Positions 1-64,000 of a stretch of DNA of 64,000 nucleotides are shown here, in pieces. The DNA is taken from positions 1,426,001 to 1,490,000 of the forward strand of contig OZ017769.1 of the NCBI GenBank assembly GCA_963969345.1, written 5' to 3'. This DNA is from Turbatrix aceti (Eukaryota; Nematoda; Chromadorea; Rhabditida; Panagrolaimidae). Within the stretch, counting starts at the first letter, position 1; each line of letters begins with the position of its first letter. The notes beneath the pieces are model-generated. The model worked only from the letters and a program-made list of their open reading frames with translations, was not told the origin of the DNA and did not search any database. Both the position numbers and the translations under genes were made by a program.

Positions 1-161
1 GTTTCATTTATGACGTGTCGTCATGACTTTCGTATTTTTGAAAGATCAGTCTGTCAATTAGTAAAACGATCAATCGAACATAATAACGATCGCGTCACTT
101 TTTCACATGGTCGCAAGAGACGGGCAGGGGGGAGGGGTGTCAGACGCTGTAATCAAGGTGA

Positions 162-168
162 TATAAAG
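162..168 (+). promoter_or_regulatory. TATA box of peptide copy A
   Basis: TATAAAG lies 81 bp before the ATG. It is preceded by a GC-rich block (about 105-145) shared with copies B, C, E and F. Confidence 0.55.
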
Positions 169-248
169 AAGACCAGGTAAGTAGATTCCACAAGCTACTC
201 CAAGGTTCACTCTTTCACTTGTACTCCCAACGCTCAGCACACTTCAAA

Positions 249-504
249 ATGCAGCTCGTGGCCAAGCTCTTCATGCTCCTCGCCATCGCCTCCTTCGCTC
301 TCGTTCAGGCGCAGATCCTCTACAACCCCTACGGCTTCGACGCCAAGGGAGGTGCCGACTACGACAAAATGGCCCGACGGGCGTATATGCTCGGCAGCAG
401 TCCTTCGAGTAAGTTGTTACTGTCAAAATATACAAAAACAGAAACTAATGCTTTTAATTTCAGCCTGGCAATCTCAGATCATCGTGCCCATCCTACCATA
501 CTGA
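249..504 (+). CDS. Secreted small peptide, family P, copy A
   Basis: Two exons, 249-408 and 464-504, with a 55 bp intron (GTAAGT...TTTCAG) in phase 1, give 66 residues. I chose the ATG at 249 because it opens directly into a signal peptide of about 21 residues, ending VQA before Gln. The mature peptide begins QILYNPYGFDAKGG and ends in the family signature TWQSQ...PY, encoded by exon 2. It has no cysteines, one internal Arg-Arg (MARRA) and no C-terminal Gly for amidation. A TATA box (162-168) lies about 80 bp upstream and an AATAAA at 598-603 follows. I do not recognise the family. A neuropeptide, cuticle or defence peptide are all possible; the N-terminal Gln could cyclise. Secretion is inferred from the signal peptide only. 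Confidence 0.8.
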
Positions 505-826
505 TCTCGCTGTGCAACCAATTCTAACAGCACTCTATGATACTCAGTATTTTTCTGTAAATAATTTTTGATCAACTTTGAACATGTTGAATACAGCAAT
601 AAAAAAACATGATTATATAGACTGTCCGCACTATCTCTAGTTCATTTTATATCGATTTCTAATGCGAACAAAAAAGACAGGCCAGACTGCGTCAATAGAA
701 ATGGACATTTTATTGGCGCGAAAAAGCGAGTTTGGCAAAGATTGAATGCTTTATGTGTGCCGCACCAAGACAGGAGACCGTATGGGCGTAATTTAACACA
801 CTGTCAATTTGCACAAACTGATCGAC

Positions 827-970
827 AATCTGTGTTCCGCTGACTCCGACTCAGAGATGACCTTTTGACTCTGACTCTGACATTCAGAGTCAAGATTCAG
901 AGTCAGGTCGAGAGTCGACTTTTAAATACAAAATGACTCTTTGACTCTTCGGAGTCGACTCTTTGATAAA
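827..970. mobile_element. Fragment of hAT-type element, GACTC-rich family
   Basis: The stretch begins TGTGTTCCGCTGACTCCGAC and is then packed with GACTCTGACTC-like words. It matches the reverse complement of the right end of the complete element at 52010-52294, including the internal ACAAAATGACTCTTTGAC region. The opposite end and a target duplication are not visible, so it is a truncated or decayed copy. Confidence 0.55.
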
Positions 971-1279
971 ATTTTTTTGAAAAATATACACTTTTAAAAG
1001 CAAAAAAAAATTTTATTACCAAAATGATAATATCTTGTGATACTGAACTGTGTGACCTCTGGCTTCTTCAGCACGCAAAAAACCCTAATGACAATTTTAT
1101 TCAATGGTTTCCAAAAATCGAGGAGTTTCCATATTCGAAGTAAAAAATGGTTTTCATTTTCGATGTGGCCAATTTTATGCTTTCCATATTTGAAGTAGTG
1201 TCACCAAACCTTTATGAATTTTTTTGTTGGTTTGCTTTTACATATATAAATTTGTATTTATTTATATATAATATATATT

Positions 1280-1322
1280 CGTCAGGGACAGAAAGTATAT
1301 GTATAACTTTCTATCCCTGACG
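1280..1322. repeat. Short inverted repeat (hairpin)
   Basis: Arms of 17 bp (1280-1296 and 1306-1322, one mismatch, CGTCAGGGA at the outer edge) flank a 9 bp AT loop. It may be a small transposon remnant or lie in the 3' region of copy B. Function unknown. Confidence 0.5.
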
Positions 1323-1483
1323 TTTATGTTCATTACAACTCATTTTTTGGTTGATATCAAGCAGTACTCTCATATTTGTATACTTTTATTGATTCATTCA
1401 AGAAAACCTTTTAAAAATATGTACAGAATGACGTTGAGTATCATTTAATGTTGGCGGTGCGCATGCGAGACTGCACAACGAGA

Positions 1484-1734
1484 TCAGTACGGCACGATAG
1501 GAACGAAGATTTGAGATTGCCATGCTAAAAAATACAGATAATATCCGTTTTTGATATCTGCAATGACAACTTACTTGAAGGACTGCTGCCTAGCATATGT
1601 GCTCGTCGGGCCATTTTGTCGTAGTCGGCACCTCCCTTGGCGTCGAAGCCGTAGGGGTTGTAGAGGATCTGCGCCTGAACGAGAGCGAAGGAGGCGATGG
1701 CGAGGAGCATGAAGAGCTTGGCCACGAACTGCAT
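1484..1734 (-). CDS. Secreted small peptide, family P, copy B
   Basis: Exon 1 is 1734-1575 and exon 2 is 1524-1484, separated by a 50 bp intron with a GTAAGT donor and a TTTTTTAG acceptor, phase 1. The product is about 66 residues: signal peptide MQFVAKLFMLLAIASFALVQA, then QILYNPYGFDAKGG..., ending TWQSQIFVPIVPY. A reverse-strand TATATAAAG lies at 1815-1823. Exon 1 is almost identical to copies C, E and F. The upstream kilobase is a diverged copy of the DNA upstream of F, so B and F arose by segmental duplication. The role is unknown beyond predicted secretion. Confidence 0.8.
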
Positions 1735-2580
1735 TTTGAAGTGTACTGAACGTCGAAAGAACAAGTGGAGAAATGAACCTTTGAGTGGCTTGTGGATTCT
1801 ACATGCCTGGCTTACTTTATATAACTTTGGTTACACCGTCTGACACCCCCAACGCCCGCCTCCTGCGACCATGTGAAAGAAAGGTGACGTGCGCGTTGTT
1901 TTGATCGATGTCTTCTGTTTTATCACCCATAAATTTTAAAGATCAGTTTGTCATAAACAAAAAAAACTAATTCGTTATGACGCGTAAGAGGAATGCTTCG
2001 GAGCTCACTTGGGTGCAGCGTGTACTTAAAATAGTCAACAGATTCATTGAGAATCACAAAAAAACACCATGCGGATACCGTAACACCTTAAATGGAGTAA
2101 CCGGTTGCCAGAATACCAAACAGCAAATGTTTGACCCAATACATGTTTCACATGGGCAACGATATTTTCTAGTTTATCATCTGTCATTCACGTGATTCTC
2201 TAAAAATAATCGGGGAAACGTCTATAAAATTTTTTTAGTAAAAGGAACAGTTTTGTCACCCTGATCAAAGTATCAATATCAAAGTACTGCATTTTTTTAT
2301 TTGATGCCCCTTCTTCTGACAACAATCAGAAAAAAATCTGACAACCATTTAAAAAAAACGTACATATTTATTGCAGATTTATAAGATTGCTTTATATCTT
2401 TTTGCCATATTTTTCATTGTCATCATTTTTGCACATGAACATCAAATGAGTATGAAGTTAGTTCGATCAAAGATTGTCAACATTTTATTTTGAGCTGCTG
2501 TACAGTTCGATTTTGACAAAACCACTAATTCTTGAATACACGACAAAAAATAAAATCGTTAAAGGTTTTTTTACCACCAT
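1735..2580. repeat. Diverged segmental duplicate of the region upstream of peptide copy F
   Basis: Blocks at about 1850-2150 and 2400-2575 match 9060-9345 and 9805-10015 in the same order and orientation, for example GAATGCTTCGGAGCTCACTT and AACATCAAATGAGTAT. Substitutions and indels are frequent. The 72-codon open frame at 1977-2195 lies in this block and is not conserved in the other copy, so it is not called as a gene. Confidence 0.7.
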
Positions 2581-3278
2581 TAATAAATTAAATTGAATTG
2601 AATTGAATTGTCGATGACGACCAGGAAAGTCGTTTTTTTGATAAACATTTTTTATTCGTCTGATTAGCTAACTTGTTTAAAAAGGTGTTACACACATTGA
2701 TACATGCAGACAGTTTTTGTTAAAAAATATGTCAACTTTGACAGCACTTTTCAGTCTTAAATTAGTAGAGAGGCTCACCTATCATCCTATTTTATACTTT
2801 GGATTTTATGGTTTTTTAGGTCAGTCTACAATGACTGCAACTTGTTTAAAAAACAAAACATACCTTCATTCTATAAACTTGAAGAAAAAACTCTTCTTTC
2901 AATCATCTAAGTATTACGAGTATTCAAAGCTATTATAATAATCATAGGTGCATTTTTTAAGTCGAGTCGAGCTCGACTCGACTTAAAAACTCGAAACTCG
3001 ATCAAGTTTGAGCGCTCGAACAACGACTTTAGTAGTAGTCATATTTTTTAAGCCACATATTTTTCACATTCCTGTCAAGACCGATTGTTTAACATAATGG
3101 CGGCAGTTTTATGCACAATTGTTTTGTTTCCGTGTCCCAGTTCGTTTGCATCTTTTTCCAAGCAACGTTATTTGTATATTTTTATTGTTTCATTCAAGAA
3201 AACTTTTGATCACATTTGTACAAAAGAACACTGGGTATCATTGAATGTTGGCGATGTATGCGAGACTGCACACCGAGA
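2581..3278. other. Intergenic with a 36 bp perfect palindrome
   Basis: No gene is seen in this AT-rich stretch. Position 2954-2989 is a perfect 36 bp palindrome centred on GAGCTC and built of TCGAGTCGAG words. Further CTCGAAACTCGA words follow to about 3025. It may be a decayed transposon end. Confidence 0.6.
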
Positions 3279-3532
3279 TCAGTACGGCAGGATAGGCACG
3301 AAGATCTGAGATTGCCAAGCTGGAAACGTAAAAGTTAGTTCCTGTTTTTGTATTTGAACGGTGACAACTTACTTGAAGGACTGCTGCCTAGCATATGTGC
3401 TCGTCGGGCCATTTTGTCGTAGTCGGCACCTCCCTTGGCGTCGAAGCCGTAGGGGTTGTAGAGGATCTGCGCCTGAACGAGAGCGAAGGAGGCGATGGCG
3501 AGGAGCATGAAGAGCTTGGCCACGAACTGCAT
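3279..3532 (-). CDS. Secreted small peptide, family P, copy C
   Basis: Exons 3532-3373 and 3319-3279, with a 53 bp intron (GTAAGT...TTTCCAG, phase 1), encode about 67 residues. The signal peptide is identical to copy B, the core is QILYNPYGFDAKGG and the end is TWQSQIFVPILPY. A TATAAAATT on the reverse strand lies at 3611-3619. The promoter block around 3690-3715 (ACGTGCGCGTTGTTTTGATC) is shared with copies B, E and F. Function unknown. Confidence 0.8.
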
Positions 3533-4210
3533 TTTGAAGTGTACTGAACGTCGAGAGAACAAGTAGAAACGTGAATTTTGAAGTGGCTTGCTGAATCTGT
3601 TTCCTCGGTCAATTTTATAACTATATTTCAGTCACACCACACCGTCTACTCTCCCAAACGCCCGCCCCTTGCGCATGCGAAAGAAAAGTGACGTGCGCGT
3701 TGTTTTGATCGATGTCCGCATATTTTCATTTACCCAGCTAAAACAATTCTGCTTGAAAACGACGTTAACCGATCTTTGAATCATTTTTAACGACTGACAG
3801 TTTAAAAATGAACGTTTAATTAAGTGATGAATACTATCATGAAAAGGAAGAACCAAAAATAGAAACAAAAAACGCAGTACTTTGGTTCTCTTTGATGTAA
3901 AGGTAGCAAATCACATCATCTTACTTTTTAGGGTCAAAGAAATTTATGATGATAATATCTGCATTCCGATTCTGCCGCATTTCAAATATTTATTAAAAAA
4001 GAAGATGTTTTAAAAAAAACCCGTTGATTTCTGATTATCTTGCGTGTTTTAAAAAAATTGGTTTATCAATTAGAGAAACCGATCAGAACAACATATTAGA
4101 AAAATCAAAACGGACATTTCTGTTCTGTTTCAGCACATTGCTAACGCATTTTTGTTTACAGCAATTTATAAAAACACGGATTTTGTATTTTTATTCGTTG
4201 CTCGCAACCA
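3533..4210. other. Upstream region of peptide copy C
   Basis: It holds the TATA box and shared promoter block of copy C. From about 3730 to the inverted-repeat boundary at 4211 I see nothing recognisable. Confidence 0.5.
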
Positions 4211-4307
4211 CGTCTTGACTTTCGCCTAATGCTAGAGAGACAACGTGCCGTCCTTATATTACACAGAAGAAGAAGGGACAATACAACAACAATTGGGTCA
4301 GAGTGGA

Positions 4308-4432
4308 ATTCAAATGTTTTAGCCTTATGCTCCGCGCAGACGCCGCGGTGACCAGGTTCTCAGCGATAAGTTTCAGAGTGAATGCGGCAAGTGTGAATGC
4401 CGCCCGTCGGGGCACGGTGGAGCGTGTGGGAA
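4308..4432 (+). repeat. GC-rich dispersed repeat R1, copy 1
   Basis: A GC-rich island of about 120 bp, with words CCGCGCAGACG, GGTTC(T/C)CAGCGATAA and GTGTGAATGCCGCCCGTCGG, in AT-rich DNA. It recurs at about 22868-22975 inside an intron of the uL13m gene and in mirror image at about 11654-11778. No long open frame or known RNA fold recognised; a short mobile element or non-coding RNA is possible. Confidence 0.6.
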
Positions 4433-4924
4433 TTGGGACGTTCACTGGGTGTAAAGTCTATACTTTCGTTCGAGATATGCGCTTACTCAAACAAAGATAT
4501 ACACCGAATATGCGACGCGCGATCACAACCACACGACAAAGGGGTCTGGGGAATACTTACTACCCGGAATGCTTCTGACTGTTGGCTGTGGAATCTGCAT
4601 GATGTCGTTGATGTGCGTGGTGAGAATGGTGTTGCTGCTTCGCGTTTGCGACAGAGCGCTCCCAATGTTTTTTTTCCAGTTTTCAGGTAAGGCAATTTTT
4701 TGTTTTATTTTTTATTTCTCATCAGTATAGACAAACAAGGAAAACAATTTGTACATGGTTCTACAATCTAATCGGTTATTTCTTGTCCATGGCTTATCAT
4801 GACAAGGAATGATTTGTATCAGGATTCGTACAAGCGTCAGGACCAAGCCATGGATGCGAGTATCATTGATGTTTTTTTAATTTTTCGAAGGCAAGGAGCA
4901 GTTGGCGGACAAGTTTTGTCTAGT

Positions 4925-5167
4925 CTAGGGCAGGATGTGAGCAATGATCTGGGGTTGCCAGGCTGAAAAATTATTTTAGTCGAGGATCTTTGGGGTAGGC
5001 ATGAACTTACTCGACGGGCTGCTACCGTATCGGTCAAGCATGAGAGCAGGCTTGTAGTAGTCGTTGATGGCCTTGGGGTCGTAATACGGGTTGTACAGGT
5101 ACTGGGCCTGGATGGCGATGGTGACAAAGGCGAGGAGCATAAAGAGAACTTTGGCGAAGGCGGTCAT
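4925..5167 (-). CDS. Secreted small peptide, family P, divergent copy D
   Basis: Exons 5167-5011 and 4962-4925 (intron 48 bp, GTAAGT...TTTTTCAG, phase 1) encode 64 residues. The signal peptide is MTAFAKVLFMLLAFVTIAIQA, followed by QYLYNPYYDPKAINDYYKPA, and the C-terminus is TWQPQIIAHILP without the terminal Tyr. Architecture, intron position and the (Q)xLYNPY...SSPS-TWQxQI pattern place it in family P, but it is clearly diverged. A TATA box (TATAAAA, reverse of 5264-5270) sits about 100 bp upstream. Its mirror copy is G. Function unknown. Confidence 0.8.
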
Positions 5168-5263
5168 ATTGGATTTTTTTGAGTTTTGGTGAACTGAGCT
5201 GGGCTGACTGAGACGAGAGAAGATGTGGTTTGTTTGGTGATGGAGAACCGCCATGCCCTCAGC

Positions 5264-5270
5264 TTTTATA
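5264..5270 (-). promoter_or_regulatory. TATA box of peptide copy D
   Basis: TATAAAA on the minus strand, about 97 bp before the ATG and mirrored at 10816-10822 for copy G. Confidence 0.6.
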
Positions 5271-7057
5271 CTCCTCAAGCTCGTACGCGCTCCAGAATCG
5301 CCGACAAAGTTCCCGCCTTAGAAAACGATCGAAAGGCGGGAGATGAAAGATGATATCATAACATGTGTGTTTATCGTATTGCCTGTGCGGCGCCCGGTTC
5401 GTCTTGTACTCCTCAGACCTTGTAATTGATTTATCACCAAAAAGAAAACAAAACCGATCATTGAAGCGTGAAAAAACTTGGTCTGAGAAAAAAGTTACAC
5501 ATAGTTTTTGTCAACGACATTTTTTTCCAATTTTCTGAGACCTGTCATCATGGTTCAAGAATCATGCGTTAAATTGTTTCTGTGATTCTTGGACGATGGT
5601 TAGTTATATGTCAAACTGCATACTCGTTTACGCATGACGGTGACGGAAAAAAATCGTGTGCGCACAAAGCAAAGTTCAATTGTGGAATACTTATTATTCA
5701 TAAAAATGTGTTTCCTGTAAGATTAAAATGTATACAATGAATATAAACTTTTTTTATATTGTTAGTGATGCTTGTTGTCCAAACTGATCCTTGTTCAATA
5801 AACAATTAACTTATCAGACATGAAAAATGTGGTCCGTTCAATTAAAAACTGTCAAGGATCAATCGTGTATTTTTATTTTGAGTACCAGTTTTTTTACGAT
5901 GTTTGTCAACCGAACCAGACGTTCGATGAAGAAATCAGAAATTATTGTAAGGTCATCAGGGCGGTGGCACCGAAAACAAATGGTGCGCTCGGTGCTTTGG
6001 CGTGACAGAAGCGTGGCAGCTGGCCGAAATAACTACAGTGGAGTCAAAAAACGGTGTTGATAAAAACACACCTTTAAAAAATTCTATTTTTGTTGTGTAC
6101 TCATGAATTTTGTGGTTTTGTCAAAAATAGAACTGTACAGTAGCTCAAAGAAAGTGCAATTTGAGCATCAGAGAATGAAAAACCCTAATTTAGAAGTTTT
6201 TACTTTATCGAACTGAAAACGCTTTTTGACAACCTTTGATCAAACTAACTTGATACTCATTTGATGTTCATGTGCAAAAAAGGTGACATGCCTGTTCAAT
6301 GTGATGCAAACCGCAATGCTATTAAAAAGCCGCAAGACATTCACTGATCTTTAAAATATTTTTTGCTGTCAAATTGTTTCTGAAAGCGTGTTTGAATGAG
6401 AAATGGTATCGCACACAATTTGCAAAAAATGGAACAAAAAAAGAGTACTTTGATACATATAAGTACTTTGATCGGAGTGACATATCTGTTCAACTTATTT
6501 TATATTTACAGAAAGCTTGAAATTGTGCAGAAAAAGTTGTACAATTTGGTAAACTAACGTTCAAAAATTGACAAAATGTTTAACTTATGTTTTTGTTTGC
6601 CTGAAAGAACAAAAATGTATTTCATTAATGCTCTCAAAAAGGAAACAATGTATTTATTAATGTCGCAAAATTCTAGTCTTTGAATTTTTTTATAACATAT
6701 TCCAGATCCTTTTTGAATACTCACATGCATGGAGGGTACACATATTTGGGTCAACACCTTGCTGCCTAGTATTCTGGCAACCGGTTAGTTGATTAGGTAT
6801 TACGGTATTTGTACGGTGTTTTTTGTGAATGTCATTCTCTCTGTTGATCATTTTACGTACACCATGCACCCAAGTGAGCTCCGAAGCATTCCTCTGACGC
6901 GTCGTAACGAATTAGTTTTTTTGTTTGTGACAAACTGATCTCTAAAATTTATGGGTGATAAAACAGAAGACATCGATCAAAACAACGCGCACGTCACCTT
7001 TCTTTCACATGGTCGCAGGAGGCGGGCGTTGGGGGTGTCAGACGGTGTAACCAAAGT

Positions 7058-7065
7058 TATATAAA
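7058..7065 (+). promoter_or_regulatory. TATA box and shared promoter block of peptide copy E
   Basis: TATATAAA lies 82 bp before the ATG. The preceding 100 bp (about 6960-7045) carries ATCGAT, a CGCGCACGTCAC word and a GC-rich GGAGGCGGGCGTTGGGGG tract. The same layout precedes copies B, C and F and, in weaker form, A, suggesting common control. Confidence 0.55.
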
Positions 7066-7146
7066 GTAAGCCAGGCATGTAGAATTCACAAGCCACTCAA
7101 AGGTTCATTTCTCCACTTGTTCTTTCGACGTTCAGTACACTTCAAA

Positions 7147-7399
7147 ATGCAGTTCGTGGCCAAGCTCTTCATGCTCCTCGCCATCGCCTCCTTCGCTCTC
7201 GTTCAGGCGCAGATCCTCTACAACCCCTACGGCTTCGACGCCAAGGGAGGTGCCGACTACGACAAAATGGCCCGACGGGCGTACATGCTCGGCAGCAGTC
7301 CTTCAAGTAAGTCGTCATCATTAAAACATAAAACAGAAACTGACCTTTCCAATTTCAGCTTGGCAATCCCAGATTTTTTTGCCTATCATTCCTTACTGA
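7147..7399 (+). CDS. Secreted small peptide, family P, copy E
   Basis: Exons 7147-7306 and 7359-7399 (52 bp intron, GTAAGT...TTTCAG, phase 1) encode about 67 residues: the standard family signal peptide, QILYNPYGFDAKGG, and the C-terminus TWQSQIFLPIIPY. It lies near the inner end of the left IR1 arm and is exactly mirrored by copy F about 1.3 kb away. Function unknown. Confidence 0.8.
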
Positions 7400-7936
7400 T
7401 CTCATAACACAACACTTACACTCCAAGATACTCATGTCAGCATTCTTCTCTACATCATTTTTAAAAAATTGTAAACATATAAATAAAGTGACATTATTAT
7501 TTTTGGCGAAAATTTGTTTTGACAGAGGGCAAACTTTGAAACTCTCATTTCTTTGTAGACGGAGGATTTTTGAACGTTTTCTAGATGCACTCACCAGTGA
7601 CCGAGAAAACGGTAAAATTCGTGTTGGAGCGGATATGATACAGACAAATAACAAAACCAAAACAAGAAAACATGAGAAATAGGCATTTTGACAAAAAGGT
7701 CAAAAAAGGATCATCGAAGCTCCAAATTCAACATTTACGATCGGAACTATAAATATAACGAATGATTTTTATAAATTTGTACAAGAGGATTTTGTACATT
7801 GAAAAAAAAACGTTTTTTAGACATTTGACAGTAAAATTTAACATTTTTACCGTAACATGGGGCCCCAAGGGCCGTGCTGTGACTATACAGATAATTGTGC
7901 AAAGACAAAAAAAGGGGTGAAAGTGCATACAAAGGT

Positions 7937-8148
7937 CATTTGATAAATGCAAAAACAGGAGAATTTGGCATTATGACTGAAATAAACACACCTTATGGTA
8001 TTCTTTAAAGTTTTCTGGATCTGCCAAACGAAGCAACGGGGCGAAACTAAAGCGTTTCACAGTAACGTTAATCTACCCGCCTTGCAAAAAAGCGAGCTCT
8101 CGCGGCGTGGAAACACGTCGCAGCAGTCTGGACTGCCCCCCCCCGAAC
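7937..8148. other. Unique spacer of inverted repeat IR1
   Basis: About 212 bp with no similarity to the arms. GC content rises towards its right end, which finishes in a run of nine or more C residues. No gene seen. A real asymmetric spacer is mildly against a simple fold-back artefact. Confidence 0.7.
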
Positions 8149-8686
8149 ACCTTTGTATGCACTTTCACCCCTTTTTTTGTCTTTGCACAATTATCTGTAT
8201 AGTCACAGCACGGCCCTTGGGGCCCCATGTTACGGTAAAAATGTTAAATTTTACTGTCAAATGTCTAAAAAACGTTTTTTTTTTCAATGTACAAAATCCT
8301 CTTGTACAAATTTATAAAAATCATTCGTTATATTTATAGTTCCGATCGTAAATGTTGAATTTGGAGCTTCGATGATCCTTTTTTGACCTTTTTGTCAAAA
8401 TGCCTATTTCTCATGTTTTCTTGTTTTGGTTTTGTTATTTGTCTGTATCATATCCGCTCCAACACGAATTTTACCGTTTTCTCGGTCACTGGTGAGTGCA
8501 TCTAGAAAACGTTCAAAAATCCTCCGTCTACAAAGAAATGAGAGTTTCAAAGTTTGCCCTCTGTCAAAACAAATTTTCGCCAAAAATAATAATGTCACTT
8601 TATTTATATGTTTACAATTTTTTAAAAATGATGTAGAGAAGAATGCTGACATGAGTATCTTGGAGTGTAAGTGTTGTGTTATGAGA

Positions 8687-8939
8687 TCAGTAAGGAATGA
8701 TAGGCAAAAAAATCTGGGATTGCCAAGCTGAAATTGGAAAGGTCAGTTTCTGTTTTATGTTTTAATGATGACGACTTACTTGAAGGACTGCTGCCGAGCA
8801 TGTACGCCCGTCGGGCCATTTTGTCGTAGTCGGCACCTCCCTTGGCGTCGAAGCCGTAGGGGTTGTAGAGGATCTGCGCCTGAACGAGAGCGAAGGAGGC
8901 GATGGCGAGGAGCATGAAGAGCTTGGCCACGAACTGCAT
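8687..8939 (-). CDS. Secreted small peptide, family P, copy F (mirror of E)
   Basis: Exons 8939-8780 and 8727-8687 encode the same product as copy E. The promoter (reverse TATATAAA at 9021-9028) is mirrored too. If IR1 is real this is a separate gene; if IR1 is an assembly artefact E and F are one gene. Confidence 0.7.
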
Positions 8940-10918
8940 TTTGAAGTGTACTGAACGTCGAAAGAACAAGTGGAGAAATGAACCTTTGAGTGGCTTGTGA
9001 ATTCTACATGCCTGGCTTACTTTATATAACTTTGGTTACACCGTCTGACACCCCCAACGCCCGCCTCCTGCGACCATGTGAAAGAAAGGTGACGTGCGCG
9101 TTGTTTTGATCGATGTCTTCTGTTTTATCACCCATAAATTTTAGAGATCAGTTTGTCACAAACAAAAAAACTAATTCGTTACGACGCGTCAGAGGAATGC
9201 TTCGGAGCTCACTTGGGTGCATGGTGTACGTAAAATGATCAACAGAGAGAATGACATTCACAAAAAACACCGTACAAATACCGTAATACCTAATCAACTA
9301 ACCGGTTGCCAGAATACTAGGCAGCAAGGTGTTGACCCAAATATGTGTACCCTCCATGCATGTGAGTATTCAAAAAGGATCTGGAATATGTTATAAAAAA
9401 ATTCAAAGACTAGAATTTTGCGACATTAATAAATACATTGTTTCCTTTTTGAGAGCATTAATGAAATACATTTTTGTTCTTTCAGGCAAACAAAAACATA
9501 AGTTAAACATTTTGTCAATTTTTGAACGTTAGTTTACCAAATTGTACAACTTTTTCTGCACAATTTCAAGCTTTCTGTAAATATAAAATAAGTTGAACAG
9601 ATATGTCACTCCGATCAAAGTACTTATATGTATCAAAGTACTCTTTTTTTGTTCCATTTTTTGCAAATTGTGTGCGATACCATTTCTCATTCAAACACGC
9701 TTTCAGAAACAATTTGACAGCAAAAAATATTTTAAAGATCAGTGAATGTCTTGCGGCTTTTTAATAGCATTGCGGTTTGCATCACATTGAACAGGCATGT
9801 CACCTTTTTTGCACATGAACATCAAATGAGTATCAAGTTAGTTTGATCAAAGGTTGTCAAAAAGCGTTTTCAGTTCGATAAAGTAAAAACTTCTAAATTA
9901 GGGTTTTTCATTCTCTGATGCTCAAATTGCACTTTCTTTGAGCTACTGTACAGTTCTATTTTTGACAAAACCACAAAATTCATGAGTACACAACAAAAAT
10001 AGAATTTTTTAAAGGTGTGTTTTTATCAACACCGTTTTTTGACTCCACTGTAGTTATTTCGGCCAGCTGCCACGCTTCTGTCACGCCAAAGCACCGAGCG
10101 CACCATTTGTTTTCGGTGCCACCGCCCTGATGACCTTACAATAATTTCTGATTTCTTCATCGAACGTCTGGTTCGGTTGACAAACATCGTAAAAAAACTG
10201 GTACTCAAAATAAAAATACACGATTGATCCTTGACAGTTTTTAATTGAACGGACCACATTTTTCATGTCTGATAAGTTAATTGTTTATTGAACAAGGATC
10301 AGTTTGGACAACAAGCATCACTAACAATATAAAAAAAGTTTATATTCATTGTATACATTTTAATCTTACAGGAAACACATTTTTATGAATAATAAGTATT
10401 CCACAATTGAACTTTGCTTTGTGCGCACACGATTTTTTTCCGTCACCGTCATGCGTAAACGAGTATGCAGTTTGACATATAACTAACCATCGTCCAAGAA
10501 TCACAGAAACAATTTAACGCATGATTCTTGAACCATGATGACAGGTCTCAGAAAATTGGAAAAAAATGTCGTTGACAAAAACTATGTGTAACTTTTTTCT
10601 CAGACCAAGTTTTTTCACGCTTCAATGATCGGTTTTGTTTTCTTTTTGGTGATAAATCAATTACAAGGTCTGAGGAGTACAAGACGAACCGGGCGCCGCA
10701 CAGGCAATACGATAAACACACATGTTATGATATCATCTTTCATCTCCCGCCTTTCGATCGTTTTCTAAGGCGGGAACTTTGTCGGCGATTCTGGAGCGCG
10801 TACGAGCTTGAGGAGTATAAAAGCTGAGGGCATGGCGGTTCTCCATCACCAAACAAACCACATCTTCTCTCGTCTCAGTCAGCCCAGCTCAGTTCACCAA
10901 AACTCAAAAAAATCCAAT

Positions 10919-11161
10919 ATGACCGCCTTCGCCAAAGTTCTCTTTATGCTCCTCGCCTTTGTCACCATCGCCATCCAGGCCCAGTACCTGTACAACCCGT
11001 ATTACGACCCCAAGGCCATCAACGACTACTACAAGCCTGCTCTCATGCTTGACCGATACGGTAGCAGCCCGTCGAGTAAGTTCATGCCTACCCCAAAGAT
11101 CCTCGACTAAAATAATTTTTCAGCCTGGCAACCCCAGATCATTGCTCACATCCTGCCCTAG
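10919..11161 (+). CDS. Secreted small peptide, family P, copy G (mirror of D)
   Basis: Exons 10919-11075 and 11124-11161 encode the same 64-residue product as copy D: signal peptide, QYLYNPYYDPKAINDYYKPA, C-terminus TWQPQIIAHILP. The TATAAAA at 10816-10822 is mirrored as well. Its status as a distinct gene depends on IR1 being real. Confidence 0.7.
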
Positions 11162-11875
11162 ACTAGACAAAACTTGTCCGCCAACTGCTCCTTGCCTTCG
11201 AAAAATTAAAAAAACATCAATGATACTCGCATCCATGGCTTGGTCCTGACGCTTGTACGAATCCTGATACAAATCATTCCTTGTCATGATAAGCCATGGA
11301 CAAGAAATAACCGATTAGATTGTAGAACCATGTACAAATTGTTTTCCTTGTTTGTCTATACTGATGAGAAATAAAAAATAAAACAAAAAATTGCCTTACC
11401 TGAAAACTGGAAAAAAAACATTGGGAGCGCTCTGTCGCAAACGCGAAGCAGCAACACCATTCTCACCACGCACATCAACGACATCATGCAGATTCCACAG
11501 CCAACAGTCAGAAGCATTCCGGGTAGTAAGTATTCCCCAGACCCCTTTGTCGTGTGGTTGTGATCGCGCGTCGCATATTCGGTGTATATCTTTGTTTGAG
11601 TAAGCGCATATCTCGAACGAAAGTATAGACTTTACACCCAGTGAACGTCCCAATTCCCACACGCTCCACCGTGCCCCGACGGGCGGCATTCACACTTGCC
11701 GCATTCACTCTGAAACTTATCGCTGAGAACCTGGTCACCGCGGCGTCTGCGCGGAGCATAAGGCTAAAACATTTGAATTCCACTCTGACCCAATTGTTGT
11801 TGTATTGTCCCTTCTTCTTCTGTGTAATATAAGGACGGCACGTTGTCTCTCTAGCATTAGGCGAAAGTCAAGACG

Positions 11876-13495
11876 AGGTTCTGCGTGAAATACCGCGGTT
11901 GCAGCCCTCTCCAAAAAAATTTTCCCCAACATTGATGTCTGCACCCCAAAAATTGTTTTCGAATGTATGAATAAATATTTTCAATTTGCTAAAAAGTTGT
12001 ACTTTTGATCTGCATTCACGTGAACGATTGGAAAAGTCCCAAATGACCACAGAGAAAAAATTGCATGGAAAAATCAACGTGATCCACAGTAAACAACCCG
12101 ACGGTGTTTTTTTCTGCCTGACGTAAATTAATGATGACATTAGAAGGAATTTCGATTTTATGTATCGGAAGTTTTGCAAAAACAAGCATTGGGTTGTCGG
12201 ATAACCCATGTCATTGTAAGTTTTTTTGTTTGTGTTGCAATTTTTTATCACACCGAGGCTGTTTATGGATCTCAGATTTTACAACAAATAAAAATCCAAA
12301 TCATTTATTTTATTCGAAAAACAAAAAGACTGTAAACAATCAATAATCATTGTAGAAAATACAAATTTTTGCAACACCCAAAAAATTTTTTCCTTATTTT
12401 TTTTTCATTTCTTGGTCAATGATTACACACAATATTTTTTGTTGCAAGAAAAATAAAACATGACACTCTATTTTGATTTTATGATCATCAATGTTGATTA
12501 CCCGTTTAACCCTCTAACCTGTCTACTTTCAATCGCCCGTCAAACTTATTTTTCCAGGGTCTTCACATGATCGGTCGCCCGTATGTTAGACAATAAAAAA
12601 AGTGATGTGTGCGCTGCGGTGAGTCCTGCACGAAAAACGTGAAATAGAGAAAAACATCCTAAACCACAAGTGCTGAAGTCATCAAAATCACGCACATTCT
12701 TCTTTTTCTTTTTTTGATTACCACAACTTTGTCCACCAAAAAGTTTCTTGCATGCAAAAACAAGTATGATAATGAAGATGAAGTGATCACAAGATTCATC
12801 ATCAACGAAATAATTTTTTTTATCAGACTCGATGTCTTTGGACTTTGTCGATACAATTTTTTGAATCATGAAATTGGCACGGCCAATGATGGATCTGACG
12901 TCATGCTACTTGGGTAAAAATATTTGGCTAAATGCATGTTTTTCTGCACAATAAAAATTTTGACAGTACGTTTTTCCAAAAATATTTTTATCTCCAATTT
13001 CCACAGTATGCAACCTTCTTTGTCATTAAATTTTTGTCAATCACTCCTCCAGTTAAAACAGACCTGCAGTCTGTTTTCAAGATTTTTCTAGAACGCTGTC
13101 GTTCACGAACGTTGCACAAAGATCTAGAGTAATTAGTTTTTTTTTCTGCACCCAGTTCGTTGACAACGTACCGATCACTCAGCATGACACCACCCAGCGG
13201 ATAGATTAGTTGGGTGCATGGTCGCACGACGTCATCAGATGGCAAAAACCTATAAACCTGTTAATTTGCAGGAGTAATGACATGTCATCATCAACGTAAA
13301 CCTATGATACTACAAAAACAAACTTATACAGGAGAATATTCGAGAAGTCACAGACAGAGTCATTAGTAATTTTATTTTCACGTGGAGATGACCAAGGGGG
13401 CAACTGACAATTTTTTGAATCACAAACATCCTTTTGCTCAAAGAAAAACCATGCATTATTATTTGAACGAGGTACGTACGTACAGTAACCTGTAC
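11876..13495. other. Intergenic, AT-rich
   Basis: Unique sequence outside IR1. I see no gene, RNA or repeat I can name. Short open frames here (for example 11868-12251 and 12546-12869, minus strand) lack coding character. Confidence 0.5.
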
Positions 13496-14020
13496 CAGAG
13501 ATGGCAGATCAGATCACGTTTCGGATCAGATCAGCTCATAGATCAGATCAGATCAGGTCAGATCACAGATAATCCAGATCAGATCACTCGGAATTCAGAT
13601 CAGATCACAGATAATCTAGATCAGATCACGTGGAATTCAGATCAGATCACAGATAATCCAGATCAGATCACAGATAATTCAGATCAGATCACTAGAAATT
13701 TAAAATTTTACAACTTCAAACACGTCCGCATTGCTTGTTTTTCGAAGAATACGATAGTTCTCAACAAAAAAATTTTATATTTAACTTTTCGCGTCGAAAC
13801 CAGTGTTCTCGGGAACTTGAACCCTAAATTCCGAGATTTTGGGCTGGGTCGAGTCAGATCAGATCAGATCAGATCAGATCAGATCGCAGATAATCTAGAT
13901 CAGATCACTGGTATATCAGATCAGATTGCAGATAATCCAGATCAGATCACTGTTATATCAGATCAGATCGCAGATAATCCAGATCAGATCATGAGCAAAT
14001 GATCTGATCTGCCATCTCTG
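13496..14020. mobile_element. Non-autonomous hAT-type element, GATCA family
   Basis: The 525 bp element begins CAGAGATGGCAGATCAGATC and ends with the exact reverse complement, a perfect 20 bp terminal inverted repeat. Both flanks carry the 8 bp duplication ACCTGTAC (13488-13495 and 14021-14028). An 8 bp target duplication with termini starting CAG is the established hAT signature. Both subterminal regions are filled with dozens of GATCA units separated by 'ataatc' spacers; the centre is unique AT-rich DNA. There is no transposase, so it must be mobilised in trans. The 206-codon open frame across it is a by-product of the repeat. Confidence 0.88.
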
Positions 14021-14028
14021 ACCTGTAC

Positions 14029-15148
14029 CTTGTACAATACCATAACACAACCTGTCAAGTAAATACGTAAAAATATGTGACAAATATTATGGATCGAAAA
14101 ACAACAACCATCGCGCAACGCAACACTTTTTTGTAAAAATAAACAAAATGAAAAAAACAAAAAACAAAAAAACGTTTCATTGGCAAGAATCCGAAAAAAT
14201 ATTTTTTCATAAAGATAATCTTGTTTTGTGCATTTTTGTTGTCGTAAGCCGGCCAAAAATTCAAGCATGTGCTGGTCGGCTTATTTTTGATCCGTTTGCG
14301 CGACTTCAACAAGGTCAAAACATCCAGACGTGTGTACATTTTTGGTTTAAAAAAAATTTAAAACAGCATGGCTTTTATGGTTCCGCTATTTATATCATTA
14401 CTTTTTCATTCGAATCATAAAAGCAAAAACTGACGACTCAATGGATTCGGTCCGTTTCGGTCGTGAGGTATGTTCTGCACGTTTTAATCCCATGTAAGTT
14501 AACCCTGTTGTTTTTTTTCATTTAAGGATGCATGATTCGATAATGTCATGCACATATTTGCAGGTACCCTTGCATTTCTGAATATACTGTGGAATAGTTT
14601 GTTTTTGTTCGGTAACACCAAATGACCAATTCTTGCAGCGTTAATTCTATATTTTCTTGAAGAAATGATTGATATCAGCAAAAAATATTATAAAATGCCC
14701 GCCAGCAGACAATCACGTGTGTTTATCTGCCTACCATGCGTTTTTTTCTGTGTTTTTTTTTCATTTCAAAACCAAGATTACGTGACAAAAAACCAATCAT
14801 AATTTACAGTGCATTTTTTTATAGTCTTTCTCTGACCAAATATGTATTTATTTTTCTGCTCAATGTTGTCAACAATTTCTAGAAGCAAAAAAACGTAGCC
14901 ACGCCGACGTTCCGTCCAACTGCGTAATCAAACCGGTCTGCCGGGGTGTTGCTATCACGCGGGTCATTTCATTTGTCTCATTAGGGGGTGCATCTTCTTA
15001 CTGGAAAGCATGGGCGGGGCAAAGATGTCAGTGAATAACAACTCCAAAGTCCGTATAAAAGTCAAACGGCATTGGACATTACTCCAAGCTCAATCACATC
15101 CAGCTCCAACACTTTTACCTGTCTCAAAGACAACTAACGACTTCAAGC
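14029..15148. other. Intergenic, upstream of peptide copy H
   Basis: AT-rich with no gene seen. The last 150 bp contain the promoter of copy H, with a TATAAAA at 15054-15060. Confidence 0.5.
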
Positions 15149-15397
15149 ATGCAGTTCATTGCCAAGCTTCTCATGCTCCTCGCCATCGCCTCATTTGCTC
15201 TGGTGCAGGCGCAAATCCTCTACAACCCTTACGGTTTCGACTCCAAGGGCGGTGTTGACTACTACAAAATGGTCAACCGTGAAATGATGCTGGGAAACAG
15301 TCCTTCGAGTAAGTTGTCACCGTCAAAATAAATACAAAAACAGTAACTGACCGCTCCTTTTTCAGCCTGGCAATCTCAGATCTTCGTGCCCTACTGA
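15149..15397 (+). CDS. Secreted small peptide, family P, copy H
   Basis: Exons 15149-15308 and 15366-15397 (57 bp intron, GTAAGT...TTTTTCAG, phase 1) encode 63 residues. The signal peptide MQFIAKLLMLLAIASFALVQA is followed by QILYNPYGFDSKGGVDYYKM and the shorter C-terminus TWQSQIFVPY, which lacks the I-x-P insertion of the other copies. The Arg-Arg of other members is replaced by NRE, so that pair is not conserved and probably is not a processing site. TATAAAA at 15054-15060. It lies outside the inverted repeat and is moderately diverged. Function unknown. Confidence 0.8.
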
Positions 15398-16872
15398 TCG
15401 TTGTGCCGTCGTCGAATCACAGCCTTGTCGCTTAACTGATACTCATCTCACGTGCACCTAATGCACTACACATTCCCGATGTACATTTGCCTTGTTTGAT
15501 ATACTGTGCGAAAAATAAATGCAAGCACATGAAAGAAGGCATTTATTTGCCTGATGTGTTGTCGGGGCAGCAAAATCAGGGGCGGGAAACAAAAAAATAG
15601 AAAAATGGGAATCTGGTGTTGTGATAGACAAAGCTGTAAAACTTGAGCCATGTGGTGTTAAATATCCGGAAAAGCGTCTTGATAATATTCCTGATGGGCA
15701 AACATTCCTGATTGTTCGCGAACAAATGCGAATTTTCATATTTGCGAACAAAGCTATACTTTTCACAGATAAAACGAGAGAAAAATTAGGGAAACAGTGT
15801 CTAAATCAATGTTATTTATGTAAAAAAATAACAAACGAACTTTAAAATTGTTACCCAAAAACAGAAAATACAGGTTTTTCTGCCCGAAAAACAAGTATGT
15901 ATATGTCGTTTGATTCAATTTTGGCACAAATTATGAAAAAATTATGTTACAAAAGAAAAAAAACAACTGTTCGTCTGAATCGTCATCGGAAAATGTCCGC
16001 AAGTCGTTTCTGATAATGACAGCACAGTATATCGGTGGTTCCAGATTGGTAAATGAAAACCTCAAATGCTGTTATCTTATCGGATCCTTAGTTAATTATT
16101 CATAACAAATAATCTAATCATATTAACAAATACTTATTTATTTTCTGATTACAGTTTGAAGTTTACGTCAGAGATCATTCATTGAAAATAATTAACGTCG
16201 TTTTTTTTTCTTGCACCGGGTACGATGACCAGGTTCCAGTCGTTGACACACCCGTGACGTTGCACCGGGTGCACGCAGTCTTTGGACGTAATCAAACCTG
16301 TCTCCGTCTCCGGAGCTTCACGCGCCTCGCAAGTCGCATCGTCGTGCGTCACTGCTCCTTTGTCTCCCCACGGGACATCATAGGTAAATGCGCACCAGAT
16401 CTCATTGAAAAAATAAGTATAGTCCAAAAAACAATAAAATTTACGCCTTTACAAAAAACTGTTATGATCGTCTCGACCAAAAACCTTTTCGCATTTTCGT
16501 GAAAACGACGTTTTGGGAGTCGAAGTGTAATTCTGAGCCGGTAATGTTGAAACTTTTAGGAAACTTTTACACAAAAAGGAACAATAAAAGGAGGAAATCG
16601 AGGTCAAAAACAGCAGCAAAAAACATTCAAAAACAAAACTTGCGTCTTTTCAAAAAAAAATTCAACGCGAAAATCGCCCCCTCAAAATTTCCCTTCGAAA
16701 CCCCCGCGCGCGCACGCGCTGAACACCGCACAAATTTTTGATGACAATTTTCTTCCTTCCTTCACACATCGCTTTTCTCTCTTTTTTTCTGTTGGAGAGA
16801 TTTGTTGTCCTCACATTTCCGTCTTATCCACGTCGGTTGTATCTCGGTATCCCCGTGTGACTTACAATTACA
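15398..16872. other. Intergenic between peptide H and Rpt5
   Basis: No gene recognised. An alternating GCGCGCGCACGCGC tract at about 16704-16718 lies shortly upstream of Rpt5. Confidence 0.45.
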
Positions 16873-18647
<1,775 letters not shown>

Positions 18648-19162
18648 ACAGACGACTGGGGGTATTTATTTCTTTCCTGTGTGTAATTTCTAATTGTACC
18701 CTGATTTGACCGACTCTGCCAATTTTTTCATTGGGGAGAGTTGTCTAATTTTATTCGTACGCTTTGGGTCTTATAAAGGCGGTAATTTTTTTTAGCCATG
18801 GGGGGGATTTTATGAAAAATAAACTTTTACAAAATTTTTTTTTGAATGGAAAATTTTTTAACTGAAAAAATATTTTGACGGAAAATTTTATTTCAATGAA
18901 AAAAAATTTTGGCGAAAAATTTTTTTGATTGCAAATTTTTTTTCAAATGAAAAAACTTTTTGACGGAAAATTTTATTATGAAAATAAAAATAAAATAACA
19001 ATTCAAAAAAATTTTATGCAAATTTTTTATATATTTATAAAAAACAATTTTAAATGAAAAAAAATTTTTTAAAGAAATTTTTCTTGTTCAGTTAGTTTTT
19101 AAAAATCATTTATGACGCCAATTCGACCTACACAGATAAATAACAACCAAACGCCTCAAGTG
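18648..19162. other. Intergenic between convergent Rpt5 and RTN4IP1-like genes
   Basis: Very AT-rich, with many GAAAAATTTTTT-type words (18830-19080). No gene seen. It holds the 3' ends of both genes. Confidence 0.5.
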
Positions 19163-21057
19163 TTACGACTTCTCGTCCAGCATCCGGGCATAGCACGCGT
19201 CATCCGCGCGGACCTCACTCGCGACCTCGCCGTAGTCCAAGACCAACTTCCCACGAGTGTGAAGCTTGGAGCAGTGCTCGTAGGCGGTCGGTGCCTCGTC
19301 GAAGGAGTAGACCTTCTCAATGTTGGGCACGCGAAGCCGTCCTTCGCTGAGGAGCGTCGTCACCTGATTGAGGCATTCTGAGTTGGGCGCGAAGAAGGCG
19401 TAGCCGAACCACTTGCCCTGGGTTGCGGAGCACGCAGATCGCTCGATGAACCTCGCAGCCGTCGACGCGAGTCCCATGGCGAGGCCGTAGCGATCCGTGT
19501 CCCGGAGGAGGGGGGAGACGATGCTCACGTGGACGCAGTTGCGCCAGATGCCCATGATTGAGTCGCTCCACCGGGCGAGGTCCGTGTCTGTAAAAATACT
19601 ATTTATTTGTTCACATTTTTTTATTGATCAATTTTTTTTTTTATTTTTGACAAAAAAAGTATTTTTTCGAACTTTTCGTTCAAAAAATTTTTATTTGTAT
19701 TTTTTTTTCATTTTTTTGCGTATTTTTTATTTTAAAAAAATATAATTTTTTTTGATAATTTTTTTGGGATTTTTTGTTAAAATTTTTTAAAAATTTACAA
19801 ACTTTTTTCGTCAAAAAATTTTTTCCTGCCGCATTTGAAATATTTTTTAGGAATTGTTAGTTCAATTATTTAAAAAAAATATTCAAACAATAAAAAATTG
19901 AAAAAAATTCGTTTGTCTAAAATTTTATTATGCCGCAAATATTTTTTTCAAAAAAAATTTGTCGACTCAAAAATTTTTTTTACTCACTTGCGCAGTCCAA
20001 AACCACATCATACGGCCCATGCTCGATAATCTCCTCCTTGACCGTCGGACTGTTATAATCCAGTGCCACGCCCCCCAGCGAAGTGATGTAATCCAGATTC
20101 TTGCTAGACGCCGTCGCGACGATCTTCTCGACGCCCCAGATTTTGAGCAACTGAATCGCAGCGCTTCCGACCCCTCCTGACCCGCCGTGGATGAGAACTC
20201 GCTTCTCCGAGCCCTCGTAGGGCCTCAGCCTCGCGATCGTCACGAGCGCCGCCCACGTCGTGCAAGCGACGTAGGGCAGCGTGGTGGCCTCGACGGGGGA
20301 GAGGTTGGCGGGCTTCGAGGAGACCGCGTCGGAGGAAGTCAGTGCGTAGTCCGCGTGTGCGCCCTGCCAGGCCCCGGGAATGACGCCGATGACCTCGTCA
20401 CCGACGCGGACGTTCGAGACTTCGTTGCCGACGGCTACGACCTCGCCGCAGAAGTCACGGCCTGTGATGAGGGGGAGACGAGGCGGGCGTTCGAGGGAGC
20501 AGTTTTCGAGCTGGCGGACAAAGGTCAGGAGCTCGTCGCCGTAGCCTAGGCGCATCCGGGTGTCGATCGGGTTCAGCGACGAAGCCTGGAAGATGAAGGG
20601 CATTTTTTGGAGTGAGTTAAATTAGAAAAACAATAAAATTTTAATTTTTTTATTATTTGACAAAAAAAATTTAAGCAAAAAATGTTTATAAAAAGTTGAA
20701 AAAAAATTTGAAAAGTTGAAAAACGATCTTGAAAAAAAAATTTATTGCAGTTCAATTTTTTTTTTCTTTTTCGTGCACAAATTTCTTTTTTTAACTGAAA
20801 AAATTTTTCTGTTTTTTTTTATTTTATTTCAATTTATTTTCAAAAAAAAACATTTTGCCAAAAATTTTTTGACTGCAACACAAAAAAAAAAAAGAGTACA
20901 CAAAAAAAATTCCACAAACCTTGACCCTGACAATGACGTGATCAGGACGACTTATCTGTGGCGTAGGAATCTGGGCAAGCGTGAGCGGTGCCTTGTACTC
21001 TGGCGTGATCCACGCCCTCATCGTTCCGGCGACCGCCGAAACACGTGAAAATCTCAT
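19163..21057 (-). CDS. RTN4IP1: Mitochondrial NAD(P)H oxidoreductase, RTN4IP1-like (zinc-free MDR family)
   Basis: Three exons (21057-20920, 20585-19988, 19587-19163) give 386 residues; the human protein has 396. Exon 1 carries a short Ser/Arg N-terminus, a possible mitochondrial presequence, then MRAWITPEY. Exon 2 has ASSLNPIDTRMRLGYG, the GRDFCGEVVAVG turn, GDEVIGV, LPYVACTTWAAL and the Rossmann loop LIHGGSGGVGSAAIQ. Exon 3 has the RGKLVLDYGE end. These match the RTN4IP1 branch of quinone-oxidoreductase-like dehydrogenases; zinc ligands are absent. Known homologues act in mitochondria in coenzyme Q synthesis and complex I assembly. Just before the ATG is a perfect acceptor-like AATTTTTTAG, so the message may be trans-spliced. 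The position of intron 1 (334 bp) is the least certain boundary. Confidence 0.88.
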
Positions 21058-21201
21058 CTAAAAAATTACACATTTTTGTTTTAAAAAAATGAGTTACAAT
21101 TTTTTTTCACTAAAAATGTTGATTCACGGAAAAAAATATTTCATGGTCAAAAAACCACTCAAATGCCACAATCCACCTGTTCAAAATCCTAAAAGCGTCC
21201 T

Positions 21202-21702
21202 TTATTTTCCGCCAGCCGAGCCAATGCCGGCCCAGAAAGCCGCCAATTCCCTTTCCAGCCCAACGACATCAATTTTCCCAGCCTGCTGCCGGAAAACGCC
21301 CTTCAGCTCGCCATCCAGAAGCGCATGCAGACTGACGCCGTCGTGGCTGTAGATCCACCTGCCCTCGACGAAGTCGTACCTCTTGGGACCCGAGAGCGGA
21401 GACGAGAGCCAGATCTGCCGATTCGGGGATTGCTTGTTGATGACGTACGTCCCTGGCTTGGGCGAGATGATCGCCGTCAGGACGCCCATCGCGTACGACA
21501 CGTCGTAGCCGTCGTCAAAGACGCCGGGCTCGAGGCGTTCGGGGAGGGTGTCGAGGTAGTCGAAGAGGCCTTCGAGGGTCTCTTCTGCTACCTTGTCGTA
21601 GTCGACTTCGGAGAGGGGTGCGGAGGTGGAAAACAAGCGGCGGGGGGCACCGAAGAAGGTCGATGTGAGCGTCCTGGCTTGTCTTAGCCTTGTCAATAGC
21701 AT
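21202..21702 (-). CDS. FXN: Frataxin, mitochondrial iron-sulfur cluster assembly factor
   Basis: A single exon of 166 residues. The N-terminus (MLLTRLRQARTLTSTFFGAP) is Arg-rich without acidic residues, as in a mitochondrial targeting peptide. The core has the acidic helix YDKVAEETLEGLFDYLDTL, then DVSYAMGVLTAII, GTYVINKQSPNRQIWLSSP, SGPKRYDF and WIYSHDGVSLHALL, all hallmarks of frataxin. The protein activates the NFS1-ISCU desulfurase complex in the matrix. The ATG lies three bases after a TTTTTTTAG acceptor-like motif (21706-21707), and the stop is 144 bp ahead of the RTN4IP1-like start on the same strand, a spacing typical of operons in trans-splicing animals. Identity is very secure. Confidence 0.96.
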   Translation of the reverse strand: MLLTRLRQARTLTSTFFGAPRRLFSTSAPLSEVDYDKVAEETLEGLFDYLDTLPERLEPGVFDDGYDVSYAMGVLTAIISPKPGTYVINKQSPNRQIWLSSPLSGPKRYDFVEGRWIYSHDGVSLHALLDGELKGVFRQQAGKIDVVGLERELAAFWAGIGSAGGK

Positions 21703-22268
21703 TTTCTAAAAAAGTTAGAAATTGACGAAAAACAAAAAAAATTGAGTATCGAGCAAAAGATAAAAATGAAAACCACCGTAAACGCATAACACGACAACGA
21801 TACTTCTTTTTACCAAAAAAAATAACAAAAACACAGTTTTAGTGTTTTTTATTTTATTTTATGCCTTTTTTGGCATTTTTATAAAAACCTATTTTTCGAA
21901 CCAAAAAATGGATTTCTCTTGAAATTAAAAAACATCTACAATCGTTTTTTTTATTTGTAAATATTTTTTTTAATTTACAACTTTTTTTTATTTGAAAATA
22001 TTTTTTTTAATTTGCAACTGTTTTTTTGTCCGCTAAGAAATTCTGCGTTCAAAGCTGACATTCCTCCTAAAAAAATCTGCGCCAAATAAATAAAAATTTT
22101 CAAAAAAAAAACCTTCCCCCCAAAAAATAACCAACAGGCATTTCAAACCCATATCCTCCTCCTTTCCACTTCCGAGCCTCTCTGAGCTATCCTAAATTCA
22201 TTCGAGTCAATAAAAAACAACAACAAATCCAAGTTGAACAAAACAAAAAACACGACCTTCGATTATCC
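21703..22268. other. Intergenic between uL13m and frataxin genes
   Basis: AT-rich, without a gene or recognisable repeat. It would hold the 3' UTR of the uL13m gene and upstream DNA of frataxin. Confidence 0.5.
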
Positions 22269-23381
22269 TCACTTTCTCTTCTTCTGTCTCGGATCCCGAA
22301 CAAATTTGGGGTACTGGAAGGCCTGTTCCCAGTCCAGGAGGTAGTCATCTGGCTTGTCCACCAGTCGCGGGAATCTCGCTCTCTCCTCCGGGGTGTAGTC
22401 GGTCGACTTCTTCGGCACTGCCTGGACGAGTTCGAGCTGAGATCCGAGATTGGTCTTCAGCCTCGCTGGGATGTCGTCGTCCGCGAAGAGGTGAAGTCGC
22501 ATGACGTGGGATCGTCGAAGGAGGTTGTTTCCCAGCGCGCTGTACGTCGCGGTGAAGACCACGCGGCAGGGATCGTAGTCGTGGAGCTCCCAGGCAGGGA
22601 TGTCGTTCTTCGACTTGGGATACTCCCGGTCGAAGGAGTATTGGACGTGCTTCCAGTCAAAGCCCTTCATCGACGCGTCCCGGCAGTTGTAGACCAGCAC
22701 GTGGTCGCCACAATCCGTTTCAGGATGCCAAATTGGCTTCGCTCGGCCGGAGAGGTGGGATGCGACTTTGGTTGCTAGCTTGTAGACGTCCTAAAAAAAT
22801 GGGTTTCAAAAAGTGTAAAAAAGCCTAAAATTGACTAAAAAAACAGATGAATAACAATACGTATTCAAATGTTGTGTTCCGCGCAGACGTCGCGGGAACC
22901 AGGTTCCCAGCGATAAATTTCACAGCGACTGCGGTAGGTGTGAATGCCGCCCGTCGGGGCACGGTGAAGCGCTCGCATTCTCAAAGGATGCGAAAATTCC
23001 CAAAAAAAGCACCCAAAACGTAACAAAACAACAAAAATTGAATATTATTCAGCAAAAGTGAAGTAACACTTTTGGAACATTTTTTGTTATCCACCAAAAA
23101 CAGCGCCGGCAAACGTAACATTTTTGCTAAAAAATATGTTATCCAGCGCACCGAACATAACACTTTATCGCCAAAAAATTTTATTCACAAAAATAAAGGC
23201 CTAAAACGTAACAAAAATTCAATTTTAAAAGTTAATCGAAATAACAATTTTTCCACTTTTTTTACCAATTCAATTTTTTCCTCCCCAAAAAACAAACCTG
23301 ATGACTGGCATCGACGACGTGCCATTGCCTGGCAAATTGAAGCCACTGATTGACCCGGGCGAGTCTTCCAGGAGCTGCCAT
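22269..23381 (-). CDS. MRPL13: Mitochondrial large ribosomal subunit protein uL13m
   Basis: Exon 1 (23381-23298) encodes 28 residues including QWLQFARQWHVVDA; exon 2 (22790-22269) encodes the rest, 201 residues in total. Signature segments are KPIWHPETDCGDHVLVYN, a CRVVFTATYSALGNNLLRR stretch, MRLHLFADDDIP, a DYTPEERARFPRL stretch, and DYLLDWEQAFQYPKF. They match mitochondrial ribosomal protein L13, somewhat longer at the C-terminus than the human protein. The 507 bp intron is unusually long for this locus and holds repeats R1 and R2. The ATG is two bases after a TTTTAG acceptor-like motif and 153 bp downstream of the preceding carrier gene's stop. Confidence 0.93.
22868..22975 (+). repeat. 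GC-rich dispersed repeat R1, copy 2 (intronic)
   Basis: Within the uL13m intron. It shares CCGCGCAGACG, CAGCGATAA and GTGTGAATGCCGCCCGTCGGGG words with 4308-4432. Similarity ends abruptly at both edges, as expected of an inserted unit. No target duplication identified. Confidence 0.6.
23015..23215. repeat. Intronic minisatellite R2, copy 1
   Basis: Imperfect units of about 60 bp built on a GTTATCCAGCGCACCGAACATAACA-like core, in the first intron of the uL13m gene. The same array, inverted, fills the first intron of the neighbouring carrier gene (24860-25080), and a third array is at 27660-27860. Confidence 0.6.
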
Positions 23382-23534
23382 GCCTAAAATTACACCGAAC
23401 TAAAAAAATCCAATCCATCGTATTTTTCATAAAATATCGTACTCAACGGTTAAACAACCGTTAAAAAAAACTTCTTTCTCCTCCAAAATCAACGATTTTA
23501 TCTACAAAAAAATTCACCGAATTCTAAATATATT

Positions 23535-25331
23535 CTACCAGGTAATAGCATTTTTATACTCCGGAAGGATGCTGATGCGCTTGATCGTCTCGTAACCCAA
23601 CAACAGGAAAAAGGAGTATACTCCATTGCTGAGCACCCTTGGAGCGAGACCTTTCGTGAAGGTGAGAAATCCCTCGTGACTGATCAGTCGCCGAATCGTT
23701 TCCAGATACCCAGTTCGATGTACTTGAATCCTGATTCTCATGACTTCCAATGGATTTGTGCAGACCGCAGCCGTCAATCCTCCGATGCCTCCGCTGATGG
23801 CCTGCATCTTGAGCAGGTTCCCATCTTTCGCTTCCCGCTTTGTCCGCTCATCTATCCTCCTTTCAGGATGAAAAAACCGGGCGCCGATCATCGAAAGCAC
23901 ATTCAGTGAATTGTAATAAGTCAGCCAGAATAACATCGCGTTCGGGATATACACCATCAAGGAGGAGAAAAAACCTCTAAAAAATTTTTAAAATAGTACT
24001 TTTCAAAAAAAAATTATGTATTATAAAAAAATTTTTTCGCGGCAAGACTCACCGATAAAATCCAGGAAGCCCATCCACGGCGTAGATCGCTCGTACGACA
24101 CGAAGACCGATTGTTAGCCGGTTTTCTAGGTGATCTTTTCGTAGCTGGTCGATGATTACAGGATTTTTTGTCCCACCGCAGAAAGCACTTGGATTGTTGA
24201 TGATCATTATGTGCTGGGCAACCTAAACCGTAAACCAGAAATAAAAACCGTAAAAAAACTACATTTTTGCTACAAAAAAAGCTTAGAAAAAAATCGTTAA
24301 TTTAAAATTATAAATTTCAGGCCAAACTCCCAAAAAACCATAAAAATTACCAAAAAATCAAAAAAATCGACCCAAAACCAAAAAAAACCTGCCTAAAAAA
24401 AACCCTCAAAAAACTTACAATATTAGTCGGCACAACAATCAACTGTGTACAAGTCGATGCCATTCCCCCAGAAACCGCAGAAATGATGGGCGGCGAGTAC
24501 GCTGAGTTTGTACTTCGGTTTATCGCATTTCTGAGACGTTCGTAGGTGATACCGTATATGAATGACGCAGACACCCGAGGAATGGTAACCACAAACCCCC
24601 GGTAGAGCGTTGCAACGCCTTCCTTCCGGACGATGTCGACGAACGCATGCCTCATGCCGCGGTAGACGTTGTGCTGCTGCTGAAGGACGAGTCGTGATTT
24701 GACCACCGCCATCGGATACAGCAGAAACCGAATCGAGCAGCTGGCTGTCAGCGCGAGGGGGTAGAATTTGTACAAATTGAGGTGGTGCCATTCGATTATG
24801 TGCAATTTCTAAAAAACGGCGGTTTGGAAAAAAACTTTTGGTACTTTTCATAACAAAAAAGTCGAAAACTGTTACTTCGCGTGCGCTGTTTTGTGAATAT
24901 CATTTTTTTAGTTATAAAACGTTACGTCCGGTGCGCTGAATAACATCTTTTCTTCACTAAAATATTACGTTTGCATGGGCTGTTTTTGGTGGATAACAAA
25001 AAAGTGCTTCCAAAGTGTTACTTCAAGTCCGCTGAATAACATTAGATTTTCACTATATCGTTATGTTTTGGTGTTTTTTTTGAAAATAAACGTTACTTTT
25101 ATTCGCGACGGTAGTTTTCTGGATTACGTTCGATTTACCCAGAAACCGTTTTCTAAAATATAGAAGTTTCAACAAATTTTGCACTCGAAGGATCCAAAAG
25201 TGGTACTACATATTTTCTTGCGCCTGACGTAATAAAAACCATATTCAAATCACCCTCGCAAAATCCAAATTTACTCCTCACCAACCAACCTCAATTTTAC
25301 CCAAATCTTGATATCCCTTTGACGACGGCAT
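23535..25331 (-). CDS. SLC25A44: Mitochondrial carrier, SLC25A44-like, copy 1
   Basis: Four exons (25331-25290, 24808-24419, 24222-24053, 23976-23535) read as 347 residues. The N-terminal exon is 14 codons (MPSSKGYQDLGKIE) joined to KLHIIEWHHLNLYKFYP, matching the IIEWEHLDKKKFY start of SLC25A44. Carrier signature sites are all visible: YPMAVVKSRL, VPTNIVAQ and TNPLEVMRIRI, with GLYRGF-like turns TLYRGF and GFYRGF. The C-terminus ends in Trp as in the human protein. SLC25A44 imports branched-chain amino acids across the inner membrane. The second signature has Asn where family members have Asp (copies 2 and 3: VPTDI), which could affect the salt-bridge gate. First of three tandem paralogues on this strand. 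Confidence 0.9.
24860..25080. repeat. Intronic minisatellite R2, copy 2 (inverted)
   Basis: The reverse complement of this block aligns with 23015-23215: GTTATTCAGCGCACC..ACGTAACG units, about 60 bp period, three to four units. It fills the first intron of SLC25A44-like copy 1. Confidence 0.6.
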
Positions 25332-26190
25332 GCCTCAGTCAACCCTGTTGCACAGAAAAAATTCACGTTCTCAGCAAAGTATCCAGTAGTGTAACTGTGT
25401 ATAGTGGTTGTTATGGTCGATCGGGGATTGACAGCGCTTGGTAAATTACTTCCATCCAGCAGTTTCTTTTTCCGCCTCTTCTGGTGGCTCGCAACTGCTG
25501 ATGACTACGTAGTAAGAATCGGAATAAAAAAATGTGAAAGATAAGAGGCAGCGCTTCGTTCAACAAAATGATCAAAGAAAATATGAGCTGCATGTCAAAA
25601 GACGGTCTCGAAGCGAATAAAAGTCGTTTACGTTTTATAAAAAAAAGTTACTTCTTTGTTTGCAACTTTTTGAACGTAACTTGTTTACTTTTAGGCTACG
25701 TTTTACTTTTTAGCATTTCTTGGATCAAAAGCGCCGTTTGTTTGCATTTTTTTCTTTGGGGCGCGAATTTTCCAGGCGAAATCATGCCTGAAAATTCTTC
25801 CATGCACTTTTTCAACCCGATTTTCATCCAATATCGAATCCAACGGTTCAAACCGTAAAAAACCACTCTTTTTTTACCAAAATCATGAATTTTATGTACA
25901 AATGTACTACAAAATATCTTTGGCAGAGAATCGAGCCTAAATACTCTAACAAAATCCTCTAAAGAGTTTCTAAAAATGCGTGAAAAAAAGCAGAAAGCAT
26001 TTTCTGCCGTGTCGCCGGTAAAATTGTCGGTAAGCGACGGTTAACCTAATGAATGAATTGCTGATGACTCGTGCACACGGGTTTGGTGGGGAAAAGGAAG
26101 CGAGGTTGATCGGCACGAAAGTTTAGCCTAAAAGTTTTTTTTTACTTAAAAGTATAAAAATGCATTTTGAGTAAAAAACCAACCTTCAGT
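25332..26190. other. Intergenic between carrier copies 2 and 1
   Basis: AT-rich. Short R2-like words (AAAGTTACTTC, GAACGTAACTT) occur at 25640-25690. A block around 25405-25620 resembles 28360-28680 upstream of copy 2 (GGTCGATCGGGGATTGACAGCGC versus GTCGATCGTGGATTGATAGCGC), so the upstream DNA was duplicated with the gene. Confidence 0.55.
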
Positions 26191-28286
26191 CTACCAAACA
26201 ATGGCTTCCTGGTACTCAGGAAGGATGCAGACGCGTTTGACCGTTTCGTAGCACATCAGAAGGAAGAAAGAGTACACTCCGTTGCTAATCATCCTTGGGG
26301 CCAGGCCTTTGGTGAACACGAGATATCCCTCGTGGTAGACGAGTCTCCGCATCGTTTCTACATACCCTGTGCGATGCATTTGAATCCTAATTCGTAGAAC
26401 TTCGAGTGGATTGGTCCAGACAGCAGCTGACATGCCTCCGATCGCTCCGCTGATGGCCTGCATCTTGAGAAGGTTTCCCTCCTTCACTTCTCGCTTCGTA
26501 CGTTCATCTATCCTCTTTTCCGCGTGAAAGAACCTCGCGCCAACCATGGAGAGGAAATTGAGCGTGTTGTAGTACGTTGACCAGAATACCATCGAGCTCG
26601 GGATGTACAGCATCAGGGAGGAGAAAAAGCCTCTAAAAAATATTAAAAAAAATTGTTTTGTCCAAAAAAATGCGTGTTTTCGGTATAAAACTCACCGATA
26701 AAATCCAGAAAACCCATCCACGACGTAGATGGCACGGATGACACGAAGACCGATCGTTACCCGCTTTTCCAAGCCATCTTTTCGTAACTGATCGATAATT
26801 ACAACATTTTTCGATCCACCGCTGAAGGCACTCGGGTTGCTGTGGATCATCATGTACTGGGCTACCTAAAAAAATAATTACGAATCAAACCAGTAAAAAA
26901 TGTTATTTTTCATCAAAAACAATATTTTTATGCTAAAATGGACAAAATTTGAACAAAGAACCCCCAGTTAACCCAATTTAGGTCAAAAACAAACTGAAAC
27001 ATCAAAAATTCGTTTCAAAAAACAAACCATAAAAAAGTCCGTAAAAAAAGTTTTTGGCACAAGAAATGTAATTTTAGTCTAAAAATTTACCAAAAAACTA
27101 ATTTACCCAAAAAACTCACAATATCAGTAGGAACAAAAATTAGTTGAGTGCATGTCGAAGCAAGTCCTCCGGAGAGCGCAGAAACGATCGGCGGCGAGTC
27201 AATGCCGGCATTTCGATGCAGAACGTTCCTCAGGCCTTCATAGATGGTGCTGTAGATGAAAGACGCCGACAGCTGTGGCAGAGTCACCCAGAATCCTCGG
27301 TAGAGCGTTGTAAAGCCCTCTTTCTGAACGATATCGACAAAGGCATGCCTCATGCCGCGGTAGACGTTGTTCTTCTGCTGGAGAGCGAGTCGCGATTTCA
27401 CCACGGACATCGGATAGAGCAGGCATCGCACCGACCACGAAGACGCCAACGCAAGGGGGTAGAATTTGTACAAATTTAGGTGCTCCCATTCGATGATGTG
27501 CAACTTCTGAAAAACAAAAAAAATCTGGTTTTTGTTTTTGTGTACCAGAAAAATGAGGAACACTTTGGGAGTAAAAGTGTTCCCAAGTGAAAAAAGAAAA
27601 AAGTTGACGTAAAAGGTATCGGTTATCAAACACGGAAGCTACCGCGGTATCCTAAACCGGTATGAAAAAACGTAACAAAATAGCAAAAATCGAATGTTAT
27701 TTAGCGAACGTAAAGTTACATTTTTAAGCACATTTTTTTGTTATCCAGCAAAAACAGCTGCTCAAAAGTAACATTTTAGCGATAAAAATTCTTATCCGGC
27801 GCACCTGAAGTAATACTATATGCCCAAAAAAACGCCTTGAACGTAATAAAACTTCGTCCGATGAATTGAATGAATTATTAGGGTCAGTTTTTTAAAAATG
27901 CTTATTTTTATTTTCTTTACCTTATTTGGACAAATAAGAATCCGAAAACAATTTACAAAAAAAGCTGTATTTGTGTTTTTTGCCTTAAAAGATGCATTCA
28001 AAAAAAATTGCTCCACCGAAATAACAAATAAAAATGTCAATTTGTATTCTGAAAGACGTATTGCATCATATGAGATCTCTGACGTAATAAAAACCGTCTC
28101 AAAAGTCACTTTTCGATCCAAGAATTATCCGTGGAGTAAAGCGCCGCTTAAATCTGCTTTTATGAACCAAAAAAGCGGCATTAACGTGAATTACGTGAAA
28201 ATCGCTACATTTTTTCCTTCAACAATAAAACAAAAAAAGCCAACCTCGTTAAGATCCAAATCCAGATCCGTGTCCGACGACGTCAT
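26191..28286 (-). CDS. SLC25A44: Mitochondrial carrier, SLC25A44-like, copy 2
   Basis: Exons 28286-28245, 27506-27120, 26865-26696 and 26632-26191 encode 346 residues with the same four-exon structure as copy 1. Exon 1 is again 14 codons (MTSSDTDLDLDLNE), then KLHIIEWEHLNLYKFYP. Signatures are YPMSVVKSRL, VPTDIVAQ and TNPLEVLRIRI. The C-terminus is EAIVW. Exon 3 is 170 bp and exon 4 442 bp in both copies, so the duplication was of the whole gene. It is predicted to be an inner-membrane carrier of branched-chain amino acids; substrate is inferred from family only. The 738 bp first intron carries R2-type repeats. Confidence 0.9.
27660..27860. repeat. Intronic minisatellite R2, copy 3
   Basis: GTTATCCAGCAAAAACAGC, AAGTAACATTTT and TTATCCGGCGCACC units, in the same orientation as the array at 23015. 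In the first intron of SLC25A44-like copy 2. Confidence 0.55.
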
Positions 28287-29097
28287 CTTTCAGCCCTGCC
28301 CTGCTGCTTGGAAAATATTTTAGAAGAATATTTTCCGTTCGCAGCAAAGAATCCGGAAGTACGTGTCTATTGTCTATCGTCGATCGTGGATTGATAGCGC
28401 CGGGTTCGTTTCGGCCATCAGAAATCCTCCAATCAACGATGTTATACTCTTTCTCTGTTTTTTTCCTGATAGCAACCGCGCGGTAGTATCAATCGTTGAT
28501 GACAAACAAGATGATAGGGACAAGGCACACGTGAAGAGATAGGTAGACGAGCGAATAAACTCGTGAACGAAAAACAACACACAACCAGGCACACAAGTTT
28601 TGCTTCGTACAACAAAGATCATCCAACGACTGAAGTTGCAGTTGCAGCAGCATGCTAAAGTCGGTCTCGACGCGAACAAAAAAGTTTTATAAAAATTAGG
28701 CTTTTGGACTGACTTTTTTATTATGATGTTATTTTTTTACGATATGTTGTTTTATTTTGTGTTATGATTGGTGAGAAATGTTTTTTATGGGAATTGCTTT
28801 TGCTTTTTTTGGTGGTTTTGACGCGAAAAATGCGCATGTCATCTTACAAATTTTTACCTTGATGAAAGTTTTTTGTTTTTACCGTATTTTTTACCTTATG
28901 TTTTACGATATGGTTTTTTTGTCGTTTGTTGTATAAATTTTTCATTTTGCATCCAAAATTTCTGTTTTTTTGGCTCTATTCTTTCATACAAACTTTATTT
29001 AGCACCTGAGTAAGACGAGACGACTAGTGTCAGTATAAAATCATCGGTGTGAGTAACATTGCACTGGGCAATCAGTATTTTTACAAATCAATCTCTT
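28287..29097. other. Intergenic between carrier copies 3 and 2
   Basis: A block at 28360-28680 is similar to 25405-25620. The remainder is T-rich DNA with no recognisable feature. Confidence 0.5.
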
Positions 29098-30520
29098 TTA
29101 CCACTTGATAGCATGCTTGTACTCAGGCAGGACGCAGAATCGTTTGACGATCTCGTAGCCAACCATGACGACACCCGAGTAGATGGAATTACTGATGAGT
29201 CGGGGTGGAAGACCCTTGTGGAAGATCGTCCAGCCTAAAAAAAGCAAAAAATAATATCCATCTTAAACCCCCCAAAAAAAACCAACCTTCATTCCTAATC
29301 ATCCTCTCCGCAGTCTCCCTATAACTAGTCCGGTGAACCTGAAGTCTGATCCGGTAAACCTCCATGGGATTGGTGGCACAGGTGGAGACTGCTCCGCCGA
29401 GTGTCGCGGCAACAGCCTGGTCGAGGAGGAGGAATTTCTGGCCGGTGAGGTGCTTGAGCACGTCCTGGATGTAGTAGTACGTAGGCCAGAAGACGAAGCA
29501 CGACGGAGCGTAAACCATGGACGAGGCCCAGAAGCCTCGGAAGAAGCCGGCGAGGCCGTCGCTATGGTAGATGGCCTTGATGACCCGGATGCCGAGAGTG
29601 CCTTTGCCTTCCGTGTTCTTCAGGTAGTCCAGGATGCGTTTGTCACTGCCACTCACAAACTTGTCGGCGTAGGTGTGAATCATCATGAATTGGGCGATCT
29701 AGAAAATGAAAAAATTAGGAACGTAAATTATGACTGTTAGGACTTGCATGAACCCTCATTCCCCAATTAGGACTCATTTTACAAATCAATTTTTATCACA
29801 CTCAAAATCGATTTTTACGACGAATTATACACCACTTAGGACCAAAACCCAAAATTAGGACACCCCGCTTTGCAATTCGATTTTTTACATTTTAAAATAA
29901 AAATTGAATTGTAAGACAAATTATACCCCAATTAGGATCCGAACCCAAAAAATAGGACTTACAATGTCAGTAGGGACGAAGATAACTTGGGAACAAAACG
30001 AAGCAGTGCCGCCAGCCAGCGATGAGATGCCAGCAACCGAGTGAATGCCAAAATCGGACTGCAACACGGCTCGAAGCTTTTCATAGACCGTAGAGTATAT
30101 AAAAGACGTTCCAATTTGTGGCACGGTGACCCAGAATCCGCGGTAGAGTCCGCGAATGCCTTCGTGCTTAGCAATCGATGTAAAAGCATGCCACGTAGAT
30201 CGGTAGACCGTATTCTGCTTTTGTAGTTGTAGTCGAGATCGAAGGACAGCGAGAGGGTAGAGCACGGTTCGAACGGTCCAGGTACTGCAACACATGTACA
30301 TATGTAAGTCGATCGTCGATTAGGTTCTTAGGCATCCTTACCTAGTCAAAGCCATGGGATAGAACATCTTGAGATTCATATGATCCCATTCGATGACGCT
30401 GAGATGCTTTTCCTGTTCTGTCGACGCCTTGAGCAGCGAGCGACACGCTTCGTAGTCTCCTCCATCGCGTACGCAATCGATGACAAAGCCCTGCGGTAGA
30501 GGCTCCCATGCCATCGACAT
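29098..30520 (-). CDS. SLC25A44: Mitochondrial carrier, SLC25A44-like, divergent copy 3
   Basis: Exons 30520-30342, 30284-29963, 29698-29287 and 29234-29098 give 349 residues. The N-terminus is longer (MSMAWEPLPQGFVIDCVRDG...) and leads into LSVIEWDHMNLKMFYP. Signatures are YPLAVLRSRL, VPTDIIAQ and TNPMEVYRIRL; GLYRGF and GFFRGF are present and the end is HAIKW. Only the intron after VPTDI is shared with copies 1 and 2. Copy 3 has an intron within the first transmembrane helix (ALT|S), lacks the one after GFYR and has a different last intron. It is therefore the older paralogue. Predicted inner-membrane carrier; substrate inferred. Confidence 0.88.
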
Positions 30521-31392
30521 CCCTAGGTAGTGGTTGCAATGTTGTGGACCGCCGAGTCACAGCGTTGTCCGCACGTTAGTTGTTGAACAGAATTTTGTTT
30601 ACCTGAGGACTTTCGGATAGTTTTTAGCGCACGCTTGAAATCTGCATGCCTGGCTTTTATTCTGGACGGGATAAGAAATGGGCAATGTCTACAGCATGCA
30701 ATTGCCGTAGGACGTTGGTGATTGTTTTTACCCCTGAAGAAGTTAGTAATTCGCCAAAAAGTGTCTTACTATTTACCACGCAAACATTGGCATTTTTTAT
30801 TGCTCACGCACTTTGATGACACAAAATCGTCAAAGCGTGTAGCAAAATTTAAAGCAAGTACGCAAGTTCACAGGTTACGCAGACAGCGGACTGGGCAAGT
30901 CAGTCAATATTTTTTTCTTTTACATACTACGTAGTTGATTTTGAGGAGGCGTCGGCTGGCTTTGTGGATTGCTTGCTTGTCTGCAGCTAGTGTACAGATG
31001 ACGCGTACACTCGGCGCGTGCTTGCATGCTGCGGCGCGGAGAAGATGCCACTCAAACCGACCACCACCTCCGCCAACTCGGTCGAACAAGTCATACGCCG
31101 CGCAGAATGCGACGCAAACCGGATGGCCTGAATTCTGTTTTCTCAAAAATGCTCTGCCAGTAGAATAAATTTAAAAAATAGTCGCGCAAATGGTTCAACT
31201 ATTTTCTAGTTTTTGCAGACACTGTTTTCTGAGTACAGAATTTCATAATTTGTCCGGCAAGATTTTTTACTCGACCAACAAGGCACAATTATTGTATTTA
31301 CTCACACCAAAAAGCACAATACGTCAATTTTCTACCAGTTATCCTAACCAAGAAACACTATTCAGTACATCAGAAGAAAAATTTAAAAATCA
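30521..31392. other. Intergenic
   Basis: No gene seen up to about 31230. From 31230 to 31392 the sequence is the 3' flank of 6C-TM gene 1, duplicated at 36457-36621. Confidence 0.5.
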
Positions 31393-32560
31393 TTAGCCTT
31401 TCGTCTTAGACCTCTTGCTTGCCTTAGACATAGTTGTGCTGGCCTTGGTGGTACTGGCCTTGGTGGTGCTGGCCTTGGTGGTACTGGCCTTGGTGGTGCT
31501 AGCTTTGGTCTTGGAAGCCTTGGTCCCCTGGGTCGTCTGGGAAGTTTTGGTCTGAGTATCACTCTCAGTTCCGCCTTTCTTCTGTTTCTTTGATCCAGTC
31601 GTAGTATTACCAGTCGTAGTCGAAAGCCCATTCGCACTAAGGGCTTTCTTGGAGCAGGTTACGTAGTACAACACACCGAAGATCACCACCAAGATAACGA
31701 GCGCTCCAATTACTGCGAGCATGACGTACAAGGCTAAAAAAGAATTTTAGATGTTTTTTTTTTATTTAGGTTGAACTTACTTTCATTCTGTTTTATACTT
31801 GCTTGTATTGCAATACGTCGTTCTTTAATGATAGCAGCACCTTTTGCTGGATCTCCAAATTTCGCTAATAATTCAGCTCTAATTCGTTTACACTGCTCTT
31901 TTGCTTTATTTTTTTTGATTCTGCACGGAAAGATCCAGGCATCCATGTCCTGTTCGCTGACATCAGAAACTGGTTCCGCTTTAAGGTCATCATCGTCGAT
32001 TTCACCCTGAAATCGTTAATGTGCTGTTCGCGAACTACTAGGAATATATGACACTCACTATTTCGGGTTGAATCTCACAGACGATGAATCTGAGCTTGTT
32101 CACTGCAAACAAAGTTGTACAATCCCATGAACTCCTAAATAGGACTCACCGAAAACGCCCTTGGCTCTGATTCGTTGATTCGATGCTACGCTGCCCGGTA
32201 CCGCAGCATTGCAACGTTCAGCGAGGGTAGTCGACGAATCGAAGTCGTTGCGTACCTTGACGAAGCACCGACCCGATTTCGAAAAAGCATCGAGAGCCTT
32301 CTGAAGTCCATGAGAATAGACTTTCGTCGGGCATCTTCTCGTGTCGCCAAGTGACGACACCAATCCGATGAAGAAGCTGATAGCCGCAGCAAGTGCCAGA
32401 AAGTTTGTCGCTTTCATGACAACGAGCCGGACGTCAAGCAGAAGGTTGTAGTGAGCGGAAGTTTGTATCTCCTGCTTACTAGGTTACAGATATGCAAATT
32501 GCTACATGCAATACAAATTTGATAAAAATCCCACGTCCAGCATCGGCAGGAATGAATCAC
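31230..32560. repeat. Tandem duplicated unit carrying 6C-TM gene 1
   Basis: Matches about 36457-37800 in direct orientation with an offset near 5.26 kb. It includes the whole gene plus about 160 bp of 3' flank and 140 bp of 5' flank, with very few substitutions except in the tail repeat, which differs in length. Confidence 0.85.
31393..32417 (-). CDS. 6C-TM family gene 1: secreted-type ectodomain, one TM, basic repeat tail
   Basis: Four exons (32417-32150, 32102-32059, 32006-31781, 31733-31393; phases 1,0,1) give 292 residues. Residues 1-23 are a signal peptide. Conserved cysteines appear as RCPTKV, GRCFVKV, ERCNAAV, FIVCEIQP and PCRIKKNKAKEQC. A helix-prone charged stretch (CKRIRAELLAKFGDP) leads to the membrane segment at about 181-205 (MLAVIGALVILVVIFGVLYY). 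The cytoplasmic tail is Lys/Thr-rich with a five-residue KASTT repeat from a 15 bp minisatellite. I do not recognise the family. The layout suggests a receptor or adhesion protein, but no known domain is visible. Confidence 0.8.
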
Positions 32561-33652
32561 ACAGGCTCGACCAAATGCGGGGATGCACATCAAAACCGCG
32601 GGGATGCTTTTTTTGTGTTTTTGAACGAAAAGCGCGGGAATGCGAATGCTTGCCAAGTTCAAAAACATTGCTGTATTCGATGCCATTTTTTTAAATAAAA
32701 AATCGCAACTCGTTCAATAATTGATTTCATCAAAATTATCAAAATGAAAGGAGGTGTGGTAGAAAAATCACTGCGTGCGAATAAAACGAGCTGGAAACAA
32801 AATTGAACCCCAACAAAATTTTCTAACTTATTTTTTACAAAAAAGTATACCATGTCAACTGAGAAATGTCGAAAAAAATGTTTCCAAAAAAAATTCTAAG
32901 AAAAATTAGGTTTTCGGAACTTTTTAGAACTTCAATCAAAAAACAGTACGTCATTGGATTTTGCGTTCATTTCCAACCGATGCCGAATTTGCTAGATGGT
33001 TTATTTTGTGTTAGCACAATACTACTGGGTCTAGGTCTAGAGCAAAATTTATGGCATCGCGTTTAAGAAAAAAAATTTCATCAGTTTTGGACCTGCGGCG
33101 CGCTTCCTCAGTTTACGACATCTTTGAAGCCGAACTTTTTTGTTTTCATCAGTCAACTGCTGAACTTTTTGGCATTTGTAGGCCTTTGATCCCATCACGT
33201 TATGGACTATTTGCCGTGCTGACCGCTCGCTGATACGTTTTTTTTTATCGCAAAAAAATAGTTCCGATCTTGATTTTATTTTTTTGGGTTTTATTGGTAA
33301 TTAGGATAATACAGGGTGCGCCAAATGTTCTTGAACACACGTTTTTAATTTTAACGCCTCTTGCCTGCTAATCACAAACTCTAACGCACGCTTCGGAAGC
33401 TAACATAAAATTCTACCTGCGACATTATTTAATCGAGAAATATGTCTTCTTGTAAAAAAAAATTGATTGAAAACAAATTTAAAAAAAATGGATTTTTGTA
33501 CGTATGCGTGCATTGAATTTTGTACTACTTCCATACGATCAAATATGAATTTATAAACATTATGGGTGTATTATGCGCTGTTCACACCATTTGTCTGTCT
33601 GTCTTAAAAAAATTTAGTTAGCAAGCAAAAGCTGCGCAGAGAGGCCGTAAAA
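32561..33652. other. Intergenic
   Basis: No gene or clear repeat seen between gene 1's 5' flank and the start of IR2. Confidence 0.45.
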
Positions 33653-34301
33653 ATACAAGCAGGGATGGTATAACGTTTGAATATTGACCACATTACGGTA
33701 AACGAACTGTGTGTTTGAATTTTTGGCGGGAAAAATACTTCTCGGCACAGTAACGCGCTGGCATAGCAGCATTCGGCAAGCGCGTCGCGAATCGACTCCT
33801 CGGTTCGCACATTCCTGAAGAGGGGCAACAGGTTTGAATGTTGACCTCATTACGGTAAACGAACTGTGTGTTCAAATTTTTGGCGGGAAAAATACTTCTC
33901 GGCACAGTAACGCGTTGGCATAGAGCATTCGGTGCGTCGTCAAATCGTTGTCAGTTGAATAGCAGTTCATCCGACCGCATGAACCATATGACTGGGAGCA
34001 AGCTGAAGAAGAGGCCACAGATGCCGCGGCAGAACCGACCACCAATGGCATCACCAAGGGTAAAAAAAAATGACTGACTCGAACGACAATCAAATCGATC
34101 CGGGCACGACTAAACGAGCTAAAACCACTGCAAATGGCACCAAACTGGCATAAAAGCAGTCTGAGAAAATAGCCAACAATCTGGCTGGAATTTTGATTGC
34201 TAATAAAATTCAAAATGAATTTTTTTAATTTTTTTTAAATCTCGCAGAAACGCAATGAAAAAAAATTTACCAATTTTTGACGCAAGTAAAATCAAGTTTT
34301 T

Positions 34302-34329
34302 ACCCAAGTAGAATTAATTCTACTTGGGT
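34302..34329. repeat. 28 bp perfect palindrome
   Basis: Two head-to-head copies of ACCCAAGTAGAATT. Also present in the other IR2 arm (about 45613-45640). Confidence 0.7.
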
Positions 34330-35752
34330 CAAACTTGGTTTACCCGGATAACGCTTTTACCGCGCTTTTCGAGTTGCCCGTCCCTTCATTTTACCTAGGT
34401 ATACCACATTTTCTCACTTTTCACATTTTTATTGTCCAAATTCGCAAAAAAAAACAAATAACAAAAAAATCAAAACATACATTTATCAATGATGAAAAAA
34501 ATGATCCGCTGATATCGCATGGTATTCTTCCGCGGTTTTGTTGCTTCTGTGTGCTTCTTCTGATGAACTTCTAGTGATTGCACGGTGTTCACGCCGGACG
34601 TCTTGATTGCAGCTTCGGAAGAAGTTTCATCGCTTGAAGATGATCATGTCGTCGCCGTCAACGTCGATTTCACCGCTGCCTCTCGCTTGCTGATGAAGTC
34701 GTCCTCATGAAGCCGATTGGGCCTAAAAATCAAGAAAGTTTGCTCGGTTTTCAATTTTTTCCAAAAACTTACATTTTGCATGCAGGCAAGGATGTCTGAA
34801 GGCTGTAGCAAAATATCTCGGCTCTATTTTCAAAAAAAATTTGTGACATCTTCATTTATTTGGAACAAGGTATTGCATTTTGTTTCTCGGCACGGACACA
34901 CACAGCGATCGCATTCAGTGGCACACGAAAAATGTGTCGTTTTCCATTGTCATTCACCACACTTTATGGTGCGTCCTAGCTAGGCAACATTCATACCTAA
35001 ACGAGCAAAGCTTACAATGAGAGGAGGGTGCAATGCATGCAAACGACTTTGTGTCCTTTTTTACGGAATAAGCGATGTGATTCCAGGCGTTTGGTGGACA
35101 CGCTGTTGTGTGCGCAAGTTTTTGTACAAACAACGGCGGTTTGTGGCACGAAGTTGTGTCGCGAAAACGATTTGCTTAGGACACAGGTGCGTCTGCTCCT
35201 GCGCAAGCTTAATGGAGACGCACACCTTATTGTGCTGCGATCGCTCTCACCGTCTGTGCCAAAGAAACAAAATGCAATACCTTGATTTGAAAGCAATCGT
35301 AAATTCAAAGCGACATTTGTGCCGTGCTCTGGCCAATAAGAGGGACGGAATGCCATGATTGGAACGTTCACCTGAAAAAGCGCATTGCGCGGCATTTATT
35401 ATTTTATGTCCGTCGCGTTCATTTTCCCAGCCCCTATCCCTGTATCGGCAATAGTGCGAGCAAATTCGACAAGCGGATAGTGTGAATCTAATGGCGCTGC
35501 CCTAGTTTATCGTTACCGATTCGCTTTTCGTTGTCCTTTTTCCTCTAACCGGCCACAGCACAGCACGAATGTTGTTTTGAACTTCCGATTGCTTCCAACA
35601 TTTTTGTACTTTTTCTCAACAAACATGAATTTTTTTAGAGGGACTTGCACAAATTATGAGCGCGTTTAAAGAAGGTGAAGAAGAGCACAACTTTTTTGAA
35701 AATAAAGCCGAGATACAATTCAGGTTTTATGTTTTATTTCATGCTTAATTTT

Positions 35753-35947
35753 CAGGGTTTTTTACGAATTTGACTTTTTGTATCACTCGCTCCGCTCCCG
35801 CTTTTTTATTTTTAAAATTTTCTCGCTCGCTCTGCTCCCTCTCTTTTACTGTTTAAATTTTCTCGCTCGCTCCGCTCCCGCTCCTTATTTCTTCTGTCCC
35901 CCTCAAGAGCGGAGGGGGAGCGGAGCGAAGAGCGGTCGAAAACCCTG
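35753..35947. mobile_element. Miniature hAT-type element, CGCTC family
   Basis: A 195 bp insertion with termini CAGGGTTTTT and (reverse) CAGGGTTTTC, flanked by the exact 8 bp duplication TTAATTTT (35745-35752 and 35948-35955). The other arm of IR2 has a single TTAATTTT at the corresponding place (44172-44179), an empty site proving insertion after the arms duplicated. The interior is made of CTCGCTCCGCTCCCGC words on one side and GAGCGGAGCGAAGAGCGG on the other. No coding capacity. Confidence 0.88.
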
Positions 35948-35975
35948 TTAATTTTCGTGTTGACAGCTTTTGAGC

Positions 35976-36621
35976 GCCGTAGCGTAAACCCTGCAGTATA
36001 ATCTTATTAGTCAATTTTTGGGATGCTCGTAGCTCAGCTCACAGAGCACAAAAAACAAATTGAGTGCCGTTGGGTACCCGACCCAAATACCGCGTTGTCA
36101 AAATTCAGTTTGCCGATGCATCGGCAAACTCAATTTTTATCGTAAGTTTTGTATTTTTTACGGATTTGACGTTTATTTGGGACGAGGAATTTTTTTTAAC
36201 CTTTATTTCAAATTTTTCAGATAATTGCGGTGAGTTTTGTTACAAAAAATTGAAAAAAAATTTCTTTGACTCAGATTTTTTTTAGCATTTTTTCGTAAGT
36301 TCTTTTTATACATACTAAAAAATGGGAACAAAAAATTTCTATTTTTTCATTTTTTTTGGTAACGGTAAGTATTTTTTTAATATGGACTGATTAAATTTTG
36401 TTTCTTTGATTTTTTTTTTGTGTTGTGTTTCTTCTAATATAACATTTTTTTCTTATGCTGAGTACAGAATTTCATCCTCTGTCCGGCAAAATTTTTTACT
36501 CAACCAACAATGCACAACTATTGTATTTACTCACACCAAAAAGCACAATACGTCAATTTTCTACCAGTTATCCTAACCAAGAAACACTATTCAGTACATT
36601 AGAGGAAAAATTTAAAAGTCA
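35976..36621. other. Intergenic between IR2 left arm and 6C-TM gene 2
   Basis: AT-rich to about 36456 with nothing recognisable, then the duplicated 3' flank of gene 2. Confidence 0.5.
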
Positions 36622-37675
36622 TTAGCCTTTCGTCTTAGACCTCTTGCTGGCCTTAGACATGGTGGTGCTGGCCTTGGTGGTGCTGGCCTTGGTATTGCTG
36701 GCCTTAGTGCTAGCTTTGGTGGCCTGGGTCGCTTGGGTTCCTTGGGTCTTGGAACCCTTGGTCCCCATGGTCGTCTGGGAAGTCTTGGTGTGAGTATCAC
36801 TAGTCTCAGTTCCGTCAGCGGCCGTTTTAGAAGTCTTCTGTTTCTTTGATTTAGTCGTTGTATTACCTCCAGTCGTAGTCGTAAGCCCATTCGCACGAAG
36901 AGCTTTCTTGGAGCAGGTTATGTAGTACAACACACCGAAGATCACCACCATGATAACGAGCGTTCCAATTATTGCGAGCATGACGTACAAGGCTAAAAAA
37001 GAATTTTAGATGTTTTTTTTTATTTAGGTTGAACTTACTTTCATTCTGTTTTATACTTGCTTGTATTGCAATACGTCGTTCTCTAATCATAGCAGCACCC
37101 TTTACTGGATCTCCAAATTTTGCTAATAATTCAGCTCGATGTCGTCTACACTGCTCTTTTGGTCTATTTTTTTTGATTCTGCACGGAAAGATCCAGCCAT
37201 CCATGTCCTGTTCGCTGACATCAGAAACTGGTTCCGCTTTAAGGTCATCATCGTCGATTTCACCCTGAAATCGTTAATGTGCTGTTCGCGAACTACTAGG
37301 AATATATGACACTCACTATTTCGGGTTGAATCTCACAGACGATGAATCTGAGCTTGTTCACTGCAAACAAAGTTGTACAATCCCATGAACTCCTAAATAG
37401 GACTCACCGAAAACGCCCTTGGCTCTGATTCGTTGATTCGATGCTACGCTGCCCGGTACCGCAGCATTGCAACGTTCAGCGAGGGTAGTCGACGTATCGA
37501 AGTCGTTGCGTACCTTGACGAAGCACCGACCCGATTTCGAAAAAGCATCGAGAGCCTTCTGAAGTCCATGAGAATAGACTTTCGTCGGGCATCTTCTCGT
37601 GTCGCCAAGTGACGACACCAATCCGATGAAGAAGCTGATAGCCGCAGCAAGTGCCAGAAAGTTTGTCGCTTTCAT
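36622..37675 (-). CDS. 6C-TM family gene 2 (recent tandem copy of gene 1)
   Basis: Exons 37675-37408, 37360-37317, 37264-37039 and 36992-36622 give 302 residues. The first three exons are nearly identical to gene 1, including all six cysteines. The tail has diverged by repeat change: it reads TKASNTKASTTKASTTMSK preceded by SKTQGTQATQATKAST, ten residues longer than in gene 1. The pair shows the tail changing while the ectodomain stays fixed. Membrane segment at about 181-205 (MLAIIGTLVIMVVIFGVLYY). Function unknown. Confidence 0.8.
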
Positions 37676-38864
37676 GACAACGAGCCGGACGTCAAGCAGA
37701 AGGTTGTAGTGAGCAGAAGTTTGTAGTGAGCAGAGGTTACAGATATGCAAATTGCTACATGCAATACAAATTTCATAAAAATCCCACGTCCTGCGTCGGA
37801 AGGAATGAATCATGTGCTTGTCCAAACAAAAAACCGCTGATATTTAGCATCAACTTCCCGCATTCGCATGTGATTCATAACGAAAACACAACGGAATTGG
37901 AAGGCTTTGCACGCTAGTGTGTTTTATTGTGTTGCGCTCATTCTGATGCAGTTTATTGTGTTCCGCAGATCTAACTTAGTCATTGTTTTTTGCTAAAATT
38001 TGATTACAGGTAATGGGAAAAATGGCTTCGATTGTGATTCTCTTGCGAGTGCGGGTTACAGTTCGGTTGTAGGTCGTCGATTAGGATTTTTTGCACCTTA
38101 AAAATTCTCTTCCAGAGTTCCCAAATGCCATTGTGCTACTATGACAATTGATACTAAGTAGATTCGTTGACCTACGAAGTTCGCGTCGACATCCATCGAC
38201 CGAGGTCCCAAGGAATCGCATTATGATATTGTATGTAGTGTGTTGTTAATCATTGAGAATGACAGTAAATAAATAAATAAATGAATAAAAGATTCGTTAA
38301 CGTAGATTCGGGACTCGCTAAACTTGGTTTTCAATCAGCCGAAAACCAGACCGAAGCGACGAGAGTAAAAAGAAATCGCGATCAAATCGAATCGAGACAT
38401 TAACGCCTACGTGGACATCATTTGTGCCTCCTAACATTTGGTCTAATGATAACTAATCACTGAGAAACGGTGAAATAAATAAATTGTGTCCCCGATTTTG
38501 CGATGACTTAATTTCTCGACAAATTTTTCTCTTCTTATACGTGCATCCGTCACAACTTTCGTACGTCTGGTCTTCGCTAGTCCCCTCCCCTCCCCTCCTT
38601 TCAGCGCGCGTTGCTTGGTGAATTTTATAATATAAATTACACCTATCTAAAGTTAAAGGAAACGTTAGTACCAGTGCCATAATAACAGTATTGTACACTT
38701 ATTAATCTATACACGGCACATATCACTGTCAGTGTTAAGCATAAAAATTTCTCTTTGCATGCCAATCTGTTTTTATATATTCAGTAGTATCACACTATTT
38801 ACGCACTCAAAAACACACTCTAGTACATTATAAAGAAACAAAACAAATCAGTCGCATCCTTGTC
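37676..38864. other. Intergenic between 6C-TM genes 2 and 3
   Basis: No gene found. A short (AAAT)n run is at about 38268-38287. Confidence 0.5.
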
Positions 38865-39974
38865 TCAATGCCTCTTTCTTCTCTTCTTTGATGACGAATA
38901 AGAAGACCTGCGTGACTTCTTCGAGACAGTTGATAGAGTACTTTTCTTTGAATACAGAGACATGGTCCTGGTTTTTGACTTAGTATCATCTTCGTCGGCA
39001 TCATTGCGAAGTTTTTTCAGAAGCTTGCGTTTCTTTTTCTTTTTCCTCTTTGCTTCCTCAACCGTAGCTGTGCCATCGGCATTGGTCGTGCCATCGGTAT
39101 TAGTCGTGTCATCACCGGCGGGCGTAGCTGCACCCTCCTTTCGACGACGCTTTTTTCCACTCTTATTCTTCGATAAAAAGATGCCGAAGAATACAATCAA
39201 TATCAGAATTATGGCAACAATGCTGCCGACGATTGCGAAGATGCCAATCATCGCTGAAACATAAATATATATTATGATTGTTTTCGATAGGGGGAGGAGG
39301 CAAACTTACTATCATTTCCACTGTTCATTTGGGCTAGCAGAGTATCTCGTCGTCGTTTTAGTAACCTCTTAGCTTGTTCTTTGCCTCCCAGTTTATTTGT
39401 TAGACCTAATCGAATGTTTTTACACTCCGCTGCTGATTTATGATACTTGAATGGCTTAATGCATGCTTTCATATATGCATCCATTTCATCCGTATGAATA
39501 GTAGTTTTATGTTTTGTGTCAACTGGAACGACGCCAAGGTTGTCGTCAGAATTTTCAGTCTGAAACGGTTAATGCACGGTTGGTAAACATATTACTAAAG
39601 GTAAATGCCATTTACCTTTACCGGTTGAATCTCACAGACGATGTAGTTGACTTTATTGACTGTAAAACGAAAGTGCCATAACCCAATTTACCTCAACTTT
39701 TTATCTTACCGAAATTGCCCTGAGCATCGATCTGTTGATCCGTTACAACACTACCGGGCACAGCTGCGCTACAGCGTTCATTTGGCGTTGTCGACGGGGC
39801 GTTGTCGTTGAGTACCATTACGAAGCACCGATTTGAAATTGCAAATACATCAAGGTTATTCTGAAGTCCAAACGAATAGACCGTCCTTGGGCATCTTACG
39901 TCGTTCAGTGACGAAACCAATCCAGCCAACAGGCTGACTGTTACAGCCAGTGTCTGAAAGTATGTCGCATTCAT
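38865..39974 (-). CDS. 6C-TM family gene 3
   Basis: Exons 39974-39710, 39659-39616, 39559-39310 and 39253-38865 give 315 residues, with the same phases (1,0,1) and same 44 bp second exon as genes 1 and 2. The signal peptide is MNATYFQTLAVTVSLLAGLVSS. Cysteines: VRCPRTV, NRCFVMV, ERCSAAV, YIVCEIQP, and CIKPFKYHKSAAEC. Membrane segment about 188-212 (IFAIVGSIVAIILILIVFFGIF). The tail is extremely basic (KRKKKKKRKLLKKLR) with a TNTDGTTNADGTA repeat and ends in a Ser/Lys/Arg cluster. It is the diverged third member of subfamily I. Function unknown. Confidence 0.78.
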
Positions 39975-40220
39975 GGTAACGAGCAGAACGCGAATGCACA
40001 ACTCAAAACGTATCTTTAGCAGACTTACTTACATGCATGCAAATTAATATTTGCAATATGCATAACTTGTACTAAAATTAGTCTATTGTGGGAACTGCGT
40101 AGACGTCACATCGTCGGCAGGAAGGATCAGGTGTTGGGAAATTTTTACTTTCTCCGGACAAGGAAACGCGGATTCAGGTAGATCCGACATCCCAATTCTC
40201 AGTGCAAAAAGTTTGTTGCA

Positions 40221-41637
40221 ATGAATGCGGTGATCTTTTTGGCATGGGCTGTCATCGTAAGCCTTTGCTTACAGCCGGTAGCGTCGAGTGGTAGCAGAGG
40301 ATGTCCGGCAACGTTTTACTCCACCGATCTGGGCTTGGACCTGGCTGTGTTCTCGTTGTCATCTGAGACGCGGCTGGTCGAGGAATACGGCGAACGGTGC
40401 TACGCCATGGTTCCAAACGATAGAAAGAAGCCCAATCTCGCCCGCTCATGCAAAACCGCTGTCGAAGGAAGCGAGCCGGGCCGTCTCGGTACGCCCGAGC
40501 TCCAACACCTCTTTGGTGAGTTTTGAAATCCAAAAGGGCGTAGATGAACTGATTGGCTGTTTTTCAGTCAAATCGCTGCTTCGAGAGGAAAATATAGAAT
40601 CCGCTTCCGGTGTGGTTCTCGTGTTTGGAGAAGAGAACAACGCTGGTGGCGCCTCGCCCAGGATTCTGACGCTGGGTAAGTGACCCTTACAGGTGACGGC
40701 AGGTGATAGGTAACTTCCCTGTTTCAGCCTTGGGTGAGGGTGGTGCTTCTCAATTCTCATTTCTGCCGGTCAAGGAAGCAATCGAGAAGGCAAGCTACGT
40801 CGTGTGCGAGGCCACACCTGACCAGGTTAGCAAAACTTGATGATGATTTTGGATCTTTTTATTTTTGCAGCTCAACTCTCAAACTTTGAAACCAGAATTA
40901 GTCGACGATGCTGCAGTGCAGGGAGGTAATATGCTGCTTAACTATCTCAAGATATGCGTTCCGATTAAGCAGTTTCCATCCAAATGTGACCAAATGCGTA
41001 GTGCGTTGATAGAAAGATATGGCAAAAAAAGTATTGATGAAAAAGTTGAAAGGAGAAAAAAACAAATTTTGACTAAAGAAAAGGAGGAGAAGGACTCTAA
41101 TGTACGTCGAACTAGTAAGTAGAACAGGTAAAAAATATTTGTACCTGTATCCATCCCGTTTCAGATTTGATAATTTTCTTTATTGTCTGCGGAGCTGCTG
41201 GCGGACTTATTTTGGCATTTGCTCTCTTCTTCCTGGGTTACCGCTTCAAGTATAGAAGCAAGTTGTTCCCGAACTTAAACCCTACGCATGTTCATCGGTC
41301 AAAAAAGAAAAAACGCAGGTCGGTCAAAAAATCCCGTAAACATCGAGACAAAAACGTAAATCAAGAAGAGCCGCAGCCTGAGGATAAAACATCCACGTCA
41401 AAATCGAAGAAAAGCACTAATTCAATCAAATCTAGCATGTCAAAAAAAGAGGAATCGGTAATGTCAAAGAAAGGTGATCCGGTAATGTCAAAGAAAGATG
41501 ATCCGGTTATGTCAAAAAAAGATGATCCGGTTATGTCAAAGAAAGATGATCCGGCAATGTCAAAGAAAGATGACCCGGTAATTTCAAAGAAAGATGATTT
41601 GGTAATGTCAAAGAATACAACAAGAAACGACATCTAA
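40221..41637 (+). CDS. 6C-TM family gene 4 (SKKDDPVM-repeat tail)
   Basis: Exons 40221-40515, 40568-40675, 40728-40825, 40871-41114 and 41165-41637 (phases 1,1,0,1) give 405 residues. The signal peptide ends near VASS. Cysteines: RGCPATF, ERCYAMV, RSCKTAV, YVVCEATP and CVPIKQFPSKC. Exon 2 (EENIESASGVVLVFGEENN) is a symmetric phase 1-1 exon missing from subfamily I. Membrane segment about 249-273 (IIFFIVCGAAGGLILAFALFFLGY). The tail is Lys/Arg-rich, then carries about seven copies of the 8-residue repeat SKKDDPVM, encoded by a 24 bp minisatellite. It is the only plus-strand member, head-on to gene 5. Function unknown. Confidence 0.8.
41440..41620. repeat. 24 bp coding minisatellite in 6C-TM gene 4
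   Basis: Units of ATGTCAAAGAAAGATGATCC-GGTA type, about seven copies, in frame, with few substitutions. Confidence 0.8.
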
Positions 41638-42064
41638 TTTTTTTATTTTTTTGGAATGTATTTTTGACGTAGTAAATGATACTCGGTAGTTGTGTAAAAA
41701 ACATTGCGATGACTTTTCCAGCGAAACGCATGCCGGAATTATTATTTTTGTTGTTTGTTGCACAAAAAAATAGGAAGATTTTGGAAAATTTTATTTTTGG
41801 CACCTCTTTATGGCCTCTGATCATGATTCCTTGTAACATATTTTCGTGTAGTTTTTGTGAGTCTAACTTAGCTGTCAAGAATTGTTTTTTGCTGTTAAAA
41901 AGATAATAAATATCGACCTCGTTCACCAGTGTTCCCCAAAATACTCCAACGCTTGGTCCATCGTTAACCGCACATTTATCAAAAATAATCAGCAAACGAA
42001 AAATAAACTCGGAAATAAATATGTCGTTAGGATACCGCAATACCCAGTATATATTAGCGACGCT
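41638..42064. other. Intergenic between convergent genes 4 and 5
   Basis: AT-rich 3' flanks. Nothing recognisable. Confidence 0.5.
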
Positions 42065-43482
42065 TTATTCATCATCATCACCACCACCACCCTTTGTAGT
42101 GGCGTCCTTTCTTTTACTACGCAGATACTTGCGAAGCTTTCTCTTCTTCTTCTTATTCTTCGTAGAATAAAATGACGCTCCTGTTACACCGGTTGCACCG
42201 GTTGCACCGGTTACACCGGTTGCACCGGTTGCACCGGTTGCCCCGGTTGCACCGGTCATTGTCGGTGCCATCGTTGTAGAGGCGTTGGTCATTCCAGTGG
42301 CACTCGTAGTAGCACTCGTAGTGGAACTACCCTTAGCACGCTTAGAGCTCTTACTCTTAGAGTGCCTAGACTTAGTGTTCTTAGTACGGCGGTGGCGGCG
42401 GGTTGCGGTAAATCGGCGTTCCTTGCAGGACAACCGGAAGTTTAAGCAAACGTAGACTATAACAAAAAAGAAAATGACTGCCGCAGCAGCTCCACTAACG
42501 GCAAAGATCGTAATTAGCACTAGAAATTTTAGTTCAAAATATAACTGTAAAATTTTGAAAGTCAGACTTACACTTTTTATGCTTGTCGTCATCTCTATCC
42601 TTTGCTTCTTTTTTTAACACCATGCTTCTTCTTTGAGCGATAGCTTTATCAAGATCAGCCTTGTCGAACAGGGAATTCAAATCGCTCAACAGACCCGGAC
42701 AACCCTTTCTCAGTACTTTTGCTGCTCTTGGCCTTGGTTTCGGAACACAATATACTAGATAACGGGTGAGCCTTTTTCTCTTATTTCCACCTTGAACCAA
42801 TTCTGGTTGCAGAGTATCGACGTCAATCTACAAAATTAAAAACATTTGAAGGCTTAAAAGCGTCGTAGATTGCTCACCTGGTCAGGCGTGGCCTCGCACA
42901 CGACGTAGCTTGCCTTCTCGATTGCTTCCTTGACCGGCAGAAATGAGAATTGAGAAGCACCACCCTCACCCAAGGCTGAAACAGGGAAGTTACCTATCAC
43001 CTGCCGTCACCTGTAAGGGTCACTTACCCAGCGTCAGAATCCTGGGCGAGGCGCCACCAGCGTTGTTCTCTTCTCCAAACACGAGAACCACACCGGAAGC
43101 GGATTCTATATTTTCCTCTCGAAGCAGCGATTTGACTGAAAAACAGCCAAACAGTTCATCTACGCCCTTTTGGATTTCAAAACTCACCAAAGAGGTGTTG
43201 GAGCTCGGGCGTACCGAGACGGCCCGGCTCGCTTCCTTCGACAGCGGTTTTGCATGAGCGGGCGAGATTGGGCTTCTTTCTGTCGTTTGGAACCATGGCG
43301 TAGCACCGTTCGCCGTATTCCTCGACCAGCTGCGTTTCAGATGACAACGAGAACACAGCCAGGTCCAAGCCCAGATCGGTGGAGTAAAACGTTGCCGGAC
43401 ATCCTCTGCTACCACTCGACGCTACCGGCTGTAAGCAAAGGCTTACGATGAAAGCCCATGCAAAAAAGATCGAAGCCTTCAT
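42065..43482 (-). CDS. 6C-TM family gene 5 (collagen-like GATGATG tail)
   Basis: Exons 43482-43188, 43135-43028, 42975-42878, 42827-42572 and 42519-42065 (phases 1,1,0,1) give 403 residues. Exons 1-3 are almost identical to gene 4 in inverted orientation (coordinates sum to 83703), but exons 4 and 5 are unrelated in sequence apart from the C-x-C pair (CVPKPRPRAAKVLRKGC) and the membrane segment (about 254-278, ITIFAVSGAAAAVIFFFVIVYVC). The tail carries a GAT/GVT three-residue repeat from a 9 bp minisatellite (about 42180-42260), then KKKKRKLRKYLRSKRK and an acidic GGGGDDDE end. The 5' part is thus homogenised while the 3' part is swapped. Confidence 0.8.
42178..42262. repeat. 9 bp coding minisatellite in 6C-TM gene 5
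   Basis: CACCGGTTG units, about nine in tandem, in frame (Gly-Ala-Thr / Gly-Val-Thr on the minus strand). Confidence 0.8.
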
Positions 43483-44149
43483 GGCAGCAAACTACACGAA
43501 CTGAAAATTGAGTAGTCAATTTGACACAAAAAGAATTATGCTGATTTTTGCGGAAAGCGTGCTAATTTAGGTCTTTTGGACTATTTGAATGCATAATTCC
43601 CATCAGAGCAAAAATGTGATAAAAACCGGTTTCCCTCGATAGTGCTGGCAAGTTGCTGCTGCAACTGTTCAACCCAGTCAGTCGAAAACATTTTTTTAAT
43701 CGTGGCCAAAAAACGGTGATCTAGTATAGGCGGTAGCATTTATCTGCCTGATTCATGAAAAAATCTACATGAAAAAATCGACGAGCTTCAAAATTGAAGA
43801 CTTTGAATTACTTTTTTTTTTGCAAATCCAAAGCTCAAAGGCTCTTAGAGCATCCAAGCGGCACACAAATACTTGCGAGCAACCTTTTTTCTTGAAGTTC
43901 TGCGGAACCTTTTACGGAACCTTTTTATGCCCAAGGTTTCTGCTCCTGCTCCGTTGTTTGTGATGTTTATCCATACGTGGAGTGGTAGCCAAAAGTTTGA
44001 TTTTGCTATGAAAAGTTTATACTGAAAATTTCAGTTGCACCGCTTATGATCTTACAAAGTTACGGTAGTCAGAAATCACGTTTTTGCCATTTCTGACGAT
44101 TTTTGGCACATTCTAGCTGACGAAAAACGTTATTTTCGAAATCAATGTG
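43483..44149. other. Intergenic between gene 5 and IR2 right arm
   Basis: The first 80 bp match the 5' flank of gene 6. The rest shows no recognisable feature. Confidence 0.45.
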
Positions 44150-46312
44150 GCGATCAAAAGCTATCAACACGAAAATTAAGCATGAAATAAAATAAAAACC
44201 TGTATTGTATTGTAGCAAAATATCTCGGCTTTATTTTCAAAAAAGTTGTGCCCTTCTTCATCTTCATTAAACGCGCTCATAATAAATTGGGCAAGTCCCT
44301 CTAAAAAAATTCATGTCTGTTGAGAAAAAGTACAAAAATGTTGGAAGCAATCGGAACTTCAAAACAACATTCGTGCTGTGCTGTGGCCGGTTAGAGGAAA
44401 AAGGACAACGAAAAGCGAATCGGTAACGATAAACTAGGGCAGCGCCATTAGATTCACACTATCCGCTTGTCGAATTTGCTCGCACTATTGCCGATACAGG
44501 GATAGGGGCTGGGAAAATGAACGCGACGGACATAAAATAATAAATGCCGCGCAATGCGCTTTTTCAGGTGAACGTTCCAATCATGGCATTCCGTCCCTCT
44601 TATTGGCCAGAGCACGGCACAAATGTCGCTTTGAATTTACGATTGCTTTCAAATCAAGGTATTGCATTTTGTTTCTTTGGCACAGACGGTGAGAGCGATC
44701 GCAGCACAACAAGGTGTGCGTCTCCATTAATCTTGCGCAGGAGCAGACGCACCTGTGTCCTAAGCAAATCGTTTTCGCGACACAACTTCGTGCCACAAAC
44801 CGCCGTTGTTTGTACAAAAACATGCGCACACAACAGTGTGTCCACCAAACGCCTGGAATCACATCGCTTATTCAGTAAAAAAGGACACAAAGTCGTTTGC
44901 ATGCATTGCACCCTCCTCTCATTGTAAGCTTTGCTCGTTTAGGTATGAATGTTGCCTAGCTAGGACGCACCATAAAGTGTGGTGAATGACAATGGAAAAC
45001 GACACATTTTTCGTGTGCCACTGAATGCGATCGCTGTGTGTGTCCGTGCCGAGAAACAAAATGCAATACCTTGTTCCAAATAAATGAAGATGTCACAAAT
45101 TTTTTTTGAAAATAGAGCCGAGATATTTTGCTACAGCCTTCAGACATCCTTGCCTGCATGCAAAATGTAAGTTTTTGGAAAAAATTGAAAACCGAGCTAA
45201 CTTTCTTGATTTTTAGGCCCAATCGGCTTCACGAGGACGACTTCATCAGCAAGCGAGAGGCAGCGGTGAAATCGACGTTGACGGCGACGACATGATCATC
45301 TTCAAGCGATGAAACTTCTTCCGAAGCTGCAATCAAGACGTCCGGCGTGAACACCGTGCAATCACTAGAAGTTCATCAGAAGAAGCACACAGAAGCAACA
45401 AAACCGCGGAAGAATACCATGCGATATCAGCGGATCATTTTTTTCATCATTGATAATTGTATGTTTTGATTTTTTTGTTATTTGTGTTTTTTTTGCGAAT
45501 TTGGACAATAAAAATGTGAAAAGTGAGAAAATGTGGTATACCTAGGTAAAATGAAGGGACGGGCAACGCGAAAAGCGCGGTAAAAGCGTTACCCGGGTAA
45601 ACCAAGTTTGACCCAAGTAGAATTAATTCTACTTGGGTAAAAACTTGATTTTACTTGCGTCAAAAATTGGTAAATTTTTTTTCATTGCGTTTCTGCGAGA
45701 TTTAAAAAAAATTAAAAAAATTCATTATGAATTTTATTAGCAATCAAAATTCCAGCCAGATTGTTAGCTATTTTCTCAGACTGCTTTGAAGCCAGTTTGG
45801 TGCCATTTGCAGTGGTTTTAGCTCGTTTAGTCGTGCCCGGATCGATTTGATTGTCGTTCGAGTCAGTCATTTTTTTTTACCCTTGGTGATGCCATTGGTG
45901 GTCGGTTCTGCCGCGGCCTCTGTGGCCTCTTCTTCAGCTTGCTCCCAGTCATATGGTTCATGCGGTCGGATGAACTGCTATTCAACTGACAACGATTTGA
46001 CGACGCACCGAATGCTCTATGCCAACGCGTTACTGTGCCGAGAAGTATTTTTCCCGCCAAAAATTCAAACACACAGTTCGTTTACCGTAATGAGGTCAAC
46101 ATTCAAACCTGTTGCCACTCTTCAGGAATGTGCGAACCGATGAGTCGATTCGCGACGCGCTTGCCGAATGCAGCTATGCCAATGTTTTACTGTGCCGAGA
46201 AGTATTTTTCCCGCCAAAAATTTAAACACACAGCTCGTTTATCGTATTGAATTCAACAGTAAATTTTTCCCGCCAAAAAATTATGATCATCATGTATACG
46301 ATCCCTGCTTGT
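44150..46312. repeat. Right arm of inverted repeat IR2
   Basis: Reverse complement of 33653-35975 minus the inserted element. It contains the second 28 bp palindrome and the tandem GGCGGGAAAAATA blocks. Part of it (about 44916-45190) recurs directly downstream at 46778-47125. Confidence 0.8.
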
Positions 46313-46410
46313 ATCCCAATTAATTTTACAAGTTGCGCGTTCTGCGACTTTTCCGTTGTTGAGCAGTCTCAACACGAATGTTGCGTCGCAGCGCACGGCT
46401 TACTCTCATT

Positions 46411-46777
46411 CAGGGTGGCGAAGAGGGGATTCCCATGGGAGTCCCATGGGAAATATACCGGGAATTATCCCGGGATTCCCATCTATCACGGGATAATTCC
46501 CCACGGAATTTTGAAAACGCGCGATCCCGCCTAAAATATCACCGTTATTTTACGCAGGAGCGTGCTTTTTTCTTTCAAATTAGGGAAATGATTTTATTTT
46601 CATTCTTAATTTTATTCAATTAATAAAATAAGTGTGTTTTTGGATATCTTTTTTGTATGAACATGTACTTTTTTAAATGTACCAAAAAATACCCCCGGGG
46701 ACTCCCATGGGACTCCCATGGGAATCCCATGGGATAATTCCCCTATTTCTAATTCCCATGGGAGTTTCGCCACCCTG
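46411..46777. mobile_element. Non-autonomous hAT-type element, CCCATGGGA family
   Basis: A 367 bp element with termini CAGGGTGGCGAA at both ends in inverted orientation, flanked by the exact 8 bp duplication CTCTCATT (46403-46410 and 46778-46785). The IR2 right arm has single CTCTCATT at the homologous place (44916-44923). Subterminal regions are arrays of the palindromic word CCCATGGGA and variants such as CCCGGGA. No transposase. Confidence 0.87.
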
Positions 46778-47125
46778 CTCTCATTGTATGCTTTGCTCGT
46801 TTAGGTATGAATGTTGCCTAGCTAGGACGCACCATAAAGTGTGGTGAATGACAATGGAAAACGACACATTTTTCGTGTGCCACTGAATGCGATCGCTGTG
46901 TCTGTCCGTGCCGAGAAACAAAATGCGATACCACCAAATACGTAGTGTCAACATTCTTGTACTTCTTCTCAACATACATGAATTTTTTTGGAGAGGCTTG
47001 CACAAATTATTATTTACTATGAGCGCGTTCAATGATGTCACAAATTTTTTTTGAAAATAGAGCCGAGATATTTTGCTACAGCCTTCAGATATTCTTGCCT
47101 GCATGCAAAATGTAAGTTTTGGAAA
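46778..47125. repeat. Third partial copy of IR2 arm sequence
   Basis: Matches about 44916-45190 directly (TATGAATGTTGCCTAGCTAGG and onwards), with an inserted block (about 46926-47032) that resembles the 35600-35670 part of the other arm. It is a scrambled duplicate rather than a simple copy. Confidence 0.65.
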
Positions 47126-47438
47126 AAAATTGAAAACCGAGCTAATTTTTCATCAGAAGTTTCTTGATGTAATTTCTAAATGTATTCTTCCGTTGCGCCT
47201 TGCCGCAAGTTCCGGACACTATCGAATGGTGAACCTTAGTTGCTTTTTTTTCACAAAAACATTTGGAATGCATTTTTTCAAACAAAGTTACAGTATATTT
47301 TTATACAAACGAGGACTTATTCATCAGCGAACAAAACATATATATAGTTGTTAAAAAATCAATCGCTGCCCAGTATTATATCAGCTACGCCTTAGTCTTC
47401 ATCAGAACCATCCTTTCCTCGACGACGCCGAAGCCTGC

Positions 47439-48765
47439 TTATCCTCTCGTTTTCTTTGAAACTGTGGATGACGTTCTGGTTGTTGAACTAGTCCTTGTCG
47501 TTGCTCCCGTTGCCGACGTGGTCGCATCGGTGGCGGTGGTACCAGTAGCGGTGGTACCAGTAGCAGTGGTACCAGAAGTGGTACCAGTAGCGGTGGTACC
47601 AGAAGTGGTACCAGTAGCGGTGGTACCAGTAGCGGTGGTACCAGTAGCGGTGGTACCAGTAGTGGTACCACCGCGGCGGCGGCGGCGACGGCGTTTTGAA
47701 ACTTTCCAAATGTAGTAGCCAAGAGCCATAACAACTGTTACTCCAATCAATCCACAACCTCCGATTACAGTAAGTACAACTACAAAGGATGAATGAAGAT
47801 TCCGGTGTAAAAGTACTAAGGCTATACTTACCTATTAGTTGATTTTTATCACTTTTATCTTTTGCTTCCTTTGCAGCGAGTTCATTTCTTTTAGCGGCAA
47901 TTGCGTTCTCGAGCTCAGCGGGTTGGTAAATGGATTTCAGCTCAAAGAGCAGATCCCTACAAGTACTTTCTTTTTTATTTGGCGTAAGACAAGTAGTGAA
48001 ATAGGAATTGAGCTTATCCTTCTTATCAACCAGTTCGGGTTTTAGAGTATCAATCTACAATATTAAATGGATGTTTGAAAAAATGAAAATTAATAAAGCG
48101 GGCAAACATTCGTTTTCGTTTGCAAGCAAAAAAACGGTTGTTTGCACACAGATTCTCACCTGGAACGGCGTAACTTCGCACACGACGTAGCTTGCCTTCT
48201 CGATTGCTTCCTTGACCGGCAGAAATGAGAATTGAGAAGCACCCCCCTCACCCAAGGCTGAAACAGGGGAAGTTACCTATCACCTGCCGTCACCTGTAAG
48301 GGTCACTTACCCAGCGTCAGAATCCTGGGCGAGGCGCCACCAGCGTTGTTCTCTTCTCCAAACACGAGAACCACACCGGAAGCGGATTCTATATTTTCCT
48401 CTCGAAGCAGCGATTTGACTGAAAAACAGCCAAACAGTTCCTCTACGCCCTTTTGGATTTCAAAACTCACCAAAGAGGTGTTGGAGCTCGGGCGTACCGA
48501 GACGGCCCGGCTCGCTTCCTTCGACAGCGGTTTTGCATGAGCGGGCGAGATTGGGCTTCTTTCTGACGTTTGGAACCATGGCGTAGCACCGTTCGCCGTA
48601 TTCCTCGACCAGCCGCGTCTCAGATGACAACGGGAACACAGCCAGGTCCAAGCCGAGATTGGTGGAGTAGAACGTTGCCGGACATCCTCTGCCACCACGC
48701 GACTCTACCGGCTGCAAGCAAAAGCTTACGATGACAGCCGAAGCCAAAAAGATCGTTGCCTTCAT
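47439..48765 (-). CDS. 6C-TM family gene 6 (TTGTTATG-repeat tail)
   Basis: Exons 48765-48471, 48418-48311, 48257-48160, 48054-47832 and 47779-47439 (phases 1,1,0,1) give 354 residues. Exons 1-3 are a direct near-copy of gene 5 (offset 5283 bp). Exons 4-5 are different: CLTPNKKESTC pair, membrane segment about 243-265 (VIGGCGLIGVTVVMALGYYIW), a KRRRRRRR stop-transfer cluster, then a GTTAT/GTTSGTTAT repeat from a 15 bp GGTACCAGTAGCGGT minisatellite and a Ser/Thr/Arg end. Together with genes 4 and 5 it shows a constant ectodomain attached to three unrelated tails. Function unknown. Confidence 0.8.
47525..47675. repeat. 15 bp coding minisatellite in 6C-TM gene 6
   Basis: Tandem GGTACCAGTAGCGGT units with AGAAGT variants, in frame on the minus strand. 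Confidence 0.8.
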
Positions 48766-49945
48766 GGCAGCAAACTTCATCAACTGAAAATTGAGTAGGC
48801 TGTTTGACACGATAAGAATTATGTTAATTTTTGGAGGGAAACATTTTTGTTCTATTCACTTTTTAGCAGTTCATTCCATAGCGAAAACTGCTATGGAATG
48901 AACTTTGTTACGTGTCAACTTTGATATTTTTTGCATCCAAACAAAGGTCAAGAGGCAGTCCATGACAGGATTTCGGACCGAGGACAAGGTTTTTTTACAC
49001 TTTCAAATGTTTTACGCCAGAATTGTTTTCCACCCCTTGGAAGGTCTAAAACCGCGATACACAGATTTAAAAAAATCGAAATCTGTAGTTTTGGCTTCCA
49101 GAAGGTTTTGATACAAGTTGATGCCATGCGTTGCGTTGCGTTCATGAGGAAATCAGATTTTTTTTATCCTTACAGTGAGTGCCATTTTTGAGTCATTTTG
49201 TTTTTTTGGCTACCATAGATTTGTTTTTTTGTTGGGGAAATTATAGTATAGCCTATCTTTTTCCTCGTGTTTTGGCGCGTCGAATAAAAAAACACAAAAT
49301 TTTCGGAATCGGGCTTCATTGCCATCCGCGGGCTTTTATGGTGCGCACTCGAGAAAATGCGCACAAAAAACCGCTTTTTCGCTGCGAGTGACAAAAAAAC
49401 TGCGTGCGCGCACGTATAAGGAGTCATGTTCAAAAAACGGCCCTGAAGCAAATTTGTGTTTTTTATGCTTGCGGTCACCTGAATATGATTGGTCATGTCC
49501 TGAAGATTGTAATAAGTTCCTTGCGCGTTTGATCCGACAATTTTGCACATTGCCACAGGCATTTGAAAAAAATGAAAAAAATAAAAAAACCACACCAAAA
49601 ACGATCTATTTGTTAACTATGATTAACATTGCAACCTAACTTTCACATTTTAAAAGCAAGATTTGAAGCCCCAGCGGCAAACTTCAAAAAAATAACCACA
49701 TCTTTTTACTTTTCTTAAATTTTTCGGAAGTTTGCCGGGGAATTTGGCGGAGAATTTGGCAGAAGTTGGGGGAATCCCCGGGGATTTCCGGGAATATTCC
49801 CCGGGGAATCTCCCGGGGAATCCCATCTTCGCAACCCTGCTTCTGGTCCCCTACAACCCCGCATTTGATGTTGTATCCTAAATCGGCTCACAGAGTGTAA
49901 AAAACAGTTTATTTATTGCCTAATATTCAATTCAAATTATCAGTC
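48766..49945. other. Intergenic between 6C-TM genes 7 and 6
   Basis: No gene seen. A CATTCCATAGC..GCTATGGAATG hairpin lies near 48874-48900, and a solo hAT-type end near 49735-49855. Confidence 0.5.
49735..49855. mobile_element. Solo end of a hAT-type element, CCCCGGGGA family
   Basis: Read on the minus strand it starts CAGGGTTGCGAAGATGGGAT and continues with palindromic TTCCCCGGGG words, parallel to the element at 46411. The other terminus and target duplication were not found. Confidence 0.5.
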
Positions 49946-51888
49946 TTATGGAGCGGTCTTAAATAGCGACGTATTAGGCATTTGTTCCTTCCGGAGTAGT
50001 TCAAACGCGGTTAGTTGTTTTGCAGGATCTTCTTCGGTTTTTTTGGGTGAAAGCAGGCTCATGTCTTTCTTGCTCGGGTCGACTTTTATGGGTGAAAGCA
50101 GGCTCATGTCTTTCTTGCTCGAGTCGATTTTTATGGATGAACGCGTGCTGATCTCTTTCTTGCTCTTCCTCGACTTTTTCTTCTTCCTCTTCCTATCCTC
50201 CTCGCCATCGTCGTCGGCGTCGTCTTCAGCCTTGCGTTTCCTTCTCTTGCGTCTTTTTTTCTTCTTTTTTGATCTGGTTTCCGTGACCTCAGATTCTTCT
50301 TCTTCCTTAATCTTTTGCACTTTTCGGAAGAGGTTTATGCACGTTTTCTTCTTGGAGATAAACACTAACGCACAAATGCCGAGCAAGATCATTACGATTA
50401 CGCAAACGAGGATTATGACCGTGTTCATGAAATCTGTAAAACAAAAAAATGTTGGGTTGTAAAAAAAATTATCACATACTAGATTCTTTGGCTTTCAAAC
50501 TCTCTTCATATTCCTTTAATTTTTTGCATTGCTTTACCCTTATTTTATCGTTTGGATAAAGGCAGGGATCTTCAATCACTTTTTCATTTGTTTCGATCTT
50601 GGGTGTCGGTGGGGGGGTTTCAGTAGTGGCTTCATCTTGACCTTGATTTTGATCTTGATCTTGATTTTGATTTTGATTTTGATCTTGATCTTGACTTTTA
50701 TCTTTATCTTGATCTTGATCTTGACTTTTATCTTGATTTTGATCTTGATTTTGATCCTGATCTTTGTCTTTATTTTCATCGTCGTCGGCAGCCGGGATCG
50801 CGTAGAGGCGTGCTTCGGCATCAATTAAAGATGGGCGGTCCTTGGCAAACGAGGCGAAAGTATTCAGCTAAAGTTACATAGATTAAAAAAAAAATGTGAT
50901 GTCGACACAAATTTTTTTCCATTCAGTTTTTTTAGAAACAGAGTTGGAAAAAGTTGGTTTTAAAAAAAACTAGATTATTAAGTTTGAATTTTTTTACCAT
51001 GGTGCAAAAACTGCAAATTTGGTTCTATGTAAAATTGAAATCTTGAAGAGAACCAAAATCAAGCGTCGATCGTTTTTTAAAACGTTAAGCCAAAAATTAT
51101 CGATTGAATTTCAAAACAAGTGCCAAAAACGTCAATTTTTGAAAATTTTTTAAAAACTAATTATAGATTTTCGATACTAGTTTAAATCAAACATTTTTTT
51201 TGTTTTATTTCGTGTAAAAAAAGTTTGAAAAAAATGTATTTTGTTGAAATGAAATTCTTTTACAAACTTACACTGTCCGTAGTACCTTCGCATAGCAGGT
51301 AGTCAATGTCGTGCCTCACATCGTTAAATTTGACTATTTGGATTCGTTCTTTCGATGCTGTTCTTTCTGAAAAAAAATTGTTTAACCAAAATTTTAAAAT
51401 TGTAAATAAAACATACGCAGGACAACAACTTTATCCGGTTGTACAGGTTGTATAGCAATGTACCGTTTACCTGCACCTGGACTTGGCAGAACGGATTGGT
51501 CAAAATCGTGAACTAAAACGGAAGATTCATTTCATGAGGAAAATTAGTAAAAAATGAAATAAAAATTGAAATTGAAGTCAAACTTACTTCCGGACTCGTC
51601 AATGTGCTCTTCGCCGTTTCTGTACGGAAACAGTCGCTTATCTACGTTGAGAGCGTTGTTGCACGTAAGCTTTACGTTACGTGGGGATGTTATCTCCATA
51701 CTTGGATTGAAGGGAAGCCAAATGACGCATCGATTGTTGTAACTGTCGTCCATAACGTGTAGAACATCAACATTCGTTGGCGTTGGTACGCGAATTGTCG
51801 ACGGGCATCGAGGGTTGCCGTGGCCATCTGCTCCTGCAAGCACGACGGCAAGTATCACGGCGGATGCTACTAACACAGTCACTTGCAT
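49946..51888 (-). CDS. 6C-TM family gene 7 (Asp/Gln/Asn-repeat ectodomain)
   Basis: Exons 51888-51588, 51512-51417, 51366-51272, 50867-50480 and 50433-49946 (phases 1,1,0,1) give 455 residues. The signal peptide ends near AGADG. Cysteines: PRCPSTI, NRCVIWLP, LTCNNAL, YLLCEGTT, and PCLYPNDKIRVKQC. Between C4 and C5, on the predicted outer side, is a long DQDQNQNQ-type repeat of 6 bp units. Membrane segment about 297-317 (VIILVCVIVMILLGICALVFI). The tail has long Lys/Arg runs, acidic patches, and a duplicated SSKKDMSLLSPIKVDP block of 16 residues. Founder of subfamily III with gene 8. Function unknown. Confidence 0.76.
50634..50780. repeat. 6 bp coding repeat in 6C-TM gene 7
   Basis: TTGATC/TTGATT units, in frame, encode alternating Gln and Asp/Asn with occasional Lys-Ser. 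Confidence 0.8.
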
Positions 51889-53163
51889 TGCAACGACTCA
51901 TGCACTTCGCATTGAATAGATGTGAAGTGTTGGCGCTTAGATTGCAAATTCAAATTTTCTTTGTCTACAATTTATTATGCAAAAAACGTGCGTATACTGT
52001 AGTTCACTCCAGTGTTTCGCTGATTCCGCTTTTGAAAAAAATCAACTCTCAGAATCGATTCTTTGACTCCGAGTCAAAATAGGTTCACAGAAAATGCATC
52101 AGTAAACGCCTAAAAACTGCGTGCTTTCATCTTTAACGACTTTTTATTTTACAAAATCAACAATTTGGCACCAAAAATGGCTATAAAAATCTATTTTTTC
52201 CAAAAAATGAACATGAAATGTGGACTCCGAAGTGTCAAAAAGTCATTTTGTAAAAAACGACTCTCGACTCTGAGTCGGAGTCAGCGGAACACTGGTTGAC
52301 TCTGAGTGAGAACGCAACGAAAAAGTTGTCACATGAAAAAATCACGTATCTGTATTACTGGTCGCAAAAAGTGTATCGTATATAATACACAAATTGTTTT
52401 GACAGTAGACGATGCACTTCTTCAAACAAACGATATGCTTAGTTTTTTTTACGTTTATAAAGTGCGTTCAGAAAGGATAGCCTCACCCCTAAAATCAGGA
52501 TTTTTGGTAAAACGGTTAAAGTTACGGTGACGGGAGTAGGCTTAATCGATTTGTCGTAAAAAGTTACACTAGAACGTTATGTTCCGATGTCCATCCTCGA
52601 ACAAGTACGGCCTGCAAAAAATAAAATATATTTTTCGACCGTTCAGAAAGGATAGCCTCACTTTTGATTTTAATAGGGTTGACTCATTTTTAGTGCGTAG
52701 AAACGCCGCAAAGCGTGTTTAAATAAACAAGTAGGTTGATTTCAATTTAATAAGCTTCTAAAGAGACGATTCGCAATGAACTGATAAAAATTTTGGCCAT
52801 TTTACTACAAATTAGACCCCCAACATCAATAATGCCGTCCTGATGGTCAGTAACTCCCGCAAATTGACGTCTGTTGGCACAAACGGCTTGCAGGTGATGC
52901 CCCCTCAAGTTTCCAACAAAAGTCACCCTAAACAACCCTGCACTGTTTGATAAGAAAATTATTTATTTAAAATAAGCGATCCAATGTTCAGGTTTCAGAG
53001 TGTTTAGACCTCTTCTTTTGTAGGAAAAATTTTTTTTGATGCGTCAAAGTGTATCATCAAAGCACTTTTAGTATATTCGTTACAAAAAAATGAATCGTAT
53101 GCAACTCATAAAAACCTAACAATTAAAAGCGTCGTAAACATCAAATTTATTTCATTTTTTATT
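51889..53163. other. Intergenic between 6C-TM genes 8 and 7
   Basis: Contains a complete hAT-type element (52010-52294). A repeated phrase, TTCAGAAAGGATAGCCTCAC, occurs at about 52468 and 52642. Otherwise nothing recognisable. Confidence 0.5.
52010..52294. mobile_element. Non-autonomous hAT-type element, GACTC family
   Basis: A 285 bp element whose ends CAGTGTTTCGCTGATTCCG and (reverse) CAGTGTTCCGCTGACTCCG differ at two positions. It is flanked by GTTCACTC and GTTGACTC, an 8 bp duplication with one mismatch. Subterminal GACTCTGAGTC words on both sides. Related fragment at 827-970. Confidence 0.8.
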
Positions 53164-54876
53164 TCACGGAACCATCTGAAAATTCGATTCAGGCTTCTTT
53201 GATGACCCTCCTGGATATTCTGGATTAGTCTTAGCGAAGTACGATTTAATTGTCTGGAAAGACGTTGTAGGCTTTGTATTATTTGGCGTTCCCGTTTGAC
53301 CAAATTGAGATTTAATGGATTTGAATTTTTTCATATCACTCTTAGGAACAAAATCAGACGGACAAGACTGAAAGGGTGGTAGCCCGTCATTCGTGCTTCT
53401 TCTGGACATAGTACTCTTTGTTGAACTTTTGTTTCCACCACGGTTTCGCGTGCTTCTCTTCGACGATTTTGATCCGTCGGTAATAAAGTCCGACCTGATG
53501 GATTTAAATTGTTCTATACTGTTGCCCTTTTTCTTTTCCCTGTCATCCACGGTGAAGCTAAAAGTATGAGGAGTGGTGGTATGGTACTCTTCTTTAGGCT
53601 TCGACGGAGGAAGACCCAGCAATTTTCTGACTTTCTTTTTAAAGATGTATGCGAGGGCTGCAAATATCCCAATCAGCAGAAATATCATGAGGGCCATGAA
53701 GAAGATGACGGCCTTCTTATCTTCTAAAAAAGCACAATAAATTTAGTATGTGTATACGATTATTTAATTTTTGCAGTGAACAGACCATCTGCGTTAGCAT
53801 CCATTTTTTGTTGGTGAGCTTTGTAAGTGTCGCACGCCGGTGAATGCTCATCTATTATACAGGGATTTTTGATCACCGAGATATTGTGGTATATAACATT
53901 AGACTTGTCGACCACCGGCACCGGTTTAATGGGTTCATCTGCATTGTAGAAGGTTAAGAGATTGTCAACTGGAGACAGAGATATCAACTAAAAAAATTTG
54001 AAAAAGAATAGAATTATAATTTTTTTGATCGCGGAAAAATTAAAAATAACAAAAAAATACAATTTTTTGGTTTATAAATATTTGATTTTAAATTTATTTT
54101 TAAATTTAGTTATCGCAACACAATTAAATTTTTTTATGCATCAAAGTTAAAAAAAAGATTAGAAGAAACTTTAAATATAAAAATTAAAATTTTGAGATCC
54201 AAAAAGTGGGTCCGAAATTCATTAAAAAAAGTTTGTGGTTCTGACTGAGATTCTATTTTTAGAAATAAAAAACTTACATCTTTAGGCGACGCTTCGCAAA
54301 ACAGAAAATCAATGTCGTTTTTTGCGTCATCGATTTTTATTGACTCGATTCGTGTTCCTTTTTCGTCTTTTTCTGCAAAAATTTTTTTTTGATTGATCAA
54401 TCATAACAAAACATACTCAGAACTGAGATTTCATCAGTTTTTCCAACTGCTTTGATAGCAATGTACAGATGACCTAAGTTTGGGCCTGGCACACCTTTTT
54501 CTATGAATAGGTCAACTAAAACAAAAAATATATAAAAATTGAAAAAAAATAGTTCAAATTTACCTAGGTATTCCAAATTGAACGGCGCAACCGCTCTGCT
54601 CACGTTGATAGCTTTTTTGCATATACGTTCTAAAGAAAAATTTTCGCCTGTCAGATCTTCTGGATTGAAGGGAAGACAAATGACGCATCGATTGTTGACG
54701 TCACCGTCGTCCAGAATCCAAAGCTGAACAACAGACGTGCCTTTTCCTGACACTGGTATTGGTCTACGAATCGTTGACGGACATCGGGGAGTACCGTTGC
54801 TTTCTGCGCCCGAGATATGCGCCTGTCCGAGGAGAACAAGTGTCACGACAGAGACTGAGAGCAAAGTAGCATGCAT
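53164..54876 (-). CDS. 6C-TM family gene 8
   Basis: Exons 54876-54564, 54515-54417, 54372-54278, 53987-53786 and 53723-53164 give 422 residues with phases 1,1,0,1. I chose the ATG at 54876 because it opens a signal peptide (MHATLLSVSVVTLVLLGQAH). Cysteines: PRCPSTI, NRCVICLP, RICKKAI, FLFCEASP, and PCIIDEHSPAC. Membrane segment about 241-262 (FFMALMIFLLIGIFAALAYIF). The tail is Ser/Lys-rich with three spaced copies of an F-K-S-I-[RK]-S-[DQ]-F-like motif. The donor of intron 4 (GAT G|GTCTGT) is weak; the next upstream-like GT follows an in-frame stop, so either this donor is used or the gene ends early. Function unknown. Confidence 0.7.
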
Positions 54877-55113
54877 TGCTTGCAACAACTGAGTCGCTGT
54901 GTATTACTGCTGAATTTCTCTTTCATGTGTAAGAATTATTCTAATTTTCAGAATTTATTATGCAAATACGCAGACATACAATTTTTTTGAAGTAATAAAA
55001 AATACTATTTAAATTTATGAAAATCGAATGAGATCATGATCAGAAAAAAATTCACACGCAAATGAAAAAAATAGGATCCACAGAGAATCGAGCCCAAAAT
55101 ACCATCAACTCAC

Positions 55114-58100
55114 TCATCTAGGCATTGAAGTGACGCTGCTTGACGATGAATTGAGTTTCTGTAGATTTGTATATCGGCTACTCGACGACCGACGCAGTGA
55201 AAGACTCGAGAAAAGTGGCGTGCATCGGAGCATGTCTTTCAGCTGTATTGTTTCGTAGTTTTCGATGCTTTCTTGGAATCGTTCGATCCATACATCCTGT
55301 AAAATTTAGAACATTTGGAAAGAAGATTTCATCCAAAAGACATACCTTATCGGCCTTGTTGGCCGCTTGTATCGTGTATACGGAGACGACTTGGTAGTAC
55401 CGAGTTAGATGGATGACGACAAATGCGTTTTTAAGGGACACTGAAATATTTTTTTAAATTAGGATTCAAATTTCTCATTTTTAAAATCATAAAAAAAATA
55501 TTTTTCAAATAGAAAAAAATACGACAAAAAATATTTTTCAAATAGAAAAAAATACGACAAAAAATTTTTTTTTTAATTTTGTTGGAATTAAACGTAAGCA
55601 GACTTTTTCCGTTTTTTATGCAGTGCCAAACTCACTATTAGAATGACTATCATCAGAATCTGCGTCACAAAAGACGCATGAATCCAGCGGAACTGGTTGC
55701 TTATGTACAATATACGATTCTGACTTGTGAAGGTGTCCAACACTCTTTCTCGGCTTTAGTTGATTCTTTTTAATCTTCGTCATGAGGAACATGTCGTTGA
55801 AGAGGAATGCATAGCACTCGGTGACTTTTCCGTTTTCGATGAATTCGAGCGGGCCTTCGTGAACGAGCTTTCGACGGGGATGTGCGAGCAGATTCTCACA
55901 GAACTGCCGGGACAAAGCCCCCTTCAAAAAATCTGGGATAAAAGTTTTGGGTTCCATTTCGAGAACTGGCGGCCATACGACCAGAGACTGCAGCTGTTGG
56001 AGGCGCTCAAAATTGTGCAGCCACTGAACGGAATCATCGATGCTGCGGAGATTTTCATTCATAGTTTCGAGGACTTTTTCGAGTCTTGCTTTGTCTTCGT
56101 CGCCGTCTGTGTGCCGGAGAATTTCCTTGAGCAGGATTGGCAGACGCGTGATTCTCTGTAGCGGTGAAATAAGGAGATCTTCGAGTTGGAGTCTCCCACA
56201 ACGAGGATCTGACATGCAGACACGTTCGAAATCAGTCAGACGCTCTTCGCGGGTGCGAGCGCTGTTGAGGTATTCAATCGTGGCTTTGTAGTTGATGCAG
56301 TACGCTTGGTAGGCGGATATCGTGGACGGGCCTTTGGAAAACTGAAAACAATGGGATTAGGGGTCAAAAATGAGTTTTTGTGGTTTTTGATGTTGAAAAA
56401 TTTGATTTCCGCATTTTTGGTCATTTTGGATATTCACGCGATGTTTTCACGAGTGCACAAAATAAAAAACAGCGAGGCGTGATCAAACTGCATTACGACA
56501 ACTGATAAGAACATGTGTGGTCGAGGGCACACATGCGTAACTCAACTTTTGGTGGCAAAGGCGGAGTCACAGTCAAATGTAAGAAAAACCCGAACATTCG
56601 AGTATCCAATCCGAAAAAAGCTAGAACCTTAAAATTTAGATATATCAATATTTATCGCCTAATCGTCCGAGTGCATTTAAAAAAAATTGGCACAATTTAC
56701 GATGAAAAAAAGCTATTTTGCATTATTTTTCAGCTGTTCGCGTTTTTTGACTTATTTTTCTGTTTTGCAAAACATAATTTCAAATATTATTTATAAGAAG
56801 ATTAATTCTTCTAAAAATTAAAAAAAATGTGTTTTGGTGAAGGCAAAGAAGCGAAAAAATATCAAAGATTAACCATAATTGAAATAGTCATACAGTGATT
56901 TCACTTGTTTGCATCAAAAAAAATTAACAAAATCTAGAAGACTAAATAATTTACAATTTGAACTTTTCGGCACAAACTTTCATGCAAAAATTTTTATATT
57001 TTTAAAAAATTATTATATTAACCAATGACTTCTGACGCTGACTCGAACTTCAACGACCAACAACCGTCAGACCGGTCATTACATCGACTGAATCACCACT
57101 TTAGCATTTCTGTTCTTCCTTCGCTTCTGTTGCTCGCTTTTTTTTATTTTGCCCATCCCTCTTCCCCTGTCTCCCTTGCTGTCTCATAAATTATGGCCCA
57201 CGAATTGCATTCATTTGCCTTTTTTGTTTGATCCTTACTGACATCACGTTTGCGGAATTACAAATTATAAGTAAATACCGTCTGCATTCTGGCCAAAAAA
57301 CGGATTATAACAGTCTCAAAAAAAGTCGACAAGGAGTAATTCATCATAATGGCATGGACGCGGTGCAACCTAATTAGCAACTTATTTTTGGGGGCTAACA
57401 TGAATACTTGTTCCCAGAATGAATGCATGTGTAAAAAAATTAACTTCATAAAAAAAATTTGGTCTGTGGTATCCGTGAACGTGTATTTTTCACAAAATAA
57501 TGGCAAACATGTGTACTTTGAATTATCCCAGTTTGTTAACACAATTTAAAAATTATTTTTAAACCGGATTAGTAATTCTCAAAAAATGTGTTTTAGTGGT
57601 GACAAAACTGTAGAAGATTAACTACTACTTGTTGCGTGCGTCACATTTTCGAATTAGAAATAATAAATAAGCAAACAGTGGTTACACTTGGTATCGCATT
57701 AAATTAGTTTTTAACGACTGTTTTTAAAAAATCCTAAAAACATTTTTCCGGATTTTAGAAAAAAATGTCTTTTACCGAGTTGCATTTTTTAATCACTCGT
57801 GTTGCAAAAAAAATTATTATACTTCGGCTTTGCGTTGCCAATTTTTTTTTATTTTTTCTTTATGGCCCCCAATTCGGCCTTAAAAAACCAATTACATCAA
57901 AACTTAAAATGTTTCTTTTACTGCCGTTCAAACTTTTTTGAATTCAATTAAAATGCCAAAAAAAATGTTTCTGTCTCTGGCGAACGCTTTTTTTCTAAAA
58001 AGCAGAGTCATGTCACAAGCAAAAATGAAATACAAAAACGATACTTTTGTCGACAAAAACTATATTCTCATTTTTTCAATCCGAGATAAACAGAGCTTTT

Positions 58101-61100
58101 CTTATACATATTTCTATGCTAGTGTGTTTTTTAACAGCGGATAATGGATAGGTATTAAAAGTAAAAAGCCGTTAATCTGTGTTCGAAAAATAAAAACGCA
58201 GTACAGAAATTTAAAAAAAAATTGAAGCAATCAAAACTGAAGTCCAAATTTAAAAAATTGCTTCAGGGACACAAATTCCAGTTCAAATTTAAAAACCTAA
58301 AATTTTTTGAACTTGGAATTTTTTAAAGAAATAAATTAGTTGCACAAATGAAAAAAAAATTACTTTATCCAAAAAAAACTCACCCTGTCAAAAAGCTCGA
58401 CAACAAGCTCCGTTGTGGGATACCTGTTCTCCGACTCGCTGCGTGTTACTTCAGCAAGTAACTGTACAAAGCTCTGACAAAACCGTCGAGAAATTCGACA
58501 CAGCTGATCGAGGTTGCCGAAGAGAAGTTCGGGTTCAACCGTTAACAGGCAGCCTTCTACTTGGCATTTTTTGAGTGGTTCTTTGTATACGTGTCTACAA
58601 AAAATGTTATTTAATGATCATTCGCAAATTGTTTACTTACTTTAAGACCAGTAATTGTTTGAAAAGAAAGACAAGTTCGGAGTGAAAAAGTTCCCAAACA
58701 GCTTGCAAGCGTTTTTTGTCACTATCTGGGAGACATTCAGAGTGGGGGAAGAGGTTTTCCCAGCCTGTGTCCTAAAAATGGTTTTGAATGGCGTTGAGTC
58801 GTTGTATGTGTCAAATATTATAGAGAACCCCTACTTTTTGAAAATGTGTCAATAATGTTTTGTTTCAATAATATTTAGTTTAAAAATTTTTTTTAAACAT
58901 TTTCGAAAACAGTTTGAAAATTTGAACAAAAAATTTTTAAATTCTGCAAAAATCTAAAGATCCTAATTTAAAAAAAGCTCATTAGAAAATTCGATTTTTT
59001 TGGTCATTTTGACAAGCCCCAAAACCCCCACTTACAAGCAAAGCATGAAGTTTGTCATCGTCGTCATCCTGTTGCGGTGTAGCATCCAGGGCTGCGTGTA
59101 CATGTTTGATCATTTCACGCGCTTTGGCCCGATGTGACCATTCGTACTAAAAAATGCATTTTTAATCAAAACCCCTTGAAATCCTGAAAACTCCAGTTTT
59201 CTTCCTTCTTTTTTTACAAAAACAAAGCACCTATTTTGATGTCTGTCTTTTGACCTTTATCCTTCTCATTGACGTAAAACATAGACCCAAGGTCAAAAGA
59301 ATTCTTTAATCTCCGAAAAACAAACCACAAATCAAGGAATTAATTGTCTGATGTCTACTACATTCCTTAATGTCGATTAGTACGTGTACAAAATTTCTGA
59401 GAACATACAAATTCAGTTTTTTTGTCGTCTGGATTTTGTCTAGCTTTTTAATCGGATTTTAATTTGTTTAAAATGTCAAAATTTGACGAATTAGGTTTTT
59501 GCGGACAAAAATTTATGTAAAATTTTTTTTTGCTTCTGAAAAAAATTTAGATTGAAAGTGTCAAAAAATTTCTTTGTAGTACAAGGTTTTGTACATCTGT
59601 ACTCTGACGTATATGTGTACATCGTGTTTTCATAAAATAATGCTAATCATAATAAGCGTCCCCGGCTTAAAAAAAGCTTTAGTCATGATCAGACTGCATT
59701 ATGACACTACCAGATTTTTGACGCATTATTCCACATAAACTAAAACATTTTTTAAAGTTTTAAAATTATAGATAAAAAATTTAATAAGTAATAAAATTTT
59801 CTAATATGCAATTCTTTATTTAAAATTTTGCATGTTGCGTGCAACAAAAACTGAAAAAATCCAAAAAAAAGATATATTACGAACTTCGAAAACAGTCGCC
59901 ATAGGTATTCCAAATACTTCTCTTCTTTCTTCTTCGACCATCGTAGTAAAATTAATATATTTTTAAATTTAAAAATACCATTCAACAGCCTATCAACACC
60001 AAATAAGTCGAAACCACAAAATGGAAAAATGCATGCAAGGAAGAGATATTCGAACCTGTCTGCTTCTTGTTGACGGTATCCCTCTAATATCTATCCACGA
60101 AACAAACGACTGCCACTTCCGTGAGTATACTCCCCTCCCATCGGACAAACCAGAGCTAATCTATCATACAGAGCACACTATCCATATTATCTACTTTTTT
60201 CTTTTTTTTTGCTTTCGTCATCTTCTTCCCTTTCAAGGGTTAAAATTATTTTTTTCTTGTTTGTTACGAACGGATTTTTCAAACACGTAACGGATCAAAA
60301 TCCCTTCTTTCATATTTGCGTAGATATTTATTTTTTTAATCATCCCTTGATGATTTAATCCAGAACCCACCAAACGTCGTAGAATCCACGGAGAACGCGT
60401 GCGGGATGCGTTTTGGTCATTTTCGGCGTAGAATGCCTGTGTGGCCATCGTTGCCCGTTGAAGGTCTGAAACACGAGGTGGTTTGTGGTCTGTTACTAAA
60501 TTTGGAACATAAAAGGGATGGGTTGTCAGGATTAGAAAATACAATAATGCAGTTCGTACCCCAAAGAGGTCATACATACACATATAAATAAGTAGTGTAA
60601 TAAATTGTGAACTACATATCTAAACATGTAGAGCTATCTACAGAAATCACAACTCTGTAGATAGCTACAGAAGTCTAAAGATAACTACTGTGGAATGTTG
60701 CATACAATAATTTGTGTCAACATGGACAAAAAACGCTAGCGTGCTTACAAATCAAAAGTAAGATGCTAAGTAAAAAGTTTGCATGTTACCGGACAGGTGT
60801 CAATAGACAACAGATGCACTTTTATGTACATCTTTTGACGACTGCAAAATAAATGTTAGACGGTATACCTAAATATATTTTCAAAAACAAAAAAAATGAA
60901 AATTCTTTTTGAAATTTTTTGGGAAGTTTTTGGAATCTTATTTCGGATTTTAAAAAAAACATTTTTGTATTTTTTGCGTTCAAAATTCTTTTTTGGATGT
61001 TCGAACTTTCAAACATCCAACCAATAACCAAATTTAGAGTTTATTCAGAAACAGAAGTTCAGCGGCTCTATAAAGCAACAAAGTCTGTGAAGATCACAGA

Positions 61101-62902
61101 TTTAAATTAGAGGAAATAAATTTTAAAAAAGCTAAATTGGAAGTAATTTTTGAAAAATAGTGATAATAGAAAATTATCCGGCATACATACATCAAAATAA
61201 AAGGCATAAGACGGGGCTCGCAAGCAGGTAGTAGACAGGTAATGCTATGTCATTAGCTATAGACACGGCAACTCTCAGGACTCGGACGAGAAAATTAACT
61301 ACAATCTTGTCTATTTTTTTCCTCAATGGACAAAAAAAGAACGCAACACAATGGAAGGCTGACGGGTAAAAATTCATCTTTTCCGTCACGCATGCCGAGA
61401 CAAAACAAGCCAGGTAGCGTGAGATTGGTGTCGTCGGAGATGGAGTTTGTGACGCAGCATCTGTTTAACCAAAAGTCAAGTAAAAGCTCGCGTCTGCGCT
61501 GTCGACATCCAGTGGCGCGCAGGACCCCGAGCTTTTATCATAAATCCGTGCCGTCAAAAAAGACGAGAAAGATGACTGCTTGCTCCCTGGATGACATATA
61601 CACCTTTCACCTAGTGTGAGAGCGAGAGGGCACGCACCCGGCTACCGTCAATCTTGTATTTATTCATCTACGTTCGTCCACGTGTGCCGGAGGGGGGGGG
61701 GAATAAATAAATATCCAGTCTCCCCTCCGCAAACACGTCTGGGAAAAAATTACACACCACAAAAGGTCAAATGTTTTATAGAACCTTTGTAAGCAAAAAA
61801 ACCCTGATATATGTAAGCGCTGGTGTTGTTGACCGGTCTGCCAGTGCATATCCATATCCACCCTCCCCCTCCCCCATCCACCCTCATTTGGGTTTCAGTC
61901 GCCCCACCAGGCCCAACAAACAACCAAAAAAAGTCTTTCTCAGAATTTCTGCAAGCAAGCCGGCCTAATGCGGATATAAAATGTTTAATTTATGATGATT
62001 TTTATGAGGAAGAAGCCAAAGCAAAGAGAGACAAAACTAACCGGCCAAAACACCGCCGCCAGATGAAAGGGCACGGTTGAAAAGCTGTTTGTCATTGACG
62101 CTGATCTGGACGTGAGGAACGATTATTACGTTGTCTGTATTTGTCGACTCTGAGTCACTGGAAAATTGGAAGATTGAAAAAAACACAAGAAATATTTAGA
62201 AAAAGTATACACACTAATGTTTACGCGCATTGTTCGCCGGTGTGTTCTGATCAAAACTGTTTTCTTTTTTCGCGCTCTTTTTTTTGCGTCTATAGTTCGA
62301 GTTTTTGGAGTTGCAGCATAAATTCAGAAAAAATTCTTTTTTTATCACCAAAAAGCCAAGAAAAAACTAAACCAACATGCAAAAAAAGAACAGTTGCACT
62401 TTTTTGATAGGTCCCTCGACGAATCTTTTTTTTTCACAAATTACATATACTGTACAAATGTCCCTGTGGCCAAAAAAAACATTTTTTATCTCTGCCGGTC
62501 TTCCAGAGCATTTCAGAATTTCTAACAACTTTACGTGTTATCCAGTCCTTCCTGCTTCTGTCTAATGGTCAAAATACAAAAAATCAATTTCGTCACGGAA
62601 ATGTATATTGACATGGATGACGACATTCGAATTTTTGAAACTTCAAAAAAGAAATTTTAAAAAAACTCACCAATCTGCCGGTTGATCCTGAAAAAATAAA
62701 GCATTAGAAATTTTATTTGTTGCGTTTATTAAGAAAAACCTACTTCAGGCACAATAGCATCCCTGCGATGAAGTTGCTCTCGATTAGGATGGATAATCAT
62801 CTGAGCTTCGGTTTCGTCTGCCTGCAACTTCGCAGGATTACGGTCAGATAAATTGATTTGTACTATTTTGGATGTAGTACTGAGTATAATTTTTTCAACC
62901 AT
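55114..62902 (-). CDS. DH-PH Rho guanine nucleotide exchange factor, PLEKHG-like
   Basis: Ten exons chain with matching phases to 617 residues: 62902-62744, 62687-62671, 62157-62042, 60495-60371, 59146-59036, 58771-58641, 58594-58384, 56341-55636, 55440-55346 and 55296-55114. The Dbl-homology domain starts at KKRLQAVWELFHSEL, continues through TTELVVELFDRFSKGPSTI and ends with LQLEDLLISPLQRITRLPIL, the conserved helix that contacts the GTPase. The PH domain follows (GPLEFIENGKVTECYAFLFND, then VWIERFQESIE). Such proteins load Rho GTPases with GTP at membranes. The LEDLLISPLQR pattern resembles PLEKHG members; which one cannot be fixed. The N-terminal 200 residues are weakly conserved, and an extra exon in the 60.5-62.0 kb intron cannot be excluded. 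The Ser-rich C-terminus follows the PH helix. Confidence 0.85.
56342..58383. other. 2 kb intron of the RhoGEF gene
   Basis: AT-rich and much longer than typical introns here. No nested gene or repeat recognised. Confidence 0.6.
60496..62041. other. Long intron of the RhoGEF gene, possibly with an unrecognised exon
   Basis: The minus strand has an open stretch around 61275-61530 (LGVLRATGCRQRRRELLLDF and onwards) without a clean acceptor/donor pair in phase. A hairpin with GAGCTATCTACAG arms lies at about 60630-60675. Confidence 0.4.
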
Positions 62903-64000
62903 CAACGTAAGTAATCACAAATTGAACTCTCAGCTGATGAACAGTTAACAAACAAACCGGACTGCTTGGCTGACGGTCGGAAGAAAAAAAACAAACTGAC
63001 ACCAGAAAAGTCAAATTGCGTAATTTGGCTGTGAAGGATTTCAATAAAATGAAGGCAAGACGGAAAAAAGTGCCCTTGTCAGTGAGAAACTGGTGGCCCC
63101 TGGGATTTTTGGTCACAAAAAAAGAAGGTATTGCACGCTGTCTGGCATGCGGGCACGCCTTCGTCCTCGCAACAGCATGGTCGGTGTCGGTGTTCTCCGA
63201 CAAAGCACACGTCATGAATATGCACATAATTTAGCCCGGAGGTAATTATACGAGCCGGGGCTCTCTACTCACCCTATGGTGTCACTAATTTCCTGGATAG
63301 GAAGCGGAAGGCAGCCATTAAATGCCCGTTAATTTTGACACATTTTTAATGTGGTAAAAAATGCAAACCTAGAATTTTTAGGGTGTAAAAAAATTTGGAT
63401 GCGCCGTTTACAAATTTTCAAACATGTTTTTTCGGTATTTTTTGACAGTGATCTCAAATGCGAAAAAATGTCTAGTTCTATCAAAAAATATTTTTTTTAC
63501 CCCGAAATGTTTTCTGTTCGTTGATTTCACATTTTCTAGTGCTTTCTGTATTTTTAAACGGCAAAAAAAAATTTCTCTGACAGGTAAGACCCCAAAATTT
63601 ACCACGTTGTTTTTAGGGTTATCCAAATGAATACAAAATTAAATTCAACAATACGTTTTTAAATTTCAATTTAAAAAAAACATTATATTTTTGAATAGTA
63701 TAATCATTAACGTTTTCGATATGCGTCACTGTTTTGCAAATGTTTTTGTTAAAGTCAAAATTAACCCCTTGACATACATACATACTAATTTGAAACAAAT
63801 CCTATTTTAAACCGACATATTATATGTTTTGCATGAAAAAGTGATAATTGCGTAGATGCAACAAACTTGAAATAACGATACTTTCGTGCTTTCGTGAAAT
63901 GAACCGTTCTTTATTAAATGGTACATTTTTGAATAGCAAGTTTTTTTCTTGCAAATGCAATTATAAAACGTAAAGTGGTAAAACATGAAGTCAAATATAG
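62903..64000. other. Upstream of the RhoGEF gene
   Basis: AT-rich. No gene, RNA or repeat I can support. It should hold the RhoGEF promoter. Confidence 0.4.

Follow-up and report, generated by a model that had tools for sequence, protein, structure and literature searches.

What kind of family is encoded by the eight related genes clustered in the window, the 64,000-nucleotide stretch of DNA analyzed here, and why do some of them place nearly the same head on different tails? The sequence-only reading of this locus had proposed an undescribed family of six-cysteine, single-pass membrane proteins with interchangeable repeat tails. All eight genes (g1–g8) could be rebuilt from the DNA, and together they fill exactly positions 31393–54876. 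Seven genes (g1–g3 and g5–g8) are on the minus strand and g4 is on the plus strand. The short-type genes have four exons: g1 at 31393–32417 (exons 32150–32417, 32059–32102, 31781–32006, and 31393–31733; 292 aa), its near-copy g2 at 36622–37675 (exons 37408–37675, 37317–37360, 37039–37264, and 36622–36992; 302 aa), and g3 at 38865–39974 (exons 39710–39974, 39616–39659, 39310–39559, and 38865–39253; 315 aa). The long-type genes have five exons: g4 at 40221–41637 (exons 40221–40515, 40568–40675, 40728–40825, 40871–41114, and 41165–41637; 405 aa), g5 at 42065–43482 (exons 43188–43482, 43028–43135, 42878–42975, 42572–42827, and 42065–42519; 403 aa), g6 at 47439–48765 (exons 48471–48765, 48311–48418, 48160–48257, 47832–48054, and 47439–47779; 354 aa), g7 at 49946–51888 (exons 51588–51888, 51417–51512, 51272–51366, 50480–50867, and 49946–50433; 455 aa), and g8 at 53164–54876 (exons 54564–54876, 54417–54515, 54278–54372, 53786–53987, and 53164–53723; 422 aa). 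The divergent neighbors g3 and g4 have start codons 246 bp apart. The introns are GT-AG in 29/29 cases; the joins were chosen by hand, so this figure means that consistent models exist and is not proof of their use. The intron phases are those described earlier, 1,0,1 in g1–g3 and 1,1,0,1 in g4–g8.

The predicted proteins are built from the same parts in the same order: an N-terminal hydrophobic signal, a four-cysteine head, an acidic linker, a stalk with an extra cysteine pair, a membrane segment, and a low-complexity basic tail. The N terminus is hydrophobic in each of g1–g8, as expected from the proposed signal peptides, and the six ectodomain cysteines occur in a single order in 8/8 window proteins, with one additional cysteine (C67) in g8. 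Each protein has one strong hydrophobic segment with a Kyte-Doolittle mean of 2.6–3.5 (the next best past residue 26 reaches at most 1.1), which supports the single membrane segment, and the tails carry a net charge of +13 to +24, which supports their description as very basic. Tandem-repeat arrays are present in the tail exon of seven genes and absent from g8, so the description of repeat tails holds for 7/8. The g7 protein also has a Q/D repeat within its extracellular stalk. These gene models confirm the observation on g1–g8 as the earlier reading stated it.

Protein searches of the genome (60 Mb in 28 contigs; the window is C5:1426001–1490000) found a second cluster of six tandem genes, h1–h6, at C5:1200490–1210533, ~247 kb off on the same contig. 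The proposed clustered family is supported and grows to at least 14 genes, arranged in two clusters on this contig; the count is a minimum because the genome search scores best candidates only. The h1–h6 introns are GT-AG in 17/17 cases, as are all 46 introns of the 14 genes. The h1 gene has lost the intron within its head (phases 0,1), and h2–h6 have phases 1,0,1. The h6 reading frame has an early stop in the tail in this assembly. Six cysteines, the membrane segment, and the basic tail (net charge +9 to +26) are kept in 14/14 proteins. The C-x-x-A motif, one of the marks listed earlier, is found in 8/8 window genes but in only 1/6 of the added genes, and it is therefore not family-defining. 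A tree of the heads gave three groups, g7–g8 (support 100/99), g4–g6 (85/76), and the nine short-type genes (83/79). On average, purifying selection acts on the heads, with dN/dS of 0.20–0.56 in six diverged pairs (h3/h5, h5/h6, g1/g3, g1/h6, g3/h5, and g7/g8) and 0.63 in h2/h3; these are pairwise averages and are compatible with selection at single sites. The head dN/dS of the six diverged pairs and the recurrence of the intron phases at ~20–45% identity to g1 place the gene models beyond chance. Weaker genome matches were read and rejected as relatives. The open frames at C5:4414669 (E 0.016, 23%), read by eye, did not contain the full architecture; those at C6:4849268 (E 0.14) did not combine signal, cysteines, membrane segment, and basic tail; and none of three places in C1:4880229–4885140 (E 7) united these four features. 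In the same genome, the Rfam SL1 model had 43 matches, none above the family cut-off, but each of the four SL1 loci that were read contains the spliced leader GGTTTAATTACCCAAGTTTGAG typical of nematodes, which identifies the genome as that of a nematode.

The claim that the proteins contain no known domain is supported by profile and database searches. No Pfam model reached cut-off with the whole proteins (6 of the 8 window proteins), and there was no convincing family among the ectodomain matches, where the best E-value was 0.12 in Pfam (12 of 14 ectodomains) and 0.056 in NCBIfam (6 ectodomains). Profile searches of 5.8 billion proteins returned zero matches even at E 1 and 10. The protein-database search depends on five-letter words in common and misses distant relatives, and one 5.8-billion-protein search scored the best 8000 candidates ranked by such words. 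The g1 and g3 proteins, 45% identical, have 6 words in common, g4 and the short type have 0–1, and g8 has 0 in common with g1–g6. Because the subfamilies have 0 or 1 common word, the database result means that there is no relative above roughly 40–50% identity by our estimate. The proposed restriction to one lineage is likely, yet it was tested only down to that level. A search with the carrier gene at 29.2–30.3 kb served as a positive control that the protein database contains nematode proteins. This gene is 83% identical to a Panagrellus redivivus gene and 74–79% identical to the top matches from Bursaphelenchus and Steinernema. None of the matches listed came near 100%, so this database apparently lacks the species itself. 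Restriction to a lineage is in itself a common feature of nematode gene families. Neither this family nor any nematode paired receptor was described among the matches listed in the open-licence literature. The family is real and apparently undescribed, and its pattern of evolution is unusual and testable. The best reading of the sequences is a lineage-restricted family of nematode type I membrane proteins with at least 14 members.

The g4, g5, and g6 genes have in common a tract of 618–685 bp, 94–98% identical, that contains the signal peptide, the head, and two introns. It starts 11–68 bp ahead of the start codon and runs through exon 3, except in g4/g6, where it stops after the first 82 bp of that exon. 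The tract in g4 is at 40210–40833 (plus strand), from 11 bp before the ATG to 8 bp into intron 3, and is 97.8% identical to g5 42870–43493. The tract in g5 (42867–43550, minus strand) is 94.5% identical to g6 48150–48833 (minus strand), of which 48176–48793 is common to g4 at 95.5%. Blastn comparison of the three genes with 400-bp flanks detected no match outside the tract, whether in the flanks, stalk, membrane segment, or tail; forced alignment there gave 58–75% identity, and the stalks remain homologous as proteins. Differences in the head span and in the rest of the gene were 11/605 versus 279/690 for g4/g5, 27/605 versus 209/542 for g4/g6, 26/605 versus 223/602 for g5/g6, and 1/359 versus 44/613 for g1/g2 (Fisher p <1e-7 for each). 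Introns 1 and 2 of g4–g6 are 96–100% identical, and dS is 0.03–0.08 in the heads compared to at least 1.49 or saturation in the stalk and tail. Near-identity of introns and synonymous sites goes beyond what purifying selection would give, and we conclude that the g4–g6 heads were copied recently.

The second cluster contains the opposite arrangement. The sole blastn match within the h3 and h5 genes is a 131-bp tail tract at 90% identity, with dS of 0.27 in the tail and 0.89 in the heads. The h3 head is near h2 (dS 0.24), the h3 tail is near h5, and h2/h3 identity fades from 5' to 3'. A second h3/h5 match, in the upstream flanks, corresponds to the ends of h2 and h4. The earlier claim of interchangeable tails is thus half right: one clear tail tract is common to h3 and h5, but the strongest signal is the reverse, copied heads joined to differing stalks and tails. 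These comparisons show, at the level of DNA, that heads and tails evolve partly independently through gene conversion, and the architecture together with its conversion history is very probably as described.

Does the identity of the heads have functional meaning? The strongest alternative is that it reflects neutral concerted evolution of tandem copies. Gene conversion between paralogous loci has been documented in Caenorhabditis (PMC3966223), the locus studied here is rich in repeats and inverted duplications, and diverging repeat-rich tails alone could block conversion. The h2/h4 pair is homogenized across the whole gene (98.1% over 1223 bp) and not in the head alone. Against this explanation, the g4/g5 and g5/g6 tracts stop where the head meets the stalk, the g4/g6 tract stops close to that border, and the same head bias is present in g1/g2. 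Neutral conversion is a serious contender that falls somewhat short of even odds.

Structure prediction gave a small, beta-rich head with one helix (pLDDT only 77) and a stalk modeled as a three-helix bundle, in which two cysteines could staple helices one and two. A rival reading makes the head a degenerate C-type lectin-like domain (PF00059). The CP and RC[FYV] cysteines would form the N-terminal hairpin pair, the ERC cysteine would lie in helix 1, and the YVCE cysteine would lie in the last strand; the long type would retain most of the length and the short type would have lost the middle. Heads and lectins resemble each other in the order of four cysteines, the strand-helix-strand order, the final VCE, and a near-equal first cysteine spacing (16–22 in heads and 17–18 in 13 lectins). 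They differ in that the family heads have a shorter middle, missing as a whole from the short type, and the second spacing does not fit (77–84 in long heads versus 93–112 in lectins). The PF00059 profile did not match in Pfam scans of proteins and ectodomains, and the WIGL/WND core and long-loop cysteine pair were absent on reading the 14 heads. Lectin-domain matches number at least 32 in this genome, and comparison of the 14 proteins with lectins of the same genome gave a best E of 0.39 and an hhalign probability of at most 1.1%. We consider a lectin origin unlikely, and the misfit of the second spacing lowered our estimate.

The promoters point to common regulation. The POU octamer ATTTGCAT is present on the minus strand upstream of g1 (32492–32499), g2 (37745–37752), g3 (40037–40044, between g3 and g4), and g8 (54960–54967), and the octamer core TTTGCAT is upstream of g7 (51977–51983, minus strand). 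The full octamer is therefore found at 4/8 window genes, which account for 4 of the 5 full octamers in the window. The core is present in 10/14 promoters at −62 to −100 (interval tested, −110 to −50 from the start codon) compared to a background of 2.4% of 60-bp intervals, and in 0/8 control promoters from two other repeated families of the window, some of them near-identical copies and one cut at the window end. The g4, g5, g6, and h5 promoters lack it at the usual position; g4 shares the intergenic octamer with g3. The octamer was first spotted by eye. In an unbiased count made afterwards, ATTTGCA was the top of ~8142 7-mers, present in 9/12 non-redundant promoters (p 5.8e-10 before correction); the family promoters are related by descent and hence not wholly independent. 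The g7/g8 and short-type promoters have little else in common besides the octamer. The genome contains five POU-domain loci. In C. elegans, CEH-6 binds the octamer, and genes that carry it are more often expressed in the excretory cell (25/64 versus 193/1885); in one reporter series this expression was lost when the octamer was <392 bp from the start codon, but close octamers in other promoters do work (PMC2841177). A POU-like motif marks secreted proteins in Trichinella (PMC11731790). Control of the family by a POU factor is probable from the promoter sequences, and excretory tissue, proposed by analogy with C. elegans, is a doubtful expression site.

The explanation that best joins these data is the following. 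The head would face outside and bind a ligand or partner, and conversion would keep its specificity common to proteins with differing cytoplasmic tails. The basic Ser/Lys-rich tails would bind acidic partners, either inner-leaflet lipid or the cytoskeleton, and phosphorylation would tune them. A POU factor on the proximal octamer would activate these genes in a single tissue, with the excretory/secretory epithelium as the leading candidate. We give this functional reading as a whole a probability of about 0.4, and the assignment of the proteins as surface receptors or adhesins with a shared head is tentative. A role in recognition, adhesion, or immunity, which the sequence-only reading raised, is a conjecture. 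The ITIM consensus was found in 0/14 tails and two YxxL/I motifs in none; 4/14 tails have a single YxxL/I, located at the membrane or close to it, each tail has 0–4 tyrosines, and 0/14 membrane segments contain a charged residue. The tail motif [ST][MVIL]S[KR], seen 12 times in 11/14 tails versus 1.1 expected from shuffles, was set aside as it had been picked after looking.

The ectodomain could instead be shed by a proprotein convertase cutting at a basic site of the third stalk helix, so that head and stalk would be secreted from a gland or excretory cell. In 11/14 proteins (not g7, g8, or h6), a run of Lys/Arg that includes one or more arginines is found 13–23 residues ahead of the membrane segment, and the same octamer associations, with C. 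elegans excretory-cell genes (PMC2841177) and secreted Trichinella proteins (PMC11731790), would suit secretion. However, the cut site is within a confidently predicted helix, which would be expected to make a poor convertase substrate, and a purely secreted precursor would have no use for the low-complexity basic tail that each member carries, so we view shedding as quite improbable. Fast divergence, clustering, and gene conversion would also suit sperm or egg surface proteins under fast sexual co-evolution, a reading that we judge poor because head dN/dS is below 1 in the pairs compared (averages that are compatible with selection at single sites) and because the octamer is not known as a nematode sperm-promoter element.

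The shared-head surface protein reading can be compared with known systems. The likeness to CEH-6 targets of the C. elegans excretory cell consists of ATTTGCAT upstream of the start codon and the presence of POU genes; examples of such targets include channels and transporters (PMC2841177). Other lineage-restricted tandem families of nematodes resemble it in forming tandem clusters on one chromosome and diverging fast, and differ from it in that the proteins described here have a modular head, stalk, and tail with conversion largely confined to modules. No adaptive immunity is known in nematodes, and few surface recognition systems are. The vertebrate paired receptors (Siglec-11/16, PMC5701461; CEACAM1/3; and CD300A/C) are likewise single-pass surface proteins, in which conversion maintains the similarity of the outer domains and the inner parts differ. 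Their hallmark, a near-identical outer domain maintained by conversion, is found in the g4/g5/g6 heads and more weakly in g1/g2. The family differs in belonging to a nematode, in having no Ig match in Pfam, and in its stalk, which is also outside the membrane and differs along with the tail. The absence of ITIM/ITAM and of charged membrane residues places it outside the paired-receptor class as these features define it. A nematode counterpart of independent origin that uses other signaling, in which one converted disulfide head, perhaps a C-type lectin cut to ~80 residues, would sit on different stalks and tails and turn one ligand into different responses, is a long shot that we offer by analogy. 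Visibly traded heads and tails combined with a candidate promoter switch would allow a direct test of whether, outside vertebrates, gene conversion maintains a single specificity across multiple outputs. Neutral conversion would still leave a protein family that is new to the libraries searched and adds two predicted folds.

The window cluster of six-cysteine membrane protein genes (g1–g8) has a 2-kb inverted pair within it (33694–35715 and 44221–46246), and its two copies are 98% identical and enclose g2–g5. Portions of this pair recur at dozens of sites in the genome, and for this reason it is probably a mobile element. Another inverted repeat in the window (4206–11880) is near-perfect, with arms of 3.7 kb each (4206–7936 and 8149–11880) that are 99.9% identical to each other. 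This repeat is either very recent or an assembly artefact. Both arms carry copies of small secreted-protein genes.

The small genes are present in eight copies in the window (162–527, 1525–1830, 3335–3631, 4976–5317, 7051–7407, 8679–9035, 10769–11110, and 15059–15331). They constitute one or two additional families with the products MQFVAKLFMLLAIASFALVQAQILYNPYGF... and MTAFAKVLFMLL..., which are short peptides with SPSSK, apparently secreted. The POU octamer is absent from the promoters of these eight genes, and several of the promoters have TATA-like boxes.

The Gln-Asp repeat of g7 (50630–50764) is located in the extracellular stalk, whereas the repeat arrays of the other window genes are in the tail. 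The last exon of h6, one of six further family members in tandem elsewhere on the contig, lies in the region L052:9517–9901 and L053:1–233 (local coordinates). It encodes an acidic run followed by an early in-frame stop, and a different frame runs on with tail-like sequence. This arrangement reflects a frameshift, which is either genuine or an assembly error. The long stretch between h3 and h4 (L052:4340–5180) is abundant in CGTCGTGTAGC and TACACGAC words and resembles a satellite or palindromic repeat.

Three SLC25A44-like genes for mitochondrial carriers lie in tandem on the minus strand at 23000–30560; a database comparison covered only the gene at 29.2–30.3 kb. SL RNA-like genes form a tandem array with a period of ~1644 bp on contig C6 (3376694–3418638), and clusters of these genes are also found on C4.
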